Origin: Meandrina meandrites | Lineage: Eukaryota > Cnidaria > Anthozoa > Scleractinia > Meandrinidae | Assembly: GCA_963693305.1 (NCBI GenBank) | Contig: OY855905.1 | Location: 1,316,201-1,380,200, forward strand | Direction of reading: 5' to 3' | Length of the DNA stretch: 64,000 nt | Shown: piece by piece, positions 1 through 64,000 of the stretch | Layout: each line of letters begins with the position of its first letter | How positions within the stretch are numbered: the first letter of the stretch is position 1 | The notes under the pieces: generated by a model | The model's input: the letters and a program-made list of their open reading frames with translations, nothing else | Database searches by the model: none | Told to the model about the DNA's origin: nothing | Position numbers and translations under genes: made by a program

Positions 1-260
1 AGGGGCTCAGAAAAATTGGGTTATTTCTGAGGGGAGCATCATTTTGGCACTTTGATCCTTTTTCTTGGGAGGGAAATTATGACTTACCTCATCAACGATG
101 GTGGGGTGAAGTGGGGGTCAATATAAAATAGAATGGCTCTAATAAACCACCGGGATTGAGGCCCAACTTTAACTTTACCCTCCCTTCTTCCACCCCCACG
201 GGCTTTAATATTTTTACTCACTGTACTTCTTTCCTTTCCATAAATAAACTTAGAGCTTAC
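1..260 (-). other. Intron of F-box gene copy A
   Basis: This is the 5' part of the intron that follows F-box exon copy A. The minus strand shows a consensus donor, AAG|GTAAGC, at 261/260. The sequence resembles the intron of copy B at about 6040-6334, sharing a run reading TTATTTCTGAGGGGAGCA. The second exon would lie before position 1 and cannot be seen. Confidence 0.6.
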
Positions 261-843
261 CTTCAGATGTAACATCTAAATCGCCACAGGTTACATGGAT
301 GCTCAGCTCGTCATCATAATTGCCAATATAATCATGAAAGTACCTAGTATTAATCACCATGTTCTTATCGCAGCTTGGCAAATGGAGAGTTACACTCTGA
401 TTTGTGGCGATACAAGTTGCTCGTGGTTCGCCCCTTTCCACATCGGTTTCTTGATTTCGTATCCACGTAAACAGTTTAGCAACTACAGGGCCGTTTTTCT
501 GCCACACATCAATCACTTTAGCAAAGGTAAGTATCCCTTTTGCTGCTGTAAGGCGCGCGGATCCTTCGAGAAGGTGGCGTAATTTGCAGTATTTTTTGTA
601 GCGATCGCCACGTTCAGCTCTGCCATTAGTATTGCTAATATGCACCAAATAACTCTTGATGTAATATTCCGCTTTTAATCGTAAAAGCTTAGAACATATT
701 GCATTCCTCGTGCTTTTGGTCACTTGCAAAAGTCTCTTGCAGGTAAAAGCGATGCTGTAAAAGGCGCGAGGATCCAAGTACGACACAATTCTGTGGAGAC
801 AGTCGTCGTTGAGACCTAACAAGGACGCCATGTTTTCCGCCAT
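261..843 (-). CDS. F-box protein copy A, first exon (partial gene)
   Basis: The first coding exon reads 194 residues from an ATG at 843 to a donor after codon phase 1 at 261. The N-terminus (about residues 6-50) is an F-box-type helix bundle with LLGLNDDCLHRIVSYL and a following TCKRLLQVTKSTRN. F-box proteins bind Skp1 in SCF ubiquitin ligases, and the rest selects substrates; that role is inferred from the family. Compared with copies B and C it lacks one Asp in the loop (YLDPRAF against YLDDPRAF), an in-frame loss of 3 nt. A 767-bp mobile element lies directly upstream of the start codon, so the original promoter has been displaced. The 3' exon is outside the window, so intactness cannot be judged. 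Confidence 0.7.
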
Positions 844-847
844 ATTA

Positions 848-1291
848 GAGGGTCGTACAGGGGTATTCTCGTGACGCGTGATTAGCTGATTTTATTTTCC
901 GTGAAACGTGAATTTTTATAAATATAAATTTATTCTTCGTGACCCGTGACCGGAAGGTTTTGCGTGACACGTGAAGAGCTTGAATTAATAACCGATATTC
1001 GTGATTTCACCATTTTATTGACTTTATTTTGCGTGATTTTGAGACGCGAGACCTCAAATGTGATCTCCGTATAATTATCGTAACGTCAAACACTCTTTGT
1101 AGAGTGAGAACAGGATAAAAGAGTAATTTTCTTTCTTATTTTCGTAATTTCTTAATCAATTTTGATTTCTTCAAACACTATTTGTAGCGTAAGAACAGGA
1201 TAAAAGAGTACTTATTGGCCGTTTTTATACTAGAGACGCGTTACCCGTCTGGACGAGCTTCGGCAAACATTTTGTAAGTCGTCCGGTTATC

Positions 1292-1322
<31 letters not shown>

Positions 1323-1614
1323 GTTACCCGTCTGGATGAGCTACTTTTGGAAATCCGTCGTTCAGGACGCATTTCCAAAAGTAGCTCGTGTAGACGGGTA
1401 ACGCGTCTTGTGCCCGTCTTTACACTAGAGACGGATAACCGGACGATTTGCAAAATGTTTGCCGAAACTCGTCCAGACGGGTAACGCGTCTCTAGTATAA
1501 AAACGGCCAATTTCGTGATTCGGGAAAATGAAATTTCAATATCCGTGATCCGCGTTTCGTTATTTTTTTTATCCGTGAATCGTGCCAGAGACTCCCCCTC
1601 CCTGTACGACCCTC
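848..1614. mobile_element. Non-autonomous element at the start codon of F-box copy A
   Basis: Copy B lacks this 767-bp block, which shows it is an insertion. Its ends are inverted copies of GAGGGTCGTACAGGG (848 onward and ending 1614), and it is flanked by direct repeats ATATTA at 842-847 and 1615-1620. The interior is rich in degenerate CGTGA motifs such as CGTGACCCGTGACC and codes for nothing. A second palindromic MITE is nested at 1215-1510. Confidence 0.75.
1215..1510. mobile_element. 296-bp near-perfect palindromic MITE
   Basis: Both ends read TTGGCCGTTTTTATACTAGA in inverted orientation, and the complementarity continues almost to the centre near 1363. The sequence is built from blocks such as GACGCGTTACCCGTCTGGAC and its complement. 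A second copy lies at 16301-16966. It has no coding capacity, and the inverted complementarity predicts one long hairpin. Confidence 0.8.
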
Positions 1615-1951
1615 ATATTAGGTGACAAGGCTGGGTTGCCCACTACCTCTCGGAACGAGTTACTTCATTGTTTCTCAAAACAATAGAAAACAGGTCATAA
1701 CATAGTGTTTACAGCGGGCGAATGAAAATAGAGGCTCCATAGAGGTAAGGCCTAGGTTCGCAGCTGTGCGTACATAATTAAAATATCCAAATTAGGTTCC
1801 GGTGCCACCACGTTTTACGGCAAACCCGGGGGGGCGGGAGAGGGGGGGGCACTCTGTATATTTTTGGGTGTGGGTGTGCCGCTGGGACTTTGAAACCCAT
1901 ACCAGACCAAGTTCAGCTGATTTTGGAACCCTAACCTAGACTAGACACCGA

Positions 1952-2126
1952 TATTTTAACGGGTTTTTGAACACTGAAGAAGGGTCATATACCCGAAACG
2001 TCTGTGTTTTCATGAACATTTTTGACACTTTCCGATATTTGACATATTTATACATTCTAGTATCGCTTATTTAACGTAACCAAGTGTCACGCATCAGCAA
2101 CGACCTTTTAGGTCTACCCGTATACT
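1952..2126 (+). mobile_element. Short retroelement fragment with hammerhead-like motif
   Basis: The 175 bp are absent from the copy B block and are flanked by 10-bp direct repeats TAGACACCGA (1942-1951 and 2127-2136), as expected for a target-primed insertion. Inside, 1974-2002 reads CTGAAGA, then AGGGT/ACCC arms around a CATAT loop, then GAAAC. This resembles the core of hammerhead ribozymes described in Penelope-like elements, but one extra A lies between the core and stem II and the other stems were not verified. Family assignment is tentative. Confidence 0.45.
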
Positions 2127-2418
2127 TAGACACCGAAAATCCCTACCCCATCCCAGACTTGCTCTTTTTTTAACTGCACCACTACTAGTGCTTTAAATGT
2201 AATACCATCTGTCAACAACGTTGCTGCCATGATTTTATTTACGTTTAGGAAAGCCTCTTTCTCTTCCGAGTTTTCTTTTCCTATTCTTCTTCATACCACT
2301 GATCGGTTTCCCGGCAAATGATACCCTATTCTAGACCAAAACTCTCTGATTTCTATAACCTATGCCAGACTAAACTGCTTGAAAACCATACCCTTCACAG
2401 TGGCACATAACTAGAGTG

Positions 2419-2437
2419 CCCCCCCCCCCCCCCCCCC
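2419..2437. repeat. Poly-C tract (19 C)
   Basis: An uninterrupted run of 19 C lies in the duplicated upstream block. The same place in the copy B block (about 7555-7573) also carries a poly-C run. Confidence 0.9.
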
Positions 2438-2461
2438 ACTCCCCGGGCGGCAAACACCGGC

Positions 2462-2533
2462 TTGTCGCGTGCGAAAGAAAGTAATTTCTTTCGCACGCGA
2501 CAAATTTTCAACAGAAATTTCTGTTGAAAATTT
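2462..2533. repeat. Two abutting perfect palindromes
   Basis: The first hairpin has 19-bp arms, TTGTCGCGTGCGAAAGAAA (2462-2480) and its complement (2485-2503), around a GTAA loop. The second, at 2502-2533, is a 32-bp perfect palindrome centred on GAAATTTC. Copy B keeps only a decayed trace near 7580. Confidence 0.85.
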
Positions 2534-2904
2534 GAAACAATTCATACATTGACGTTATCATTAAATTACCATAAGTTCCTCCTTGCCCCCAGAAAGAATA
2601 AGCCCCCAATTTAGAGGCAAAAATCATTTTGAAAATACCGGGATACCCTTCTAAATAAAGCTTATCTCACGATTAAATTTGCAGGTGTTTAAGAGGCGGT
2701 CTACCGTCGTCTGTTAAGACTTCATTTAGTTTGTTTAAAAAACTGTTTTGTTGTTAATAAAAACAATACTCATCAACAGCTTGCTTTTTGATGCCCAGAA
2801 TGCTGGAAATCCCCCTTCCGAGCTTCTAGATTTCAAATTTTTCTGGGGGAGCATCCACCCAGACCCCCCCCCCCCCCCCCCCCCAAAGGGGATAGGGGCT
2901 TCAT

Positions 2905-3210
2905 GGAGACAGACTAACTTCTGAGTTAGAATTACAAGTTGGATTTTCAAGTCCATAAGCAGCACTATTTTATTGAATAACTATGGCCTTAAGTCAGACA
3001 TCTGGTGAATGCTTTGCTGTAACAAATCTGAAACAGGAAACTTTGTATGTTTGTGCAAGTGCAAATGAACGATAAGCTTGAGGCCTTTGAGTCACAACAT
3101 CTTTTTAGAAAGATTTTATTCTTCTGACTTTCTTGTTTTCTTGGGTCTACAGAAAACCACACTGTACTTACATGTGAAAACCCAACCATTACAACCCCTA
3201 GTTTAATCTT
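2905..3210. repeat. Dispersed block shared with 19674-19990
   Basis: Over about 300 bp this matches 19674-19990 closely; both begin AGACAGACTAACTTCTGAGT and include ATTGAATAACTATGGCC. Both copies lie downstream of an F-box second exon, so the block could be 3' untranslated sequence of that family. The minus-strand open frame of 66 codons is not recognisable. Confidence 0.55.
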
Positions 3211-4837
3211 TGGTTTGTTAGAAAAACGTGATCTATGCAGAACAGATAATGTCCGTACATTCTGCTACTTTTTAGGCGAAAGGTACCCTGTGAACTGGTG
3301 GGGCGTGGGGGGGGGGGGGGGGGGGGTTATTTACTAAGTTAAAGATTCACCACCTCAGATGGCCAGTCTCCATCTTTTATTTCTTCAGTGTACCTTAAAC
3401 TAAATGATGTACTGTACAGTTTAGAGTGTTTCTTTCATAAATACAGCATTTTAAATATCATTATTGCTGGAAAAATTAAACCACTACAACTTAAGTTCCT
3501 TTGCGTGTTTCCTTTTAAAATGTGTAACAGCATACATGGTACTATTCCATTAAGTTTCCTTTTTGATGCCTTACACTACATAAAAAAATTCCAGGTACTT
3601 TTTAAGGTTGGCACACAGGAAGGGGGGGAGGGTCCCAGCAACTACCGCCTATGACAATTCTGACTGCCGACCATCATTTTGAGGCCTGGGCAAAATACAA
3701 CAAAAGGAATTACATATTATCCCAGTGACTTGTTGCAGGGACTAAATCCCTCCCACGTGCCTTCTGACCTTTATCAACTTATCTAACTAACAAATGTTCT
3801 AGGAAAAATTAAAAATAATTGTAACTAGGTTAAGATAAATTTAATCATTACAAGAGCAGCCTGGAAATCGTCTTCTCAAACTCATTAATAATTCATCAAA
3901 TTAAAACAAAGAAAATCATTACCATGTGATCTTAATAAGCATAGATTTACAAATTTATGTCTGCATTTTTGTTAAGTTTTAGCTTTGATTGAGAAGATAT
4001 TTTAACACTCCAGATGTTTCATCACATTTCCGACATTATTAAAGTCGTAAGAAAAAATTCTGGTTATAAGTCCTAGTTACAAACAATACTAATACTTATA
4101 CTAATACCAATACTAATACTAATACCAATACTAATGAGTCTGGAAACTTGAGACCTCTATACAGAAAGGAGCACATTGGGTCCTTAAAAGGGATTCTCTC
4201 TTTCCAGCCCCTTACAAGGGCTGGGGTATCAACATGTGACCACGATGACAAATTATTGTGTTAAAAAAAATGAATTTAAATTTTACTTAAGAGTCCAGAA
4301 ATTTTATTATTTGCAGAAGGCAAGCAATTCATATAGTTACCCTGATATTCAGTTGTTTGCAGAGAACATATAAGAAATGTACAGAATCTTATAATGCACT
4401 GCTACATAATTGTTTGGTTTGGCAATTGCAGCATCAGCGATCTTTTTAAAACTAACTGACTGTTCCTAAAGGAAACAGTAAGGTCTCAGGAAACAAAACT
4501 TAGTGTTTCCTTTTAGGGCAGTCATTATGTGCTTAATTAAAGTGCATACCATCTACAGATCTTTATTAGGGACACAAGGTTGCAGCACTGTATTTTGTCC
4601 TGGAAGCTAATTAAGGAATAAAGCTGGTTTAATTTCTCGAATATACAAGGGAAATAAATGTTAATTTAAAAAATGAGAGTTTCAAAAATTGAGGGGTAAA
4701 ACTGCAGTGTTGAAATAAGTGATGCACATCTAAGGAAATGGCTTTTGTTTTGAGTCACTAGGAGGCTGGAGAATTGAGGATTCAAGAAATCAGGACTCCA
4801 CTGCATTTTCAGGCATATATGGACTTGATCCACATGG
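3211..4837. other. Non-coding DNA downstream of F-box copy B
   Basis: I see no supported gene. There is a poly-G tract near 3309-3326 and an imperfect ACTAAT/ACCAAT microsatellite at about 4088-4135. The remainder is AT-rich and may hold the 3' untranslated region of copy B. Confidence 0.5.
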
Positions 4838-5814
4838 TTAGGGTTCACTGTCTTCTGATGATGAAGTTTCTTCATCTGACTCCATGTTAAGTAGCTCATC
4901 TCCACCTCTTCTTAAGAAAGTTTCTTCAGCCTCAGAAAACTGCAAGGCTTGTAAGAAGTAAGTAGCTGTGAACATATTGTCAATCTTTGGGATCTTCCCA
5001 CCTTGCATCTTAGCATTGATACCTTGCTGAAGAAGCTCTGTCACTGGGCTTAGCTCTTCAATTGGTAAAGGTCTTTTTTTCTCTCTGTAATTCAAGTATC
5101 CTGTATCTAACTTTAACACTTTACCATCTGGTAGGGTGAACTCAAGTTCCAACCGATCCCAGGATGGATAACTAGCACCGTCACCATGCATACCACCCCA
5201 AAGTTTAATGACCTTGCTCCCCAAGCACCTGAAAGACACTCTGCTGTCCACAAACTTGTCGGAAATTGAACCAGGGTTGTAATTGCTTTCATCCAATGAT
5301 GTTCGTAGAACTAAGTCAAGCAAAAGTAGTTTGGGCAATTTTTGCAGTTCATAGTCTGATGCAATTCGAAAAAAGCTGCCAGCATCTTCTTCTAATCTTT
5401 CAAGGAACTTGGTTTCTGATCTCTGAGACAGTAGATTAACAGTCTCTTTGATCATCTTGGAGTACTTTGAGTCTTCTTCATCATCATTCTTCCATTCAGA
5501 AACAAGGTCTTGATTTTTGCCAGCTTCATGTTGAAGATTCTGCTGAAACAGATCTATAGCTGACTGAACAGAGCCAAGGGTAGGTTTTTCATTTCGACCA
5601 GCATCTTTAAAACTAAGTCTGTGTTCTTCCAGCAGGTTATTACTGCCTGGAAAAAAGAAGCACAGCCAGACAAAGAAAATATCTGTTATTGGCGGGGTGG
5701 TGTCACCAAGCTCTTTCTGTAAAAGTTGTATCACTGGTTTCATTGGCCTCGCAGCAGCGGCAACTTCCTCCTCTCCCCAGTACAAGTAATCTTCAGGACA
5801 ATAGCGGGTAAAAC
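4838..5814 (-). CDS. F-box protein copy B, second (terminal) exon
   Basis: The acceptor TTTGTAG|GTTTT at 5815/5814 joins in phase to exon 1 at 6335 and gives ...SEGFTRYCPEDYLYW. The exon encodes about 325 residues and ends at a TAA at 4838. The joined product would be 520 residues with the first exon. I do not recognise this C-terminal part; it has a hydrophobic stretch (FFVWLCFFFPG), a charged helical middle rich in Glu/Asp/Lys, a globular part with WGGMHGDGASYPSW, and an acidic serine tail (ESDEETSSSEDSEP). As the non-F-box part it is likely the substrate-binding region. The frame is fully open, making copy B the best candidate for a working gene here. Confidence 0.7.
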
Positions 5815-6334
5815 CTACAAATGAATATAAACAATAAACATTAATCATCCTAAAAGGCCCAAAACAACAATATTGCAGAGGAATATAAATTAATTTTAAA
5901 TATCTATCAGTCAGTAGCACAGTCAAGCTACTTAAGGTAAAACAGTATTAGTGATGCAATTCTTTGAGGGAGTCACTTCATCACATTCTTTGATATTTCG
6001 AATAAATTCCTAAGGGGATAGGGGAAAAGTTAGCATTTTTTCTGAAGGGGCTCAGGAAAAATTGAGTTATTTCTGAGGGGAGCACCCATTTGGTACTTTG
6101 ATCTTTTCTTAGGGAGGGGGGATTTTGACTTGACTCAGTGGGGGGGGGGGGGGGGGGGGGTTGGGTCAATATAAAATGGCATTTGTGAACCGCTAGGCTC
6201 GAGGCCCAACTTTAACTTTACCATCCCTTCCTCCCTCCCCCTTTCCTTCCTCCCTCCCTCCCTCCATCACCATTGTCTTCAGATTTTTTACTCACTGCAC
6301 TTCTTTCCTTTTCATAAATAAACTTAGAGCTTAC
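5815..6334 (-). other. Intron of F-box copy B
   Basis: It is bounded by GTAAGC at 6334 and TTTGTAG at 5815 on the minus strand. It includes a poly-G tract at about 6140-6161 and a CCTTCCTCCCTCC-type microsatellite near 6222-6264. Confidence 0.65.
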
Positions 6335-6920
6335 CTTCAGATGTAACATCTAAATCGCCACAGGTTACATGGATTCTCAGCTCGTCATCATAATTGCCAA
6401 TATAATCATGAAAGTACCTAGTATTAATCACCATGTTCTTATCGCAGCTTGGCAAATGGAGAGTTACACTCTGATTTGTGGTGATACAAGTTGCTCGCGG
6501 TTCGCCCCTTTCCACATCGGTTTCTTGATTTCTAATCCACGTAAACAGTTTAGCAACTACAGGGCCGTTTTTCTGCCACACATCAATCACTTTAGCATAG
6601 CTAAATAGCCCTTTTGCTGCTGTAAGGCGCGCGGAAGCTTCAAGAAGATCGCGTAATTTACAGTATTTGTCGTAGTGATTGCTGCGGCCAGCTCTGCCAT
6701 TGGTATTGCTAATATGCACCAAGTAAATCTTGATGTAATATTCCGATTTTGATCGTAAAATCTTAGAATGCATTGCATTCCTCGTGCTTTTGGTCACTTG
6801 CAAAAGTCTCTTGCAGGTAAGAGAAATGCTGTAAAAGGCACGAGGATCGTCCAAATACGACACGATTCTATGCAGACAGTCATCGTTGAGACCTAACAAG
6901 GACGACGTGTTTTCCGCCAT
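6335..6920 (-). CDS. F-box protein copy B, first exon
   Basis: The exon encodes an F-box N-terminus (SLLGLNDDCLHRIVSYLDD and TCKRLLQVTKS) followed by a region with WQKNGPVVAKLFTWIRNQE, also present in copies A and C. I chose the ATG at 6920 (MAENTSSLL) because copy A starts at the equivalent codon; an in-frame ATG 39 nt upstream at 6959 is possible. It splices in phase 1 to 5814. The encoded role is probably substrate recruitment to an SCF ubiquitin ligase. Confidence 0.75.
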
Positions 6921-6937
6921 ATTGGGTGCTGTCTTCG

Positions 6938-7840
6938 ACAACAAGGCTGGGTTGCCCACTACCTCTCGGAACGGGTTACTTCATTGTTTCTCAAAACAAT
7001 AGATAACAGGTCATAACATAGTGTTTACAGCGGACGAATGAAAATAGAGGCTCCAGAGAGGTGAGGTCTTGGCTCGCAGCTGTGCGTACATAATTAAAAT
7101 ATGCAAATTAGTTGTCGGTGTCACCACGTTTTACGGCAAACCCCAGGGGGCGGGGGAGGGTACTCTGTATATTTTTGGGTGGTGTGCCGCTTGGACTCTG
7201 AAACCCTTACCCCAGTACCAGGCCAAGTTCAGCTGATTTTGGAGCCCTATCCTAGACTAGACAACGAAAATATTAATCCCTACCCATCCCAGACTTGCTC
7301 TTTTTAGAACTGCACCATTACTAGTGCTTTTAATGTAATACCATCTGTCAACAACGTTGGTGACATGATTTTATTTACGTTTAGGAAAGCCTCTTTCTCT
7401 TCCGAGTTTCTTTACCTATTCTGCTTCATACCATTGATGAGTTTCCCGGCAAATGATACCCTATTCTAGACCAAAACTCTCTGATTTCTATAACCTATGC
7501 CAGACTAAACTGCCTGAAAACCATACCCTTCACAGTGGCACATATATGGGAGTGCCCCCCCCCCCCCCCCCCCGGCGGCAAACATCGGCTTGCGAAAAAA
7601 AATTATGTTGAAAATTTGAAATAATTCATACATTCACGATATCATAAAATTCCCATGAGTTCCTCCTTGCCCCCAAAAAGAATACGCCCCCAAATTTAGA
7701 GGCAAAAATCATTTTGAAAATACCGGGATACCCTTCTAAATAATCTCGCGATTAAATTTGCAGGGGTTTAAAAGCTGGTTACCGGCGGTCTACTCCTGTC
7801 TGTTAAGATTTCAGTTAGTTTGTTTAAAAACTGTTTTGTT
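6938..7840. repeat. F-box gene upstream block, copy B
   Basis: This is the counterpart of 1621-2760, without the Penelope-like insertion and with the inner palindromes eroded. It contains a poly-C tract at about 7555-7573. Its end next to the first exon is the likely promoter region of copy B. No gene is supported. Confidence 0.55.
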
Positions 7841-7848
7841 GCCAACGA

Positions 7849-7960
7849 GACAGGCGAGCGAAAACGCGAGCCTGTCTCGGCGGCAGGATATAGAGCCGTG
7901 CGTAGTTCGAGGGCTATGCAGAAAAAATCTCAGATCTTTCAGGTCGATTTTCGAGTAATC
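7849..7960. repeat. Hairpin-capped repeat end, copy 1
   Basis: A hairpin with arms GAGACAGGC and GCCTGTCTC is followed by GGCGGCAGGATATAGAGCCG and then GAAAAAATCTCA. The same order of hairpin and motif, with a different hairpin sequence, occurs at 28097-28200. It is probably one end of a transposon family. Confidence 0.5.
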
Positions 7961-8060
7961 CGGTTCCGTCAGTGATATTTTTTTGACCATATTAGGATGT
8001 AGCCGGAAGTTGTCGAAAAATACGCACGAACCAATCAGAACCCTGTTTTCTGTAATTCGT

Positions 8061-8840
8061 GAGTGTTGTTTATTTGCTTCAGGTAACGCTCAGGATTTGT
8101 TCGCCATCAGTTCGCCGAATTATTTCGGTAAGTAATTTACCTACAATTCTGCTCCTCGAGACGTATATATCTTGGATTTGTTGTGATTGTATCGTACAAT
8201 TGTTAAAGCTGAACAAGACCTGGGTTGTTTTCTGGAATGAATTCGAGTGTTGTTTATTTGATTCAGGGTAAAGCTCAGGATTTGTTCGCCATCCGTTCGT
8301 CGAATTATTTCGAAGATATTTGTTCAGCTCTCCTGAATGTGGAACCTCATCCTATTATTATTTTGGTAAGTACTTATTAAATAAGTAATTTCCCTACAAT
8401 TCTGCTTTTTGAAGCGTTTACATCTTGGATTTGTTGTGGTTGTATCGTACAATTGTTAAAGCTGAACAAGATCCGTGTTGTTTTCTGAAATGAATTCGAG
8501 TGCTGTTTATGACTTATTTGATTTAGGATAACGCTCAGGAATTGTTCGCCATCAGTTCCTGTTCGACGAATTATTTCGGTAAGTAATTGGCCTACAATTC
8601 TGCTCCTTGAGGCGTATACATCTTGGATTTGTTGTGGTTGTATCATACAATTGTTAAAGCTGAACAAGAACCGAGTTATTTTCTGGAATGAATTCGAGTG
8701 TCGTTTATTTGATTCAGGATGAACGCTCAGGATTCGTTCGCCATCCGTTCGTCGAATTATTTCGATAAGTAGTTTTTCTGACATTCTACTTTTTGAGGTG
8801 ATACAACTTGGATTTGTTGCGATTGAATCGCTTTTTGAAA
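8061..8840. repeat. Four-copy tandem repeat, unit about 150-255 bp
   Basis: Units begin near 8061, 8241, 8498 and 8691. Each carries GAGTGTTGTTTATTTG, then GCTCAGGATTTGTTCGCCAT, a splice-donor-like GGTAAGTAATT in the first three units, and ATCTTGGATTTGTTGTG. The second unit holds about 64 extra bases. The open minus-strand frame of 156 codons is a by-product of the repeat. Confidence 0.7.
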
Positions 8841-9196
8841 ACCTCATTCAAGTGTTTATTCGAGCAAAAGCACTCTTTGCTGGTAAATTTCAACTGACGT
8901 GTTGATAGAGCCAAAGAAGCCACTGAGCAAAGTTCTTAAAATTAAAAGAAACTTCAAACAAACAAATACCATAAATCACTTAAAAACCTACCGCGAATCA
9001 CCGAATTCATTCCAAATAATCCTTTAAAAACACGTTCAAATTAAACAAAAAACATTGATAATCTTCGTCATATTACATGTAAGATTGTTTTACACTGAGC
9101 TCTGCTAAACACTTTCGTCTCCGCGTTAAATCGAAGTTACATGCACCTCATTGATCCTTTAGTAACTAATTTGCCTAGAAGAAACCGTTTCACATT

Positions 9197-9526
9197 ATGG
9201 CCATAATGTATTACGTTGTATTTTTGCTGTTATCGTTGATATTTCATGGCCATGCCAGAGCGAACAGTGCGATGTTTAGTAACACAGTAGCATCAAAACA
9301 GTACTTTTGTAGTTTTCGGTATAGCGTTCACATTCCTAAGTACACTGGAAAATATTTGTTTCGAAGGATTTCTCGTGCTTCAAATGGAAGCTATAATCCT
9401 CTTATTATTACAAATAAACAAGGACACATAAAACATGGAAATCCATTTTATTTTTTTCAAAAGTGTACAGTCACAGTAGACATCAAATTCTTAAACACCA
9501 TTGTCAAGCTGTGCTGTCCACACTGA
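9197..9526 (+). CDS. Hypothetical secreted-type small ORF
   Basis: The 109-residue ORF begins with a hydrophobic signal-like stretch (YYVVFLLLSLIFHG, about residues 5-18) and then a basic, Tyr/Lys-rich chain with a few cysteines. I recognise no family. It lies about 220 bases before the first exon of the two-exon gene at 9752, so it may be chance or part of an upstream transcript. Confidence 0.25.
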   Translation: MAIMYYVVFLLLSLIFHGHARANSAMFSNTVASKQYFCSFRYSVHIPKYTGKYLFRRISRASNGSYNPLIITNKQGHIKHGNPFYFFQKCTVTVDIKFLNTIVKLCCPH

Positions 9527-9751
9527 CTTAGTTAATACTCGAAAACATTTTACGAACCATTGCTTGGACTATCCAGGAAAGTATTCAAGTACTGTAGGCT
9601 GCTTCCTTTATCGTGGTATCATATCTTATGCTATTCCATTTCTCATGTGCAACACATTTTCTGTCATATCTGTTTCAGAACTTGTGTAATTGAAAACATG
9701 TGAGAACTTCCAGATGCAAAACACCCTATAAAGGAAACTAAAGCAGCTGCT

Positions 9752-10254
9752 ATGGAAAGAAACGCACCCAAGGAGACAAAAGGTAAGAACACTCCCTTTT
9801 CTGCTGGGTGGAAAGCATCTTTAAACCCCATTTCCTTTTTATAGCCCAGTGTTACGTTTCTTTTTAATTTTTTTTACTCTTGTTTCCTAGAAAAAAAGCA
9901 TGGCTATATTCACAATCTCAGTCCAATCAAAACAGCCAAAAAAAAAAACAAGCAAAGCATCAGTGATACAACTTCCAACTGCAAACTCCTTCAAGCAAAG
10001 TTAGAAGTCGTTGGATTCAACACCTCTATATATCTCCGTATACAACTCTACCAGGATTCCGAAATACCAGTTCTTTTAAAAGATGTCATCGTCAAAGAGA
10101 ATGAAAGTGACTGGCTCTTTAACCAACAGTCAACAGCATATCCCTGTGCAAATTCTGACATTTCATTTCTGTATGAAGAACAAGTAAAACCTGAAACAAT
10201 AGTACAGATGCTACTATTGGACAGGTCTCAACAATTAAAGCAAATCAAAGGGTG
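9752..10254 (+). CDS. Two-exon host gene, OB-fold-like small protein
   Basis: Exon 1 (9752-9781) reads MERNAPKETK and ends AAAAG|GTAAGA; exon 2 begins after TTTCCTAG at 9891 and stays open to a TGA at 10252-10254. The joined product is about 131 residues. It contains HGYIHNLSPIKTAKKKNK near the start, a motif I associate with OB-fold-like repeats in cnidarian predicted proteins, though this is recollection and not a search. The C-terminus is acidic and helical (EEQVKPETIVQMLLLD). The matching phases of donor and acceptor support a real gene. A typical polyadenylation signal AATAAA lies at about 10346. Confidence 0.5.
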
Positions 10255-11099
10255 AACGTGTCTGGAACATTGTCTTTGGGAGACAAGAAACCTCAAAAAT
10301 GCAAAATCAAAGTGTTCAGCGTTTTGTTCACTCAATTAGTTAAAAAATAAACAATGTTGTGTTCAATTACAACAAAATTGGAAACCTGTTATGCTAGAAG
10401 TATCCCAAATAAATACTACAAAATTCAGTGAACTCTTGCTTACTAATTCTGTTCACTCGTTGGCACTTACCGATAGGTACAACTAGTTGTTAATAAAAAC
10501 ACCACTCATAAACAGCAATGGGTTTTGATGCCCCGATTTCCAATTTTTCGGCGGGAGCATGCCCCCTGCCCCCCCCCCCCCCCACTCCCAGTGGATAGGG
10601 GCTTCATGGCCCCTTTTGTGGTCACAGCAGTCCATTCCTCGCTTGGCAGCTGCTTATATCAAACGTTACTGAAACCCCTGTATCTGTAATCCTCAAGACC
10701 CATTTAATCAAAGGCCCTTTGGGCTGTCTCGTGTCTCTTTTCAATATTTTTGTGTAATTTGTGATTTCAGTGTTAAAACGTTAAACCACAAGGTATAGCC
10801 TCGCTTTGGTGCTAAGTTTGTTTTCGTTCTATAATTTTATAAAATGACTGTTCTTTTATAATTCTTTTTGATGTATTGATGTCTTATTTCTTTTGTTTTT
10901 GTAAAGTTCTCAGGCTCATAGGCTAGTTTCTACCAGGTAGTTTTGTTTCGTCTTAAACTCAACCTGACAGTTGCAATATTCGCCAAGGGTGCAGAGGATT
11001 ACAAAGAAGGTGCATTCCAAATTAGGAAAAAATAGCTGCCCCCTTTCTTTGTCCGTGGTATATGCTTAAGGGTAAGATCAATGTAAGATATTGACTTTG
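10255..11099. other. Non-coding DNA
   Basis: It contains a stretch at about 10490-10610 similar to 2752-2905 (a GTTAATAAAAACA run, a poly-C tract, then GGGGCTTCATGG), so it is another copy of a repeat that flanks the F-box genes. I see no gene. Confidence 0.45.
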
Positions 11100-11390
11100 A
11101 TCAGTAGTACAGAGTATTCTGGTCTCGAATTGTCACTATTCGTTATCGTCGCTATTTAGGACTATTCGTCGCTATTTGCAACTATTCGTTAGTATTTGGA
11201 ACTATAGTATTTGTCACTTTTCGGTACTATTCAACTACTATTCGCTACTGGTTGTCATCATTCACGACTTACGACTCGTATCAGGTCGTGTATATTGGAC
11301 ATGGATGACTTATCACATACTATTCGCGACTATTCGGGAGTATTCGTACTATTCGCGACTATGTGCTATTCGATTTTTCCAGACATCTAT
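11100..11390. repeat. Degenerate ACTATTCG minisatellite
   Basis: The octamer ACTATTCG recurs roughly every 10-20 bases with decayed relatives such as CGCTATTT and GTATTCG. The short ORFs here are artefacts of the repeat. Confidence 0.65.
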
Positions 11391-11771
11391 TTAGACGAAG
11401 CCGTCGTTCAACACAGGAGAGGGGACTGCTCAGAAGCTTTTTAGTCAGAGAAGCGTGGCACGGCATCAGACTGAGGCTGTTTGGTGAAGACTGCTGACAG
11501 CTTCCATAAAGTAGGGGTTACACAACATTCACTGGGCGACTACATCTCCGTTCTTGAGCCCAAGAATCATGCACTTGATATCAGACGGAAACTGTTTGGT
11601 GAAAACCATTCAGAGACTGCGGACAGCTATCTTTCAGTGGGGGTTACACAACATTCAGTTGGAGACTACAACTCTGCTCTCGAGTCCAAAACGGGTGCAC
11701 TTGAAATCAGACGGAAAACTGTTTGGTGAGCATGACTAACAACAACCATGAAGTGAGGGTTACACAACATT

Positions 11772-12130
11772 CACTCTCTTAGTTCCTTGCCCCCAGGTGG
11801 GGGATAGGGCCGGTTGTTTCCGTAATCATCTTGTTTTTTACGGGATGGGGTGATTGGCCCCATGCCCAACCTCCATCCTGGAGGGCCAGGGTTTTCTGTC
11901 AGGGTGTCCTTCCCTTAGCCACAATATCCCGTTATTTGAAAGGCGCCGGATACCCGCCTTTTGCCGTTGTCGCTCAGCTGCAGTACAACTGCATTACCAG
12001 GGTTATGACGAGGACATGCGACAGCCGACTTGGTGGCAGAGCCTATGACACGGTGGGCATTTCCCGGCATTTACGAAGTACACCTGGTGGCCCCAGTGCA
12101 CTCCACCAGGGCCCCTTACCACCCTTCAAC
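11772..12130. mobile_element. GC-rich insertion in the TPR pseudogene
   Basis: A GC-rich block of about 360 bp interrupts the TPR repeats; TPR-like sequence (ACAACATTCACT...) occurs on both sides. It encodes no recognised protein. It may be a decayed LINE or SINE 3' end, but I could not place it. Confidence 0.4.
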
Positions 12131-12292
12131 AACATTCACTAGGAGACTACAACTCTGCTCTTGCCTATGAGAAGTTTTCACGTGATATCATACTGAGACT
12201 GTTTGGTAAAAAAACTTCCAACGACCACTTACAGCTACCATTCAGTAGGTGTAACACAAACAACATTCACTTGCCGACTACAAACAGAGCAT

Positions 12293-12595
12293 GAAAACAT
12301 AACTTTACTACGGTGTAAAGCTGAAGTAAAGCTGGCGTAAATTTGGAATTTAATCAGCTTTACGCGACCTTTACATTTTTTAAAGCTGACCTTAAAACCA
12401 GCTTTACACTCATGTATAAAGCTGGCTTAAAGAGATTGAAACATTTAAGCCACATTTACACCAGGTTTACGCACGGTAGCGTAAATGTCAGGTTTAACCA
12501 CCTTTAAGAACCTTTAATTGATGGCGTAAAGTTGGATGACCAGCTTTAAGGAGATTTAAGCCACCTTTAATTTTCCCTAAATCTCCATTTTCGTG
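12293..12595. mobile_element. TTTA/TAAA-motif-dense insertion
   Basis: About 300 bp is made largely of CTTTA, TTTAAGCC and GTAAAGCTGG words on both strands. TPR-derived sequence resumes after it. It is probably a MITE; the base-word bias is unlike its surroundings. Confidence 0.45.
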
Positions 12596-13067
12596 CTGTG
12601 AAATTGTTCGCTCTTAAGTCCAAGAAGCGAGCGCTTTATATCAGATGGAAACTGTTTGGTGAAGGATATTGATATACTGTCTCTGATATTCAGAGACAGC
12701 TGACAGCTACCATTCAGTAGGGGTGTTACACATCATTCACTGGGCGGCTACATCTCTGCTCTGGATCCGGATCCAAGCTTGTACTTGATATCAGTCTGAA
12801 ACTGTTTGGTGAAGAACATTCAGAGATGGCTGAGAGCTATCATTTAGTAAGGGCTACACAACATTCACTGGGCAACTACATCTCCACTCTGAAGTCCAAG
12901 AAGCGCGCGTATGATATTAGAATGAAAGTGTTTGGTGAAGAACACTTACAGACTGCTGACAGCTACCATTCAAAAGGGGTTACACAACTTTCACTGGGAG
13001 ACTACATCTCTTGCCTCTAGTCAGACAAGCGTGCATTCGACATCAGAATGAAACTGTTTGGTGACTG

Positions 13068-15012
13068 AGGACACCCAAAAACGGTCACAGCAATCGTTCA
13101 GTATTGTTTCTTATCAGTATTGTTTCTCATTTTTAGCTTATTACCGGGTGAGTATACTGAATCATTACGAAAGTAAGTATATGAAACTTTATTTAAACAG
13201 GGTGGGTCATTCAGGTGGAAGACTGGTATCTATAGGTGCGCTGCATCTAAAACTTACATCACATTAAAATTTAAGATTAAAAATAGTACTCCTTATTACA
13301 ATGCTATTACAAAAAGAGGCTAAAATATACTTTACCAAAAAGCTATTATAACAGGAAATGTTTCTCTAGGCTGTAAAAAGCTTGTATGTTATCTACGCTT
13401 GCAACTTTCGCGCCTCTAAAAAGAAAGGTGTTTTTAGAAGATTTACCATTTCCGGGGATGGGGAAAGCAGAGACCGGGGGAAATTTTGCTGGGAAAATTT
13501 TAAGTCTTCTTTTTTTCGTATGCGAGAAATAAAAATGGCGAACATGCGGGAAAACGAAATGATAAAACACTCGGGAAACAAAATGACAAAACAAGCGGGA
13601 CGACAAAATTACAAAACAGGCGGGAAAACAAATTGACAGAACAAAATATTATGATTTTTTACCAAAAAAGAACGTCCTCTCTATTTTTGACGCAAATGAA
13701 CGCAAGAGGAATTGAGCGTTACTCGAAGCACTCGTCCCCCACCTTCTTGCGCCGACCGTTAAATTGCGCTGTTTTCCATTTCTTTTGTGATTTATTGCCC
13801 GCTTTCTACGATCCAAGAACAATGTCAGAAAATAGAGTACATGTTTCTTGCGACGAAAACGCTGAAAATGGAAATACCGGAATGTTTGTAACGAAATAGC
13901 ATTCCCAAGGTAAATTACACCGAGGTAAACTCACCGCGGGAATACGTTACCGGGGTGTTTGCCGTCACAAACTTAATACTTTACCAAGGTCATTAATCTT
14001 TCATACTGTTTTCGGCGCGAAATGCGAAAATGGATAATTCGAGGGTGCTTGCTAGCATCATCTCGCTTTTATTATTTATACTGTTTCGAAAGTCCTCTAC
14101 TGCTTTGTTATGTCAGTGTTTCAGACACCGAAGAATTAGAAGGCGAAGACTCCGTTTTTATAAATCTCCTTGTTGGATGTTTCTAGGCCTAGAGATTAAA
14201 TCGAAATACATATAAGAAAATGCACTATAGATTTTCCTTGACTTGTGTTGTATTTAAACGCCAAATTTCCAAAAAAAGTAGCTTATACAAGTTTACAAAT
14301 CAGCAAGCCATCCAGCCATGATTCTAAGAAAGACCACGCTTTTGCTGCCTTGAACACGCAAAGTTGACCTCCGGAAATCTAAACCATATTTAATTTCAAA
14401 TTTCTCTGTTTATTTTATTTGCTTATCTTTGAGGTTTGCCTCGCGATCGGTCATTTTATCTTGGGGTACTTGAAAAACCTACCTATTTACCTCAGTAACT
14501 TTCATGGGCGATTCTTTTGTTCTTTTTGATGTATCCATGGAAATACACCGCGATAAATTTACCTTGGGAAATGTTGGTCACACACGATTTGTGAGTTTTC
14601 CGAGGTAAAGAGCCCATTTACCACGGTAAAAGGACGATGTGTAACCGCAACTGTAGAAGTTTGACACACTACACTTAACACTAAGCTATTCCGTACTTGA
14701 AACCCTACACTGCTACACAGATCAAGTAATTTGTTCCAGTCAACTATGCAGTCACGAAAAACCTGTCGGTAACGATTCTCACATCGCGACCGCAATCCTC
14801 ACCTCGAAAAAAATCTCTGAACTTTTCTAAGCGCAATAATCAGGAAAAGAAGAGCTACAATCGAAGCGATCACGCGTTCAGGATCCATGGCGGATTTCTT
14901 GTCACGTGAGGGGTAAAAGAAACCTTCGAGAAACGTCCTGACTGTCACGCGAAAGGAAAAAGAAACATTTAAGGAATGTCTATATTTATTCTCGCGTTTC
15001 GTTTACTAACGC
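13068..15012. other. Non-coding DNA with short repeats
   Basis: At about 13545-13640 a decayed unit of roughly 25 bp recurs (CGGGAAACAAAATGACAAAACA). Paired runs such as ACCGAGGTAAACTCACC near 13920 and CCGAGGTAAAGAGCCCATTT near 14600 suggest a decayed foldback element. I support no gene; the 60-90-codon ORFs have no recognisable features. Confidence 0.45.
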
Positions 15013-15100
15013 AGTACCCTGCGAGCAGAGTCTTCTTCGATCTTCCTAGATTAGTCGACTAATCTAGGAAGATCGAAGAAGACTCTGCTCGCAGGGTACT
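15013..15100. repeat. 88-bp perfect palindrome
   Basis: Positions 15013-15056 and 15057-15100 are exact reverse complements with no spacer, centred on TTAGTCGACTAA. Base by base reading finds no mismatch in 44 pairs. The next base pair outward does not match. Confidence 0.95.
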
Positions 15101-16300
15101 CTTCGATCGCAAAGCCGTGAAATAAAACTATTACGTCACAAAATTCAAAGCTCGATCCATTCCTTCCATTCCAGTGCGCGGTCATTTTGGAAACGTTTTC
15201 GTGAAGTCTTCGGAAATCTTCGTAGTTTTTGCTATAGTTCGCGCTTTAAGGCTCAGAAAGCAAAATTTCTTCTTCAGTTTAGTTAATAATGAGTTCTTCT
15301 AGCGTTTGGTTGCTTTAAAATCGCTAAAGAAAGAATGTCGAAATTTTGGTTCATTTGACCTTTAAGCCAACAAGTATTGCTAGAATGTAATTTAAAAACA
15401 TAATACTAGTAAATGCGAATTTGCATGTTTTCTTTCTCTTCAGACCACAGGCTTACCATCCTATGTTTTCTATATTCAGTGCATATTAATTAGGTCGAGA
15501 TTTCTGAAGTATTTCTTTGGGGTGCACCAGATGAGGTTTTGTAGAGGAGCACGTTCTGCTTTCTGGCCGGGGCGGGCATAGGCAGTAATTTTGACGAAAT
15601 TCAGCGAAAATTGCATAAATTGTTCAACTACTGGTACAGATAATAGTAAATCGGCAAATTTTCGATCTAATTTGTTAATCCAGCGCGCTTTCAAAGAACT
15701 ATCCGCGAACTGATCGGACTCAAATTAGGCCAGTTTATAGGCAAAGACTCTTCTTTCGAGGTCCGGGAGCTCTCACCAAAGCGAATAGAAAAAAAGATAT
15801 TTTTTCGGCTACATTTTCCTGGCGATTCTTGATTCTTGGATGTAGAAGTTGCACGCCTTGAGTAAATATTAGTATTCCATACACGAGTCGAAAACTTAAA
15901 CTCATAGAACTGCTCTCGCACGCCTCAACTCGCACAAAAAACTGCATAAAAACAAACTTAAACATGGCGAATATATTACTAATTCATTTTGTTGTAAATT
16001 CATAGCAATAAAGGCCGACTCAGAAAGTTAAAAATAATCAAACGGGGCATGCTGCGACCTCACAAACATAGGATGGTAAATCTGTGTTCAGACATGTGGA
16101 AACAAAATGCGTCCAGTTGCTGTGTTTCCAAGTTGAAGGTGGATTGCATTTGAGAACAATGAGTATTTTATCGTATTCAGGCACGGATTCAGAAAACATG
16201 GCGACTGTTTTCTGATTATACGAGCGAGTGCCAAAAGTACGAGCCTCTAGGGGGACGCCTCTCGGAAAAAAGTTTTAGATTTTGACTCCTCGAAGTGACA
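15101..16300. other. Non-coding DNA
   Basis: I see no gene or clear repeat. Minus-strand ORFs at 15476-15965 are unrecognised and overlap one another in different frames. Confidence 0.4.
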
Positions 16301-16377
16301 TTGGCCGTTTTTATACTAGAGACGCGTTACCCGTCTGGACGAGCTTCGGCAAAAATTTTGTAATTCGTCCGGTTATC

Positions 16378-16408
<31 letters not shown>

Positions 16409-16966
16409 GTTACCCGTCCAGAAGAGCTACTTTTCGAAATCCGTCGTTCAAGACGCGTTTCGAAAAGTAGCTCGTCTAGACGGGTAACGCGTCTTGTGCC
16501 CGTCTTTAGGGAGCTTACGCAAACTACGACGGCAACGGCAACGAGAACGTCACCAAACAAAAGGCTTAATGAGCAGAACAATAGCTCTGCACGTGCGTTT
16601 GAAGTCTTGGTACATTTCCTAGCCGTTCTCTGCAAATCAACAACGTAAAATGACCCAATTCTGCGTATTCTGGACAAAGTGAACCACGACGGCAAATTTT
16701 CAATTTTTCTATTTGGAGTAGAACGCTCTCTTTACACATTTAGCTTGAGCCAGTTCTTAAACCGACAGATACGCTGAATACATCTGAATAATCGCGAGAT
16801 TCTAGAGTAAAATATAAATTCATTTTTCACCAGGCGTTGTCCTCGGCGTCGCCGTCCTGTTGCGTAAGGTCTCTTTTATACTAGAGACGGATAACCGGAC
16901 GATTTACAAAATTTTTGCCGAAGCTCGTCCAGACGGGTAACGCGTCTCTAGTATAAAAACGGCCAT
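16301..16966. mobile_element. Second copy of palindromic MITE, interrupted
   Basis: The ends TTGGCCGTTTTTATACTAGA and its complement match the MITE at 1215-1510. The left arm and centre are intact to 16508; the right arm resumes at 16875 after a nested insertion. Confidence 0.8.
16509..16874. mobile_element. Nested 366-bp element in the palindromic MITE
   Basis: It begins GGGAGCTTACGCAA and ends TTGCGTAAGGTCTC, imperfect inverted termini, and is flanked by TTTA on both sides (16505-16508 and 16875-16878). The interior has CGACGGCAACGGCAACG near the left end and CGGCGTCGCCGTCC near the right. It is non-coding. Confidence 0.65.
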
Positions 16967-18275
16967 TTTCGGGTATTTTGAACCACTTGGACAGGATCTT
17001 GACCGATTTCCATGAAACGGTGGAGACCGGTATGCTTCCGTGCCTGCTTGAGATTTTAGCTTAGCTGAAATCGACAACCCTCTGGGCATAAGCACAATTT
17101 GCATATCGACGGGTAGATCAAGAATTTATGTTTATAGATTTTTTTTCGGCTTTACACAAACTTGAAAAAAGCTAAAACGACAAAAATGTTATTCTGAGGA
17201 TGCAAAACAAGATTTTGAGCTATTGCGTTGGGCTAAAGCCGTCAAACGACTAATTCTAATGTAAATATTGCCAAAACGACCTCTACAAAAAGGGTTTCTT
17301 TGGGTCCACCGGAGATCTATTCCCGGACCTTTGCGTGACTTTATTTTCTGTCAGAGTAAGGTTAGATCTTTTATTTGAGGGCCTCCATTTGCTGAGTCTC
17401 CAGACTCAAGAAGAAATAAGCGTGCATTGGCAAGGAAATGAATTTTAATATTTGAGATTTGACATGGCTGAAACCGACAACTCGTTGTAAATGAGCATAA
17501 TTTGCATATTGTACGAGTAGATGAAGAATTCCTATTTATGACATTTTATGCCGTTTTTATTTGTACAAACTTTACAAGGCTTAAAAGGCAACAAGTATTC
17601 GTTAATCTGACAATGTATGATACGACACTGCGCTGCTGGAAAAATATCTATCTAATCATTCGCATTTGCGTGTAGACCGTCAAACGGGTAATTCTAATGT
17701 AAATATTGCCAACTGACCTCTTAAAAACGTTTCTTCGCGTCCAACGCAGAACGATACCCGGACCTTTGACTTTATTTTCTGTCAGAATAAGGTTAGATCT
17801 TCACTGTGAAGTACATTTTACTTGTGATTTTTGTACCGCTTCGGAGATTTTAGCTTTTACTTTGGAGGAATTTGTCAAGCGATAAAACATACCGCAGACG
17901 GGGTTGTCTTTGATCTTATTAAGTTAATTTAATTTTTGGTCAAATTATTCCAAGTTCCTTCATAGCACAAGTCAAATGTAGCTTATTGTAATGTACTGTG
18001 TAGTATTTAGCGATATTGATCCGTTTCGAACAAGCACGGCTTTTAAAAGTACCCAATTTCTGCCATCGAATTAGCCTGAAAACTGCCCTCAGACAGGAAA
18101 ATAAGTTTTGTCCTGTAGCGAAGCACAGAAAAAGATTTTGGAAAAAATTAGTTCGATTTTAATCATTTCACATAAAGTCCTTTTCACTCACAAAAAATAA
18201 AGGGAAGGTTTACTCACGACCCCAAACTCGTCGGGCCGCTCTTACGTGGACAGCCACTTAACTACTGGCGAGAAG
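16967..18275. repeat. Diverged direct duplication, about 430-bp spacing
   Basis: A stretch around 17045-17373 matches one around 17455-17800: both contain ATTCTAATGTAAATATTGCC, then CCCGGACCTTTG, then TTTATTTTCTGTCAGA and AAGGTTAGATCTT. The rest has no gene. Confidence 0.55.
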
Positions 18276-18982
18276 CATGCCATCGCCTCAGTCTTCAGTT
18301 CCAAGTGATGTCGAAGTACTTGCTACGGCAAACACAAAAACGAAAAAACCTCGCGTTAAGTCTGCTAACTGGACTGAGGAAGAAACGCACGAAGTTCTTG
18401 AAGCGTAGGCGCCAAGTTTAGTAAGCCGTGGGGAGTTTCACAAAGAGAAAAATACAAACTCTGGAACGATATCTATTCTTTGTATAAAGAAAGGTGTCCA
18501 GAAAGCCAGAGAATGCTACAGCAGATGAAGTAACGGCAGCAGAATCTAGAGTACGAGTTCTAGCAGTTAATTAAAGCAGCGGTCTCGCTCGACTGGAGAA
18601 GCTGGAATTCAGAAAATTATAGAAGGCTTCCCCTATTTCGACATCTTTGTTGAGGTGCCGGTGGTGGGACATCGATCCATCTAAAACTGCAATCAAATGA
18701 GTCACTACCTTTACCTCAGAACCGAGTGTTAACGAGGCTTCGCAAATCGAAAGTGTAAATGTTTCTCTTCATGAATCAGAACCGCCTGAGAAAAGAAAGG
18801 CGAGAAAGTACGACTCCAGACTGGCAGAGTTCTTTTATTGAAATACTTGAAAAGAGTATGAAACAGGACAACGCAAGATTTGAACGAAAATGTTCCGTGA
18901 CGCCCAGAGCAGGCAAATGGAATAAACAAAACGCCATACTTGCTGGCTTAAAAGACATTTTTAAAGATGTAGCATCAAAATA
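18276..18982 (+). pseudogene. Myb/SANT-like DNA-binding protein pseudogene
   Basis: The start reads MPSPQSSVPSDVEV and reaches SANWTEEETHEVLEA before a stop; the next frame continues with the Myb/SANT-like helices (KLWNDIYSLYKERCPESQRM), and the end recovers RLAEFFIEILEKSMKQDNARF in another frame than the final IFKDVASK. This resembles Harbinger-associated Myb/SANT-like proteins, which bind transposon ends or regulatory DNA. At least two frameshifts and several stops mean no function. Confidence 0.7.
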
Positions 18983-19673
18983 ATTGTCTTTATCCAATCG
19001 TTTATTTTGTGTTATTGGATCGTTGTTATCCGTGCCATAGAGGTCGCACTTTTCAAAACAAATGTTGTGTAATACTCACGTAGCAATCACAGTCTTCTTT
19101 AGGGTCTCGTTTTTCTGTTCAACCCTTTTCAACGCACTGTCGAACAGCTAAGAATTTGCTCGTTCGCTGCAAGTTCATAAAAAAACGCCATCTCTTCTGC
19201 GTGCATTGCGTGTCGTTTATTTACAGATAACGTCAACGCTTTATATCATCGTGCGAGTGCACCGAATTAGCTCGAATTTGTTGCGCTTGATAGACCGATC
19301 AGAAGAACCGCACAAGACTGTGAACTAACTACAGCAATAAACGTAAAAGAAAAGAAATCAATTTTAAGAACAGTAAAGCGTGCCTGTATTTCACATAATA
19401 AGCCCTTTACAATAAATACTCCTAACCTACAGTTTGATAAACCAGCGGGCTGCGACCTCTTTGTTAAAGAAACATTATCTGTTCTTTGATATGAAATTCC
19501 GGCGGCCTCACAAAGCAAATGTTGACATGACGGGAAAAATATTGACATGGCGGGAAAATTCCGCGGCCTCACAAAGCAAACACGCATGGAATGGTCCATG
19601 GAATGCACCTTCTCCCCCTCGCATATTCTCGTGTCGTCATGACAACGTCATGACGATCGACACGAGACAAAAG
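18983..19673. other. Non-coding DNA
   Basis: The phrase CGGCCTCACAAAGCAAA occurs twice (about 19501 and 19563), a local duplication. A small imperfect palindrome CGTCATGACAACGTCATGACG lies near 19634-19654 (split here: CGTCATGACAA and CGTCATGACG). I see no gene. Confidence 0.4.
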
Positions 19674-19990
19674 GAGACAGACTAACTTCTGAGTTAGGAT
19701 TACAAATTGGATTTTCAAGTCCACAAGCAGCACTATTTTATTGAATAACTATGGCCATAAGTCAGATATCTGGTGAATGCTTTGCTGTAAACAAATCGGA
19801 AACAGGAAACTTTGTATATTTGTGCAACTGCAAATGAACAATAAGCTTGAGGCCTTTGAGTCACAACATCTTTTTAGAAATATTTTATTCTTCTGACTTT
19901 CTTGTTTTCTTGGGTCTACAGAAAACCACACTGTTACATGTGAAAACCCAACCATTACAACCCCCAGTTTAATCTTTGGTTTGTTAGAAT
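19674..19990. repeat. Dispersed block shared with 2905-3210
   Basis: It matches the earlier block almost throughout and ends TTTAATCTTTGGTTTGTTAG in both. It lies downstream of F-box copy C, in the position equivalent to the first block downstream of copy B. Confidence 0.55.
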
Positions 19991-20672
19991 TTAGGTTTCA
20001 TTAGCTTTGACATAAATTGGGTACAAGTTTCTGACTACCGGTAATATTATACTGGTCTAGTATACTGCGTTGCCTGAAAGCCACTTATTCTACATTCATA
20101 ACTGTCTTTCTGTTGAATTCACAAACAAAATTATAGTTACCTGGAGAAAAACAAAAACAATTGAAGGCAACAGAACCAAATGGACTGGATACATATTTAG
20201 TAAAATGCGTTATGAATAAATAATTAAAAAATAAAATAAACAAATAATTTTCCAAGTGCCAACGTATTTAGCACTGCTGTGCTAATTGAGGAAACTGTCA
20301 GGAGGCTGAACAGTTGGCTATAAACAAGGCATAGAAGAGTTGATATCGGAACTGGAGACCCCTGGATTAATTGTCCAGCACCCTAACCACCAGGCAACGT
20401 CACCTCCTTGTATCCTTTGAACATGGTTTTGTAGCATTGGAAATCTCAACTTGAACCGTTGAGCAACACATTGGTAATGAAAATCAAAGCGTTGAGAAAA
20501 ATTGATTACGATGAAACAACGAGTAGTCAACACTCAACAATGATGCAGAACGCTCAAAGCATTGAGATTTCCTATGCCAGGTTGTATTCTGTACTTTTAA
20601 TGGCAAGATGTCTCAATAGAACCTGCGGAGGTACAAATCTAAATGCAAGAGAAGCTAATGTTCGATACGATC
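19991..20672. other. Sequence replacing the 3' half of F-box copy C
   Basis: Where copy B continues its second exon, this DNA is unrelated. It is AT-rich, and includes a decayed ACTGGAGACCCCTGGATTAA stretch of SINE-like type near 20349. No gene is supported. Confidence 0.4.
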
Positions 20673-21110
20673 TGCGAGCATCTTCCTCTAATCTTTTAAG
20701 GAGCTTGATTTCTGATCTCTGAAACAGGAGATGAATAGTCTCTTTTATCATCTTGGAATACTGTGATTCCTCTTCATCATCATTCTTCCATTCAGAAACA
20801 AGGTCTTGAGTTTTACCAGCTTCAGTTTGAATATTCTGCTGAAACAGACCAATAGCTGACTGAACAGAGCCAATGGTAGGTTTTTCATTTTGACGTGCAT
20901 CTTTAAAACTAAGTCTGTGTTCTTTCAGCAAGTTATCACCGCCTGGAAAAAAGAAACACAGCCAGATGAAGAAATGATCTGTTATTGGAGGGATGGTGTC
21001 ACCAAGCTCTTTTTGTAAAAGCTGTATCACTGGTTTCATTGACTTCATAACAGCAGTAACTTCTTCGTTATTCCTGTACAAACAATCTTCAGGGCGACAG
21101 TGAGCAAAAC
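20673..21110 (-). pseudogene. F-box copy C, truncated second exon
   Basis: The acceptor (CTGTAG at 21111) and the first 146 or so codons match the second exon of copy B (MKPVIQLLQKELGDT, LFFQ-type middle, KNDDEEESQYSKMIKET). The match stops at about 20673, just after the codons for RLEEDA. The frame runs on for about 34 unrelated codons to a stop at 20572. The loss of about 180 conserved C-terminal residues suggests a non-functional or altered product. Confidence 0.65.
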
Positions 21111-22533
21111 CTACAGAATAGAAATAAAATCTTGTTATTTAATTGCCCTAAAAGGCCCAGAACAACACTACTGCCAGGGAATATATAATTTAGTCAGTCA
21201 GTGGCACAGTCAAGCTACTGTACTAACTAACAGCAGTAGATCTGCTTTTTAGAATGTTGAATCAAAGTATGATGCAATTTTCAATTTAGTGTCATAAATC
21301 AATGGAAAACCAAAGGAATCATATTGCAAATGACAAAGAGTAGACATGAGAGTGCCTAGTGGGAAGCATGGTGGCCCAATGCCCTGGACTCTGGATCAAT
21401 GGTAGGGGTTTGATCCATGACTGGGGCAATTGTGTTGTGTTTCTGGGCAACACACTTAACTTGCACTGTGCCTGTTTTCACCCAGGTGTATAAATGGCTA
21501 CCAGCGAATTTACTGCTGGGGTAATCCTGCAGTGGACTAGCAGTGTCAGGTTAGTGTCACACTAGACTAGCAGACAAGATTAGTGTTAGATCATTATTAC
21601 TCGGAAAGGACTGGTCCTAAGTACGAAAACCAATCAACGAGCGAGTTCAAATTCTGTACTCATGGAAGTGAGGTTCGTACCGGCCGTGACCAGAGGGTTT
21701 CTTTTTTCGCTTGTTTGTTCACGATCGCGGCTTTGCCGCTCACTGTCGCCACAAAACAAAAAAACCCTCTGGCACCCAGGGTATGTTTGAACTAGTCCAA
21801 CTCCAGAAGTTCATCCTTTATATATATAAATATGTTTCTAAACTCTCATAAAACTACAGAGAGAAGGATTGAAACAACTTGCCTCTTAAGCCATATATTC
21901 ACAATAGAATTCCAAAGAAAAATTGTTACATGTGACATCGACTTCACCACAAAATCAGAGTTTGCGGTAACTTGAGTAATCATTGACAAAGAAATCAATA
22001 TACTTTAACCGTTGGCAAATGTCACACCAGAAACTATGAGACGGAGTTGCGTTAGGTCTGTCAACCATCTGCCAACACCTTTTGTTTACATCTAATTGAT
22101 CGAAGAAGTGGTCACCAAAAATTCCCCACACATCCCCAAACTCTCTCTTTTGCATACGCAAAACAGTTGTAAAAATGATGAGAATTAAGGTTGTATGCAT
22201 AAACTTGAGATTCACCTCGGCAAAGTACTTTATAGCCAAAACAGTAGCCTTTAGTCTACATTTTGTATCCTAACAAGTCCACATAATTTTTCCATACAGT
22301 CTGTAGCCCATGTTTTATACCATAATATAGTCCACAGTCCATTGTTTACACTGACCATACAGAAAAAAAGATGAGTGCCAGCATGCTTGTCTGATGGACC
22401 ACTTGGCTCGTGCCCAAACTTTCACTTAACCCTCCCTCCCTCCACCCCTCCCACAGCACCCCCCCCCCCCCAAAGGCTTTAGAGTTTTACTTACTGTACC
22501 TCTTCCCTTTCCATAAATAAATTTAGAGCTTAC
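21111..22533 (-). other. Long intron of copy C
   Basis: At about 1.4 kb it is longer than the copy B intron, mainly because of a SINE at 21355-21560. It also has a poly-C tract near 22459-22470. I see no independent gene; the 94-codon minus-strand ORF at 21955-22239 is unrecognised. Confidence 0.45.
21355..21560 (+). mobile_element. tRNA-derived SINE (decayed)
   Basis: It resembles the better copy at 23960-24265: GGTGGCCCAATGCCCTGGAC, then a B-box-like GGGGTTTGATCC, then TGGGCAACACACTTAACTTG and GTGTATAAATGG. It is older and more changed than the second copy. Confidence 0.6.
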
Positions 22534-23122
22534 CATCAGATGTAACATCTACATCGCCACAGGTTACATGGATGCTCAGGCCGTGACAACGCTCTCTAAT
22601 ATAATCTTCAAAGTACCTAGTATTAATCACCATGTTCTTATCGCAGCTTGGCAAATGGAAAGTTACACTTGTGGTGATACAAGTTGGTCGCAGTCCCCAT
22701 ACTTCATATTCAGAGTCTTCAGATTCAGAGTCTTCTTCATCGGTTTCTTGATTTCTAATCCACGTAAACAGTTTAGCAACTACAGGGCCGTTTTTCTGCC
22801 ACACATCAATCACTTTAGCATAGGTAAGTATCCCTTTTGCTGCTATAAGGTGCGAGGAACCTCGAAGAAGATCGCGTAATTTACAGTATTTGTCGAAAAG
22901 ATCAGCTTTCCAAGTAGTATCACAAATATGCACCAAGTAAATCTTTATGTAATATTCCGCTTTTGATCGTAAAAGCTTGGAATGTATTACATTCCTCGTG
23001 AGTTTCGTCACTTGCAGAAGTCTCTTGCAGGTGAGAGAAATGCTGTAAAAGGAGCGAGGATCGTCCAAATACGACACAATTCTTTGGAGGCAGTCATCGT
23101 TGAGACCTAACAAGGACGCCAT
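22534..23122 (-). CDS. F-box protein copy C, first exon
   Basis: The exon encodes the F-box (SLLGLNDDCLQRIVSYLDD, TCKRLLQVTKLTRN) and the conserved WQKNGPVVAKLFTWIRNQE. The ATG used by copies A and B has become a Thr codon (ATEN for MAEN), so initiation must move to the next Met at 23122 or upstream at 23161. An insertion of acidic residues (EEDSESEDSEYE) is unique to this copy. It ends at a donor at 22533. Because the second exon is truncated, the gene may be dying. Confidence 0.6.
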
Positions 23123-23959
23123 GTTCTCTGTAGCGTTGCAGTTTGGTCTTAGCTGGCACATATGTCTAACACCTCTCGACCAATGGTATGTGTTGTAGTT
23201 TCTACCAATGAAAATGCGTGGTAACCGTGTCTTCTGAGATTATTTTACCTTTATTTTACCAGGGGATGGGATGTTGAGGCTGCGTGGAGCACATTTTGTG
23301 ATTTAGTGAGCGTGTTTTTTATCTTTTTATGGGATATTTCTGCATCGTCCGGACTCATTTACAGCTGCCTTCGAAGCCTTATTAATAATATTGCTGGTAA
23401 GAAGCTTTGTGAAGTGTATTGAATTGCATAATATTGTTTCAAGTCTACGAAGCCATTTCGACTTCTGAAGATTATATAAGCTTATAAGCTTAATCAACGT
23501 ATTGTTTTATCGTGTCGCTTTCAAGGGGCATGAACTAAGCTGGCACTGGTTTGTATAGTCCACACTGTTGTGCTTCGTTTTTGTATTATCGATCTGGTTA
23601 TTAAATATTTGCGTAGAACTGGTAGAATCATTTGCCTTTATCAGGGGCATGAAGAAACACTAAGTAAAGTGCGCGCAGTATTATGAGGGTTGAAATTTGG
23701 TTACAGCTCATGAAAATCTGCTACACATCCAGGATGTCAAGAAATGAAACTTGTGATAGTTTGACCTTTCTAGTCTTTATTTTGTGTTATATATCTTTGT
23801 CTCTATCACTTTTGGCCATGATTTCTTTTGATTTTAATTTAACAAAGTAAGCTTAAAGCAAGCCCCTGGCTGTAATCATGAAAACATGATATATTTCCCT
23901 ACTTTATGTTCCATCCCAAAAATAAAACAAAAAAGATAGGTTACCACACTTGCAAAGGG
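23123..23959. other. Upstream of F-box copy C, non-coding
   Basis: I see no gene. Unlike copies A and B this copy has no duplicated upstream block, so its promoter environment differs. Confidence 0.4.
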
Positions 23960-24265
23960 AGGTGCAGTGCACGTGGCCCAATGGTTAGTGCGCTGGACTC
24001 CGGGTCAGGCAGTCCGGGTTTGAGCCCTGGCCGGGCACTGCATTCTGTTCTTGGGCAAGACACTTTACTCTCATAGTGCCTCTCTCCACCCTGGTGTATG
24101 AATGGGTACCGGCAAATTTACTGCTGGGGGTAACCCTGCACAATGGACTAGCATTTCATCCAGGGGGAGTAGAAATACTCCCAGTCGGTTCATGCTATGG
24201 AAACTGGGATAAGCTCTGGCCTGATGGGCCACTAGGCTCTTATACAGACTTTACCTTACCACACT
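23960..24265 (+). mobile_element. tRNA-derived SINE
   Basis: The head reads GTGGCCCAATGGTTAGTGCG with an A-box-like part, followed by GGGTTTGAGCCC, a B-box-like pol III promoter element, and then a body with TTGGGCAAGACACTTTAC and AATGGGTACCGGCAAATTT. These features define a tRNA-derived short interspersed element copied by a LINE. Confidence 0.75.
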
Positions 24266-24332
24266 TGCAAAGAAGATTTGACAGGGGCTCAGCCAATGGG
24301 GTATCCTGGGTGCTAATTAGCATTAAATTGGC

Positions 24333-24479
24333 AAGATTTCCGCACAGCCCCATACATTAATTCAGCATACCATTTTTTGACTGACTCGTTCTTTTCACGA
24401 TTGCTGTTTGTATATAGTGATAGACTAAGTATGAAATAGCTGCATACATAATTAATGTATGGGGCTGTGCGGAAATCTT
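24333..24479. mobile_element. 147-bp foldback MITE
   Basis: Arms of about 30 bp are inverted: AAGATTTCCGCACAGCCCCA at the left and TGGGGCTGTGCGGAAATCTT at the right. A decayed relative with inverted AGCCCCATGCAT and GGGTTGTGCAGAAG lies at about 36865-36958. It is non-coding. Confidence 0.75.
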
Positions 24480-26304
24480 ACCATAAAATTTTGCAAAGAA
24501 GTGTGTGCAATACAGTACTATAAAAGAATCACCTAGCAGTTTGGGATTACTTAATACCATAAGTTGATTTTTTATGTTAAGCTTTCCAACACATTTAATA
24601 AGCAATGTACAATCTTAGCGTGTATGATCCAGAAAATCCTGGAAAGTCCTGGAATTTTATTCTGGCATTGAGGCATTGAAATCTATAACCTCTTACTATT
24701 AGTCTGTAGTTTTTTCTGGAGTATTTTTTCTTAGGTTTCTATGGCTTTGAAGCTTCTGCTTTTATTAGCATCCTGACCAGCACTACAAACATTTTAGTTC
24801 ATAAAGATTGGTCTCTGTGTTGGTGTAATGCAGTGGTGACTAACTTTGACCAGCACTCAATCCAGTGGATATCTTTGGCATGACTTATAAATTATTTAAA
24901 CTAAGAGGGTCCTTGCAAAAGTGTTCCTTTGTTAAGTTTGACTGTATTTACATGTAGTATTGCCAAGGAGCCAGATGAACTACTCAGAGTCCTGGCATTC
25001 ACAGGCTACTAATTTCATGAGAAAAATTACTTACAAACACACTAAACATATAACCAGCCAGATGCAACCATGAATTGTTTTTAAAGGTCAAAGAGATAAA
25101 TGAAACCCCAGATTGGTGTGGATTAAGCTGGATTTCAATTCACTGTGAAAAATCTGGATTTTATATGGCATATAGACAATGGCAGGTTTCTCATGTGACA
25201 CAAAGTGCTGTTATTGCCTGGCATCCTTTAAGCTGGTCTTTTAACTTTACTGCCGGCATGCCTGCAAAGTTGACTTGAGTCCAACTTCGCAGGCACTTAG
25301 GCAGTTTTCCTGGAGCGCCGGCGATAAAGATATTTTATGAGAACAGTATCCCAGGTATATACTGGTGGCTATGTTGCAGGTAGGTCGGCGGCATATGAGA
25401 ACCAGACTTAAGAAATAGCACGTTCTTCTCAAAATTACTTAAAGTACAATAATTTGCCATACCTGTATTTTGGAAAACCTTTGATTGATCCTCATTAAGT
25501 GTTCTTATCCAAAACATGACTGTTAAGCTTGTTGTCATTTAACGATAGGTACATGTACAACTAATAATGATTCATCACATTTCTGTTTTAGTGGTAATGG
25601 ATGAGGATCAAGGGTTGGATGAGGGAAAGCAGGCCAAAACCAAAGAAAGCTTTAGTAGAGAAGGGACTAGGGATGGTGAGTATTAACCCTTACTTATCAG
25701 TTGTTTTTTGGTAAAATTTATGGACATGAAACCCTAAAATTTTTGAGAAAGTGCTGCCATAACAGGCCTGTGGGTGCCGAGGTGCCTCGGGCAACTAACG
25801 TTTGTCTTTGGGCGACCAGATAATTCTTATTTCTTTCATATAAGCTTTATACTGGGCACCCTGGATCTCATAGGTTGAAACCTTTGGGCTCCTTGTAATT
25901 TTCCTTAGAGCACAGCCTTGCATAAGAACTTAGACCCAAGTATGGACGGACAACAATGATATAAATTGCTATCAAGAGGCAACTCTAAAAAAGTATTAAA
26001 TACTTTTTATGACTGTCTTTACACATGTAAAACAAAGTACATTATGTGGAGGAAAATTGGTGGTCAGTCAGACATAAACAAAAGGGGTTGACAGAAAACT
26101 GATGGTTGACAGACTTAGCATGACTATTAAACTACTGCATTTCTTTGACCTTTGTGGCACACAGTGTGACACCAATAATCTTCCATTTGCTAGCAATTAC
26201 AGAAACTTTGCTTTGAAATTTAATTTGACCAACACATGCAAACTTAATAAAATGCTGAGGGTATTTTTCCAGGACAGAAACAATATACACTTGATTAAAG
26301 ACTA
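24480..26304. other. Non-coding DNA with one possible exon
   Basis: At 25592-25675 an acceptor TTTTAG and a donor ATG|GTGAGT bracket 28 open codons (MDEDQGLDEGKQAKTKES...). The bracket is consistent with an internal exon of an acidic host protein, but no neighbouring exon was found, so confidence is low. The remainder shows nothing. Confidence 0.3.
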
Positions 26305-27219
26305 TTAAGGTGGCTTACTACAGTTTTTACGAGGCAAGAGCGCGCACTACGATTCGGCTGCCTGACGTCAATATCACTGGCGCTCGCAAAACTTTTGTGA
26401 GCAACACTAAAAGAAAGGAAAACAAGTTTGAACCCTTTATTCGAAAGTTAAAAGTTTCAGGAAGTTTCAGAAGGTTTTAAATAGACATGTCATAGGACGA
26501 AAACAATAATAATAATAATAATAATACATAATATTTTAAGAGGAGGCCTCCAATCACCTAGAGGTGGTTTTCAGGAGGGTCCTCTACAAATACATACTAC
26601 AAATACTTTGATAAACAACTGACAGAGGAGTTCTAATTCGCTTTTTTTATCGCTCATGACTTGTGGTGTCATACAAGCGCACTTTCAAATAAAAGGGCAT
26701 GCGCAATTGAATTCTTGTCGGAGGTAGTAAAAACCTAATTCCTTCTCAAAAACCTACCGTACAACCCATAATGAAATTTTCACAATTAATTTTTTGGGGT
26801 AAATCGTGTCAACAGCCAAAATTTTTCAAAAAGCTGTAAGACAGATTTTGAGCTATTTTCAAAAAGGCAAAAAACCACATTTTCCTATTTTGCAAAAAAA
26901 CTGCCTTACAGATTTTCAGTTTATATTGCATGAATGTTTTATCTGGTTCCATTTATAATTTCTGAATTTTTGAGGCAGGGTCATACGGGCAGATTTTGAG
27001 AAATACGCCATTGAAACTACTAGTGCCCAGTCTCCTCTTAAGCACTCGGATATTCATTTTGGCTGTTTATTAGCATCTTTATTGCTCAAATGTCGCATAT
27101 ATTGGTTGTAGGAAGCAACAAATAGGATTAAGTGAAAGCTAAAACTTTTCTGGACATTTTACAAAAGAGTTGAAAGCTGGGCTCATCTACTGCCTCAAAA
27201 CTGTAGTAAGCCACCTTAA
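26305..27219. mobile_element. Non-autonomous element with TTAA ends
   Basis: Inverted termini GGTGGCTTACTACAGTTTT (26309 onward) and its complement (ending 27215) are flanked by TTAA at 26305-26308 and 27216-27219. TTAA target duplication is characteristic of piggyBac transposases, so mobilisation by one is an inference. It has an AAT microsatellite and no coding capacity. Confidence 0.7.
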
Positions 27220-28096
27220 ATTGCTTGGAAATCCGTCTTCAAATTATGATCACATGCAGCAAAGTATGTGATCAAAGCATTAACATAAGTGTGCAAAGCA
27301 TAGTGACCCATCATGGGTCTTCAAAGACCTGTTAATTTCTGCCCTGCTTTGAGAAAATGCTGTAGCTTGTAAACATGGCAAAAAACATGTGGTTTAAATG
27401 GTTTGTCTGGTAAGCTCAGGCCCACAAAAAGCTTTTGTAGATAACTTGGGTTCAGAACACAAATACATGCAAAAGATATGTCAGACTAGGGAGGGAGGAT
27501 TGGCAGGGTACTACACTTACTTCAAATTCTATGAAGTAAAAAAAGAAACAATAATTTCATGAACCTAAAAAAGCAGTTTTTATTAGGTACAAAGTGTTCT
27601 CACTGTTGAACCAAGGACAAGCCAACATGGTAGGAAGAATTGCATTTAATGATAAACAAATCACAATTTGATCTAAAATATAAAATACAAGAAACTATGT
27701 TGGCACTAGCTTATAACATGAAAAACGTATACAACTTGACATGGAGAAACTTGTTCTAGAAACCAACTGTAAACTTATTTTATGCTGCCTCCATTTTTGG
27801 TGTAAATACTACAAATACTGGCCTGGTTAGCAAATACTGTGAATCTGGTAACTACTGTTTTTTTCTGGTTAGCAAACTGGTTAGCAAATCTTCTGAACTA
27901 CAGGTTCGTTAGCAAACAACTGAAAATCAAAACATTCAATTGTGCCGTTTCCGTGAGTTACGTGACCATTTAATTTGAAACCAGCTTGCACACAACACTA
28001 ACAGTAACAGCGCATGTGTCCAGCATAATGTAATGTAATTATCGTTGAACCCAAAGGGCCATTTTATTTTTAGACTTGTGTTTTCCCAAAATAATT
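27220..28096. other. Non-coding DNA
   Basis: I see no gene. The phrase GGTTAGCAAA is repeated several times at about 27825-27915. Confidence 0.4.
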
Positions 28097-28260
28097 GTCA
28101 ACGAGTCAGGCCTTCTGGAAGACCAGAAGGCCTGACGAGGCGGCAGATTATAGAGCCGTGAGAAGATTTGTATGTGCGGAAAAAATCTCACAAACGCTCC
28201 AAAATGTAGAAATGTAAGTAATGTAATGTAAGGTAATGTAATGTAATGTAAGGTAGATCG
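28097..28260. repeat. Hairpin-capped repeat end, copy 2, with GTAAT microsatellite
   Basis: A perfect hairpin with arms GTCAGGCCTTCTGG and CCAGAAGGCCTGAC around AAGA precedes GGCGGCAGATTATAGAGCCG, the motif also found after the hairpin at 7849-7884. A TAATG/GTAAGG microsatellite follows at about 28211-28255. Confidence 0.55.
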
Positions 28261-30660
28261 TGACGACACAATGTCTGATGTTTTTAGCCAATCTGTTGAG
28301 CAGAAACTGTTCAGCACGTGCACAATTTGTCATAGTTGTGGCCAATCAGCGCGCTACTTATTTGTTCAGCACGTGCACGATGCATGATTCATGGCGTCGA
28401 TACGTGATCCGCAAACTCACATGTGTGAGAAGCTAAACAACGGCCGGTACGCGATCTGCTTTTAGCCATGCATGGCGGTTGCCAAGAATCGCCTGCGTAA
28501 GGCCTAGACTGTAACGAGAGGCTCTTCCGAAAAGATTTATTCAAGAAAATCTGCCCAGAATCAATGGAGAAACAAAGAAGATGACCTCGGATACAGGCAA
28601 AGTGAAAACTGCTCACGTTTGTTGCAGTATTGAGCTGAGTGACACTGAATCGCTGCAGAATTATTTCCCTTCGCATTGCCAGTAGATTCTTCCACTACCA
28701 AGTAAGCTTTATTGAGATTATTTGAAATTTTTATTTCGATGAAAAGTGCGTTCTTTCGGACTGAAAAAAGATCGAACTGAAAGCATTTAGAATCTGTACG
28801 TGACCGCTTATCGAAACAATCTCCGCAGGAATTCCAAACCGCGGTATGGAAATCGCCACGAAATGTTCATTGCTCTAGTTCTACATCTTGTATTTTAAGA
28901 GCACTAAGTACTGTATATATATACTCTGTATATGTGCTTCTAAAAGCAAATAAAAAGGAAATTTATTTTATGGAGTTGTTTCAAATGACGACCAATGACG
29001 CGTATGGCGACAGGAGCTTCTAATTGTAATTGTAGCTCGCGCCCCACGACGCGAGGTCATAATTTCAAAATAAAGTATTTCTTAGCTGGATGACCTCGAA
29101 AGTAAACATTTTATACCTGTTTCTACCGGTATATTTTATTTTAGGCCGCGAATGCCCTAAATCTTTTTGATTTTCGAACGATTTTCTTCATTGCCAGAAT
29201 CAAAACAATAACAAACACTCGCAGTCGACAGAGAGTCTTTAATATTAAATTTAGTAATCAATTAGTCTTGTGAAGCGGGTAGGGGGTTGGGTAAAATGCA
29301 GCCTTTATTTGTGTTACTATATATGAAGTAAACAAAGGTTATATATTTTCCGAGTTTCAGTGGCTCACAGCCACTTTGATTTAAGGTCTATTGGACTTGA
29401 AAACAGCTGACACCTTTCCAAAATAGCGGCATAGAACTGCAATGGCTTGCAACCCTCAAATTACATGGATTTCACAAGGTTTCTCACTACTTTAGTATCA
29501 TTTTAGAACTCCTTCATTAGGCCTTCACCAAATCGCATCAGTTTATTCCACAAACATTCCGCAACGAATACATGCAATGTACATTGATCACACCCACATC
29601 ATAAAGTGTACTTTTAGTCAAACATTTACAATAAATTTATTATCCTCACAACCCTTCTCTCTTGTTGTACTCGTTGGCACTTCTACCGATAGGTACCACC
29701 AGTTTATGTTTGACTTATTTTTGTCTGTCAAAAAATGGGGCTAAATTGTTATTGCAGCATTTTCTCAAGAATTTTAGGGTTTCATGTCTAGTTAACTTTT
29801 AAGGACTATTAATTTATTTATTTTTCTGGTACACAAATAAAATATTCCAGCAATACTAAGAGGAAGAGTGCAAACCAATTTATGTTAGAGAAAGCATTTA
29901 CTATAACAACTTTTGGCTAATTCTTTCAAAAAATATCTTCACAGAACCTGAATAAATTAGCCAGTTTGAAATCTTATTTTTAATACCTTTTCTTCCCTGC
30001 TATAATTTTAAGGCTTTAACTTTAGCTTAGGGAGAGTTTATTTCATGTACCGGTACATGTAGGAAAAATTGATTGTAGTACCACTTTAATGCATGGCCAT
30101 GGCTTTATATCCCTGTGTAGCCAATAAACCAATCAACTACATGCATTCACCCCACTATAAACTACTTTACTTTGTTTTGAAAAGTTGTATAAAATAAAAT
30201 AAAAAATCCTCAATCCTTAATGCAGTTTGATCAGTGTTTAATAACGTGTTGCCAGTGGTGGATCCAGGGTTGGGGCCTTTCTCTTTCATTGTCAAGCGGG
30301 CCCCTCCTTAGCTGAAGGTCTGGATCTGCCACTAGTTACATCACTGAGTGTATTAATAAAATCATTTTTATTTGACAGACAATAGCTGTAGCATTTTGAA
30401 TGGATGTTGCAAAGACAGTGCTTTTGTTAATATGGCTGGCAGTGGTCCATGCAGTAAAAAGAATAACCAAAAGAGAATACCGTTGATGATGGTAATTTAC
30501 TAGACGTGGCAGTTATTTACTCTTGACTATTGGCTCGATTAAAGACCTGTGTGGGGATCATCAAGTTCAGTCGACAAAGGTTGTTGATGGTGTTTACCTA
30601 TGTTTGGCAGTTTAGTTGCAAATGCAAAAAGGATGTCCAAGATGAGTTTTTAATAGCCAG
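28261..30660. other. Non-coding DNA
   Basis: There is a minus-strand ORF at 28389-28676 (95 codons) without recognisable features. AATAAA-type signals and TATATATA runs near 28915 suggest a gene end but I cannot identify the gene. Confidence 0.35.
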
Positions 30661-30811
30661 ACCAATTGCAACCAGACGTCGAGGTATTAGATGATATGAC
30701 CGATGAGGAGGAAGGGGGGTTAGAAGATGACGAAGGACAAGAGGATCACGAAGAACAAGAGAAAGAGCCAGAAGAACAAGACTATAAGAAAGACATCTAC
30801 AGAAAGTAAGT
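30661..30811 (+). CDS. Possible acidic host exon
   Basis: After an acceptor-like AATAGCCAG the frame reads about 48 codons, strongly acidic (DDMTDEEEGGLEDDEGQEDH), up to AAAG then TAA; a donor GTAAGT overlaps this stop, so the exon may splice on at 30805. No family can be named and no partner exon is certain. Confidence 0.3.
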
Positions 30812-32010
30812 AGAGGACGAGTTTAGTGACAGTCATGAAAAATGATCAGTATTTATTTTGTAGATTTTTTAATTTTTATAAGTACTTCTTTCATAGATAT
30901 TATCAACTCTGCATAGATGTATTTATGTACCGGGTGAACTGAGGATCAGTCTGAAATTGTTTTGAGAGTCTTTTGATTGTTCTGCATTTACAACAGCTTA
31001 TTCAAATTAGCCCAAGCTCAAAGGCTGAAGAAAAAGTCATTACTTTTTTTACTAAATGAACCACAGGTCACTGTATTATCTGCGAATAGTTTTGTTGGAT
31101 CTTGATGTAAGAGACAAAAGAGTGACAGAATATTTCATCTTTGTTATAAGAACCCAGTCACAGTCGTGCATGACTAACTCTGGCCACTATCCTTAAGTTT
31201 CTGGTTTAATTTGCTAATCAAAATGCATGAATTTAGGTTTTGTGAAAATATCAAGCACCATGTAACCTGTCAGTTAATCGACAGCTCCACCTCACATTTC
31301 TTTCATAATTTAAGATTTGCCAGGTGTGAGAAAGTTGTCGAAAAGATGTCAATAAATAATGAACAAAATAGTTTGGTGGCCTGTGTTACAAGAGCACCAC
31401 TGTAAATGCAGTGATAAGTATTATGCTAGTATGTCATAACGTCATTCACCTGTCAAAAAGAGAATTTCCCAAACTTATCCTACTTTGGTTATTTTGCTGC
31501 TGCAACAATGCAATTCTCAAGATTATAGTGGTTTTACAGCACAGGCCTAAAACAGGCCCTAAATTATACTTTTCAAAAAATTTTTTAATAAAGCAACGGT
31601 TTGTATCATCCGTGAGCTCATGTAAACATGATTTGGCTTTCAAAATTGAGTTAAGCATTGCAGATAATTCAAGCCAATTAATTCAAGGTCACAATTTAAG
31701 ATTGTTTTGGTTCGGCCGTGTGTAAAAAGATTTATGGCATTCCAGGTGATGGTGGTATTAGTAATTAGCCTGTTCATGAAAACACTTGAATGTATAAATT
31801 CCAGTCTTGCCATAAATAAAAAAGATTTGTAATCTTTGTCATAACTGAATTATGTTATTAAACTACTACGAAGTCCGTGCTGGTAAAACATTGGTCGAGT
31901 TCTTCACTTTGCTATCTTTATGACGAGGTGCATAGACTCGGAAAAAAAGAAATACCTATATCAGTAGCCGACGTAAGTTTCATTCTATGTTCAATGCTAA
32001 ATTCCTGAAG
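30812..32010. other. Non-coding DNA left of the Ginger-like element
   Basis: The ORFs of 64-104 codons at 31211-31725 show no domain features. The target duplication GATGG is at 32011-32015. Confidence 0.4.
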
Positions 32011-32015
32011 GATGG

Positions 32016-32174
32016 TGTTGAAGGCACAAGTGTAATAATTGGTCACAATTGTAATAAAGTCACAAGTGTAATAAGATTTGGTCACAAGTGTAATAAAGTC
32101 ACAAGTGTAATAAGATTTGGTCACAAATGTAATAAAGTCACAAGTGTAATAGGATTTGGTCACAAATTTAATAA
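32016..32174 (+). repeat. Left terminal inverted repeat with internal tandem units
   Basis: After the terminal TGTTGAAGGC the repeat consists of about three units of roughly 39-44 bp, made of GTCACAAGTGTAATAAGATT and GGTCACAAATGTAATAAA. The right end has about two units. Such subterminal arrays usually serve as transposase binding sites. Confidence 0.8.
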
Positions 32175-32446
32175 ATGTTTTTTCTATAGGTAAAAACATA
32201 ATCATCAGTTACATTTCATCCGTTTTCTATTTTATACATCGAACGGGCCGGGTCGAGCCCTTCTAAGAGCACTGAAATGACAACCATAAGGTAATATATT
32301 GAATTCATATTTTTCACTTCTCTATTTTCCAATCTCTTAATTGGTTTCGCTCTGCGCGCAGTCTCTGGTCCGTCAGCGACAAACATTTAGTAACACGTGG
32401 GTTTCAATCGAAAACGTAAAATACGTTGTTGATCCAACCCTGCAGA

Positions 32447-32902
32447 ATGAAGAGTGTAAAGTTCTTGGCTCTTTTAGTTGGTGTATTTGTAATACACAGT
32501 TGCATTGGTGATAATGGAGGGCGAGGAAAGAGAAATCCTTCTGCGATTGCGGATGACATTTATGAAGCCCTTATAAAAATTGTCGAAGGAGAGTCTCAGC
32601 CACCCGTAAAAGAACGAACTAAAGCTCAGAGATCTGCAAATGTACGGTATTGGAGAGCTGGCGGACAAATAACACTAAAGGAAGAAAACGGAAAGAAGGT
32701 ACTTTATTTTCAACGGCGTCGGTTGCTTAGAAATTCAGAAATAAGTAAACTTGTCGCAGACGAATTTGATCGCACAAAAGGATCAGGTGCAGCAAAGCTA
32801 GTGTATTCATTGAGGGAGAACTATGTCGGGCTAAGTCGTGTAAGAGTTCAAAACATACTGAATTCTGACAAAGACCACTTTCGCAGAAATGCAAAGTTTT
32901 AA
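32447..32902 (+). pseudogene. Ginger-like ORF, N-terminal segment
   Basis: The segment encodes about 151 residues from the Met at 32447 (MKSVKFLALLVGVFVIHSC), an apparently signal-like start that is odd for a transposase; an earlier Met at 32426 is possible. The following chain includes YFQRRRLLRNSEISKLVADE and VQNILNSDKDHF, positioned where integrases have their N-terminal domain, but no HHCC zinc motif is seen. It stops at 32902 while the homologous reading continues in another frame in TTTTAAACAAG, so a one-base change is likely. Confidence 0.6.
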
Positions 32903-33426
32903 ACAAGGCGACAGTAAAACCAATTCGTGCTAGAGACGTTCAAGTAAGGCATCAAATAGATTTGATGGACATGGGGAAGAAAGGAGTTGTGAAGATGAAT
33001 GGGAAGTCATATCGATACGTGCTGTCCGTGATGGATGTATTTAGTCGCTTCGTTTGGCTTCGCGCTCTCACTAGCAAATGCAGCAAGGAAGTCGCAAAGG
33101 AACTAAAGAGTATTTATATGGAGTATGGACCTCCGCGGGTAATTCAGAGTGACCAAGGGGGCGAGTTTAAAAGCGCAGTGAAGACACTCTGTCGTCGTAT
33201 GGACATCACAACAATTTGTAGTCGCCCTTATCATCCCCAGTCACAAGGGAAGGTGGAACGAAGCCACAGATCTTTACGGGCAAAGATGGAATATGACCTC
33301 ATCAAAATGGGAGGAAAAGGTGTTAACTGGGTAAAGAGCCTTCCTACCTACCAGCGGATTCTGAACAATGACCCGAAGGAGGTTTTAAGATACAAGTTTA
33401 CTTTGCCCGAAAGTGGAATTCTTTAA
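32903..33426 (+). pseudogene. Ginger-like integrase catalytic core (rve)
   Basis: The open frame from about 32904 reads the catalytic core: first Asp in HQIDLMDMG, second Asp in VIQSDQGGEF, and the Glu in SQGKVERSHRSL 35 residues after the second Asp, giving the D-D35-E signature of retroviral integrases and Ginger transposases. PYHPQSQGKVERSH is the classic conserved block. The predicted job is cutting and joining the element ends, making the 5-bp duplication. The first Met in this frame is at 32962, inside the core, so a fused reading is needed. It ends at 33426 through a second frame change before the next segment. Confidence 0.75.
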
Positions 33427-34946
33427 AACCAAGCGAGGTAGATGACGAGGTAGTGGCTAATAATGGCAAAATTAATCCCACTGTAGCTGATCGAAGGCGG
33501 CGCTCTAAGCATGTCTCTCAAGTCAGACAGGGCGCCCACAAGGCCACAGACCGGTGCGACAAGAGGATGCAGAGGGCTAAGTTAGGATCAAACCCTCCTG
33601 CCAAATATGGTGTTGGAGAAAAGGTTTTAGTACGCCTATCAGGAAAAGGGAAGAAAAAGCGACATATCATCGAGGCCCGAATAGAAAAGAGAAACCTCAA
33701 ACTCCAAACATACAAAGTGTCGTACATTTCCCCGGTCACAGGAAAAAAGGAAAATAAGTGGCTACCTGTGGATGACGTCACAAGTCTGACCTTCCAGGAG
33801 GAAAAACGAAAACAAAAGGCCGCAAAGTTATCAAGAAGGAAAAAAGTCCTGCACCATACAAGGTTTAATATAGTAATGACAAGAGACGACTACACTAAGG
33901 TAATTGAACATCAGGGTTTTCAAGTTATATATAATCCTCCTGGAGATGGCAACTGCCAATTTGCCGCTCTAGCACACCAATTAAATGCGTTGGGTATTTT
34001 CAGATCCCCTGAAACAATGCGAGAAGAAATAGTGACATATTTACAAAATCACCCAGTTGATCACGAAGGCTTTCCTCTTTCGGAACAATTAGTAGACACT
34101 GAGTTTGCATCCTGGGAAGAATACCTGCAATATATGAAAAGAAAGAGCACATTTGGTGATCAATTAACGTTGTTTGCAGCAGCAAATTTATACAACATCA
34201 ACATTCAGATTACATCTACACTTGGGGCTGGGGCACAACATGTATTCCATCCCTCATTGAGCGTTCCCTTAGCCTCCGTTTATCTTGGCCATTTCGCCGA
34301 AAATCATGGAGAACATTATGTGAGTCTGATGCCAGAGTTCAATAACAATATGGGTATCTCAGATGCCGATGACGGCCGTACTGATGTGGACGAAGGCGAC
34401 GCTAACAATGACACAGGTTATGTCGAAGATGACGTAAGTGATGTTAAAAATGAGGACGATAACGTTAACAGTGAGGCAAGTGACGTCGACGATGACGTAG
34501 GCGACATTTACTGTGGCACAGGTCACGTTGACAGTGACGTAAACGATGAAGCAGGTGAAATTGAGGAGGACGCATGCGACGAAGTATCCTCCAGCAGTAC
34601 TCATCAGCTCTTAAACAACGATGTGCTTGAGCTGATAATCACTATTACTTTGTCAGCCTTTCCTTTCATGAGAACCAGTTTAAAATGTGTCAACAAGTTA
34701 TTTAAATCGACCGTGGACAAAGTGCCTTGCCCCAGGGTTTATATACCCGAGTTTCCCGAGGAGCAAGCAGTTATCAGCATGCGGAAAATCATGATGTTAA
34801 AAGGAAAAGGTAGTGGCGCTGTTGCTCAACTTCGAGAGGCAATAAAGTCCCCTAGATGGCACCAAGCCTGGATAAGACTAGAGCCGTTAGAGTATGGTTG
34901 GTTTGCCATAGCTGGGATTTTTTGGAAAAATGACAAAAAAGCGTAG
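33427..34946 (+). CDS. Ginger-like C-terminal part: SH3-like barrel, OTU protease-like, F-box-like
   Basis: Residue numbers refer to the Met at 33453. Residues about 52-112 form a chromo/SH3-like barrel (GVGEKVLVRLSGKGKKKRH, YKVSYI), usual after integrase cores. Residues about 155-292 are OTU-like: PPGDGNCQFAALAHQL with Asp165 and Cys168, and the late catalytic His288 in GEHYVSL; these enzymes remove ubiquitin. An acidic linker (about 298-390, Asp/Glu/Val-rich) follows, and the end (about 394-440) has an F-box-like NNDVLELIITITLSAFPF and SLKCVNKLFKS. The predicted protein therefore couples DNA integration to ubiquitin removal and possibly SCF contact; the F-box call is tentative. The frame is long and open (497 codons). 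Confidence 0.7.
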
Positions 34947-35401
34947 ACTACCATGTTTAGTTTACGGAGAAGTGTTTTGATTTGTGTTTATCGTTAAGAC
35001 ATCAATAGCCATAAAATGAATACCAATATACTGACAAGATTTGCTATCACATTAACAAAGTTAGTATAGTCGCACTGTTTTGTTACTTGAATTGTGTTGT
35101 TGAAGTTGAGTTTCAAGTTTAAATGACTGTTTACGGCTAAATAGACGTCTTAGACTCCCTTGAGTTTGTCAAATGCTGATGAGATTATTGTCAGGCCTAA
35201 GTTTTATTCTTTATGCTATGAATATGTTACTAGTTGAAAGCAGTACCTGATTTGACGTGTTTAATTGTTACAATAAATTATTATGTCCATCAAGACAAGG
35301 TCTTCAATAAATATTGTGTTCATGTAACATGTGTAAAGCGATGGCGACTGACGACATAAGTTTGAATGACAGGTGTCAGTCTCTTTTGTGTCTACGTGAA
35401 C
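34947..35401. other. 3' untranslated region and right interior of the Ginger-like element
   Basis: There is no gene. AATAAA sequences occur near 35272 and 35305, fitting a transcript end. Confidence 0.45.
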
Positions 35402-35523
35402 CATTATTACATTTGTGACCAAATCTTATTACACTTGTGACTTTATTACATTTGTGACCAAATCTTATTACACTTGTGACTTTATTACAATTGTGACCAA
35501 TTATTACACTTGTGCCTTCAACA
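35402..35523 (-). repeat. Right terminal inverted repeat of the Ginger-like element
   Basis: It is the inverted counterpart of 32016-32140, with about two tandem units instead of three, and ends GTGCCTTCAACA before the duplicated GATGG. Confidence 0.85.
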
Positions 35524-35547
35524 GATGGCCGTAAAACAGTCGCCCAC

Positions 35548-35690
35548 TACCTCTCGGAGCGAGTTATTTCATTGGTTCCTAAAACAATACATAACAGGCT
35601 ATAACAATGCCCCTATCCCTGAATAACAATAGAGGTAGTGTTTACAGCGGGCGAATGAAAATAGAGGTTTCAGAGAGGTAGTGTCTTACT
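35548..35690. repeat. Related copy of the F-box upstream block
   Basis: The run CCCACTACCTCTCGGAGCGA and TTTACAGCGGGCGAATGAAA match 1640-1745 and 6955-7065. So the block near the F-box genes is a dispersed repeat and need not be gene specific. Confidence 0.6.
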
Positions 35691-37090
35691 GCTAAAACAA
35701 GAGCTAACAATAGGGCTATAAAATAATGGACATAATAAATCCCTTTAAAATTCTCCAACTGAAACATGTGATATGTTCTTGGTTTTAGGCCATCGTAACT
35801 TGTTTAATTTGTTTGTTTCATGTTTTTAACCATGTGATATGTTGTTAAGATATCACTGAACTCGTAATTTCAACCTCTACTTCTGATTTCATTTCATCGT
35901 TTCTCCCGGTTAATAACAGGCAGGGGCGTATCCAGGGCAGGGTTCCAGAACCTACTTTTTGAGCTGTGACCATGGCTTTAATTTCAGTAGAAAAACTTTA
36001 TTGGAATTCCCCTATCTGAATTGCACGGAATGAGATCTTAGCTTTAAAAAAAATAAAAAAGAACTTATCGAGGGTTACAATATTTTAAAAACGAGATACT
36101 ACGCGAGCTCTGATTGGTAAAAACCTGTGTGCTGTTGTACCAGTAAACTCCCGCTTCCTGACATCACAGCACTATGCGTAAGGAAAAAGAAATGCCTAAT
36201 CATATGACAGAAACGGCATATTTGATTTTCATAAACGATCGTGATGCAAATTACTGGAGGTGGATCACAAAAAAGATCGTTCCCGCCCACCGCCGTTGGA
36301 AAACAAGAGTTTCCGTTTTCACTAGGCCGGCAAGGAAAAAGCCTACGAGAAAAATTGGTCGAGATAAAAGCTTACTTGAAATTTTTTGATGACGGAAACT
36401 TTGCCCCGCGCTGAGTCAACCTAAGCTTAAGTAAATAAATTCGGAAAAAAATTGAAAGCAATACTTCTGGAACTAAACTTTATTCTTAATAGCCTCGCCA
36501 TTCTTAAAAGTTTGTAAAATGTTACCAAGGTTTGGCATTGGGGTTATTAAAAATGTGTGCTCAGAATCAAAGAAACAGTGTTTCTGAGGATGTCCAATAC
36601 AAAACTTTTCTGCATGCCCCCAGACCTCCTAGTAAGGAGCACCTCTGCCACTCGATTGTCGATCGGGCTAGCAATACAACGTTTCAAACCCCTCTATGCA
36701 GAAAAGCTGGCTACACCCTTGACAGACACCCGTTTTAGCTAATTCCAGCCGATCCCGGGAATGTAAATTGCATTACCAGTTAGTGCTTAATCTGATAACC
36801 ATAAATCTATTGGTTCTTTTCAGAGGTTTCTTTAAAAGTACTCGGCTAACCTCCCGGTGAGATTACAGCCCCATGCATCTATTACGTATGCTCAAACAGC
36901 AGTCGTGAGTCAGTCAAAAAATCACATGCATGATTAATGTAAAGGGTTGTGCAGAAGATTGGCCAAACTCAGTTGTCAAAATAAGAGAGTCCCTCTGCCA
37001 GTTTTTTCCGCATAGTATTTGAGCTAAATACAGTAAATAACCTCAGGTGACCAGCGAACCACACAAAATCGCTATGATAATGATGACTGG
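35691..37090. other. Non-coding DNA
   Basis: It holds the decayed foldback MITE near 36865-36958 noted above and no supported gene; ORFs at 36174-36389 and 36532-36742 lack recognisable features. Confidence 0.4.
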
Positions 37091-37260
37091 CACAAAACGC
37101 TTTGTGGTATTTTGAAAAGCCCACAAAGCGCTTTGTGGTGTTGTGAATAGGCCACAAAGCGCTTTGTGGTGTTGTCAGGAATAACCCACAACGCGCTTTG
37201 TGGTGTTGTGAATAGGCCACAGAGCGCTTTGTGGTGTTGTGAATAGGCCACAACATTTTG
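37091..37260. repeat. Tandem array of palindromes, about 31-bp period
   Basis: The palindrome CCACAAAGCGCTTTGTGG and near copies start at about 37091, 37121, 37152, 37186 and 37217, with a broken sixth at about 37248. Spacers read TGTTGTGAATAGG. Every unit could form a hairpin. Confidence 0.85.
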
Positions 37261-38800
37261 TCAAGCAATCGCAAAAACAAGTGCGAACGACTTGTTGGAC
37301 AAGTGCAAATTTTGTCAAAACGGACAAATCTTCAAAGGGGCCGATGTCCTGCCTCAAGGCAGGACAAGTCATGACAAGTCGCATTCAAACGCCCCTTGTA
37401 ATGCCAGATAACAATACGTTGTTGATTGGCTATTGTGTTTAGTCTGGATTGTACTAAAAAACAACACGCGAAATTTTTCCGCGATAGGCGGCAAAACATG
37501 TTTGTGTGCCGAGGTGAGGTCGTTGAAGGATGGTAATACCGGGGTTGGAACAAATGAATGCGGAGGGAACCAGTTTGTGCCGGTAAATGGCGGGGAAAAG
37601 AAATAGTTTACTTGCCACATTTTCCCCGCAGGTCAGCACAAAAACATCACTACACGCGCACTTCAAATGCAAATCGTTTTAAAATTTTTCACCACGTGGA
37701 CCTGCCTGATTATTTGATATTTGCACAAGACGACCTTGCCGAGAAATGTACCAGGATGCCAGAAGCACGTGCAGAGCTATTGTAATAATAATTACACCTT
37801 TTGTTTTCTTCAAAATGTTTCTGACTTGTCGCGACAATTTTGTTTTTGTCAAAAATGTTATGACATTTAAAACTTGTCCGCTAGTGCGAATCGGCCCAAA
37901 GTTGCCAATGACTGAAGATGGGGCGCCGAACCAGTCAATATTCCCTACATATTTCCATGGTCTGTTGGACTTTTTTATATGGTGAACTCGACTTTTTATA
38001 TTCTACATGTGCGATGTGTCGCGTCTGCCATTTTGTTTTTAGGCGGTCTGCTGGCAGGTGGTCTGGAACCGAAGAAACATTATACGCGGTCATGAGGTGC
38101 GAGGTCTGGAACCAAGCAATCTTCGGAAACTGTTAAAAATTAGCGATTTATGCCGAAGCGAGTCGCCGAGTCTACATACCGGTATGCAGTTGCCTGGGTA
38201 CAGCCTATAAATCCGAACACGTTTTTCCCATACAAACCTTCATAAATACAAACCATTGTAACACAACACTTCCGTAATGCTGAGAGCCGTCACGTTTGGC
38301 GTATTCAAATGATTATTGAAACTCCTCTCATTGTGCCACAATTAAGTCCACCCTGGGGCCGGGGCAGTGTTTTTTTTTTCTTCGCCACGATCTTGACTTC
38401 AAGCAGCTTCAAGGGAAAAACTCCTCTGGTGCCAGGGCGGGTACCTCTGTCATTGAGAGACTCCGGCAGACTTTTGAAATGCAAACTCACATAAAATACC
38501 ACGCCACCCCTAGCCTAGCCCCCCCCCCCCCCCCCCCCCCTCCCTGTCAAAACCACTCACTTTCATTTACAAATAGAAATTGTAAAGCTAAGGGCGAAAG
38601 TGAATTAATCTGTTTTTCCATATGGAATGCAGTGTTTCAGAGGAATAAATTAGCTGCTGCTCCTCTGCCAACTTGAACAGGTTTGTTTTACCTATTTGTG
38701 ATTATATGACAGCAAACTCAATTGAACTGAACCCTCTTTGATTATTTGTTTGTCTTCTTTGTTTTTACTGTAGATTTATGTTATGGTATATGTGTGAAAT
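37261..38800. other. Non-coding DNA left of the foldback element
   Basis: It includes a poly-C tract of 22 C at 38519-38540. Numerous short ORFs overlap in different frames and show no domain. The target duplication GTGAAAT is at 38794-38800. Confidence 0.4.
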
Positions 38801-38911
38801 CAGAAGTCCATAACTAGAAGTCTACATCTGGTATTGGGGCGCGTGCTATGTCTTTCGCGTGTAGGCTATTTTTAGAAACTGATGTCTCGCGAGAAAATGA
38901 CGTAACCCACT

Positions 38912-39197
38912 AGTAGTATAGCCGGTATTAAACAAATACCACTTTGGGTGCACCTAAATTTTTCACCTCTTCAGGAGACTAGTAGTCAGGGGAACCAAAC
39001 CAAACCACGCTCACAAAGCTCGCGTGGCCCGGTTATGGCCCCTGACTATAGTCTCCTAAAGAGGTGAAAAATTTAGGCTTACCAAAGGTAGTATTTGTTT
39101 AATACCGGCTATACTACTTAGGAAAAAGGACGCAGGAAACATAAACAAAGGGCGGCAGGGACAAGCATTTAGAGGAACGCAGCAGTCATGTAAACAA
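38912..39197 (+). repeat. Left terminal inverted repeat of the Polinton, 286 bp
   Basis: The outer 207 bp (38912-39118) reads identically to the right end by eye and is itself an imperfect palindrome: the arms begin AGTAGTATAGCCGGTATTAA and end with its complement, and the centre holds CCACGC and GCGTGG. The inner part (39119-39197) differs from the right copy at a handful of sites. The first gene starts at the last base of the repeat. Confidence 0.9.
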
Positions 39198-39550
39198 TGG
39201 GACGTGGAAGAAAAGGAATTATTTCCCAAAGTCAAAAAAAAATCAGAAAGCCCAAAATCAACCTGGCAACCAAGGATATATTTATAGATCCACCAATACA
39301 CATTTCAGACGAGCTGCTCACAGCAATGAAAACAATGAGCCCACAAGATTTAAAGAACACACTTATCCAACCGGAAGAAGAACAAGAAGAAGTCGACTTA
39401 ACAGATATGGAAGAGTACGATTTGACGGGATCAGGTGAGCCGGTTTATGAAACACCAATCATGACGCCGCAGCTGTACCGCAGAATGATGGCAAATGAGT
39501 TTAGCCAGGACCAGGTAGAGTACATAATAAAGAAAAGTTTGAAGTTTTAG
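39197..39550 (+). CDS. Polinton left-end hypothetical protein 1
   Basis: The product is 117 residues: a basic N-terminus (MGRGRKGIISQSQKKIRKPK), then acidic EEEQEEVDLTDMEEYDLTG, and a helical C-terminus. I know no family. It starts on the edge of the terminal repeat without a TATA motif near the ATG, and lies in the left cluster of three small same-strand genes, a place where accessory or early genes would be expected. Confidence 0.6.
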   Translation: MGRGRKGIISQSQKKIRKPKINLATKDIFIDPPIHISDELLTAMKTMSPQDLKNTLIQPEEEQEEVDLTDMEEYDLTGSGEPVYETPIMTPQLYRRMMANEFSQDQVEYIIKKSLKF

Positions 39551-39750
39551 GGGGGAGATAAGTTTATAGACCGTTCAGCAGCGTCAAGAATAGCTTCTAC
39601 AGCTTGAGAAGTAATAAGTTTGACATCATTCACCCAAAAGGGAGAAGAAAGGTCTTTGAAAGCGCACACAATCGCGTGGAACAGCACAATCATACTATAT
39701 AAACTGAAAATATTTTTTACCACCATTTGGAGAAAAGCAGCAGGTTGTAA
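39551..39750 (+). promoter_or_regulatory. Early-type promoter region with TATATAAA
   Basis: A canonical TATATAAA lies at 39696-39703, 47 bases before the ATG at 39751. This spacing allows a start about 25-30 bases downstream and a short leader, unlike the TATA motifs that abut the virion gene start codons. Confidence 0.45.
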
Positions 39751-40053
39751 ATGTCACTCACACCCGAGCAAAAAAAAAAGCTTTTTAATAAAAAACTGGC
39801 TGAGATAATGGCGGAAGCAGCGAAAAAGTTCGAAGAAGAAATAAAAAAATATCAAGAAGACCCCTATGTGTATATCGATGGAAAGAGAATCAAGAAACGT
39901 CTAAACCAATGTATCCCATACACGGAGGAAGAATGGGAAAAAGAAATGGAAAAACGAAAGGGGTACAAAAACAGGCAGCTGATAAACTTCATAGATAAAG
40001 TTTTTTTCGAAGACGGCGCGCTGCAATTAGAGAAACGCGGCATAAGGAAATAA
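39751..40053 (+). CDS. Polinton left-end charged helical protein
   Basis: The 100-residue product is dominated by Lys/Glu helices (KKKLFNKKLAEIMAEAAKKF, EEEWEKEMEKRKGYKN) and probably forms a coiled coil. No family is recognised. It lies 2 bases ahead of the next gene start, so both may be read from one transcript. Confidence 0.6.
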   Translation: MSLTPEQKKKLFNKKLAEIMAEAAKKFEEEIKKYQEDPYVYIDGKRIKKRLNQCIPYTEEEWEKEMEKRKGYKNRQLINFIDKVFFEDGALQLEKRGIRK

Positions 40054-40055
40054 AC

Positions 40056-40469
40056 ATGGATACATTAGAACTGATACAAGCACTTCCACAAGAACTTCGA
40101 GAAAAAATCTGCAACGAGTATATTGTAATAAAACTCTGGCAGCGTAAAATGCTTGGCTGGGACGATGTCAGAAAAGAAATCTCTAAAGGGTATATTAAAA
40201 TGAAGCTCAGACAGCGAAAAACTCTTGGCTGGGATAAAGTTCATGCTGCAATCTATGAAGCTCCATTTTGTGATCGCAATAAACAAATTGTAAGGGTCTT
40301 GTTCTGTTATAAATGTGACAGAAGCAGATGTTCGCGAAATGGTCTCTGTAATCTGTGTATTAGGAATGGATTCAGACACTATCTCGGTTATCCTATTTTT
40401 GATGAAAATGTTTATGATGAGTGCTTCAAGAGATCTTTCTCCTCGAAATGGAGAGGAGTCTTTGCGTGA
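40056..40469 (+). CDS. Polinton F-box-like, Cys-rich protein
   Basis: The 137-residue product starts MDTLELIQALPQELREKI, similar to F-box-like N-termini of viral proteins (LPxEL followed by helices). A module of about 24 residues is repeated: KLWQRKMLGWDDVRKEI and KLRQRKTLGWDKVHAAI. The C-terminal half has a zinc-binding-like set, CYKCDRSRCSRNGLCNLC. A role in diverting ubiquitin ligases is inferred from the F-box resemblance only. It follows the preceding gene by 2 bases. Confidence 0.6.
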   Translation: MDTLELIQALPQELREKICNEYIVIKLWQRKMLGWDDVRKEISKGYIKMKLRQRKTLGWDKVHAAIYEAPFCDRNKQIVRVLFCYKCDRSRCSRNGLCNLCIRNGFRHYLGYPIFDENVYDECFKRSFSSKWRGVFA

Positions 40470-40532
40470 CCTTTTCTCAGAAAGACCAGAGACAGGAAAA
40501 ACTACATGCATGGTTACACGTCAGCAAACTTA

Positions 40533-42173
40533 CTACCTAAAAGAAAAATCGTCTATTAAAATTAAACTTACTAATACATGTTTTGTATTTGGTAGGAGAT
40601 GGGTGGCTAAAGGCTGGCCGGAATCTTCCCCCGCTAAATCAAGTGTAAAATATTCTCCCTGGTTTATTTTAATACTCCGATTGCCACTTAAACGAGGCTC
40701 TACATATTGGTATTGAAAGTCATAGGTACTACGTGTACTTTTAAATACTTTATCGTATAATGAATAAGTATCGTCAGTTTTTCTAAATCTAAAACCTATT
40801 TTTTCATAATTTTGAGCCGAACCTTTATCTAAAATTAAAATAGAGACAGCATCAATGATGCAATTAAATGGCGCCATTACACGCCAGTCATTACCGAATT
40901 GAACATAAGTTCTTAAGGTTTCTCTATTTACATCTGGTTTCCATTCTCCTGTTATTATTATTTTAGGTCGGAAATTTTTTAACGCATAACCGTTTAGATC
41001 TAAATCTTTTTGTAATTTGATTGTATCGTTGTCTATTGTGTAGCCAGGAGGAACATAATTTTTTATTTGAAAAAAGTTCATATCTAAATTTGTTTGTAGA
41101 GTAAAATCACCGGAGGAATCGAGAAAGAAAACATCATCGTAAATAATTCCGTCTATATCTGATTGATACCCCTTAACACCGTAAATGATTAAAGCGGCCT
41201 TTTCACTAGGTGCTGAACCATCATAACCCGGATTTAAAATGTCAAAATAGATAGTGTCGTCATTCTTATCTTTTAATTTGTAAGTATTAAAAATGATCCT
41301 CATATACGGAGGGTTATGGGTGGCAAAGCGTTTGGTGTGGTAGGTAATAGTACTGGAGGCCAACTTGTTTAAAGGGTTAAGAAACCAGTTTTGGTCGTTT
41401 TTGTTTTTAGGGTAAAAGAACTCAACACATATAGTGTACTCTCGTTCTTTTAGAGGTGTTTTAGTCAACGCCAAACGCGAGTTGAAAGAATTGTCACTTG
41501 TTTTTATAATGTTAAAAGTGTAAGCCTTTTTATTGACACTGTGAAGGTTGGATGTAAAGTCTTCAACGGTAACAGAAGAAATATTGTTTACAGCTGAAAC
41601 TCCAACCCTTTGGGTTAAAAAACCTAAGTCATTCTTTTTATGAGCGTGCCCAGTTGTAATTACAGAGGAGCCCACATATTTTTTCATTGAAGTGAGATTG
41701 ACAGCATCTTGATCGCCGACAGGATTTGCGAGCTGTTTGATTGCATGGTCGTTCATGACAATGTCACCAGTAACGCTAGCTGATGACATATCCCCACTAT
41801 CACCCTTTTCCCCTTTTTCACCTTTATCTCCCATAGCGCCCTTTGAACCCGCAGGTCCAGTTGCTCCAGTGGGTCCCGCAGGTCCAGTTGCTCCAGTTGG
41901 TCCTGTAGGTCCCGTTGCTCCCGCAGGGCCAGCAGGTCCGGTCGGACCTTGTGATCCCGTATCACCTTTTATTCCTTTTTCTCCAGCATTGCCTTTATCT
42001 CCTTTAGGACCTTGTGGACCAGTATTACCCTTATCACCTTTTTCACCTTTAGGACCACGCGCTCCAGTTGCGCCAGTTGGACCAGCAGGACCAGCAGGAC
42101 CGGTTTCCCCTCGGATTGAAGTAGACTCTTCATGTGTTTGAGTTGCACCCGTCGCACCGTTAATAAACCCCAT
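40533..42173 (-). CDS. Collagen-like fibre protein of the virion
   Basis: The product is 546 residues. Residues about 22-128 are 35 uninterrupted Gly-X-Y triplets ([24 protein letters not shown]), the signature of a collagen triple helix. Residues about 139-170 resemble shaft modules of viral fibres ([20 protein letters not shown] then a KKYV), and similar modules recur near 375 and 400 ([22 protein letters not shown]). The C-terminal 150 residues are beta-rich and would be the knob. It likely forms a trimeric receptor-binding fibre at virion vertices. TATATAT lies 3 bases before the ATG, inside the end of the ATPase gene. Confidence 0.75.
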
Positions 42174-42186
42174 CTCTATATATTTT
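42174..42186 (-). promoter_or_regulatory. Late-type TATA of the fibre gene
   Basis: TATATAT (42177-42183) overlaps the stop codon of the ATPase gene and lies 3 bases before the fibre ATG. It belongs to the set of start-proximal motifs of the element. Confidence 0.5.
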
Positions 42187-42808
42187 CATCAAAATTTTTG
42201 AGTGTGGTTTTTTTTGGTTTGTCGTGGTATAAAAAAGAATATTTAGCATTGGTAGCCCTTTCAAGCAGCTCTCTGTCAATTCCCAATTCATCAGCAATAC
42301 GGTTATTTTCTCTGGGAAGAAAGTTGAAAATGCAAAAGTGGGTGCAATTATCTCGGATGTTTTTGGGGGTCTTGAAGTAGCTTTGAGAAAGATAAATGAC
42401 GCTGCAATTGCGCTGCCGCCCATTCATAAAATAATCGATAATGTCGTTTTGGTTTTTTTCACAAACCATATCATCAAAGATTACAATTTTTTGGTTGTCA
42501 GTGGGCAGCATCTCAAGAGGAATAACATCGTTGGCGCCTTCAATAACGTTATACCCAGCCGCAGGATTGACTCTTTTATCGAAATCATCAATCATATATT
42601 GGTACTTGTCTTGATGCAGGTTCTTTGTGCAAAGGTAAATTTTGTCGTAGACCAACAGCCTGTAAAGCATATGCATGAGAATATTTGTCTTACCAGAGTT
42701 GCTTGGCCCGCAAATAAGCATCCGAAAGGTATCTGCTGGCATACAAGGGTGGCCTTGCTTGTAATTACTTTTTGTAGTCAAACTGGGGTCGTAATTGGGA
42801 ATTTTCAT
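42176..42808 (-). CDS. Genome-packaging ATPase (FtsK/HerA type)
   Basis: The 210-residue enzyme has a Walker A GPSNSGKT at residues 34-41, a Walker B IVIFDDM at 108-114 and a likely arginine finger in KTPKNIRDN near residue 152. Polinton and adintovirus ATPases of this class translocate DNA into the capsid. Its length fits the family. It runs divergently from the 42837 gene over a shared palindromic TATATATA and its end abuts the fibre gene start. Confidence 0.9.
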
Positions 42809-42818
42809 TTTTTTCTGT

Positions 42819-42826
42819 TATATATA
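42819..42826. promoter_or_regulatory. Bidirectional TATATATA
   Basis: The perfectly palindromic octamer lies with exactly 10 bases on each side before the ATPase ATG (42808, minus) and the ATG at 42837 (plus). It is the only intergenic candidate for both genes. Confidence 0.6.
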
Positions 42827-42836
42827 CGGCAAAAAT

Positions 42837-43730
42837 ATGTCCATGAAGAAGTGGCAAAAACTTGTCAGCGAAAAGGCTGAAGTTGAGCAGCAGAACGACA
42901 GCATTCTCGCGGTAATAAAAAATAACAAAATCAATAAAGGGTTTGGCCAGCTATCAGGTGAGGATTTGTTCAAACCTATCACATCGCGGCTTGACAAACT
43001 CCAAGTAGGGGATAGCAACTCAAAAGAAGAGGAAGAAATTCCAGACTATGGTATGGATGAGTTTGATTTAAACAACCCCTTCGACGGAGATTTTAAACCG
43101 GATGAGGAAACTCCACCTCCAACACCATCACCATCACCATCACCATCACCATCACCATCACCAACGTCATCACCACCACCATCACCAACAACATCACCAC
43201 CACCATCACCATCATCAACACCATTGCCACCTTTAGCTGAAGAGGAAGAAACGGAATTAATGGAAAGCCCAGCGAAAAAACCAAGTAAATGGGGACCACC
43301 AAAAGAACCAGTTATCAGAGGATCAGAGTCGGTTGACCTGCAGACACTGAGCAGCATGTTAACAAAAAATAAAGACAATCCGAACTATGTTGTAAAAAGC
43401 AAAAAATCAAAATTCTATGGCTACACATTGGAAGACATAAAAAGTGCAAGAAATGAAATTCTTGCCAGGAGACAAGGGAAGTTTATGCCCCCCGCCGATT
43501 GGATACCCCCTCCACCTGATGAGGATGAAATTGAAAGAGAAATGGAAGGAAGCGGAAGTGTTGATCCAAACGCTTTGGTTGAAAGGCTACACTTAAGCTT
43601 GGCGTCTATACAGGCGGGCAACACTTCACTGAAGCTGAAAAAACAGGTCCAGCAGATGTTAGGGTTGCTGGTAAAGCTAAAGGAAATAACACAAAAAGAA
43701 GCCCACAAAATTTTGAGTAATATTATATAA
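42837..43730 (+). CDS. Polinton virion-associated proline-rich protein
   Basis: The ATG at 42837 (MSMKKWQKL) is preferred over 42795 because of the TATATATA 10 bases upstream and the spacing to the ATPase gene. The 297-residue product has a charged helical N-terminus, an acidic patch (PDYGMDEFDLNNPFDG), a low-complexity PSPSPSP run at about residues 90-135, and a conserved-looking C-terminus (LHLSLASIQAGNTSLKLKKQ). I associate that C-terminal block with uncharacterised Polinton proteins. It lies directly before the penton gene and may be a minor structural or scaffold protein. Confidence 0.6.
   Translation: MSMKKWQKLVSEKAEVEQQNDSILAVIKNNKINKGFGQLSGEDLFKPITSRLDKLQVGDSNSKEEEEIPDYGMDEFDLNNPFDGDFKPDEETPPPTPSPSPSPSPSPSPTSSPPPSPTTSPPPSPSSTPLPPLAEEEETELMESPAKKPSKWGPPKEPVIRGSESVDLQTLSSMLTKNKDNPNYVVKSKKSKFYGYTLEDIKSARNEILARRQGKFMPPADWIPPPPDEDEIEREMEGSGSVDPNALVERLHLSLASIQAGNTSLKLKKQVQQMLGLLVKLKEITQKEAHKILSNII
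43724..43730 (+). promoter_or_regulatory. Late-type TATA of the penton gene
   Basis: TATATAA overlaps the stop codon of the preceding gene, 5 bases before the ATG at 43736. Confidence 0.5.
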
Positions 43731-43735
43731 GCAAC

Positions 43736-44515
43736 ATGTCAACCCATTTTCATTTCAACCTGTTGCTCGACTCGCAGCTGGCTAAACAAAACAACGCCAA
43801 CAGCAAGTCACATGACTTTACAATTAACTTTGACCCGCCAATCGCTTTAGAACCCTTCAAAAAGTACAAGGCGGCGTTAAATGAGCTGGTATCTATGTCT
43901 TATTCGTGGTACAACATCGCGAAACGGTACAACAACAACGAATTCAAATGGCGGAAAAAAACAGAGAACTGGAAAACCGTGACAATTCCGGATGGAATGT
44001 ATGATTACGACGGTCTCAACACCACCATTCAGGCACTAATCGGAAGAGTGGATCCCAAGGATGAAAAATCCAAGTTTATTTTTCAGCTGTATTTTCACAC
44101 CACAACGTATCGGGCGGTTATTTTGTTGGAGGACGGCTACGAGCTTGATCTAAGTGGAGGTGAATTTGCTGCGTTGCTGGGTTTTGACAAGAAAACAATA
44201 GACGGAGCGAACAATAGGAGCGACCACGTGCCAAATATAACAAGAGGTGTCGACTGGATCTACATCCATTGTGATCTCATTACAAGAGCAGTGGACAACA
44301 TCGGGGGCGACGTCATGTTCTCTTTTTCAACCGCTGAACTCTCCGTCAGCTACCCCTTTTCAAAAGAGCCCCGCCGTCTCTTGTGGCACCCGGTGAACAA
44401 AAATAGAATCAATGCGATAAATATCAAAATCACGGACGGGCGCAACAACATTATAGATCTGAATGACCAAGACGTGGCTTTAAGTATCATCATTGAAGAA
44501 GAAAAAGAAAAATAA
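43736..44515 (+). CDS. Minor capsid protein (penton, single jelly roll)
   Basis: The 259-residue protein has the block order of Polinton penton proteins: an N-terminal strand (HFHFNLLLDSQLAKQ), FTINFDPPIALEPFKKYKAA, the IPDGMYDYDGLNTTIQALI element, a GGEFAALLGF turn and late strands (WIYIHCDLI). Family proteins form pentamers at virion vertices and anchor the fibre. Its position between the packaging ATPase block and the major capsid gene agrees with this role. The frame is intact. Confidence 0.8.
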   Translation: MSTHFHFNLLLDSQLAKQNNANSKSHDFTINFDPPIALEPFKKYKAALNELVSMSYSWYNIAKRYNNNEFKWRKKTENWKTVTIPDGMYDYDGLNTTIQALIGRVDPKDEKSKFIFQLYFHTTTYRAVILLEDGYELDLSGGEFAALLGFDKKTIDGANNRSDHVPNITRGVDWIYIHCDLITRAVDNIGGDVMFSFSTAELSVSYPFSKEPRRLLWHPVNKNRINAINIKITDGRNNIIDLNDQDVALSIIIEEEKEK

Positions 44516-44534
44516 TTTACACCTAAGTATAATA

Positions 44535-45047
44535 ATGAATCATCCGAGCGAGTGGGCGAGATATTATGACGCGCCAAACGGAACATATAGATACAGACAC
44601 AAAGGTACGGGGGTTGTAAGAGACACCCTGATGAATATAGGAAAGCGGTTCAAAAAGAAGGTCACCCGTCAGACGTTGGAGAAGGCTGTAAATGAAGCCT
44701 CGAAGCGAATGCTAAAAAAAGCCGCAGAAAAAGCAGAAGAAAAAGCGGCAGACAAGATACAAGCGGTTTTGCGGCGTGGGGTATCAGCAACTATGCAACC
44801 CACACCAAAGAGTAAAAAGACTCCAAGTGTAAAACCAAAGAGTAAAAAGACCCCAAGTGTAAAACCAAAGAGTAAAAAGACCCCATCACAGAAACTTAGT
44901 ACAGAGTCGAAACAAAAACTGAAGAAGATGCTAAACCCTGGGGTAGCAACTCAGTTAAGCGGGGATTCACGGAAAAAGTTGCAACAGATCTTAAACGCGG
45001 GTCGGGCTGCAAGGTTGAAAGTAAACCAATTGATAGCAGAAAATTAA
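44535..45047 (+). CDS. Basic virion core-like protein
   Basis: The chosen ATG at 44535 (MNHPSEWARYYDAPNG) lies after AGTATAATA; an in-frame ATG at 44493 would overlap the penton gene end. The 170-residue product is very Lys-rich and carries three copies of PKSKKTPSVK-type decamers (residues about 91-120), like DNA-condensing core proteins. That role is inferred. The lysine helices KAAEKAEEKAADKIQ precede the repeats. Confidence 0.6.
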   Translation: MNHPSEWARYYDAPNGTYRYRHKGTGVVRDTLMNIGKRFKKKVTRQTLEKAVNEASKRMLKKAAEKAEEKAADKIQAVLRRGVSATMQPTPKSKKTPSVKPKSKKTPSVKPKSKKTPSQKLSTESKQKLKKMLNPGVATQLSGDSRKKLQQILNAGRAARLKVNQLIAEN

Positions 45048-45064
45048 AATAATTTTTTAAAAAG

Positions 45065-45071
45065 ATATATA
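45065..45071 (+). promoter_or_regulatory. Late-type TATA of the major capsid gene
   Basis: ATATATA ends 9 bases before the ATG at 45081, in the short gap after the basic protein gene. Confidence 0.5.
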
Positions 45072-45080
45072 GGACGCAAG

Positions 45081-46346
45081 ATGTTCAGAAGCCACAGGCA
45101 TTTGGAAAAAACAGAGTATGTTCGTATCATGTTAGACAAACCGATCACTATCCCGGGTAACAATCAGCACCAGGTAAAAACAAACTATAAATTCACACTC
45201 ACCGACCGAGACAACTGGTATGACTGGTATAACGCCTACTTCCGGGCTGATTTTACTTTCGAGGCAACCGCGGATGGCGCGCAAGTTGCAGCAGACGCCC
45301 GATCAGCACCCATTAACAGCTCATTTTCACTGATAAACAAACTTGTGGTAAAATCATCGGGCAAAAACATTTACAACGTAGACAACATTCACAAGCTCAT
45401 ATTCATCAAAAACTTGTTGGATTTTTCTGATGACTTTGCGAGGAGCGCAGCGAAAGATCAGTTTTGGTATTTGGATACAGATAATAGCAATGTAACGGCC
45501 GCCGCTGCCACCAACCTAGGAATCAGAGAAAGGGGCTTGCTTGCCCACGCCGGACTTACGGTTGAAACCCTCATACCGCTTAACAGGTACTCATTTTTCG
45601 AAGAGCTGAGTGACAAACTTCTCCCCCCAATGCAGATAGAGTTCGAAATTGAGCTACAATCGGATGCAGAGCTGATTTGGCAAAATGATGGCACCAATCG
45701 CAGGATAGTGGTGAGAAACTTTGAGCTGTGGGTTCCAATGCTGCGTTTCACCAGCGAAGGGCAGAAGCTCGCAAACGAAAACTTTTTGAAACCTCAGAAA
45801 TGGACGTACCTGAATGAAATGATTCAACCCAGCAGTAGCCGGCGTGATGCTTTCGGACAGTGGCAGATAAATCCCGGCGTAAAGGATGCCAAACATGTTT
45901 TCATTTTCATTCAACAGTCAAGGAAGAAGGACGCCTTGACTCAAAACCCCTACTTCTTTGACACCTTTAACATTGATGGGGATAATTCAGCCAAGCTGGC
46001 GACATGTCGGTTGCAGTACGGCTCTTCACAGTACTATCCGGAGCTGGACTACGACGAAAACTTCAAACTGCGCATTCTTAATGACTTAAAGAACTACCGG
46101 TACCGCAAAAACGACTACAACACCGGTGTTCAGCTTCAGCCCAACAACTTCAAGGATTTATACCCAGTACTCTATTTTGACTTACGCGAAAACAAGGATA
46201 ACAGGACCAACGACCCGAAACAGATGGTTTTCCACTACAGGCTCAACGAGGCGGCCAACGCGCAAGACTACACCATTTATGCAGGAATTTTGTACGAGTC
46301 CGAATTTGCTCTCAGGCAGGTGGGTAATGAGCTGGTTATGGTATAG
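45081..46346 (+). CDS. Major capsid protein (double jelly roll)
   Basis: The 421-residue length and the succession of blocks fit the Polinton/adintovirus hexon-like capsid protein: N-terminal PITIPGNNQHQVKTNYKF, then INSSFSLINKLVVKSSGKN, PLNRYSFFEELSDKLLPPMQ and the C-terminal FDLRENKD and YTIYAGILYESEFAL. Double-jelly-roll subunits trimerise into the icosahedral shell. The open frame and its TATATA-led start suggest it is expressible. The neighbours (penton upstream, protease downstream) are the usual ones. Confidence 0.85.
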   Translation: MFRSHRHLEKTEYVRIMLDKPITIPGNNQHQVKTNYKFTLTDRDNWYDWYNAYFRADFTFEATADGAQVAADARSAPINSSFSLINKLVVKSSGKNIYNVDNIHKLIFIKNLLDFSDDFARSAAKDQFWYLDTDNSNVTAAAATNLGIRERGLLAHAGLTVETLIPLNRYSFFEELSDKLLPPMQIEFEIELQSDAELIWQNDGTNRRIVVRNFELWVPMLRFTSEGQKLANENFLKPQKWTYLNEMIQPSSSRRDAFGQWQINPGVKDAKHVFIFIQQSRKKDALTQNPYFFDTFNIDGDNSAKLATCRLQYGSSQYYPELDYDENFKLRILNDLKNYRYRKNDYNTGVQLQPNNFKDLYPVLYFDLRENKDNRTNDPKQMVFHYRLNEAANAQDYTIYAGILYESEFALRQVGNELVMV

Positions 46347-46350
46347 TGGA

Positions 46351-46457
46351 ATAATTTTGTATGAAATATAAGAGATGCTGAGTGACTGAGTTGCAACTTT
46401 GTAGCAACTTTGTAGCAAATGAAAGTGAAATAATTTTTGTATGAAATATAAGAGATG
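46351..46457 (+). repeat. Duplicated promoter/start segment
   Basis: TTTGTATGAAATATAAGAGATG occurs twice exactly 80 bases apart (written TTTGTATGAAATATA then AGAGATG), ending at ATGs at 46375 and 46455. The first ATG leads into a four-codon reading frame; the second starts the gene. Between them AGTTGCAACTTTGTAGCAAC is repetitive. It may be a doubled late promoter or a decoy. Confidence 0.65.
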
Positions 46458-46892
46458 ACGACTTACTATCCGCACAAGATTTCACTTACAGACGGGCAGA
46501 AGGTAAACCTCGCGCGGGCCTTTGGGCGAGGAGAAGCAGTTACACTCAGATTTAAAAACGAGGCTATAACCGGCGGTAGCGACATTTTGCACTTGACCAC
46601 CAGGCAGATCAAAAAAATAGAGCGCGCTATCAAAAACAAAACGGGCGTGGACATAGACATGAGCAAGACACAAATCAGACGTGTGCGCAACGCTATCAAA
46701 AAAACAACAGGCGTGGATAACGCTATCAAAAAGAAAACAGGCGTGGATAACGCTATCAAAAAGAAAACAGGATCAGGTATGCGGGTAAAACCTCCAACAG
46801 GATCAGGAATGCGTATCAACCCTCCACCATATATGCGCCCTCCTCCATTTATAGGTTCTTGGGGTGATCAAAAAAAAGCCCGCCTTCGTTGA
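46455..46892 (+). CDS. Conserved Polinton protein with SKTQIRR motif
   Basis: The 145-residue product has LTDGQKVNLARAF, LHLTTRQIKKIERAIKNK and DMSKTQIRRVRNAI, blocks I recall in many uncharacterised metazoan Polinton proteins. A decapeptide-type repeat follows (DNAIKKKTGV, three tandem versions) and then TGSGMR and Pro-rich pieces. The strongly basic nature suggests a virion core role. It overlaps the protease start by 29 bases. Confidence 0.65.
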   Translation: MTTYYPHKISLTDGQKVNLARAFGRGEAVTLRFKNEAITGGSDILHLTTRQIKKIERAIKNKTGVDIDMSKTQIRRVRNAIKKTTGVDNAIKKKTGVDNAIKKKTGSGMRVKPPTGSGMRINPPPYMRPPPFIGSWGDQKKARLR

Positions 46893-47334
46893 TGTCCCCT
46901 TAACCGATTATGACTTGCAGCGATGGTGCCAATACTTGAAAATCCCCATTAAAGGTATATTTGCGAGAGACGAGATCCACGTGAAAAACCACTCCCCTTG
47001 TATAATCAACATGGATGATCTTGGAGGGCCAGGCACCCATTGGGTATGCTGCTGGGGATCAGCAACTGAGTTGCTACCTGAATACTTTGACTCTTTCGGT
47101 TTACCTCCACCCGCGGAATGGGAAATTGAGTTGATTCTCGAGGGCAAACAGACCTTTCTACGAAATGACAACCAGCTTCAGTGGGAATCCAGTGTGCGCT
47201 GCGGCTACTACTGTTTGCTTTTCCTGAATGAGCGTAACAAAGGGCGGTCGTTTCGAGATATTTTGAGCATGTTTTCTGAAAATACGCGCGCCAACGAGGC
47301 TGTGGTGAAGGATTATTTTACACATAATGTATAA
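46864..47334 (+). CDS. Adenovirus-type cysteine protease (virion maturation)
   Basis: The 156-residue protein shows the catalytic order of adenain-like C48/C5-type proteases: His59 in GTHWVCCW, Asp76 in YFDSFG, a Gln near 104-106, and Cys113 in RCGYYCLLF. Such enzymes cleave capsid and core precursors. The length is normal. It overlaps the upstream gene by 29 bases, so no separate promoter lies between them. Asp76 replaces the Glu used by some relatives and is acceptable in the family. Confidence 0.85.
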   Translation: MIKKKPAFVDVPLTDYDLQRWCQYLKIPIKGIFARDEIHVKNHSPCIINMDDLGGPGTHWVCCWGSATELLPEYFDSFGLPPPAEWEIELILEGKQTFLRNDNQLQWESSVRCGYYCLLFLNERNKGRSFRDILSMFSENTRANEAVVKDYFTHNV

Positions 47335-47336
47335 AG

Positions 47337-47666
47337 ATGGATGTTTACTGCGTAAAAGAAAAGCGTTTCACACCCAATGTGACGGGGAGTGAAAAAATCA
47401 CAACCACAAAAAACAATAGAAGACTGCTCAGAGTAAAATGCGCCAGCTGCGGCATTACCAAGACAAGGTTCTTACCAGTAAACGGAGACAAAAAAGGCGG
47501 CGCGTTGTCGTCGAGAAGGGGACCTTCGACTGTTGATAAAATTGCGTATGTTGCCTCGAACTTTGTGACCCCTGCCCCCAGTTTCGCTGCAGCGGCCAAA
47601 ATACTCGGAAGCCAAGCTTTGAAAGGGGTTACGGACAACGTAAAGTATTTTAGGAAGAGCCGTTAG
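47337..47666 (+). CDS. Zinc-ribbon (DUF5679-like) protein
   Basis: The product is 109 residues. Residues 1-45 (VYCVKEKRFTPN to CASCGITKTRF) match the DUF5679-type zinc-ribbon-like domain known from giant viruses and Polintons. The rest has a Gly/Arg-rich link and an amphipathic, hydrophobic helix (NFVTPAPSFAAAAKILGSQ). It shares 39 of its first 45 residues with the next gene. TATAAA is 1 base before the ATG and overlaps the protease stop. The hydrophobic tail suggests a membrane-active or core peptide, which is inference. Confidence 0.7.
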   Translation: MDVYCVKEKRFTPNVTGSEKITTTKNNRRLLRVKCASCGITKTRFLPVNGDKKGGALSSRRGPSTVDKIAYVASNFVTPAPSFAAAAKILGSQALKGVTDNVKYFRKSR

Positions 47667-47691
47667 AGGGCTTCACAATTTTTTCTTGAAG

Positions 47692-47697
47692 TATATA
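47692..47697 (+). promoter_or_regulatory. Late-type TATA of the zinc-ribbon/PLA2 gene
   Basis: TATATA ends 6 bases before the chosen ATG at 47704; an upstream in-frame ATG at 47686 lies in front of it, which supports the later start. Confidence 0.5.
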
Positions 47698-47703
47698 GGT
47701 AGG

Positions 47704-48564
47704 ATGGAGGTATACTGCGTGAAGGAAAAGCGTTTCACACCAAATGTACCGGGAAGCGAAAAAAACACTACCGCAAAAAATGGTAGAAGGCTGCTTAAAG
47801 TAAAATGCGCAAGTTGTGGCATCACCAAAACACGATTCGTTTCTAATAAAACGCAAAGTGGTGGTGGTAATTATGATATGAGAATTTATGCGGGTAATCG
47901 AGTAGATGACCCAACAAACCCTCTTTACCAACGTGGTGGGGCTTTTGATTTGCATAAAGCTATTGGTAAGCTGCCTAAGCCAAAAAAGGGGTGGACACTT
48001 CCTGGTCATAACTACACAGGACCGTACAATCCTCTTGAAAAACAGCTTTCTTACGACCCCAAAACGGGAAAGATATTAAAGATTTATCAACAACCCACAG
48101 GTGCCACGGACGCGGTGTCAATGCAGCATGACGTTGATTATGCCGTCTGCGCCGGAAAGAAAAATGAGAAAGGCTGCAAACATGATGCAGACAAAAAAAT
48201 GGTGAAGGCGCTTGACGCTATTCCCAAAAACAAACGGCAATGGGGTCACGCCGCGGCGCGCAACGCAATCAGCTCGAAGCAAAAAGTGGGATTGGGTGTC
48301 GGTGAAACGATCAATAAAAATATCGGCGAAAAGATTCCAGGCTTTCAACCGGCTCAAGATGTGGCTGCTGCAATCATGGCTGTCACAGGTGGTGATAAGG
48401 ATTTGTTTAAAAAGTATTGGAGTGGTGACATCGCAAAAGGTGCCTTTAACACGAAAACCGGTCTGTTCAGCAAAAAGTTTTGGACACACCCTAAAAATAC
48501 AACTGGACCATGTAATCGGATTGTATATAAAAATGGAAAATGGCATAACCAATATTGCGATTAG
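47704..48564 (+). CDS. Zinc-ribbon/parvovirus-type phospholipase A2 fusion
   Basis: I chose 47704 because its MEVYCVKEKR aligns with the start of the paralogue at 47337. Residues 1-45 are the zinc ribbon; residues about 98-165 are a parvovirus VP1-like phospholipase A2: the calcium loop LPGHNYTGPYNPLE, then the catalytic pair His142-Asp143 in MQHDVDYAVC and a second Asp in KHDADKKM. In parvoviruses this enzyme opens endosomal membranes during entry. Here it would be a minor virion protein with the same duty, by inference. The C-terminus of about 100 residues is unknown. The total is 286 residues with no interruption. Confidence 0.8.
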   Translation: MEVYCVKEKRFTPNVPGSEKNTTAKNGRRLLKVKCASCGITKTRFVSNKTQSGGGNYDMRIYAGNRVDDPTNPLYQRGGAFDLHKAIGKLPKPKKGWTLPGHNYTGPYNPLEKQLSYDPKTGKILKIYQQPTGATDAVSMQHDVDYAVCAGKKNEKGCKHDADKKMVKALDAIPKNKRQWGHAAARNAISSKQKVGLGVGETINKNIGEKIPGFQPAQDVAAAIMAVTGGDKDLFKKYWSGDIAKGAFNTKTGLFSKKFWTHPKNTTGPCNRIVYKNGKWHNQYCD

Positions 48565-48584
48565 ATTACACATTTTTTAAACAC

Positions 48585-48591
48585 ATATATA
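48585..48591 (+). promoter_or_regulatory. Late-type TATA of the membrane protein gene
   Basis: ATATATA ends 3 bases before the ATG at 48595. Confidence 0.5.
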
Positions 48592-48594
48592 GAA

Positions 48595-49113
48595 ATGGAT
48601 TCAGCAACAAAATTCCGGCGGGATGAAATAGAATTGATAAAGAAAAATCTTGAAAACCAGTTGGTGCATTACTACCAAACCTCAGCCAAGTTTAAACGGT
48701 GGCACACGCGTTGTCAAACAGTATGCGCGTTAACAGGTGGAGTTGCTACCATTCTTACAGGCTCTGGGTTGGCCGCTTCTCTTTCTGTGGTTGGCGTTGT
48801 TGTTGGCGCCCCTTTAATCGCAACGGCCACCCTGTTTTCATTGGTGTCAACCTCCTCCATCGTCACCGTCAAATTTTTCCTGCGTAAAGCGAAAAAACAC
48901 GAAAAAATACAAACTTTGGCTGAAGCTACGCTGAGCTCAATCAACTCTCTCATATCAACCGCTCTTGAAGATGGTAAAATCTCAGACAGTGAGTACCAAG
49001 ATATTATCAAAAAGTACAACAGCTTTACTACTGCAAAGACAAAACTGCGTTTTTCAAACCACACTGACGGCGGGGTAAAGGTTAACAGAACATCAAAGAC
49101 AACTTCTGTTTAA
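48595..49113 (+). CDS. Polinton membrane protein
   Basis: The 172-residue protein has a basic N-terminal helix, a hydrophobic Gly/Ala/Val-rich region at about residues 42-95 (GVATILTGSGLAASLSVVGV and VGAPLIATATLFSLV) able to form two membrane helices, and a C-terminal helix with ISDSEYQDIIKKY. The last block is one I associate with uncharacterised cnidarian Polinton proteins. It may be an inner-membrane or membrane-lytic component. Its last 21 bases overlap the end of the opposing gene. Confidence 0.6.
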   Translation: MDSATKFRRDEIELIKKNLENQLVHYYQTSAKFKRWHTRCQTVCALTGGVATILTGSGLAASLSVVGVVVGAPLIATATLFSLVSTSSIVTVKFFLRKAKKHEKIQTLAEATLSSINSLISTALEDGKISDSEYQDIIKKYNSFTTAKTKLRFSNHTDGGVKVNRTSKTTSV

Positions 49114-49587
49114 TGGTGGGGTGTTTGCCTCCAACCACCATTCGTTGAAACTTTTTTCGGCTTTATTTCTGGTTTGTACCATCTTCGGCAATCTTTTCGT
49201 GAGCTTTCCCAGTATTGCATTTTTCGCCGGCCAATCTCTTGTTGAGACCTTTTGAAAATAGTTGTATAAAAAACAAACGTAGTTACACGATCCGAGATTT
49301 ACCTGCTTGAATTGGTGAATGACATTACCCAAAAAGGTCAGCCCCATTTCGTCACCGACCTGTTCTAAAGAAATGCCGGTTTTTTTAAATACTGCAATTA
49401 AATACCATAATTTTGGTTTGGGAGGGTGACCCATCTCTTCGGGCTCAGGGTAGAATTCCCCCTCGTAACGGTCGTCAAGATCTTTTTCGGGCTTGATTTC
49501 TTTTATTTTCGCTTCCTGGTCTTTTACCAACATTTCTTTTAGCTGTTCTCTGTGGGGGTCACCCCTTAGGTAAGGTTTTGTAGCCAT
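49093..49587 (-). CDS. Polinton hypothetical protein next to integrase
   Basis: I chose the ATG at 49587 (MATKPYLRGD) because TATATAT lies 1 base upstream; an ATG at 49605 is possible. The 164-residue product has a charged N-terminal region (KEIKPEKDLDDRYEGEFYP) and a hydrophobic middle with a few Cys (LGSCNYVCFLYNYF). It is not a recognised family. It runs convergently into the membrane protein gene and divergently from integrase with a gap of 28 bases. Confidence 0.55.
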   Translation of the reverse strand: MATKPYLRGDPHREQLKEMLVKDQEAKIKEIKPEKDLDDRYEGEFYPEPEEMGHPPKPKLWYLIAVFKKTGISLEQVGDEMGLTFLGNVIHQFKQVNLGSCNYVCFLYNYFQKVSTRDWPAKNAILGKLTKRLPKMVQTRNKAEKSFNEWWLEANTPPLNRSCL

Positions 49588-49588
49588 G

Positions 49589-49595
49589 TATATAT
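49589..49595 (-). promoter_or_regulatory. Late-type TATA before 49587 gene
   Basis: TATATAT sits 1 base from the ATG on the minus strand. The integrase on the other side starts after ATTATTTAA, not a TATATA. Confidence 0.5.
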
Positions 49596-49615
49596 GCCCG
49601 CGCATAATTATTTAA

Positions 49616-50602
49616 ATGGACCGAAAATTAGAGCGGCGTTACTACAGCCCACAAGGTTACTGGAAAGGTATCTCCGCCATTAAAAAATTAGCGGTCGCTG
49701 CAAAGGTTCCTGAAGTTGTTGCCAAAGAATGGTTGTTCAAACAAGCGCTCTGGCAGATTTACCTCCCCGCACCGCGCTACATTCCTCGCCTAAAATTCGA
49801 CGTGCCTACGCCCAACAAAGTGCATCAGGCAGATCTTCTTTTTCTGCCACATGACAAAGTGGGCCGTAGCACTTACAAATACGCGCTTACCGTTGTTGAT
49901 GTTGCCAGCAGATTCAAAGAAGCTCAGCCTTTAATCTCTAAAAACTCTGATGAGGTTGCCAAAGCTTTTAAGACAATTTATACACGTGGACCTCTGAAGT
50001 GGCCTCAGATGTTGCAAGTTGATCCTGGGCGTGAATTTATGGGCGCTGTTACAAAAGAAATGGAAAATCACAAAACTTCTATCAGACGTGGTCACCCTGA
50101 AATTCATAGAGACCAAGCTATTGTTGAACGTTTCAATCGTACCTTGGCTGAGCGTTTGTTTGGCCACCAGTACGCAGTTGAAATGCGTTCGCCTGAGGGC
50201 CCGCGATCTACTGTGTGGGTAAAAAGGCTCCCCAAAGTTGTTTCTGCTCTGAACAACCAAGTCACTCGATTGATTGGTATGAAACCTGCTGCCGCAATCA
50301 AGAAAAAAAATGTTTATGCGGAGCCATCAACTAAATATTTGAGACCCGTTGGTTTGAACGAAAAAAAGCTCCCATCCATCGTTATGCTTCGGTATTTGTA
50401 CGAACCTGGTGAGCTTGAAGGCGGGACGAAAAGAGCCACTGATCCAATCTGGTCTTTGAAAGTTTACAACCTTGAACGTTCTTTTTCCAAACCGAATCAA
50501 CCTGTTCTCTACTATTTGCGCGACGGCCCTAAGCGTGGTTTTGTACGTGAAGAACTGCTTGTGGTACCTCCGGATACAGAATTACCTCCAGCTGTGGGGT
50601 AA
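49616..50602 (+). CDS. Polinton integrase (retrovirus-like, rve)
   Basis: The 328-residue enzyme carries the catalytic set Asp73 (HQADLLFLP), Asp136 (QVDPGREF) and Glu171 (AIVERFNRTLAE), a D-D35-E signature. The N-terminus has no clear HHCC zinc motif. The C-terminus (DPIWSLKVYNLERSF, FVREELLVV) is chromo/SH3-like. It inserts the linear element into host DNA, here with a 5-bp CCACT duplication. It converges with the polymerase gene with 8 bases between stops. Confidence 0.92.
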   Translation: MDRKLERRYYSPQGYWKGISAIKKLAVAAKVPEVVAKEWLFKQALWQIYLPAPRYIPRLKFDVPTPNKVHQADLLFLPHDKVGRSTYKYALTVVDVASRFKEAQPLISKNSDEVAKAFKTIYTRGPLKWPQMLQVDPGREFMGAVTKEMENHKTSIRRGHPEIHRDQAIVERFNRTLAERLFGHQYAVEMRSPEGPRSTVWVKRLPKVVSALNNQVTRLIGMKPAAAIKKKNVYAEPSTKYLRPVGLNEKKLPSIVMLRYLYEPGELEGGTKRATDPIWSLKVYNLERSFSKPNQPVLYYLRDGPKRGFVREELLVVPPDTELPPAVG

Positions 50603-50610
50603 ACCTCCAC

Positions 50611-53600
50611 CTAAATGTGATATTCGATAGGTTCGGTGTGTATCCCATCGGGCAGCACCCATCGTTTGTCATAATAAGCACTCAGCCCCAGCTTCTCCTG
50701 CTCGTATGTCACTATTTTCCCTTCCCGCATCCGGAACCCTCTGTTTGTTGCCATATCTTTGTTGCCTTCCAACGCCGCTTTGAAACGTTGCCAGGTAATG
50801 GAGTTTTGCTTCTTTGACACCCCTTTTGTGCTTAGCTTCTGCTTTTCTCCCCTGTCATCCGCGAAATAACATTTTGAGCACAGCGCTATCATCCGCTCCC
50901 CCGCAAACTCCTGCTTAAATAGCCCTGGTATTCTCCCTCTCCACTGTTTCCAGGCCTTCCAATCCCCTTTTTTTGCCGCAAATTCTTCTTTTAACTCTGG
51001 GTGCACTGTGTCCTCGAGTTCCTTATTTGGTATTCGCCAATTCCACTTGCTCCATGCCAGCCAATTCTTTTTTTCCTCCTCGAATTCTTCTCTCAGCTCT
51101 GGCCTTACTATGTCTTCGAGTTCCTTTCCTGATATTGCCAAATAGTTGCTGTCCGTGTCCATCTGGATCAGCTCGAAATCCTTTCTGTCAATGTACCTGT
51201 CCAGGAAGTCATAATAAAATTCCAACATCCTCAGCTTTGCCAGCTGGTATACCGCGATTCCTATCTGAAATGGACGTCTTATTGTGATCCGGGGCTTTCG
51301 GCTTTCTAACTCATACGCCGCTCCTATCTCATCAAGATCTGAATAGTATGCACTTCTCAGAGCTCTGTCAACTACCTTCTCATCTTTTGTGTAAATGACA
51401 TTTGTTTGCCGTTCTAAGGCTTCGATTAGCTTTCCGTACCCACTGTTTCCCAACAGTTTGAACACCTCAGCCAGCAGTGCTTTGCTTTTTTCCACGTCTC
51501 CTGTCCGGCGAGCCTCCGTAACTTGTTCCACAAACCAGGGAAAGATTTTGGCTGGTGTGTAGTCAATTGTCCGATAAACCCTTTTGATAACTGCACCGTG
51601 ATTCACATACCAGAGCAGTAGAGGCGCGTACACAAGTATCTTCTGTGCTGACAACGTTCCCATGAGTTTCTTATCTTCTCCTCGTTTTCTTTCTGTATCG
51701 CGCAAGTATTTGAGCATATGCTCTGGGACAGCTTTGACTGGCACCGTTTTGTTGTGAAAGAACGGGCACATTTCCTCAAACTTTTGGTGTAAGTGATTTG
51801 GAATCTCAATATCTATTTCAGCATATCCAAACCAGCTTCTTTCTTTGAGTCTGTGCGTTAGTACTGGTGCGCCGTCTATTTGATACTCACCTGTATAGTG
51901 TACAACCCTTTCCTTTCCACAAGGCATTTCTCTTAGCATGGTTGAGAGATACAAGGCGTTGGCATCATATCCGAGGATGTTTTGGCAAAGTTTTGGTTCT
52001 GCTATTTGATGTGATCTTATTCTTGTTTTTCCAACTTCATGGTATCTTGTGAAAACGAGGCTTGGGCCTCCGACTACCGCCCCTTTTAACATCTCATATG
52101 CTTCTTTTCTTGGGGCATATAGTTCCGCTTTGCGTTCAATAGCTCCTCTTAGAAGGTAATGTAAGCTCACACCTGGGATGCTGACTGCGTCTTTCATTAT
52201 ATCGATTCCCTTCTCTGTGTAGAAGTTTCTCATCTTTTCCAGAGCCTCAAGTCCGGGGGCGACATCGAGATTATTGTAGTAACGCACCCAGTCTTTGAAG
52301 GTTTTCATTCCCTTTTCTCGGAACGTTTGTTTACAGGCTTTCCATTCTGACAGTTTTAGTGTGAATTCATTTTTCAACTTTGAGTACCAATGCGGGTAAT
52401 CCGGCAATCCTTGGTAATCCAGCTTTTCAGGTCTGTCAAACCACTCGTATGGAAACCATGATTTTGTTGTCTTGCAGTCGTATGCCTTTACCCATTTCTC
52501 GTAGCTCGTTCCTGGGCCCAAGTAGTTGATTATGTCAAGGAAACGGAAGCCAGAAGTGAGTAAGAACATGATTTTGTTTCCGTGCTTTGCTACTCTGACT
52601 TTGTTGGTTGTGTCCGCAAGTTTTTCTGCGAAGTGTTTCTTTATTAGATTAAGATCGTATTGCCCGGAGTTGAAACCCAGTACTGGGACCTGGTCGCACC
52701 ATTCTTCTATTTTTTTCCTCTGATCTTTCGGTAGCAGGTTTACATCTGCTGGCATAAATTCATCTCTTACTTTTGTTCTTATGTTTTTTCCGCGTCTTTC
52801 CAACTCTTCCGCGAACTTGCGGACCAGATCTGCTGGATCTTTTTCACAGATATGGGTTGGCTCTCTTTCAAGAGTGTCACCGATGCTTACTGAGATTGGA
52901 ACGTGTACGTTCTCGATTGTGAGTGAGTCTGTCGGCTCCTTCCGCTGATTGTTGTCTCCGTATGCCTCAAAATCATACAAAATAGCGTGTGGGTAACTTT
53001 TTGTTTTTGCTTCCGGTAGTTGTTCAATATATTTGTCTCCGACTTCGCAGGCCCAACACTCAATCACTCTGTAGCCTTCCTTTCTGAGATAAGCTGTACG
53101 TCTCTTTGTTGCTTGGTAGAGATCTTCTCTTGTTTTGTCGCCGCGATCGATTATTTTGTCGCGATCGTGGTAACATTTTGGACATCCGTGCCAGTAGCAC
53201 CCGTGATACTGTAACACCAGCTTTTTCTCATGGTTGTAGCCATCAACTGATCTTTTCCCTATCCAACGCTCTCCTCCGTGTCCTGACATTGCGTGGTGAA
53301 TGGGGATTTTCCAATGCTTTGCTACGTACTCAAGCCACTGAATTGATTCTTTTGAGGCTTGATGTTTTGGATAAAACGCTTTCTCATAAGCTGTCTGGGG
53401 TGCTTCGACCTTTTCACCTGGGCAATCTATTACGGTTTTCCCTTGAGCGCATCTTTCTGCATGACGTTGAAGACTGACGGATTGGGTGAATCTTGCTTTG
53501 CAGTGGATGCATGCATAAGTTTTCGCTAACTTTGCCATATCTTTTATTAAGAACGCGTGCTCTTCATAAATTCCTATTGTCATTATGTTTTTTAACTTCG

Positions 53601-54645
53601 ACGTCGGATTTCTTGCTAGATGCCATACAACTTCTTTTTCATCTATACGCTCTGGTACATATACCCTTATTCCCAGCCAACCTGAGAAAGCAGTGCCCTT
53701 GTTCAGGTGCATTTCTACCTTTTCCAATTCATCAAGTGAGGTTTTTACACAATTGGTCGGCGTATCCCTGAGCTTGAAAAAACTCTTAGCTAGACCTTGC
53801 GCCGCTTTTGTACTTCGATCTGGTCTAGCTCCTTTGTGTACGGCAATACACCGCCATAGACACATGTTATCTCTATAGGTATCCAGTGCTACCATTGAAC
53901 GACTATGTGCAAGGTTGCGCAGCCAGTTTGGTAAGGGTCCTGTTCCCATCAGTGGTTGACGGTCAAGTACAACCTTTACATCAGCATTAAAATGAGCCTC
54001 GAAGATCCACTTTGTGTTTGGTCTTTCGATACTGTCCGCATCCAGACGTACAGCCTCCCTATTTCTTAACCAATTCTCCGCTTCTCCATATGTATTCATC
54101 CAAGGAGAGCCTTTATTTTGGTAGTAGAAAATTATGGTACCGTCTTCAATGTTACGTAACATATACGAATAAACGTGCCTCATGTAAAATGATGTCCTCA
54201 CGTTCTCTCTTATTTTTTCCATAAATTTTGGTGTGAGGTCTTTATTCAGTTCTTTTATGATGCGCCATCTCTTGTACCGCCTTCCGTTGCTCTCTTCACC
54301 TTCAAATTTTGCGTCTCCGTACAGATCCAGAATCTCATTCTGGTAGTCTGTCACATTTCTTATGTTATTCGGTTGAATGGGATCAAATTGCCTCAGAAGT
54401 TGTTGTCTTTTGTTCTTATTTCTCGGTGGTGGTATTGGTTGGAAAGGTTTTGGTTGTAAAGGCGGACGTAAACGCTTCTTTGCGGTTTCTGAAATTGGTT
54501 CTTCCAGCACATTCCTTATTATCTTTTTAACTGCGGGTACGTTTTGCGATAAATGACGCAGTTCTGCGGGGTCTATTTTTGCAAGTTCTTGTTCGAGAGA
54601 TTCGAGGTCTACATTTTCAAAAGAACTGAGGTCTATTTCGTCCAT
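50611..54645 (-). CDS. Protein-primed DNA polymerase B
   Basis: The 1344-residue enzyme shows the proofreading exonuclease motifs LYDFEAYG (about residue 558), FNSGQYDLN and YYNNLDVAP, and the polymerase motifs A (GYDANALYLSTM, about 892), B (LLGNSGYGKL, about 1066) and C (QMDTDSNYL, about 1162). The N-terminus has a DNMCLWRC piece suggestive of an OTU-like fold, a C2H2 finger (CIHCKARFTQ, about 380) and a YHGCYWHGCPKCY block (about 482) like a restriction-type nuclease. Protein-primed polymerases copy linear viral genomes from a terminal protein. After motif C a 34-residue segment is tandemly duplicated (50923-51126), which is unusual. The gene starts 2 bases after a TATAT. Confidence 0.93.
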   Translation of the reverse strand: MDEIDLSSFENVDLESLEQELAKIDPAELRHLSQNVPAVKKIIRNVLEEPISETAKKRLRPPLQPKPFQPIPPPRNKNKRQQLLRQFDPIQPNNIRNVTDYQNEILDLYGDAKFEGEESNGRRYKRWRIIKELNKDLTPKFMEKIRENVRTSFYMRHVYSYMLRNIEDGTIIFYYQNKGSPWMNTYGEAENWLRNREAVRLDADSIERPNTKWIFEAHFNADVKVVLDRQPLMGTGPLPNWLRNLAHSRSMVALDTYRDNMCLWRCIAVHKGARPDRSTKAAQGLAKSFFKLRDTPTNCVKTSLDELEKVEMHLNKGTAFSGWLGIRVYVPERIDEKEVVWHLARNPTSKLKNIMTIGIYEEHAFLIKDMAKLAKTYACIHCKARFTQSVSLQRHAERCAQGKTVIDCPGEKVEAPQTAYEKAFYPKHQASKESIQWLEYVAKHWKIPIHHAMSGHGGERWIGKRSVDGYNHEKKLVLQYHGCYWHGCPKCYHDRDKIIDRGDKTREDLYQATKRRTAYLRKEGYRVIECWACEVGDKYIEQLPEAKTKSYPHAILYDFEAYGDNNQRKEPTDSLTIENVHVPISVSIGDTLEREPTHICEKDPADLVRKFAEELERRGKNIRTKVRDEFMPADVNLLPKDQRKKIEEWCDQVPVLGFNSGQYDLNLIKKHFAEKLADTTNKVRVAKHGNKIMFLLTSGFRFLDIINYLGPGTSYEKWVKAYDCKTTKSWFPYEWFDRPEKLDYQGLPDYPHWYSKLKNEFTLKLSEWKACKQTFREKGMKTFKDWVRYYNNLDVAPGLEALEKMRNFYTEKGIDIMKDAVSIPGVSLHYLLRGAIERKAELYAPRKEAYEMLKGAVVGGPSLVFTRYHEVGKTRIRSHQIAEPKLCQNILGYDANALYLSTMLREMPCGKERVVHYTGEYQIDGAPVLTHRLKERSWFGYAEIDIEIPNHLHQKFEEMCPFFHNKTVPVKAVPEHMLKYLRDTERKRGEDKKLMGTLSAQKILVYAPLLLWYVNHGAVIKRVYRTIDYTPAKIFPWFVEQVTEARRTGDVEKSKALLAEVFKLLGNSGYGKLIEALERQTNVIYTKDEKVVDRALRSAYYSDLDEIGAAYELESRKPRITIRRPFQIGIAVYQLAKLRMLEFYYDFLDRYIDRKDFELIQMDTDSNYLAISGKELEDIVRPELREEFEEEKKNWLAWSKWNWRIPNKELEDTVHPELKEEFAAKKGDWKAWKQWRGRIPGLFKQEFAGERMIALCSKCYFADDRGEKQKLSTKGVSKKQNSITWQRFKAALEGNKDMATNRGFRMREGKIVTYEQEKLGLSAYYDKRWVLPDGIHTEPIEYHI
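50923..51126 (-). repeat. Internal 102-bp tandem duplication in the polymerase
   Basis: Two 34-codon units follow the catalytic DTDS: one starts KELEDIVRPELREEF and the other KELEDTVHPELKEEF, and both end with W..R/GRIP. They are spaced exactly 102 bases, preserving the frame. Confidence 0.85.
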
Positions 54646-54723
54646 TGTATATTATGCAGAAAAATATTTTTTTATTTAATTAATTGTTGTTAACTTAATG
54701 TTGTGTTTTTCTATTTGAAAGAT
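54646..54723. other. Gap between polymerase start and right repeat
   Basis: TATAT at 54648-54652 precedes the polymerase ATG. The rest is AT-rich and would carry its promoter. Confidence 0.4.
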
Positions 54724-55010
54724 TTGTTTACATTACTGCTGCATTCCTCTAATTGCTTGTCCCTGCCGCCCTCTGTTTATGTTTCCTGCGTCCTTTTTTC
54801 CTAAGTAGTATAGCCGGTATTAAACAAATACTACCTTTGGTAAGCCTAAATTTTTCACCTCTTTAGGAGACTATAGTCAGGGGCCATAACCGGGCCACGC
54901 GAGCTTTGTGAGCGTGGTTTGGTTTGGTTCCCCTGACTACTAGTCTCCTGAAGAGGTGAAAAATTTAGGTGCACCCAAAGTGGTATTTGTTTAATACCGG
55001 CTATACTACT
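54724..55010 (-). repeat. Right terminal inverted repeat of the Polinton, 287 bp
   Basis: The outer 207 bp (54804-55010) matches the left repeat; the inner 80 bp shows a one-base length change and a few substitutions. It shows the same palindromic architecture. Confidence 0.9.
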
Positions 55011-57234
55011 CCACTATTTCGACACGATTGGAGTTCTAAGTTGCGGCCGAATGTTTTGGAAAGTGGCAGGTGAAATAAATCAAATCACATCAAAACACTT
55101 GACAGGCCATTCTCTTTAATTCTCACATTTCGACAGAAGTAGTATCGTAGATAGTGATTTCAAACGTCTGTTCAGTGGCATTTGAAGGCGAGTGAAAAAG
55201 CAACCCGTCGCCGGGTTTCCGTAGACAAACTCACAAAACAAACAGGTCGACTTTTTATAATTTACGAGAGAATTTATGAACAGAAGATCCCCAAACTTTT
55301 AGTAGTTAAGTGTGTCTTTATTTTGTACAGCATATCCTCGTGTTAAAATACTGAACAACATACACAACACAATAGCTGCACACTGCGAAGTGCTCGAGAA
55401 GCATAACTTGAATTAAACTTTTGACGGATGTGAATGAAATCATCATTGTTCGATGAATTAAACTCGGATTTCCATTCATATTAAAACAAGTACATTACCT
55501 TAGTCAGTCTTTTGTTTTCATGCCGTCCGTATAATTCCAAAAACATGCGAAACTCGCCAAACTTGTCGTTTTCTCTGAATGTTGTTCTCAAACGAATCAA
55601 ACTTCATTCTGTTCATTCCGCGCTCGATGTTGAGCGCTTCAGGGACCACGGTTTTGTTTTTCAAAATAGCAACGAACCTGTGCCAAAATGCACTTGCTCT
55701 CTTAATGCCTGTCTTCATCTTGAGAGTACCATTAATCTTTAGTGTCTTCGCATTTTGAATTTGACTCGGAATTAGTGTATCTTGCCCGCTGCCATTTCGT
55801 ATTCTGACTCCAAAACACTGAGGTCCTCTCGCTTATTTCAGGGGCACCCAACGACCGAATCTTTCCAAAGACGTCAGAAGTGTCGTAAATGGATTTCTCT
55901 ATGTTCTAGAAGGCTTTTTAGTTAATTTGGAGATGCCCTAAAAAATATTTATCTGTTCGGATATTTAAGGGGAACTTTCGTCGTTTCGAAAATTCTAGGG
56001 TCCTTTTTTGAGTCATCCGAAAGTTTTAGCTATCCTGATGGATCTTGTCGAAAGTTCGAGGACACTGAGAGACCATATTTTCACTAGAACATTTTAGGGG
56101 AAGTTTTTCGTTATACGTGTGCCTATCGAAATTTCGCGAAAATACTAGGCAATATAAATGTTTATCCGAATATTATAGGCGTTAAACCTATTCATCCGAA
56201 AACGTTAGGGGGGGGGGGGGGGGGTAAATTATACGACAGGCTTTCTTTAACGTGGCGAGGAAGGAGAAGTGATAATACATAATAGGCACACACTGCTGGC
56301 ATATAGAAAGAAGCAAAGCTGAAAACATAGGCTTTTCTTTATATTTCCGTTCTGATCTCACATTTGGTGACGAAACACTGCATATACTGTACAAGGACAA
56401 ACACCTTTTCTTGTAGGTTTACGAGCGTTTCTGAACCGATCAAGGGATTGTTGTTGGCGTAGGAATCTTTTTACGGTCAAAACCGAATAATTTGATCGTT
56501 TTAGATGCTCTGACCACAAAAATAACTTCTCCAATAATCTGATAAGTAGGCTAATGCCGAGCTCAATCACCTCAATTGCCTTTATCTTTCATTAGGTTCA
56601 CGTACATTCCTGATTACCTCTAATGCTCACCGAAACTTTTAGCAGCTTTTGGAATAATTAAGCCAAACGAAAATTTTAGAGAACAAACAAAACCGTCCGA
56701 AAATTATGGGACATGATAAAAGTGAGCACATCAATTCTGAAAATTGTAGGGAAACTTTATGGTTTTCCGAAAAAATTTGAGAAGTCTAGAGCGTCGTTGG
56801 GAAAAAATTTCGAAATTCTTAGGCGACCTTCCATCCGAACAGATATTTTACCGAAATATTCCGTTGGGTGCCCCTGTTATTTGGATGCTCCGAATTTTTA
56901 CAACTTCGATGCTATCGTCATCGATGAAAGATGGCCTGATGATTCTTGTCCGGACGATTTAATCCTCACAAAACGGAAATTACGATGACCAACAAACAGA
57001 AATTTCGTAATGCCGTTCGCTCGAGTTCACTCTTCCTCTGCAGTTCTGCTTTTCTTCAAAAATTTGTTCAACCAATCAAAGGCGCGAATTAAAAAATACT
57101 TCAATGTGATTGGCTACTTGTTCGCGGCAAAGCTGTTCTAAAAATAGCCTACACGCGAGGAACGCGAGGTACACGCGAAAGACATATCTCAAAGCCTATT
57201 ACCAGAGATGTAGACTTCTAGTTATGGACTTCTG
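55011..57234. other. Right part of the older foldback element
   Basis: There is no recognised gene; ORFs of 60-90 codons are unremarkable. It holds the nested element 55839-56876 and the right inverted terminus at about 57140-57234. Confidence 0.5.
55839..56876. mobile_element. Nested hAT-like non-autonomous element, about 1.04 kb
   Basis: Inverted ends CAGGGGCACCCAACG and CGTTGGGTGCCCCTG are flanked by TTATTT (55833-55838 and 56877-56882). The interior has many decayed copies of a CCGAAAATTTTAGGG-like word and a poly-G run near 56210-56222. CAGGGG-type ends fit hAT relatives, but this is inference. Confidence 0.65.
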
Positions 57235-57241
57235 GTGAAAT

Positions 57242-57621
57242 TTATCTTTCTGAACTGGAACCTCTTGCTATTTGTGCCTTTATTCTAATGTACTGAGTGG
57301 GGATGTCTTGTCTTTCAGAGTCCATGACAGCTGTTTTAGTTTGTACGTGTATTTCCTATTGACTTATGGCTGGATTAGCTGGACCATCATGAAAAACCAA
57401 AAGGCTCCTTTAGGAGCCACCACACATGTAAAAGTCAACAGTCTTCCAGCAGTATGATATGTTCTACCCTTGAGAGCCTACAAAACTATTGGTGTACATC
57501 TTATACAGTTGTACGGGCTATAAGTATTTTATGATGGAAATATTTCTTAATTGTAAATAAGGGTACATTTATGTTGTCATACTTTTTGGAGCCACATTGT
57601 AGGGAAAATTGTGAAAATAAT
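57242..57621. other. Non-coding DNA right of the foldback element
   Basis: I see no gene or clear repeat. Confidence 0.4.
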
Positions 57622-58726
57622 CTAATAGTCAAGCCTGGGACGGTGGATCTGTGCGCCGAGCTGGTACGGGAAACTTGCGCTTGGGGCAAGCGAGGGCTTG
57701 ATGATCAGAACGTCAGACAGCAAGGACGATGGTGTCAAAAACTGAAGCTTGAGATGATCAAAAGAGTCTTCCCATTTAACCAAACCCAGCTCGAGGGAAC
57801 GCAACACTTTATAATGGAATGATCGGACCGCTGACCACTGATATGTCGACGCTAAGACCATGAGTTGATGAAAATGTTCTAAAAGAGCGGCGAAATGGGG
57901 TTTGGTGGCACTTTGCTGTACAATGACTAAATACCCGGCACAAAACTCAGCCATAGATAATTCATTATACATCTTTGGCTCACCTGGGGCGAAAATGTGT
58001 GGCCAGGGCTGCGGGTGAAGGGTCTTCTGTGGCGCTTTTAAGTCGCCGAGTGATTTGCCTGGTGTCGACTCGGTGGAATTCGGCGAGGCCATTTGTGAGG
58101 CCTTCCAAGGGGTTTTGGCGACAGGCGACATCGCTGCAAAATTGCTTAAAATGTAGGGACAATCTTGTTCCAGAACACCGACAGCCGACAGAAACTGATG
58201 GTAAAAAAGCGACAATTTGCGACAGCATCATTTGTCTCAAGCCATATAGGCGACAGGTAGGAAGGAAAATGAGCGACAACGTGACATCAGAACCCCCCTT
58301 GGAAGGCCTCATTTGTCTGCCTTGGAGCTGGGCGAGCTGGAGCTGCAGTTCCAGTTTCTTTACTTCGAGTTCTTGCGTTTCTTTTTGAAGCTGTAGAGCG
58401 GCCAGCGAAGGGGTTGGACTTGCGGCGAGCTTCAGGCCAGGGAAAGGGGGCGGTGTAGAGATCGTGGTTTGTGCTTTGGAAGGTTTCGGAGTGGCTGCCG
58501 CTCCTGCAGTTGAAGGAGCATCGCTTTCAGTCCGTCTTTTAGGGACTGCACCAGGCTTGGTCGGCGTAGACTTCTTATCCCGGCGATCTGAATCAGCGCT
58601 GGCCGTCGGTGGGGACTCTCGATAAGCGTTCGAAAGCGATGCGTTTTCGTCGATCGAAGCACAGGCAGACAAGGCTCTGTGTTTGAGACCGTGTGTCGTA
58701 CCCGATTCGCCCCAAATTAACCGCAT
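57622..58726 (-). pseudogene. Retroelement Gag-like region, frameshifted
   Basis: The first frame (58726 down to about 58220) encodes a Pro/Ser/Lys-rich stretch and a coiled coil (LQLQKETQELEVKKLELQLQ). The second frame (58215-57622) has EFCAGYLVIVQQS and LASTYQWSAVRSFHYKVLRS with ELGLVKWEDSF, which recall Gag-like proteins of tyrosine-recombinase or DIRS-type elements in cnidarians. The two frames overlap, and the switch between them looks like a frameshift in one Gag. No reverse transcriptase follows in the window. Confidence 0.5.
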
Positions 58727-58921
58727 ATAAGCGAGATCAAATTATCATAATTTACCGCATGCAAGCGTGTAAAGTAGGCCCCATTTACCAAACGATAGGC
58801 TGTGACGTAGCATGTCATTTCGGTACCAGCCGCGAACCGGCGTTGTTGGGTTTGTGGAGCCAGACGCGATCGAGACGTGTAACGAGACTAACGAGACTAT
58901 TCTTATAAAAATCCTGTTAAA

Positions 58922-59116
58922 ATGGACAAACATTCGAGAATTAATTACACGGAAGAGGAAAAGCGCATGCTGCTGCAATTTTATGAGGAGGGCATGAAGT
59001 CTACAAAGAAACAGATGGCCGACAAAATTCGTGAATGTAGTGCGAGGGTTGGCATATCAGAGCAACAAGTTAAGGTGAAGTTATCCAGAATAGGAACTAG
59101 TTTAGACCATAAATAA
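58922..59116 (+). CDS. Small helix-turn-helix (homeodomain-like) ORF
   Basis: The 64-residue product has NYTEEEKRMLLQFYEEGM followed by KQMADKIRECSARVGISEQ and QVKVKLSRIGTS, spacing like three helices of homeodomain-like DNA-binding domains, with the third helix in place of the recognition helix. It could be the first exon of a longer gene or a transposon-derived protein. No clear donor follows and the ORF ends in a stop. Confidence 0.4.
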   Translation: MDKHSRINYTEEEKRMLLQFYEEGMKSTKKQMADKIRECSARVGISEQQVKVKLSRIGTSLDHK

Positions 59117-59120
59117 TTCA

Positions 59121-59220
59121 TTAGACCGTAATATTTTAATAACTTTCCTTTTCTATAGTTCATGGCTATGTTAGACCGTAATATTTTAATAACTTTCCTT
59201 TTGTACAGTTCATGGCTATG
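59121..59220. repeat. Two exact-length 50-bp tandem copies
   Basis: Both units begin TTAGACCGTAATATTTTAAT and end CATGGCTATG; they differ at a few bases (TTCTATAG against TTGTACAG). Confidence 0.9.
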
Positions 59221-60016
59221 TAAGAAAATTTCGGCGACCGATTCTCCATTGCAATTTCCAGCAATTTCTGACTTGGTTGTGCTTAAAATTTGATCGTTAT
59301 ATTAGGCTTATGGATTCTAAATTTCTCTGAAGTTATAAAGCTCAAAGTCATTTTTAAACATATAGTCCATAAACCATCTATTTCATTTTCGTTTTTTTGT
59401 TTTTCTTTTGATTTCATTTGATATTACATGTAATAGGCATTGTATATTAGGCCCACATGTCAGTATTTTTGCCTTCTGTATTTGTGCTTTGAAAGTAACC
59501 TACGTAATCCTTTTCTTGAATAGTTTTAATATAAGCTTATGCCGTTGCTTTAATTTACGCTATGTACGTGACGAAGAATAATTAGTCTTGTGTATAATAT
59601 AAATCCTCAGATACTCTTTGTAAATATACCTTTGAGCAGTATTAACATAATCAAATTATGATAATTATCGGATTGGCTGTGATTTCACAGGAACAGTTTC
59701 AAATGGATCTGGTCCAAAAACTGGATAGCTATAGGACAGGCTTTTGTTTTATATTTATCATTAAAATTTCCTGTAACCAGTTGACATGTGCAAATAAGTT
59801 CAAAACTGGAAGTGCTCTTTTGCAGGTTAAATTTTGGATTCCTTTGATACGTACGTAGTTAGCATCTCTCTTTTGGGGACTCATTTGCGAATGAGTGGTG
59901 GATACTACAAATCTATTTCATTTATAGCAAACAATGTTTATTTAGCTTCCAAGTGGTGCTTTTGCAAAAGGCCCTACTCTTATAGGACCAAATTGATTTG
60001 TGTTACCTTATTTTTT
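59221..60016. other. Non-coding DNA
   Basis: The region is AT-rich with no supported gene; ORFs of 66-81 codons at 59658-60079 lack domain features. Confidence 0.4.
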
Positions 60017-60197
60017 GGGTTACCCTATTTGGTGGAATGGCACCAGTTTGCTTGCGGTAAGCTTTTATTTTTTGGTTAGGGCAAGGTATAGTAATACCCT
60101 AACCAACAAAACCCCAAGCAAGCCAGGGTGAAGCTAACCGCAAGCAAACTGGCACTATTCCGTCATTACTCCACTGCGCCGAATAGGGTCACCCTAT
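60017..60197. mobile_element. Foldback MITE, about 180 bp
   Basis: The left half GGGTTACCCTATTTGGTGGA and GCACCAGTTTGCTTGCGGT pairs with the right half CCGCAAGCAAACTGGCACTA and AATAGGGTCACCCT. The centre has a second pair, GGTTAGGG and CCCTAACC. Confidence 0.7.
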
Positions 60198-61285
60198 TTT
60201 TCCTTTCATAAGCAATGCTATTTGCAGTGCGCTGGGGGATGTGGCAAAGGTTGATTTTGTCACTAGCTTGCGTAATCTGACCGTTGGTTTTCGAATTTGA
60301 TATCGGCGTTATGATCGACCGTTTTGGCCCATATCCTTTGACGATGGCGATTTCGAAGTGAACTTGAAAATTCGCGGCGGCTTTTAAGCACGTTAAAACC
60401 GAGCGATTGGAACGATTTTTGGCACAGGCCTTTGAAAATTATCCACCTTTTATTTGCCCGAGGCTGGATGGCGAGCGACGCGTGGAAGTGGGAGAAAATG
60501 GACAAATTCTTGATTCTGTCGGTCTCTGCGGGCCATCGAAGTTGCCTGCCTTGTCTCTTTCTCTTACTTTTGTTTGGGGTCGGTGACGGCTAGCGAGGAA
60601 TTAACGACCAAAAAACCCCAGAAAATCGCAAAATACCTCGCAAAAGAAAAAAGATAAGTAAACTTTATTTATCTGGCTTACAGTAGATCACAATTTGGGA
60701 TTAAAAGATGCAAAATCCAGTATTTTATGGGGCATTTCTCGCGATCAGTTAGATCAAGCCGAGGTCAGTCGTTACAAATTACAGTGAATGTTTGAGATCA
60801 AGTAGCGCGTACCGTGACGCTTACGTCACACGGTCTCAAATACAGAGCCTTGTCTGCCTGTGGCATAAGTTTACAAATGGTGTAAGCTCTACAGAAGCTA
60901 AATAATATAAATTCGGAAGTGATATCCCCCTCTCACTCCAGAGATTTGGCTTAGAAAGCTAATTTTGACCTTATCTCTTTTCAGAGTGAGCTACAAGCCA
61001 CCATACTACATGCAAGAGCAGGCTCAGGCTGCGGGGGAAGCTCTTGGTATCTGTAAAGGAAAGCAGGTTTTTCCTTTGTGATGGTGTTTTGGATATAAAT
61101 AAAAGGAATTACAAAAACTATGGCTTGTATCTGTAGAATTGTTTTGAACCGTGTTTAGCACCGACCCCCCTCCTCCTCCTCTCCCACCTCAGGGTCAACA
61201 TGGCGTGACCAAGAAGACAGTAAACGCAGCTTACGAAAATGACACTTTTCTTTTTCAATGTGTTGTATTGTATTGTATACATTTC
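60198..61285. other. Non-coding DNA
   Basis: I see no supported gene. An AATAAA-like AAATAAAAGG occurs near 61097. Confidence 0.35.
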
Positions 61286-61705
61286 TTATGACCTGCGGTG
61301 TCCACGATATGGCACCCCGTCAGGATTTTGCCATCGTTTCCTCACATCCTCCACGACGCAGACCGGCATAACTTCTCGCACATCCTCAATGTAGCAACCG
61401 AGAGCTTCCTTTCTTTCACTGTTTCTTTGCAGATTAACTGCATCGCGCCATAGGCCTTTCCTTTTTAGGATGGTGTAGTAGGCTCTGTAGTTGCCCTTTC
61501 TTTTGACATGATTAGTCATGCGTGGTTGGCCGTAAGCTCGGAGTCGGGATGGAAGGTTTTCGCTCAACACAACGCAAGGCGCATTTCGACAATACACACA
61601 AAATGCAGAATCTGATGAAGGATTTTCATTCTGGCGGTCACTATTTTCAGAAGCTACAACTTCCACCTGATGCTCATGAAAAGTTTGTGGCGCATCTTCT
61701 ACCAC
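61286..61705 (-). CDS. P2X7-like C-terminal domain protein (short)
   Basis: The 139-residue ORF has a cysteine pair motif CVYCRNAPC, a basic middle, and a C-terminus VMPVCVVEDVRKRWQNPDGV that resembles the cysteine-rich cytoplasmic domain of P2X7-like proteins (a PSCVV..IR..FP.P.G pattern), a family expanded in cnidarians. No channel domain is present. It may be a transposon-linked or free-standing domain protein, or a decayed copy. The assignment is by motif recollection. Confidence 0.4.
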   Translation of the reverse strand: MVEDAPQTFHEHQVEVVASENSDRQNENPSSDSAFCVYCRNAPCVVLSENLPSRLRAYGQPRMTNHVKRKGNYRAYYTILKRKGLWRDAVNLQRNSERKEALGCYIEDVREVMPVCVVEDVRKRWQNPDGVPYRGHRRS

Positions 61706-61740
61706 TTGGTTTTCTTGGGTTTCTTGGAAGGAAAAAATGA

Positions 61741-64000
61741 ATACGTTAGAAAAATTTTAAGACTTCTTTCCTAAATGAATTAAATTTGCATCAGCAAGAT
61801 GAATGAGCTGTGACACGAAAAAATGTTGAAAGCATTATCTCGTGGATTGAAACGGAATGCATCCCCGTTGAATCTAATATGGTAGGCTCAGGGGCGGGGC
61901 AGAACACTCTGCGACGCCTGGCACTTTTTTTGTATCTGAATCATCCAACAACAAATGACGTCACATCCGGTCAAAATCGGTCAAAAATCGGCGCGGCGCT
62001 CGTTTCTGTAGAGTTGAAAAGTGAAGTTTCGGTCGAGTGTGATTTTTTCGTATTTGTGAACCAACACTTTCATGGTATTTTATTATGAGGATATCAGCAA
62101 GTTGCAGAGACATTGTTTCGACTTCCTGAGCAAAGATTTTGGCAAGAGAGGAACGTTTATTATCATTTTGTAGGGGGAAAACAGAGAGCGAAGTGCCATA
62201 TCATGGCGGATATTTCACACCTTGAAAACGAGTGGCGTTCCAACTTTTGGCTCTAGTAGTTCCTGATGCATCGATAACATCATGTTCTATAGCCTACGAT
62301 CTCCACAACATCATGGATGAAATACTGGTGATCATAGTTTGTAGTGTTAAGTGCTGGGAGTAGTTAACCCTCGCTGTAAAGTTTTGAAAGTCGCTGTCAC
62401 TAAAAGCTGTTGTTATTCTTCATCCACGTGTGTTTCGTCTATAAGAGGGAAGCTGCATCGGATGCTGAAGGTTGGTCTTTATTTTTTTCTGCCTTTCCTT
62501 TCCTATTATTGTTTTCAGGAAGATTGAAAACATATACACTTAGGTTTAGAGTAATCAGTTGCCTTTTTTGAGCGTCATTGTGAATTATTTAACGACTTAG
62601 CTTCATAATCATGCAGATCACAAGTTAATAAATGTGCACACACCATCATCGGCCTCTAATCTCCTGGATTTATTCAGAAATTTTAAGCCATCCATATGAT
62701 ATTCTCCAGCAAAAGGAGACCTGATATACATTACCCTACCTCACAGGCTTTCCTCCTTAACTGATCCAGTGATCCTCAACTTACTTCCCCTACATATATA
62801 TACCCTCCAGGCCATGATAATGGGTGTGTGACTATATCTGAGAAGTTGAAAGTTGTGTAACAATGGGCAGGTATTTTTTGTAGGCTGCAGGTTGAAACTT
62901 TGACCTGCCTAATTTACTTTGTACAACTGATCAATACCATTTTCAATGACTCCATGACCAGGCTTACACAAGGCTGCTGCCTAAGGAAATTTCTAAGGAG
63001 CCCTTCGGGCTCCCTAACATCAAAAGTTAGGAGCCCAAGCCATTACTTTATAATTAGGAGCCCAACCTAAAAGTTGCCATGGTCGATCCTCGGGGTAGGG
63101 GGGCAGGGTAGAAGAAAAAAACAAATCTAGGGGAGGGGCCTGGGGAGCAGCCCCCGCCTCCCATCCCCTTCCACATGCACAGACATTTTGATTTGTCAGT
63201 AGAGCCTTTGTATGTGAACAGAGAACTCCTTCAGACAAGATTTTTTCTCTGAGAGCTCCTGAGACTGAGGGTATCCCTCAAATAGTTGTGTCAGAAATTC
63301 TAGCTTTCTTAACTTGACAGTTTATTAAGCCAAGCCTCTCCTTCGATAAAACCCTCTTTACACTGATTGGGTGACATGAACAGGAGTGTGTATATTAGAA
63401 ATTTTCTGTAGGCTTAAAATGAGTTTGAAAATCTGACCAGTATATTGTGCTGTGATGATGAATGTTGGATAAAATACTGTAAGTTGAAAATGTGTAAAAC
63501 AAAATAAAACATTGTTTAAAAGGAGTTTTGAACATCCAAAATTTTGAAGCAAAATCAATGAAGCAGCAAAATTATTATTTCACTTTTGCACAGCAAGCTC
63601 ACTAAAGAACTTGAATTATTGCTATCAGGTCTATTTGAAGGTTATTTAAATTATGATTTTATCTACATTTCATAATCAGTTGTCGAAAATAGACCAGAAA
63701 AATTAAGTTGTGAAAAAAAAACAGTTTCTTGGCTTATCAAATGAGTTGCTTATACCAATAGATTTTAGTAGTTTTAAAAACATTATTCATGTTATTCAAG
63801 CTGTTTTTAGCAAAGTTTTCTAGCACATTATTGTTTTCAAGTGTAATGTTCTCCTTGTCACGGTTCAAGAAAGCGAGATAAAACACAAAACAGTTCCAAT
63901 GAACAAACAAACAAACTTGATCCACAAAAAGCACTAGCTGATAAGAATGTCACAGAAAAGGCACATATTTTCTGTTGTTATGAAATTAAGCGTTCTCAAA
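61741..64000. other. Non-coding DNA to the end of the window
   Basis: I see no supported gene. A GGAGCCC word recurs at about 62998-63062, and 63100-63170 is GC-rich. The ORFs at 63020-63934 lack domain features. Confidence 0.4.

Follow-up and report, generated by a model that had tools for sequence, protein, structure and literature searches.

The element and its genes

Within the analysed window, a stretch of 64,000 nucleotides from Meandrina meandrites (contig OY855905.1), positions 38912-55010 hold an element of 16,099 bp, the size of a Polinton/Maverick element (Table 1). Its outermost bases, AGTAGT...ACTACT, give its terminal inverted repeats the (AGT)2//(ACT)2 ends by which Polintons/Mavericks are recognised, a motif described for vertebrate Mavericks (PMC8097293). 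The inverted repeats end exactly where a sequence-only reading of this DNA had drawn the boundaries, with CCACT on either side. That reading took CCACT to be the target duplication, and both copies are indeed there, but a six-base duplication, CCACTA, is also allowed if A38912 is assigned to the target; the length is thus five or six, and a Polinton/Maverick is expected to have a 6-bp duplication.

Table 1. Features of the element and its flanks, in window positions. The motif column gives the position of the TATA of the late-type gene-start motif.
Feature	Positions	Strand	Motif	Remarks
Target duplication CCACT, left copy	38907..38911			CCACTA if A38912 is counted
Left terminal inverted repeat	38912..39197	+		~286 nt; outer 207 nt (38912-39118) one palindrome, starting AGTAGT and ending ACTACT
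117-aa ORF	39197..39550	+	absent	
Fibre-like protein with collagen stalk, 546 aa	40533..42173	-	42182	Collagen, E 8.3e-18
Packaging ATPase	42176..42808	-	42822	Pox_A32, E 3.3e-15
297-aa Ser/Pro-rich ORF	42837..43730	+	42821	Motif overlaps that of the ATPase
Putative penton, 259 aa	43736..44515	+	43724	From gene order
Major capsid protein (MCP), 421 aa	45081..46346	+	45066	1293 relatives; model and fold matches
145-aa basic ORF	46455..46892	+	46447	Duplicated motif at 46367
Adenain-type protease frame	46855..47334	+		ATG absent from conserved N-terminal part
DUF5679 protein, 109 aa	47337..47666	+	47330	
DUF5679 and phospholipase-A2-like protein	47704..48564	+	47692	Phospholip_A2_4, E 2.1e-8
172-aa ORF	48595..49113	+	48586	
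170-aa ORF	49093..49605	-	absent	
Retroviral-type integrase	49616..50602	+	49589	D73, D136, E171; motif further upstream
Family B DNA polymerase (PolB), 1344 aa	50611..54645	-	absent	PF03175, E 2.4e-18; possible N-terminal OTU-like region
Right terminal inverted repeat	54724..55010	-		Outer 207 nt (54804-55010) palindromic
Target duplication CCACT, right copy	55011..55015			Next base is A

The gene content is also that of a Polinton/Maverick. The major capsid protein is predicted by structural modelling to be a double jelly roll, as expected of this group, and a retroviral-type integrase, a packaging ATPase and an adenain-type protease are all present, the last without its start ATG. The integrase has its three catalytic residues, and its Pfam rve match (E 1.9e-6) lies below the curated cut-off; it gave no match in a PDB sequence search, and no Pfam match to a C-terminal chromodomain, an adintovirus trait. 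PolB is uninterrupted, with exonuclease and polymerase motifs. Adintoviruses are further characterised by a PolB with an N-terminal OTU-like domain. In this N-terminus C262 and H363 are invariant across 26 alignment rows, but no OTU match was found, the structural model is poor (pLDDT 44), and the alignment gave only zinc-finger-type and other weak matches against the PDB.

Among the virion genes, the fibre-like protein matches PHROG tail-fibre profiles (best 5e-34, a score that low complexity may inflate). The 259-aa product, a putative penton by gene order, has no match in Pfam or PHROG, and the 145-aa basic product is presumably mu/core-like. A PDB sequence search with the MCP returned nothing, and the MCP alignment gave one chance-level match. 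All nine organism-named MCP relatives among the best 120 of 1293 come from the stony coral Oculina patagonica, and fall in the clade neighbouring that of this copy in a quick tree. Scans of viral contigs with the MCP, its alignment, the PolB N-terminal alignment, a 23-mer of the terminal repeat, the protease alignment and the ATPase found no relative, nor did one profile scan of genome contigs with the MCP alignment.

The protease frame matches the profiles of ASFV S273R (E 3.7e-6) and adenain (E 0.023), and has no ATG ahead of MDDLGGPGTHW. Among the relatives listed that reach 83% identity and 97% coverage or more, eight of eight start where this copy has a non-ATG codon. Since GTG starts appear as M in the protein database, entry P0131 for this very copy being an example, the M starts of these relatives are only probably true start codons. 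A programmed frameshift fusing the 145-aa ORF with the protease was considered and dropped, as eight close relatives begin with M there. The sequence-only reading, which had all genes uninterrupted in an apparently intact element, is thus right for PolB, integrase, ATPase and MCP and somewhat too strong for the protease, whose frame is open but lacks its N-terminal ATG; the element is nearly complete.

Terminal palindromes

The inverted repeats 38912-39127 and 54795-55010 are identical over 216 nt (100% identity). Base by base in a gapped comparison, 210 nt are identical, followed by one indel and four substitutions up to offset ~286, which bears out the close match of the ends proposed earlier. 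Two identical 210-nt inverted arms, 15.7 kb apart around these genes, are far beyond chance. Furthermore, each terminal repeat contains a single 207-nt palindrome that the sequence-only reading did not mention, with 85 pairs within it (z -21.8 for the 216-nt repeat). An origin of the palindrome by simple nested insertion was rejected, as the 207-nt unit has no flanking target duplication.

A self-complementary terminal palindrome is what parvovirus-type hairpin replication calls for, and the ends of this Polinton resemble parvovirus hairpin ends in this respect. The element also shares with parvoviruses a Phospholip_A2_4 domain, which we take to be of parvovirus type. It differs from parvovirus-type replication in that the 20 scanned ORFs gave no Pfam match to a Rep/NS1 nickase-helicase. 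Bidnaviruses, whose PolB derives from a Polinton, share this type of PolB with the element, but their repeats are reported not to form hairpins, in contrast to the palindromic ends here (PMC4061559).

A genome search with PF03175 gave at least 148 matches, with 79 of 1193 candidates scored; none of the matches listed lies inside this element. In 20 end stretches located by PolB hits we saw no near-perfect long palindrome, though the element ends may lie outside these stretches, and PolB residues 1-655 had no match in them at E 1e-5. One other PolB family, its frames 1362-1388 aa long, is represented in five stretches by copies 98-99.8% alike over 2-4 kb, and its ends fall outside the stretches examined.

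The copy might be an old and decaying one that merely looks intact, for which the missing protease start and the differences in the inner terminal repeats (four bases and one indel) could be cited; we consider this very improbable, given the 210-nt identity of the ends, the matching target duplication, and reading frames of 1344 and 421 codons that are still open. The earlier proposal of a recent Polinton/adintovirus-like provirus in a cnidarian agrees with the end motif, the gene set and the Oculina patagonica origin of the named MCP relatives. We think it probable that the element is a Polinton/Maverick provirus, almost complete, that integrated recently into a coral-like host; it has two classes of gene starts, and the genes of the late class would form the virion. 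Relatives are numerous, in contigs as well as in the stony coral Oculina, so that a near-complete Polinton at this place is in itself an ordinary representative of a known group.

A late-type gene-start motif

Ten genes (MCP, ATPase, fibre-like, putative penton, integrase, 297-aa, 145-aa, both DUF5679 genes and 172-aa) share a motif that had not been noticed in the sequence-only reading: a T-run, about 13 nt, then TATA(T/A), with the TATA 7-27 nt ahead of the ATG. The commonest distance from the T-run to the start of the TATA is 13 nt. There are 11 such sites in the element against 8 in 48 kb of flanks, and 10 of the 11 lie 7-27 nt upstream of a gene start on the correct strand. The motif, which was discovered by inspection in one copy, precedes 9/16 gene starts, against 7/475 other ATGs of the element and 16/1585 ATGs of the flanks. 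Among genes not used for its definition, which had nonetheless already been looked at, 6/13 have it, compared with 2/1585. When ORFs of at least 100 aa are considered, the strict motif is found at 10/23 in the element, 0/15 in the flanks and 0/110 in 18 inner stretches, which lie beside some of the PF03175 matches listed and were picked by PolB hit, not by family. Since the strict motif is absent beside these other PolB hits, it does not hold for Polintons in general. A sigma-70/terminator scan remained near shuffled level.

Because gene starts are rich in AT, the pattern could be a mere AT-rich spacer between packed genes; 16/110 ORFs of the other stretches do have TATA(A/T) within 22 nt (9 of these 16 in stretches of GC 0.32-0.34). 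This explanation seems improbable to us, as the spacing of T-run and TATA is fixed, only 19/1137 AT-matched control starts carry the motif, and first-order random sequence gave a mean of 1.66 sites and a maximum of 7 in 200 runs, against the 11 observed.

By analogy, the layout of these gene starts is that of asfarvirus and poxvirus late promoters, and not that of a host TATA box. Common to both is a bipartite arrangement of a T-rich element and a TATA/TAAAT initiator near the ATG; asfarviruses and poxviruses differ in encoding the polymerase that reads these promoters (PMC5294985, PMC7163114), whereas we found no RNA polymerase among the 20 ORFs scanned in this element.

Proposed expression of a late class and likeness to known systems

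The arrangement suggests a life cycle in which the integrase would insert linear DNA and PolB would copy the element, with a protein, the folded-back palindromic ends, or both providing the primer. PolB and the left-end ORFs, which lack the motif, would form an early class. The ten motif genes would form a late class, transcribed from a compact bipartite promoter directly ahead of each ATG (T-run, about 13 nt, and a TATA serving as initiator) and yielding a double-jelly-roll virion. The reader of this promoter could be host RNA polymerase II, working in an unusual way, or the polymerase of a co-infecting large DNA virus.

In the usual view Polintons need no helper for their replication, and several ORFs without an assigned function could act on transcription. 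Both points favour a reading that we regard as quite conceivable, if short of probable, namely that host RNA polymerase II reads the motif (with an initiator-like TATA start and perhaps an element-encoded factor), or that the motif survives from an ancestor common to the element and large DNA viruses, no helper being needed in either case. However, the motif is absent from all 15 flank ORFs, and a host TATA box lies 25-30 bp upstream of the start (PMC5294985), so that with this spacing transcription from these TATAs would start inside the gene.

Dependence on a helper, in the manner of virophages, appears unlikely, but several observations speak for it. Under this proposal a large DNA virus infecting the host would supply the RNA polymerase that transcribes the late genes, and the provirus would wake at that time. 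The 13-nt spacing is close to the value of 14 nt that late promoters of ASFV show for TATTT and TATATA (PMC5294985); late transcripts of this virus have short leaders, with a median of 9 nt, and the spacing of these promoters is described as incompatible with the host TATA complex (PMC7163114). The late motif of CroV, TCTA, is present in mavirus (PMC8547959), and vertebrate Mavericks have been proposed to be activated by giant viruses (PMC8097293). The absence of an RNA polymerase from the scanned ORFs fits as well. Against a helper stand the lack of the strict motif beside the further PolB hits in this genome, and a 17-nt spacing in two integrase-related stretches (L040 and L041). More doubtful still is the full proposal of an animal Polinton with virion genes under late promoters of large-DNA-virus type, which would be a virophage-like provirus waking only with giant-virus transcription machinery, and whose ends may be hairpin telomeres.

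Animal Polintons/Mavericks, among them the coral Polinton known as Stylophora coral adintovirus (PMC11071308), have PolB, integrase, ATPase, protease and a double-jelly-roll MCP in common with this element, as well as AGTAGT/ACTACT-ended inverted repeats and a size of ~16 kb. In the Stylophora element the terminal protein has a gene of its own, whereas PolB here has 1344 aa with a long N-terminus, and palindromic repeats and compact late-type starts are not mentioned in the available part of the description (PMC11071308). Mavirus-type virophages have the motif TCTA (PMC8547959) in place of a T-run and TATA, and differ from this element, which has an animal-like host and no known helper.

Maverick virus particles are reported not to have been observed so far, and giant-virus activation of Mavericks is only a suggestion (PMC8097293). 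The palindromic ends pose a testable question, that is, whether protein priming is the sole mode of replication of such elements. The late-type control signal at the capsid and other genes hints at a route by which silent animal proviruses may be switched on, and a defined late-type gene start makes giant-virus activation testable in existing coral RNA data.

Termini and relatives of the Polinton

The sequence-only reading had described closely matching terminal repeats and a clean CCACT target duplication. The close match was confirmed base by base: the terminal inverted repeats (TIRs) are 100% identical over 216 nt in an ungapped comparison, and in a gapped one are identical over 210 nt and then show five differences (one indel and four substitutions) to offset ~286. 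CCACT is indeed present at both flanks, but the duplication may be six bases long (CCACTA) if A38912 is counted as target. Six bases is the length reported in intact vertebrate Mavericks, and AGTAGT/ACTACT, found here at the start and end of the element, is given as the commonest end motif of vertebrate Mavericks (PMC8097293).

Features of the window
Feature	Position	Description
Polinton element	38912-55010	16,099 bp
Second DNA transposon	32016-35523	inverted repeats of 120 nt, 99%, built of 39-nt tandem units
Repeated F-box-type ORFs	250-891, 6324-6980, 22523-23239 (-)	
Histone 3'UTR stem-loop	57398-57444 (+)	Rfam match above cut-off

Within each TIR lies a 207-nt palindrome forming 85 pairs, and the 216-nt TIR folds as DNA at -80.4 kcal/mol (z -21.8). 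The end motif lies at the outer end of the palindrome, with a mirrored copy at its inner end, and inspection of the palindrome's borders revealed no target duplication around it. The left and right TIRs have 0 differences inside the palindrome and 5 in the next 76 nt, a contrast whose chance, calculated post hoc, is 0.001, or 0.005 leaving out the indel. Such TIRs could arise by fold-back priming, by terminal duplication via template switching or through integrase recognition. Palindromes near 1301 and 16301 are as strong as those of the TIRs, so these structures are not rare in the window. Mutually related MITE-like fold-back repeats occupy 1214-1511 and 16297-16970 (91-98% in inverted pairs).

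Among the best 120 of 1293 relatives of the major capsid protein (MCP), all nine rows naming an organism are Oculina patagonica (65-82% identity, two covering only about half of the query), and most other rows are ENA contigs, the closest of them 96% identical; both organism-named rows among the best 120 of 225 family B DNA polymerase (PolB) relatives are also Oculina. A quick FastTree analysis places the element's MCP within a supported set of 38 rows, itself nested in a 49-row set that also contains all nine Oculina rows. In these same best-120 sets, 93/120 MCPs measure 415 aa or more and 83/120 PolBs 1290 aa or more; by length, many copies thus appear complete in both genes. The source assembly comprises 551 Mb in 56 contigs, and its host is likely a stony coral or an animal close to one. 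Since Maverick repeats are reported to account for 5.20%, 6.74% and 1.41% of the genomes of three Caribbean corals (PMC12005156), a Polinton here is unsurprising; cnidarian MCPs have been reported outside the main Maverick-Polinton cluster (PMC10120064).

In L040 and L041, two stretches beside other PolB matches in the genome, the integrase is 78-82% identical to the element's and the adjoining PolB merely ~25% identical, which indicates that modules recombine between Polinton lineages. In five further stretches (L047-L051), copies of a different PolB family match one another at 98-99.8% across 2-4 kb, a pattern pointing to a very recent expansion. The second transposon of the window encodes rve and OTU domains, has an integrase 37% identical to the Polinton's and resembles Ginger1 with OTU (PMC2836005). 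F-box-type matches were found in both ORFs scanned (two of the three), for 22523-23239 only below curated cut-offs.

A bipartite motif at gene starts

Inspection of the 50 nt upstream of each gene start revealed TATA directly before many ATGs. A layout of TTTT, gap, TATA(A/T) and ATG occurs at 9/16 element gene starts, compared with 7/475 other element ATGs, 16/1585 flank ATGs and 19/1137 AT-matched ATGs. The strict motif (T-run 12-14 nt before TATA) has 11 sites in the element and 8 in the 48 kb of flanks; first-order random sequence of the element's size gave a mean of 1.66 and a maximum of 7 in 200 runs. Ten of the 11 sit 7-27 nt upstream of a same-strand gene (fibre-like, ATPase, 297-aa, putative penton, MCP, 145-aa, DUF5679, phospholipase-A2-like, 172-aa and integrase), and the last duplicates the 145-aa gene's motif, 8 nt before an ATG opening just four codons. 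Upstream of PolB, the 117-, 100- and 137-aa ORFs, both 170-aa ORFs and the protease, the strict motif is absent; the 170-aa ORF at 44535 has TATA at -7 without a T-run. The DUF5679 head is itself duplicated in 47337-47838 (82% over 136 nt), and a phospholipase-A2-like domain is fused to the second of the two copies.

When defined on four genes, the motif matches 6/13 other starts (protease counted) versus 2/1585 flank ATGs (p 2e-12), in a test that was not blind, all genes having been seen beforehand. It also matches 4/475 other element ATGs, three just inside motif-bearing genes and one at the duplicate.

As a genome control, we took 18 stretches beside other PolB matches and considered ORFs of at least 100 aa. 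The bipartite motif precedes 10/23 such ORFs in the element, 0/110 in these stretches and 0/15 in the element's flanks. TATA(A/T) alone within 22 nt precedes 12/23, 16/110 and 0/15, respectively, and 9 of those 16 come from stretches of GC 0.32-0.34. By eye, L040 and L041 have a T-run and TATA 17 nt apart before their integrase starts, a looser version of the element's motif, and in L041 this TATA directly precedes the ATG. The exact motif thus appears to be specific to a lineage. That speaks against a general effect of host or composition, and likewise against a feature shared by every Polinton.

A possible late promoter

In a host promoter the TATA box is 25-30 bp upstream of the transcription start (PMC5294985), a distance at which the start would here fall inside the gene. 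In the late promoters of ASFV, by comparison, TATTT is described at positions -15 to -11 relative to the start and TATATA at -1 to +5 (PMC5294985), the initiator is TA(+1)TA, and late leaders have a median length of 9 nt (PMC7163114); the spacing of 14 in these promoters is close to the element's commonest T-run-to-TATA spacing of 13. Mavirus carries the late motif of its helper (PMC8547959), and giant-virus activation of vertebrate Mavericks has been put forward as an idea (PMC8097293). Dependence of the element on a helper would be one reading of the proposed late-type promoter, though we regard it as unlikely. Literature searched at title and abstract level (up to 20 entries per search), with the original adintovirus description outside its scope, described no animal Polinton with palindromic TIRs or with late promoters, which is weak evidence of absence.

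On the strength of the misfit to the host distance, the likeness to ASFV, the mavirus precedent and the Maverick-activation idea, we propose that the element's genes may be split into an early and a late class, the latter being read from a promoter of large-DNA-virus type.
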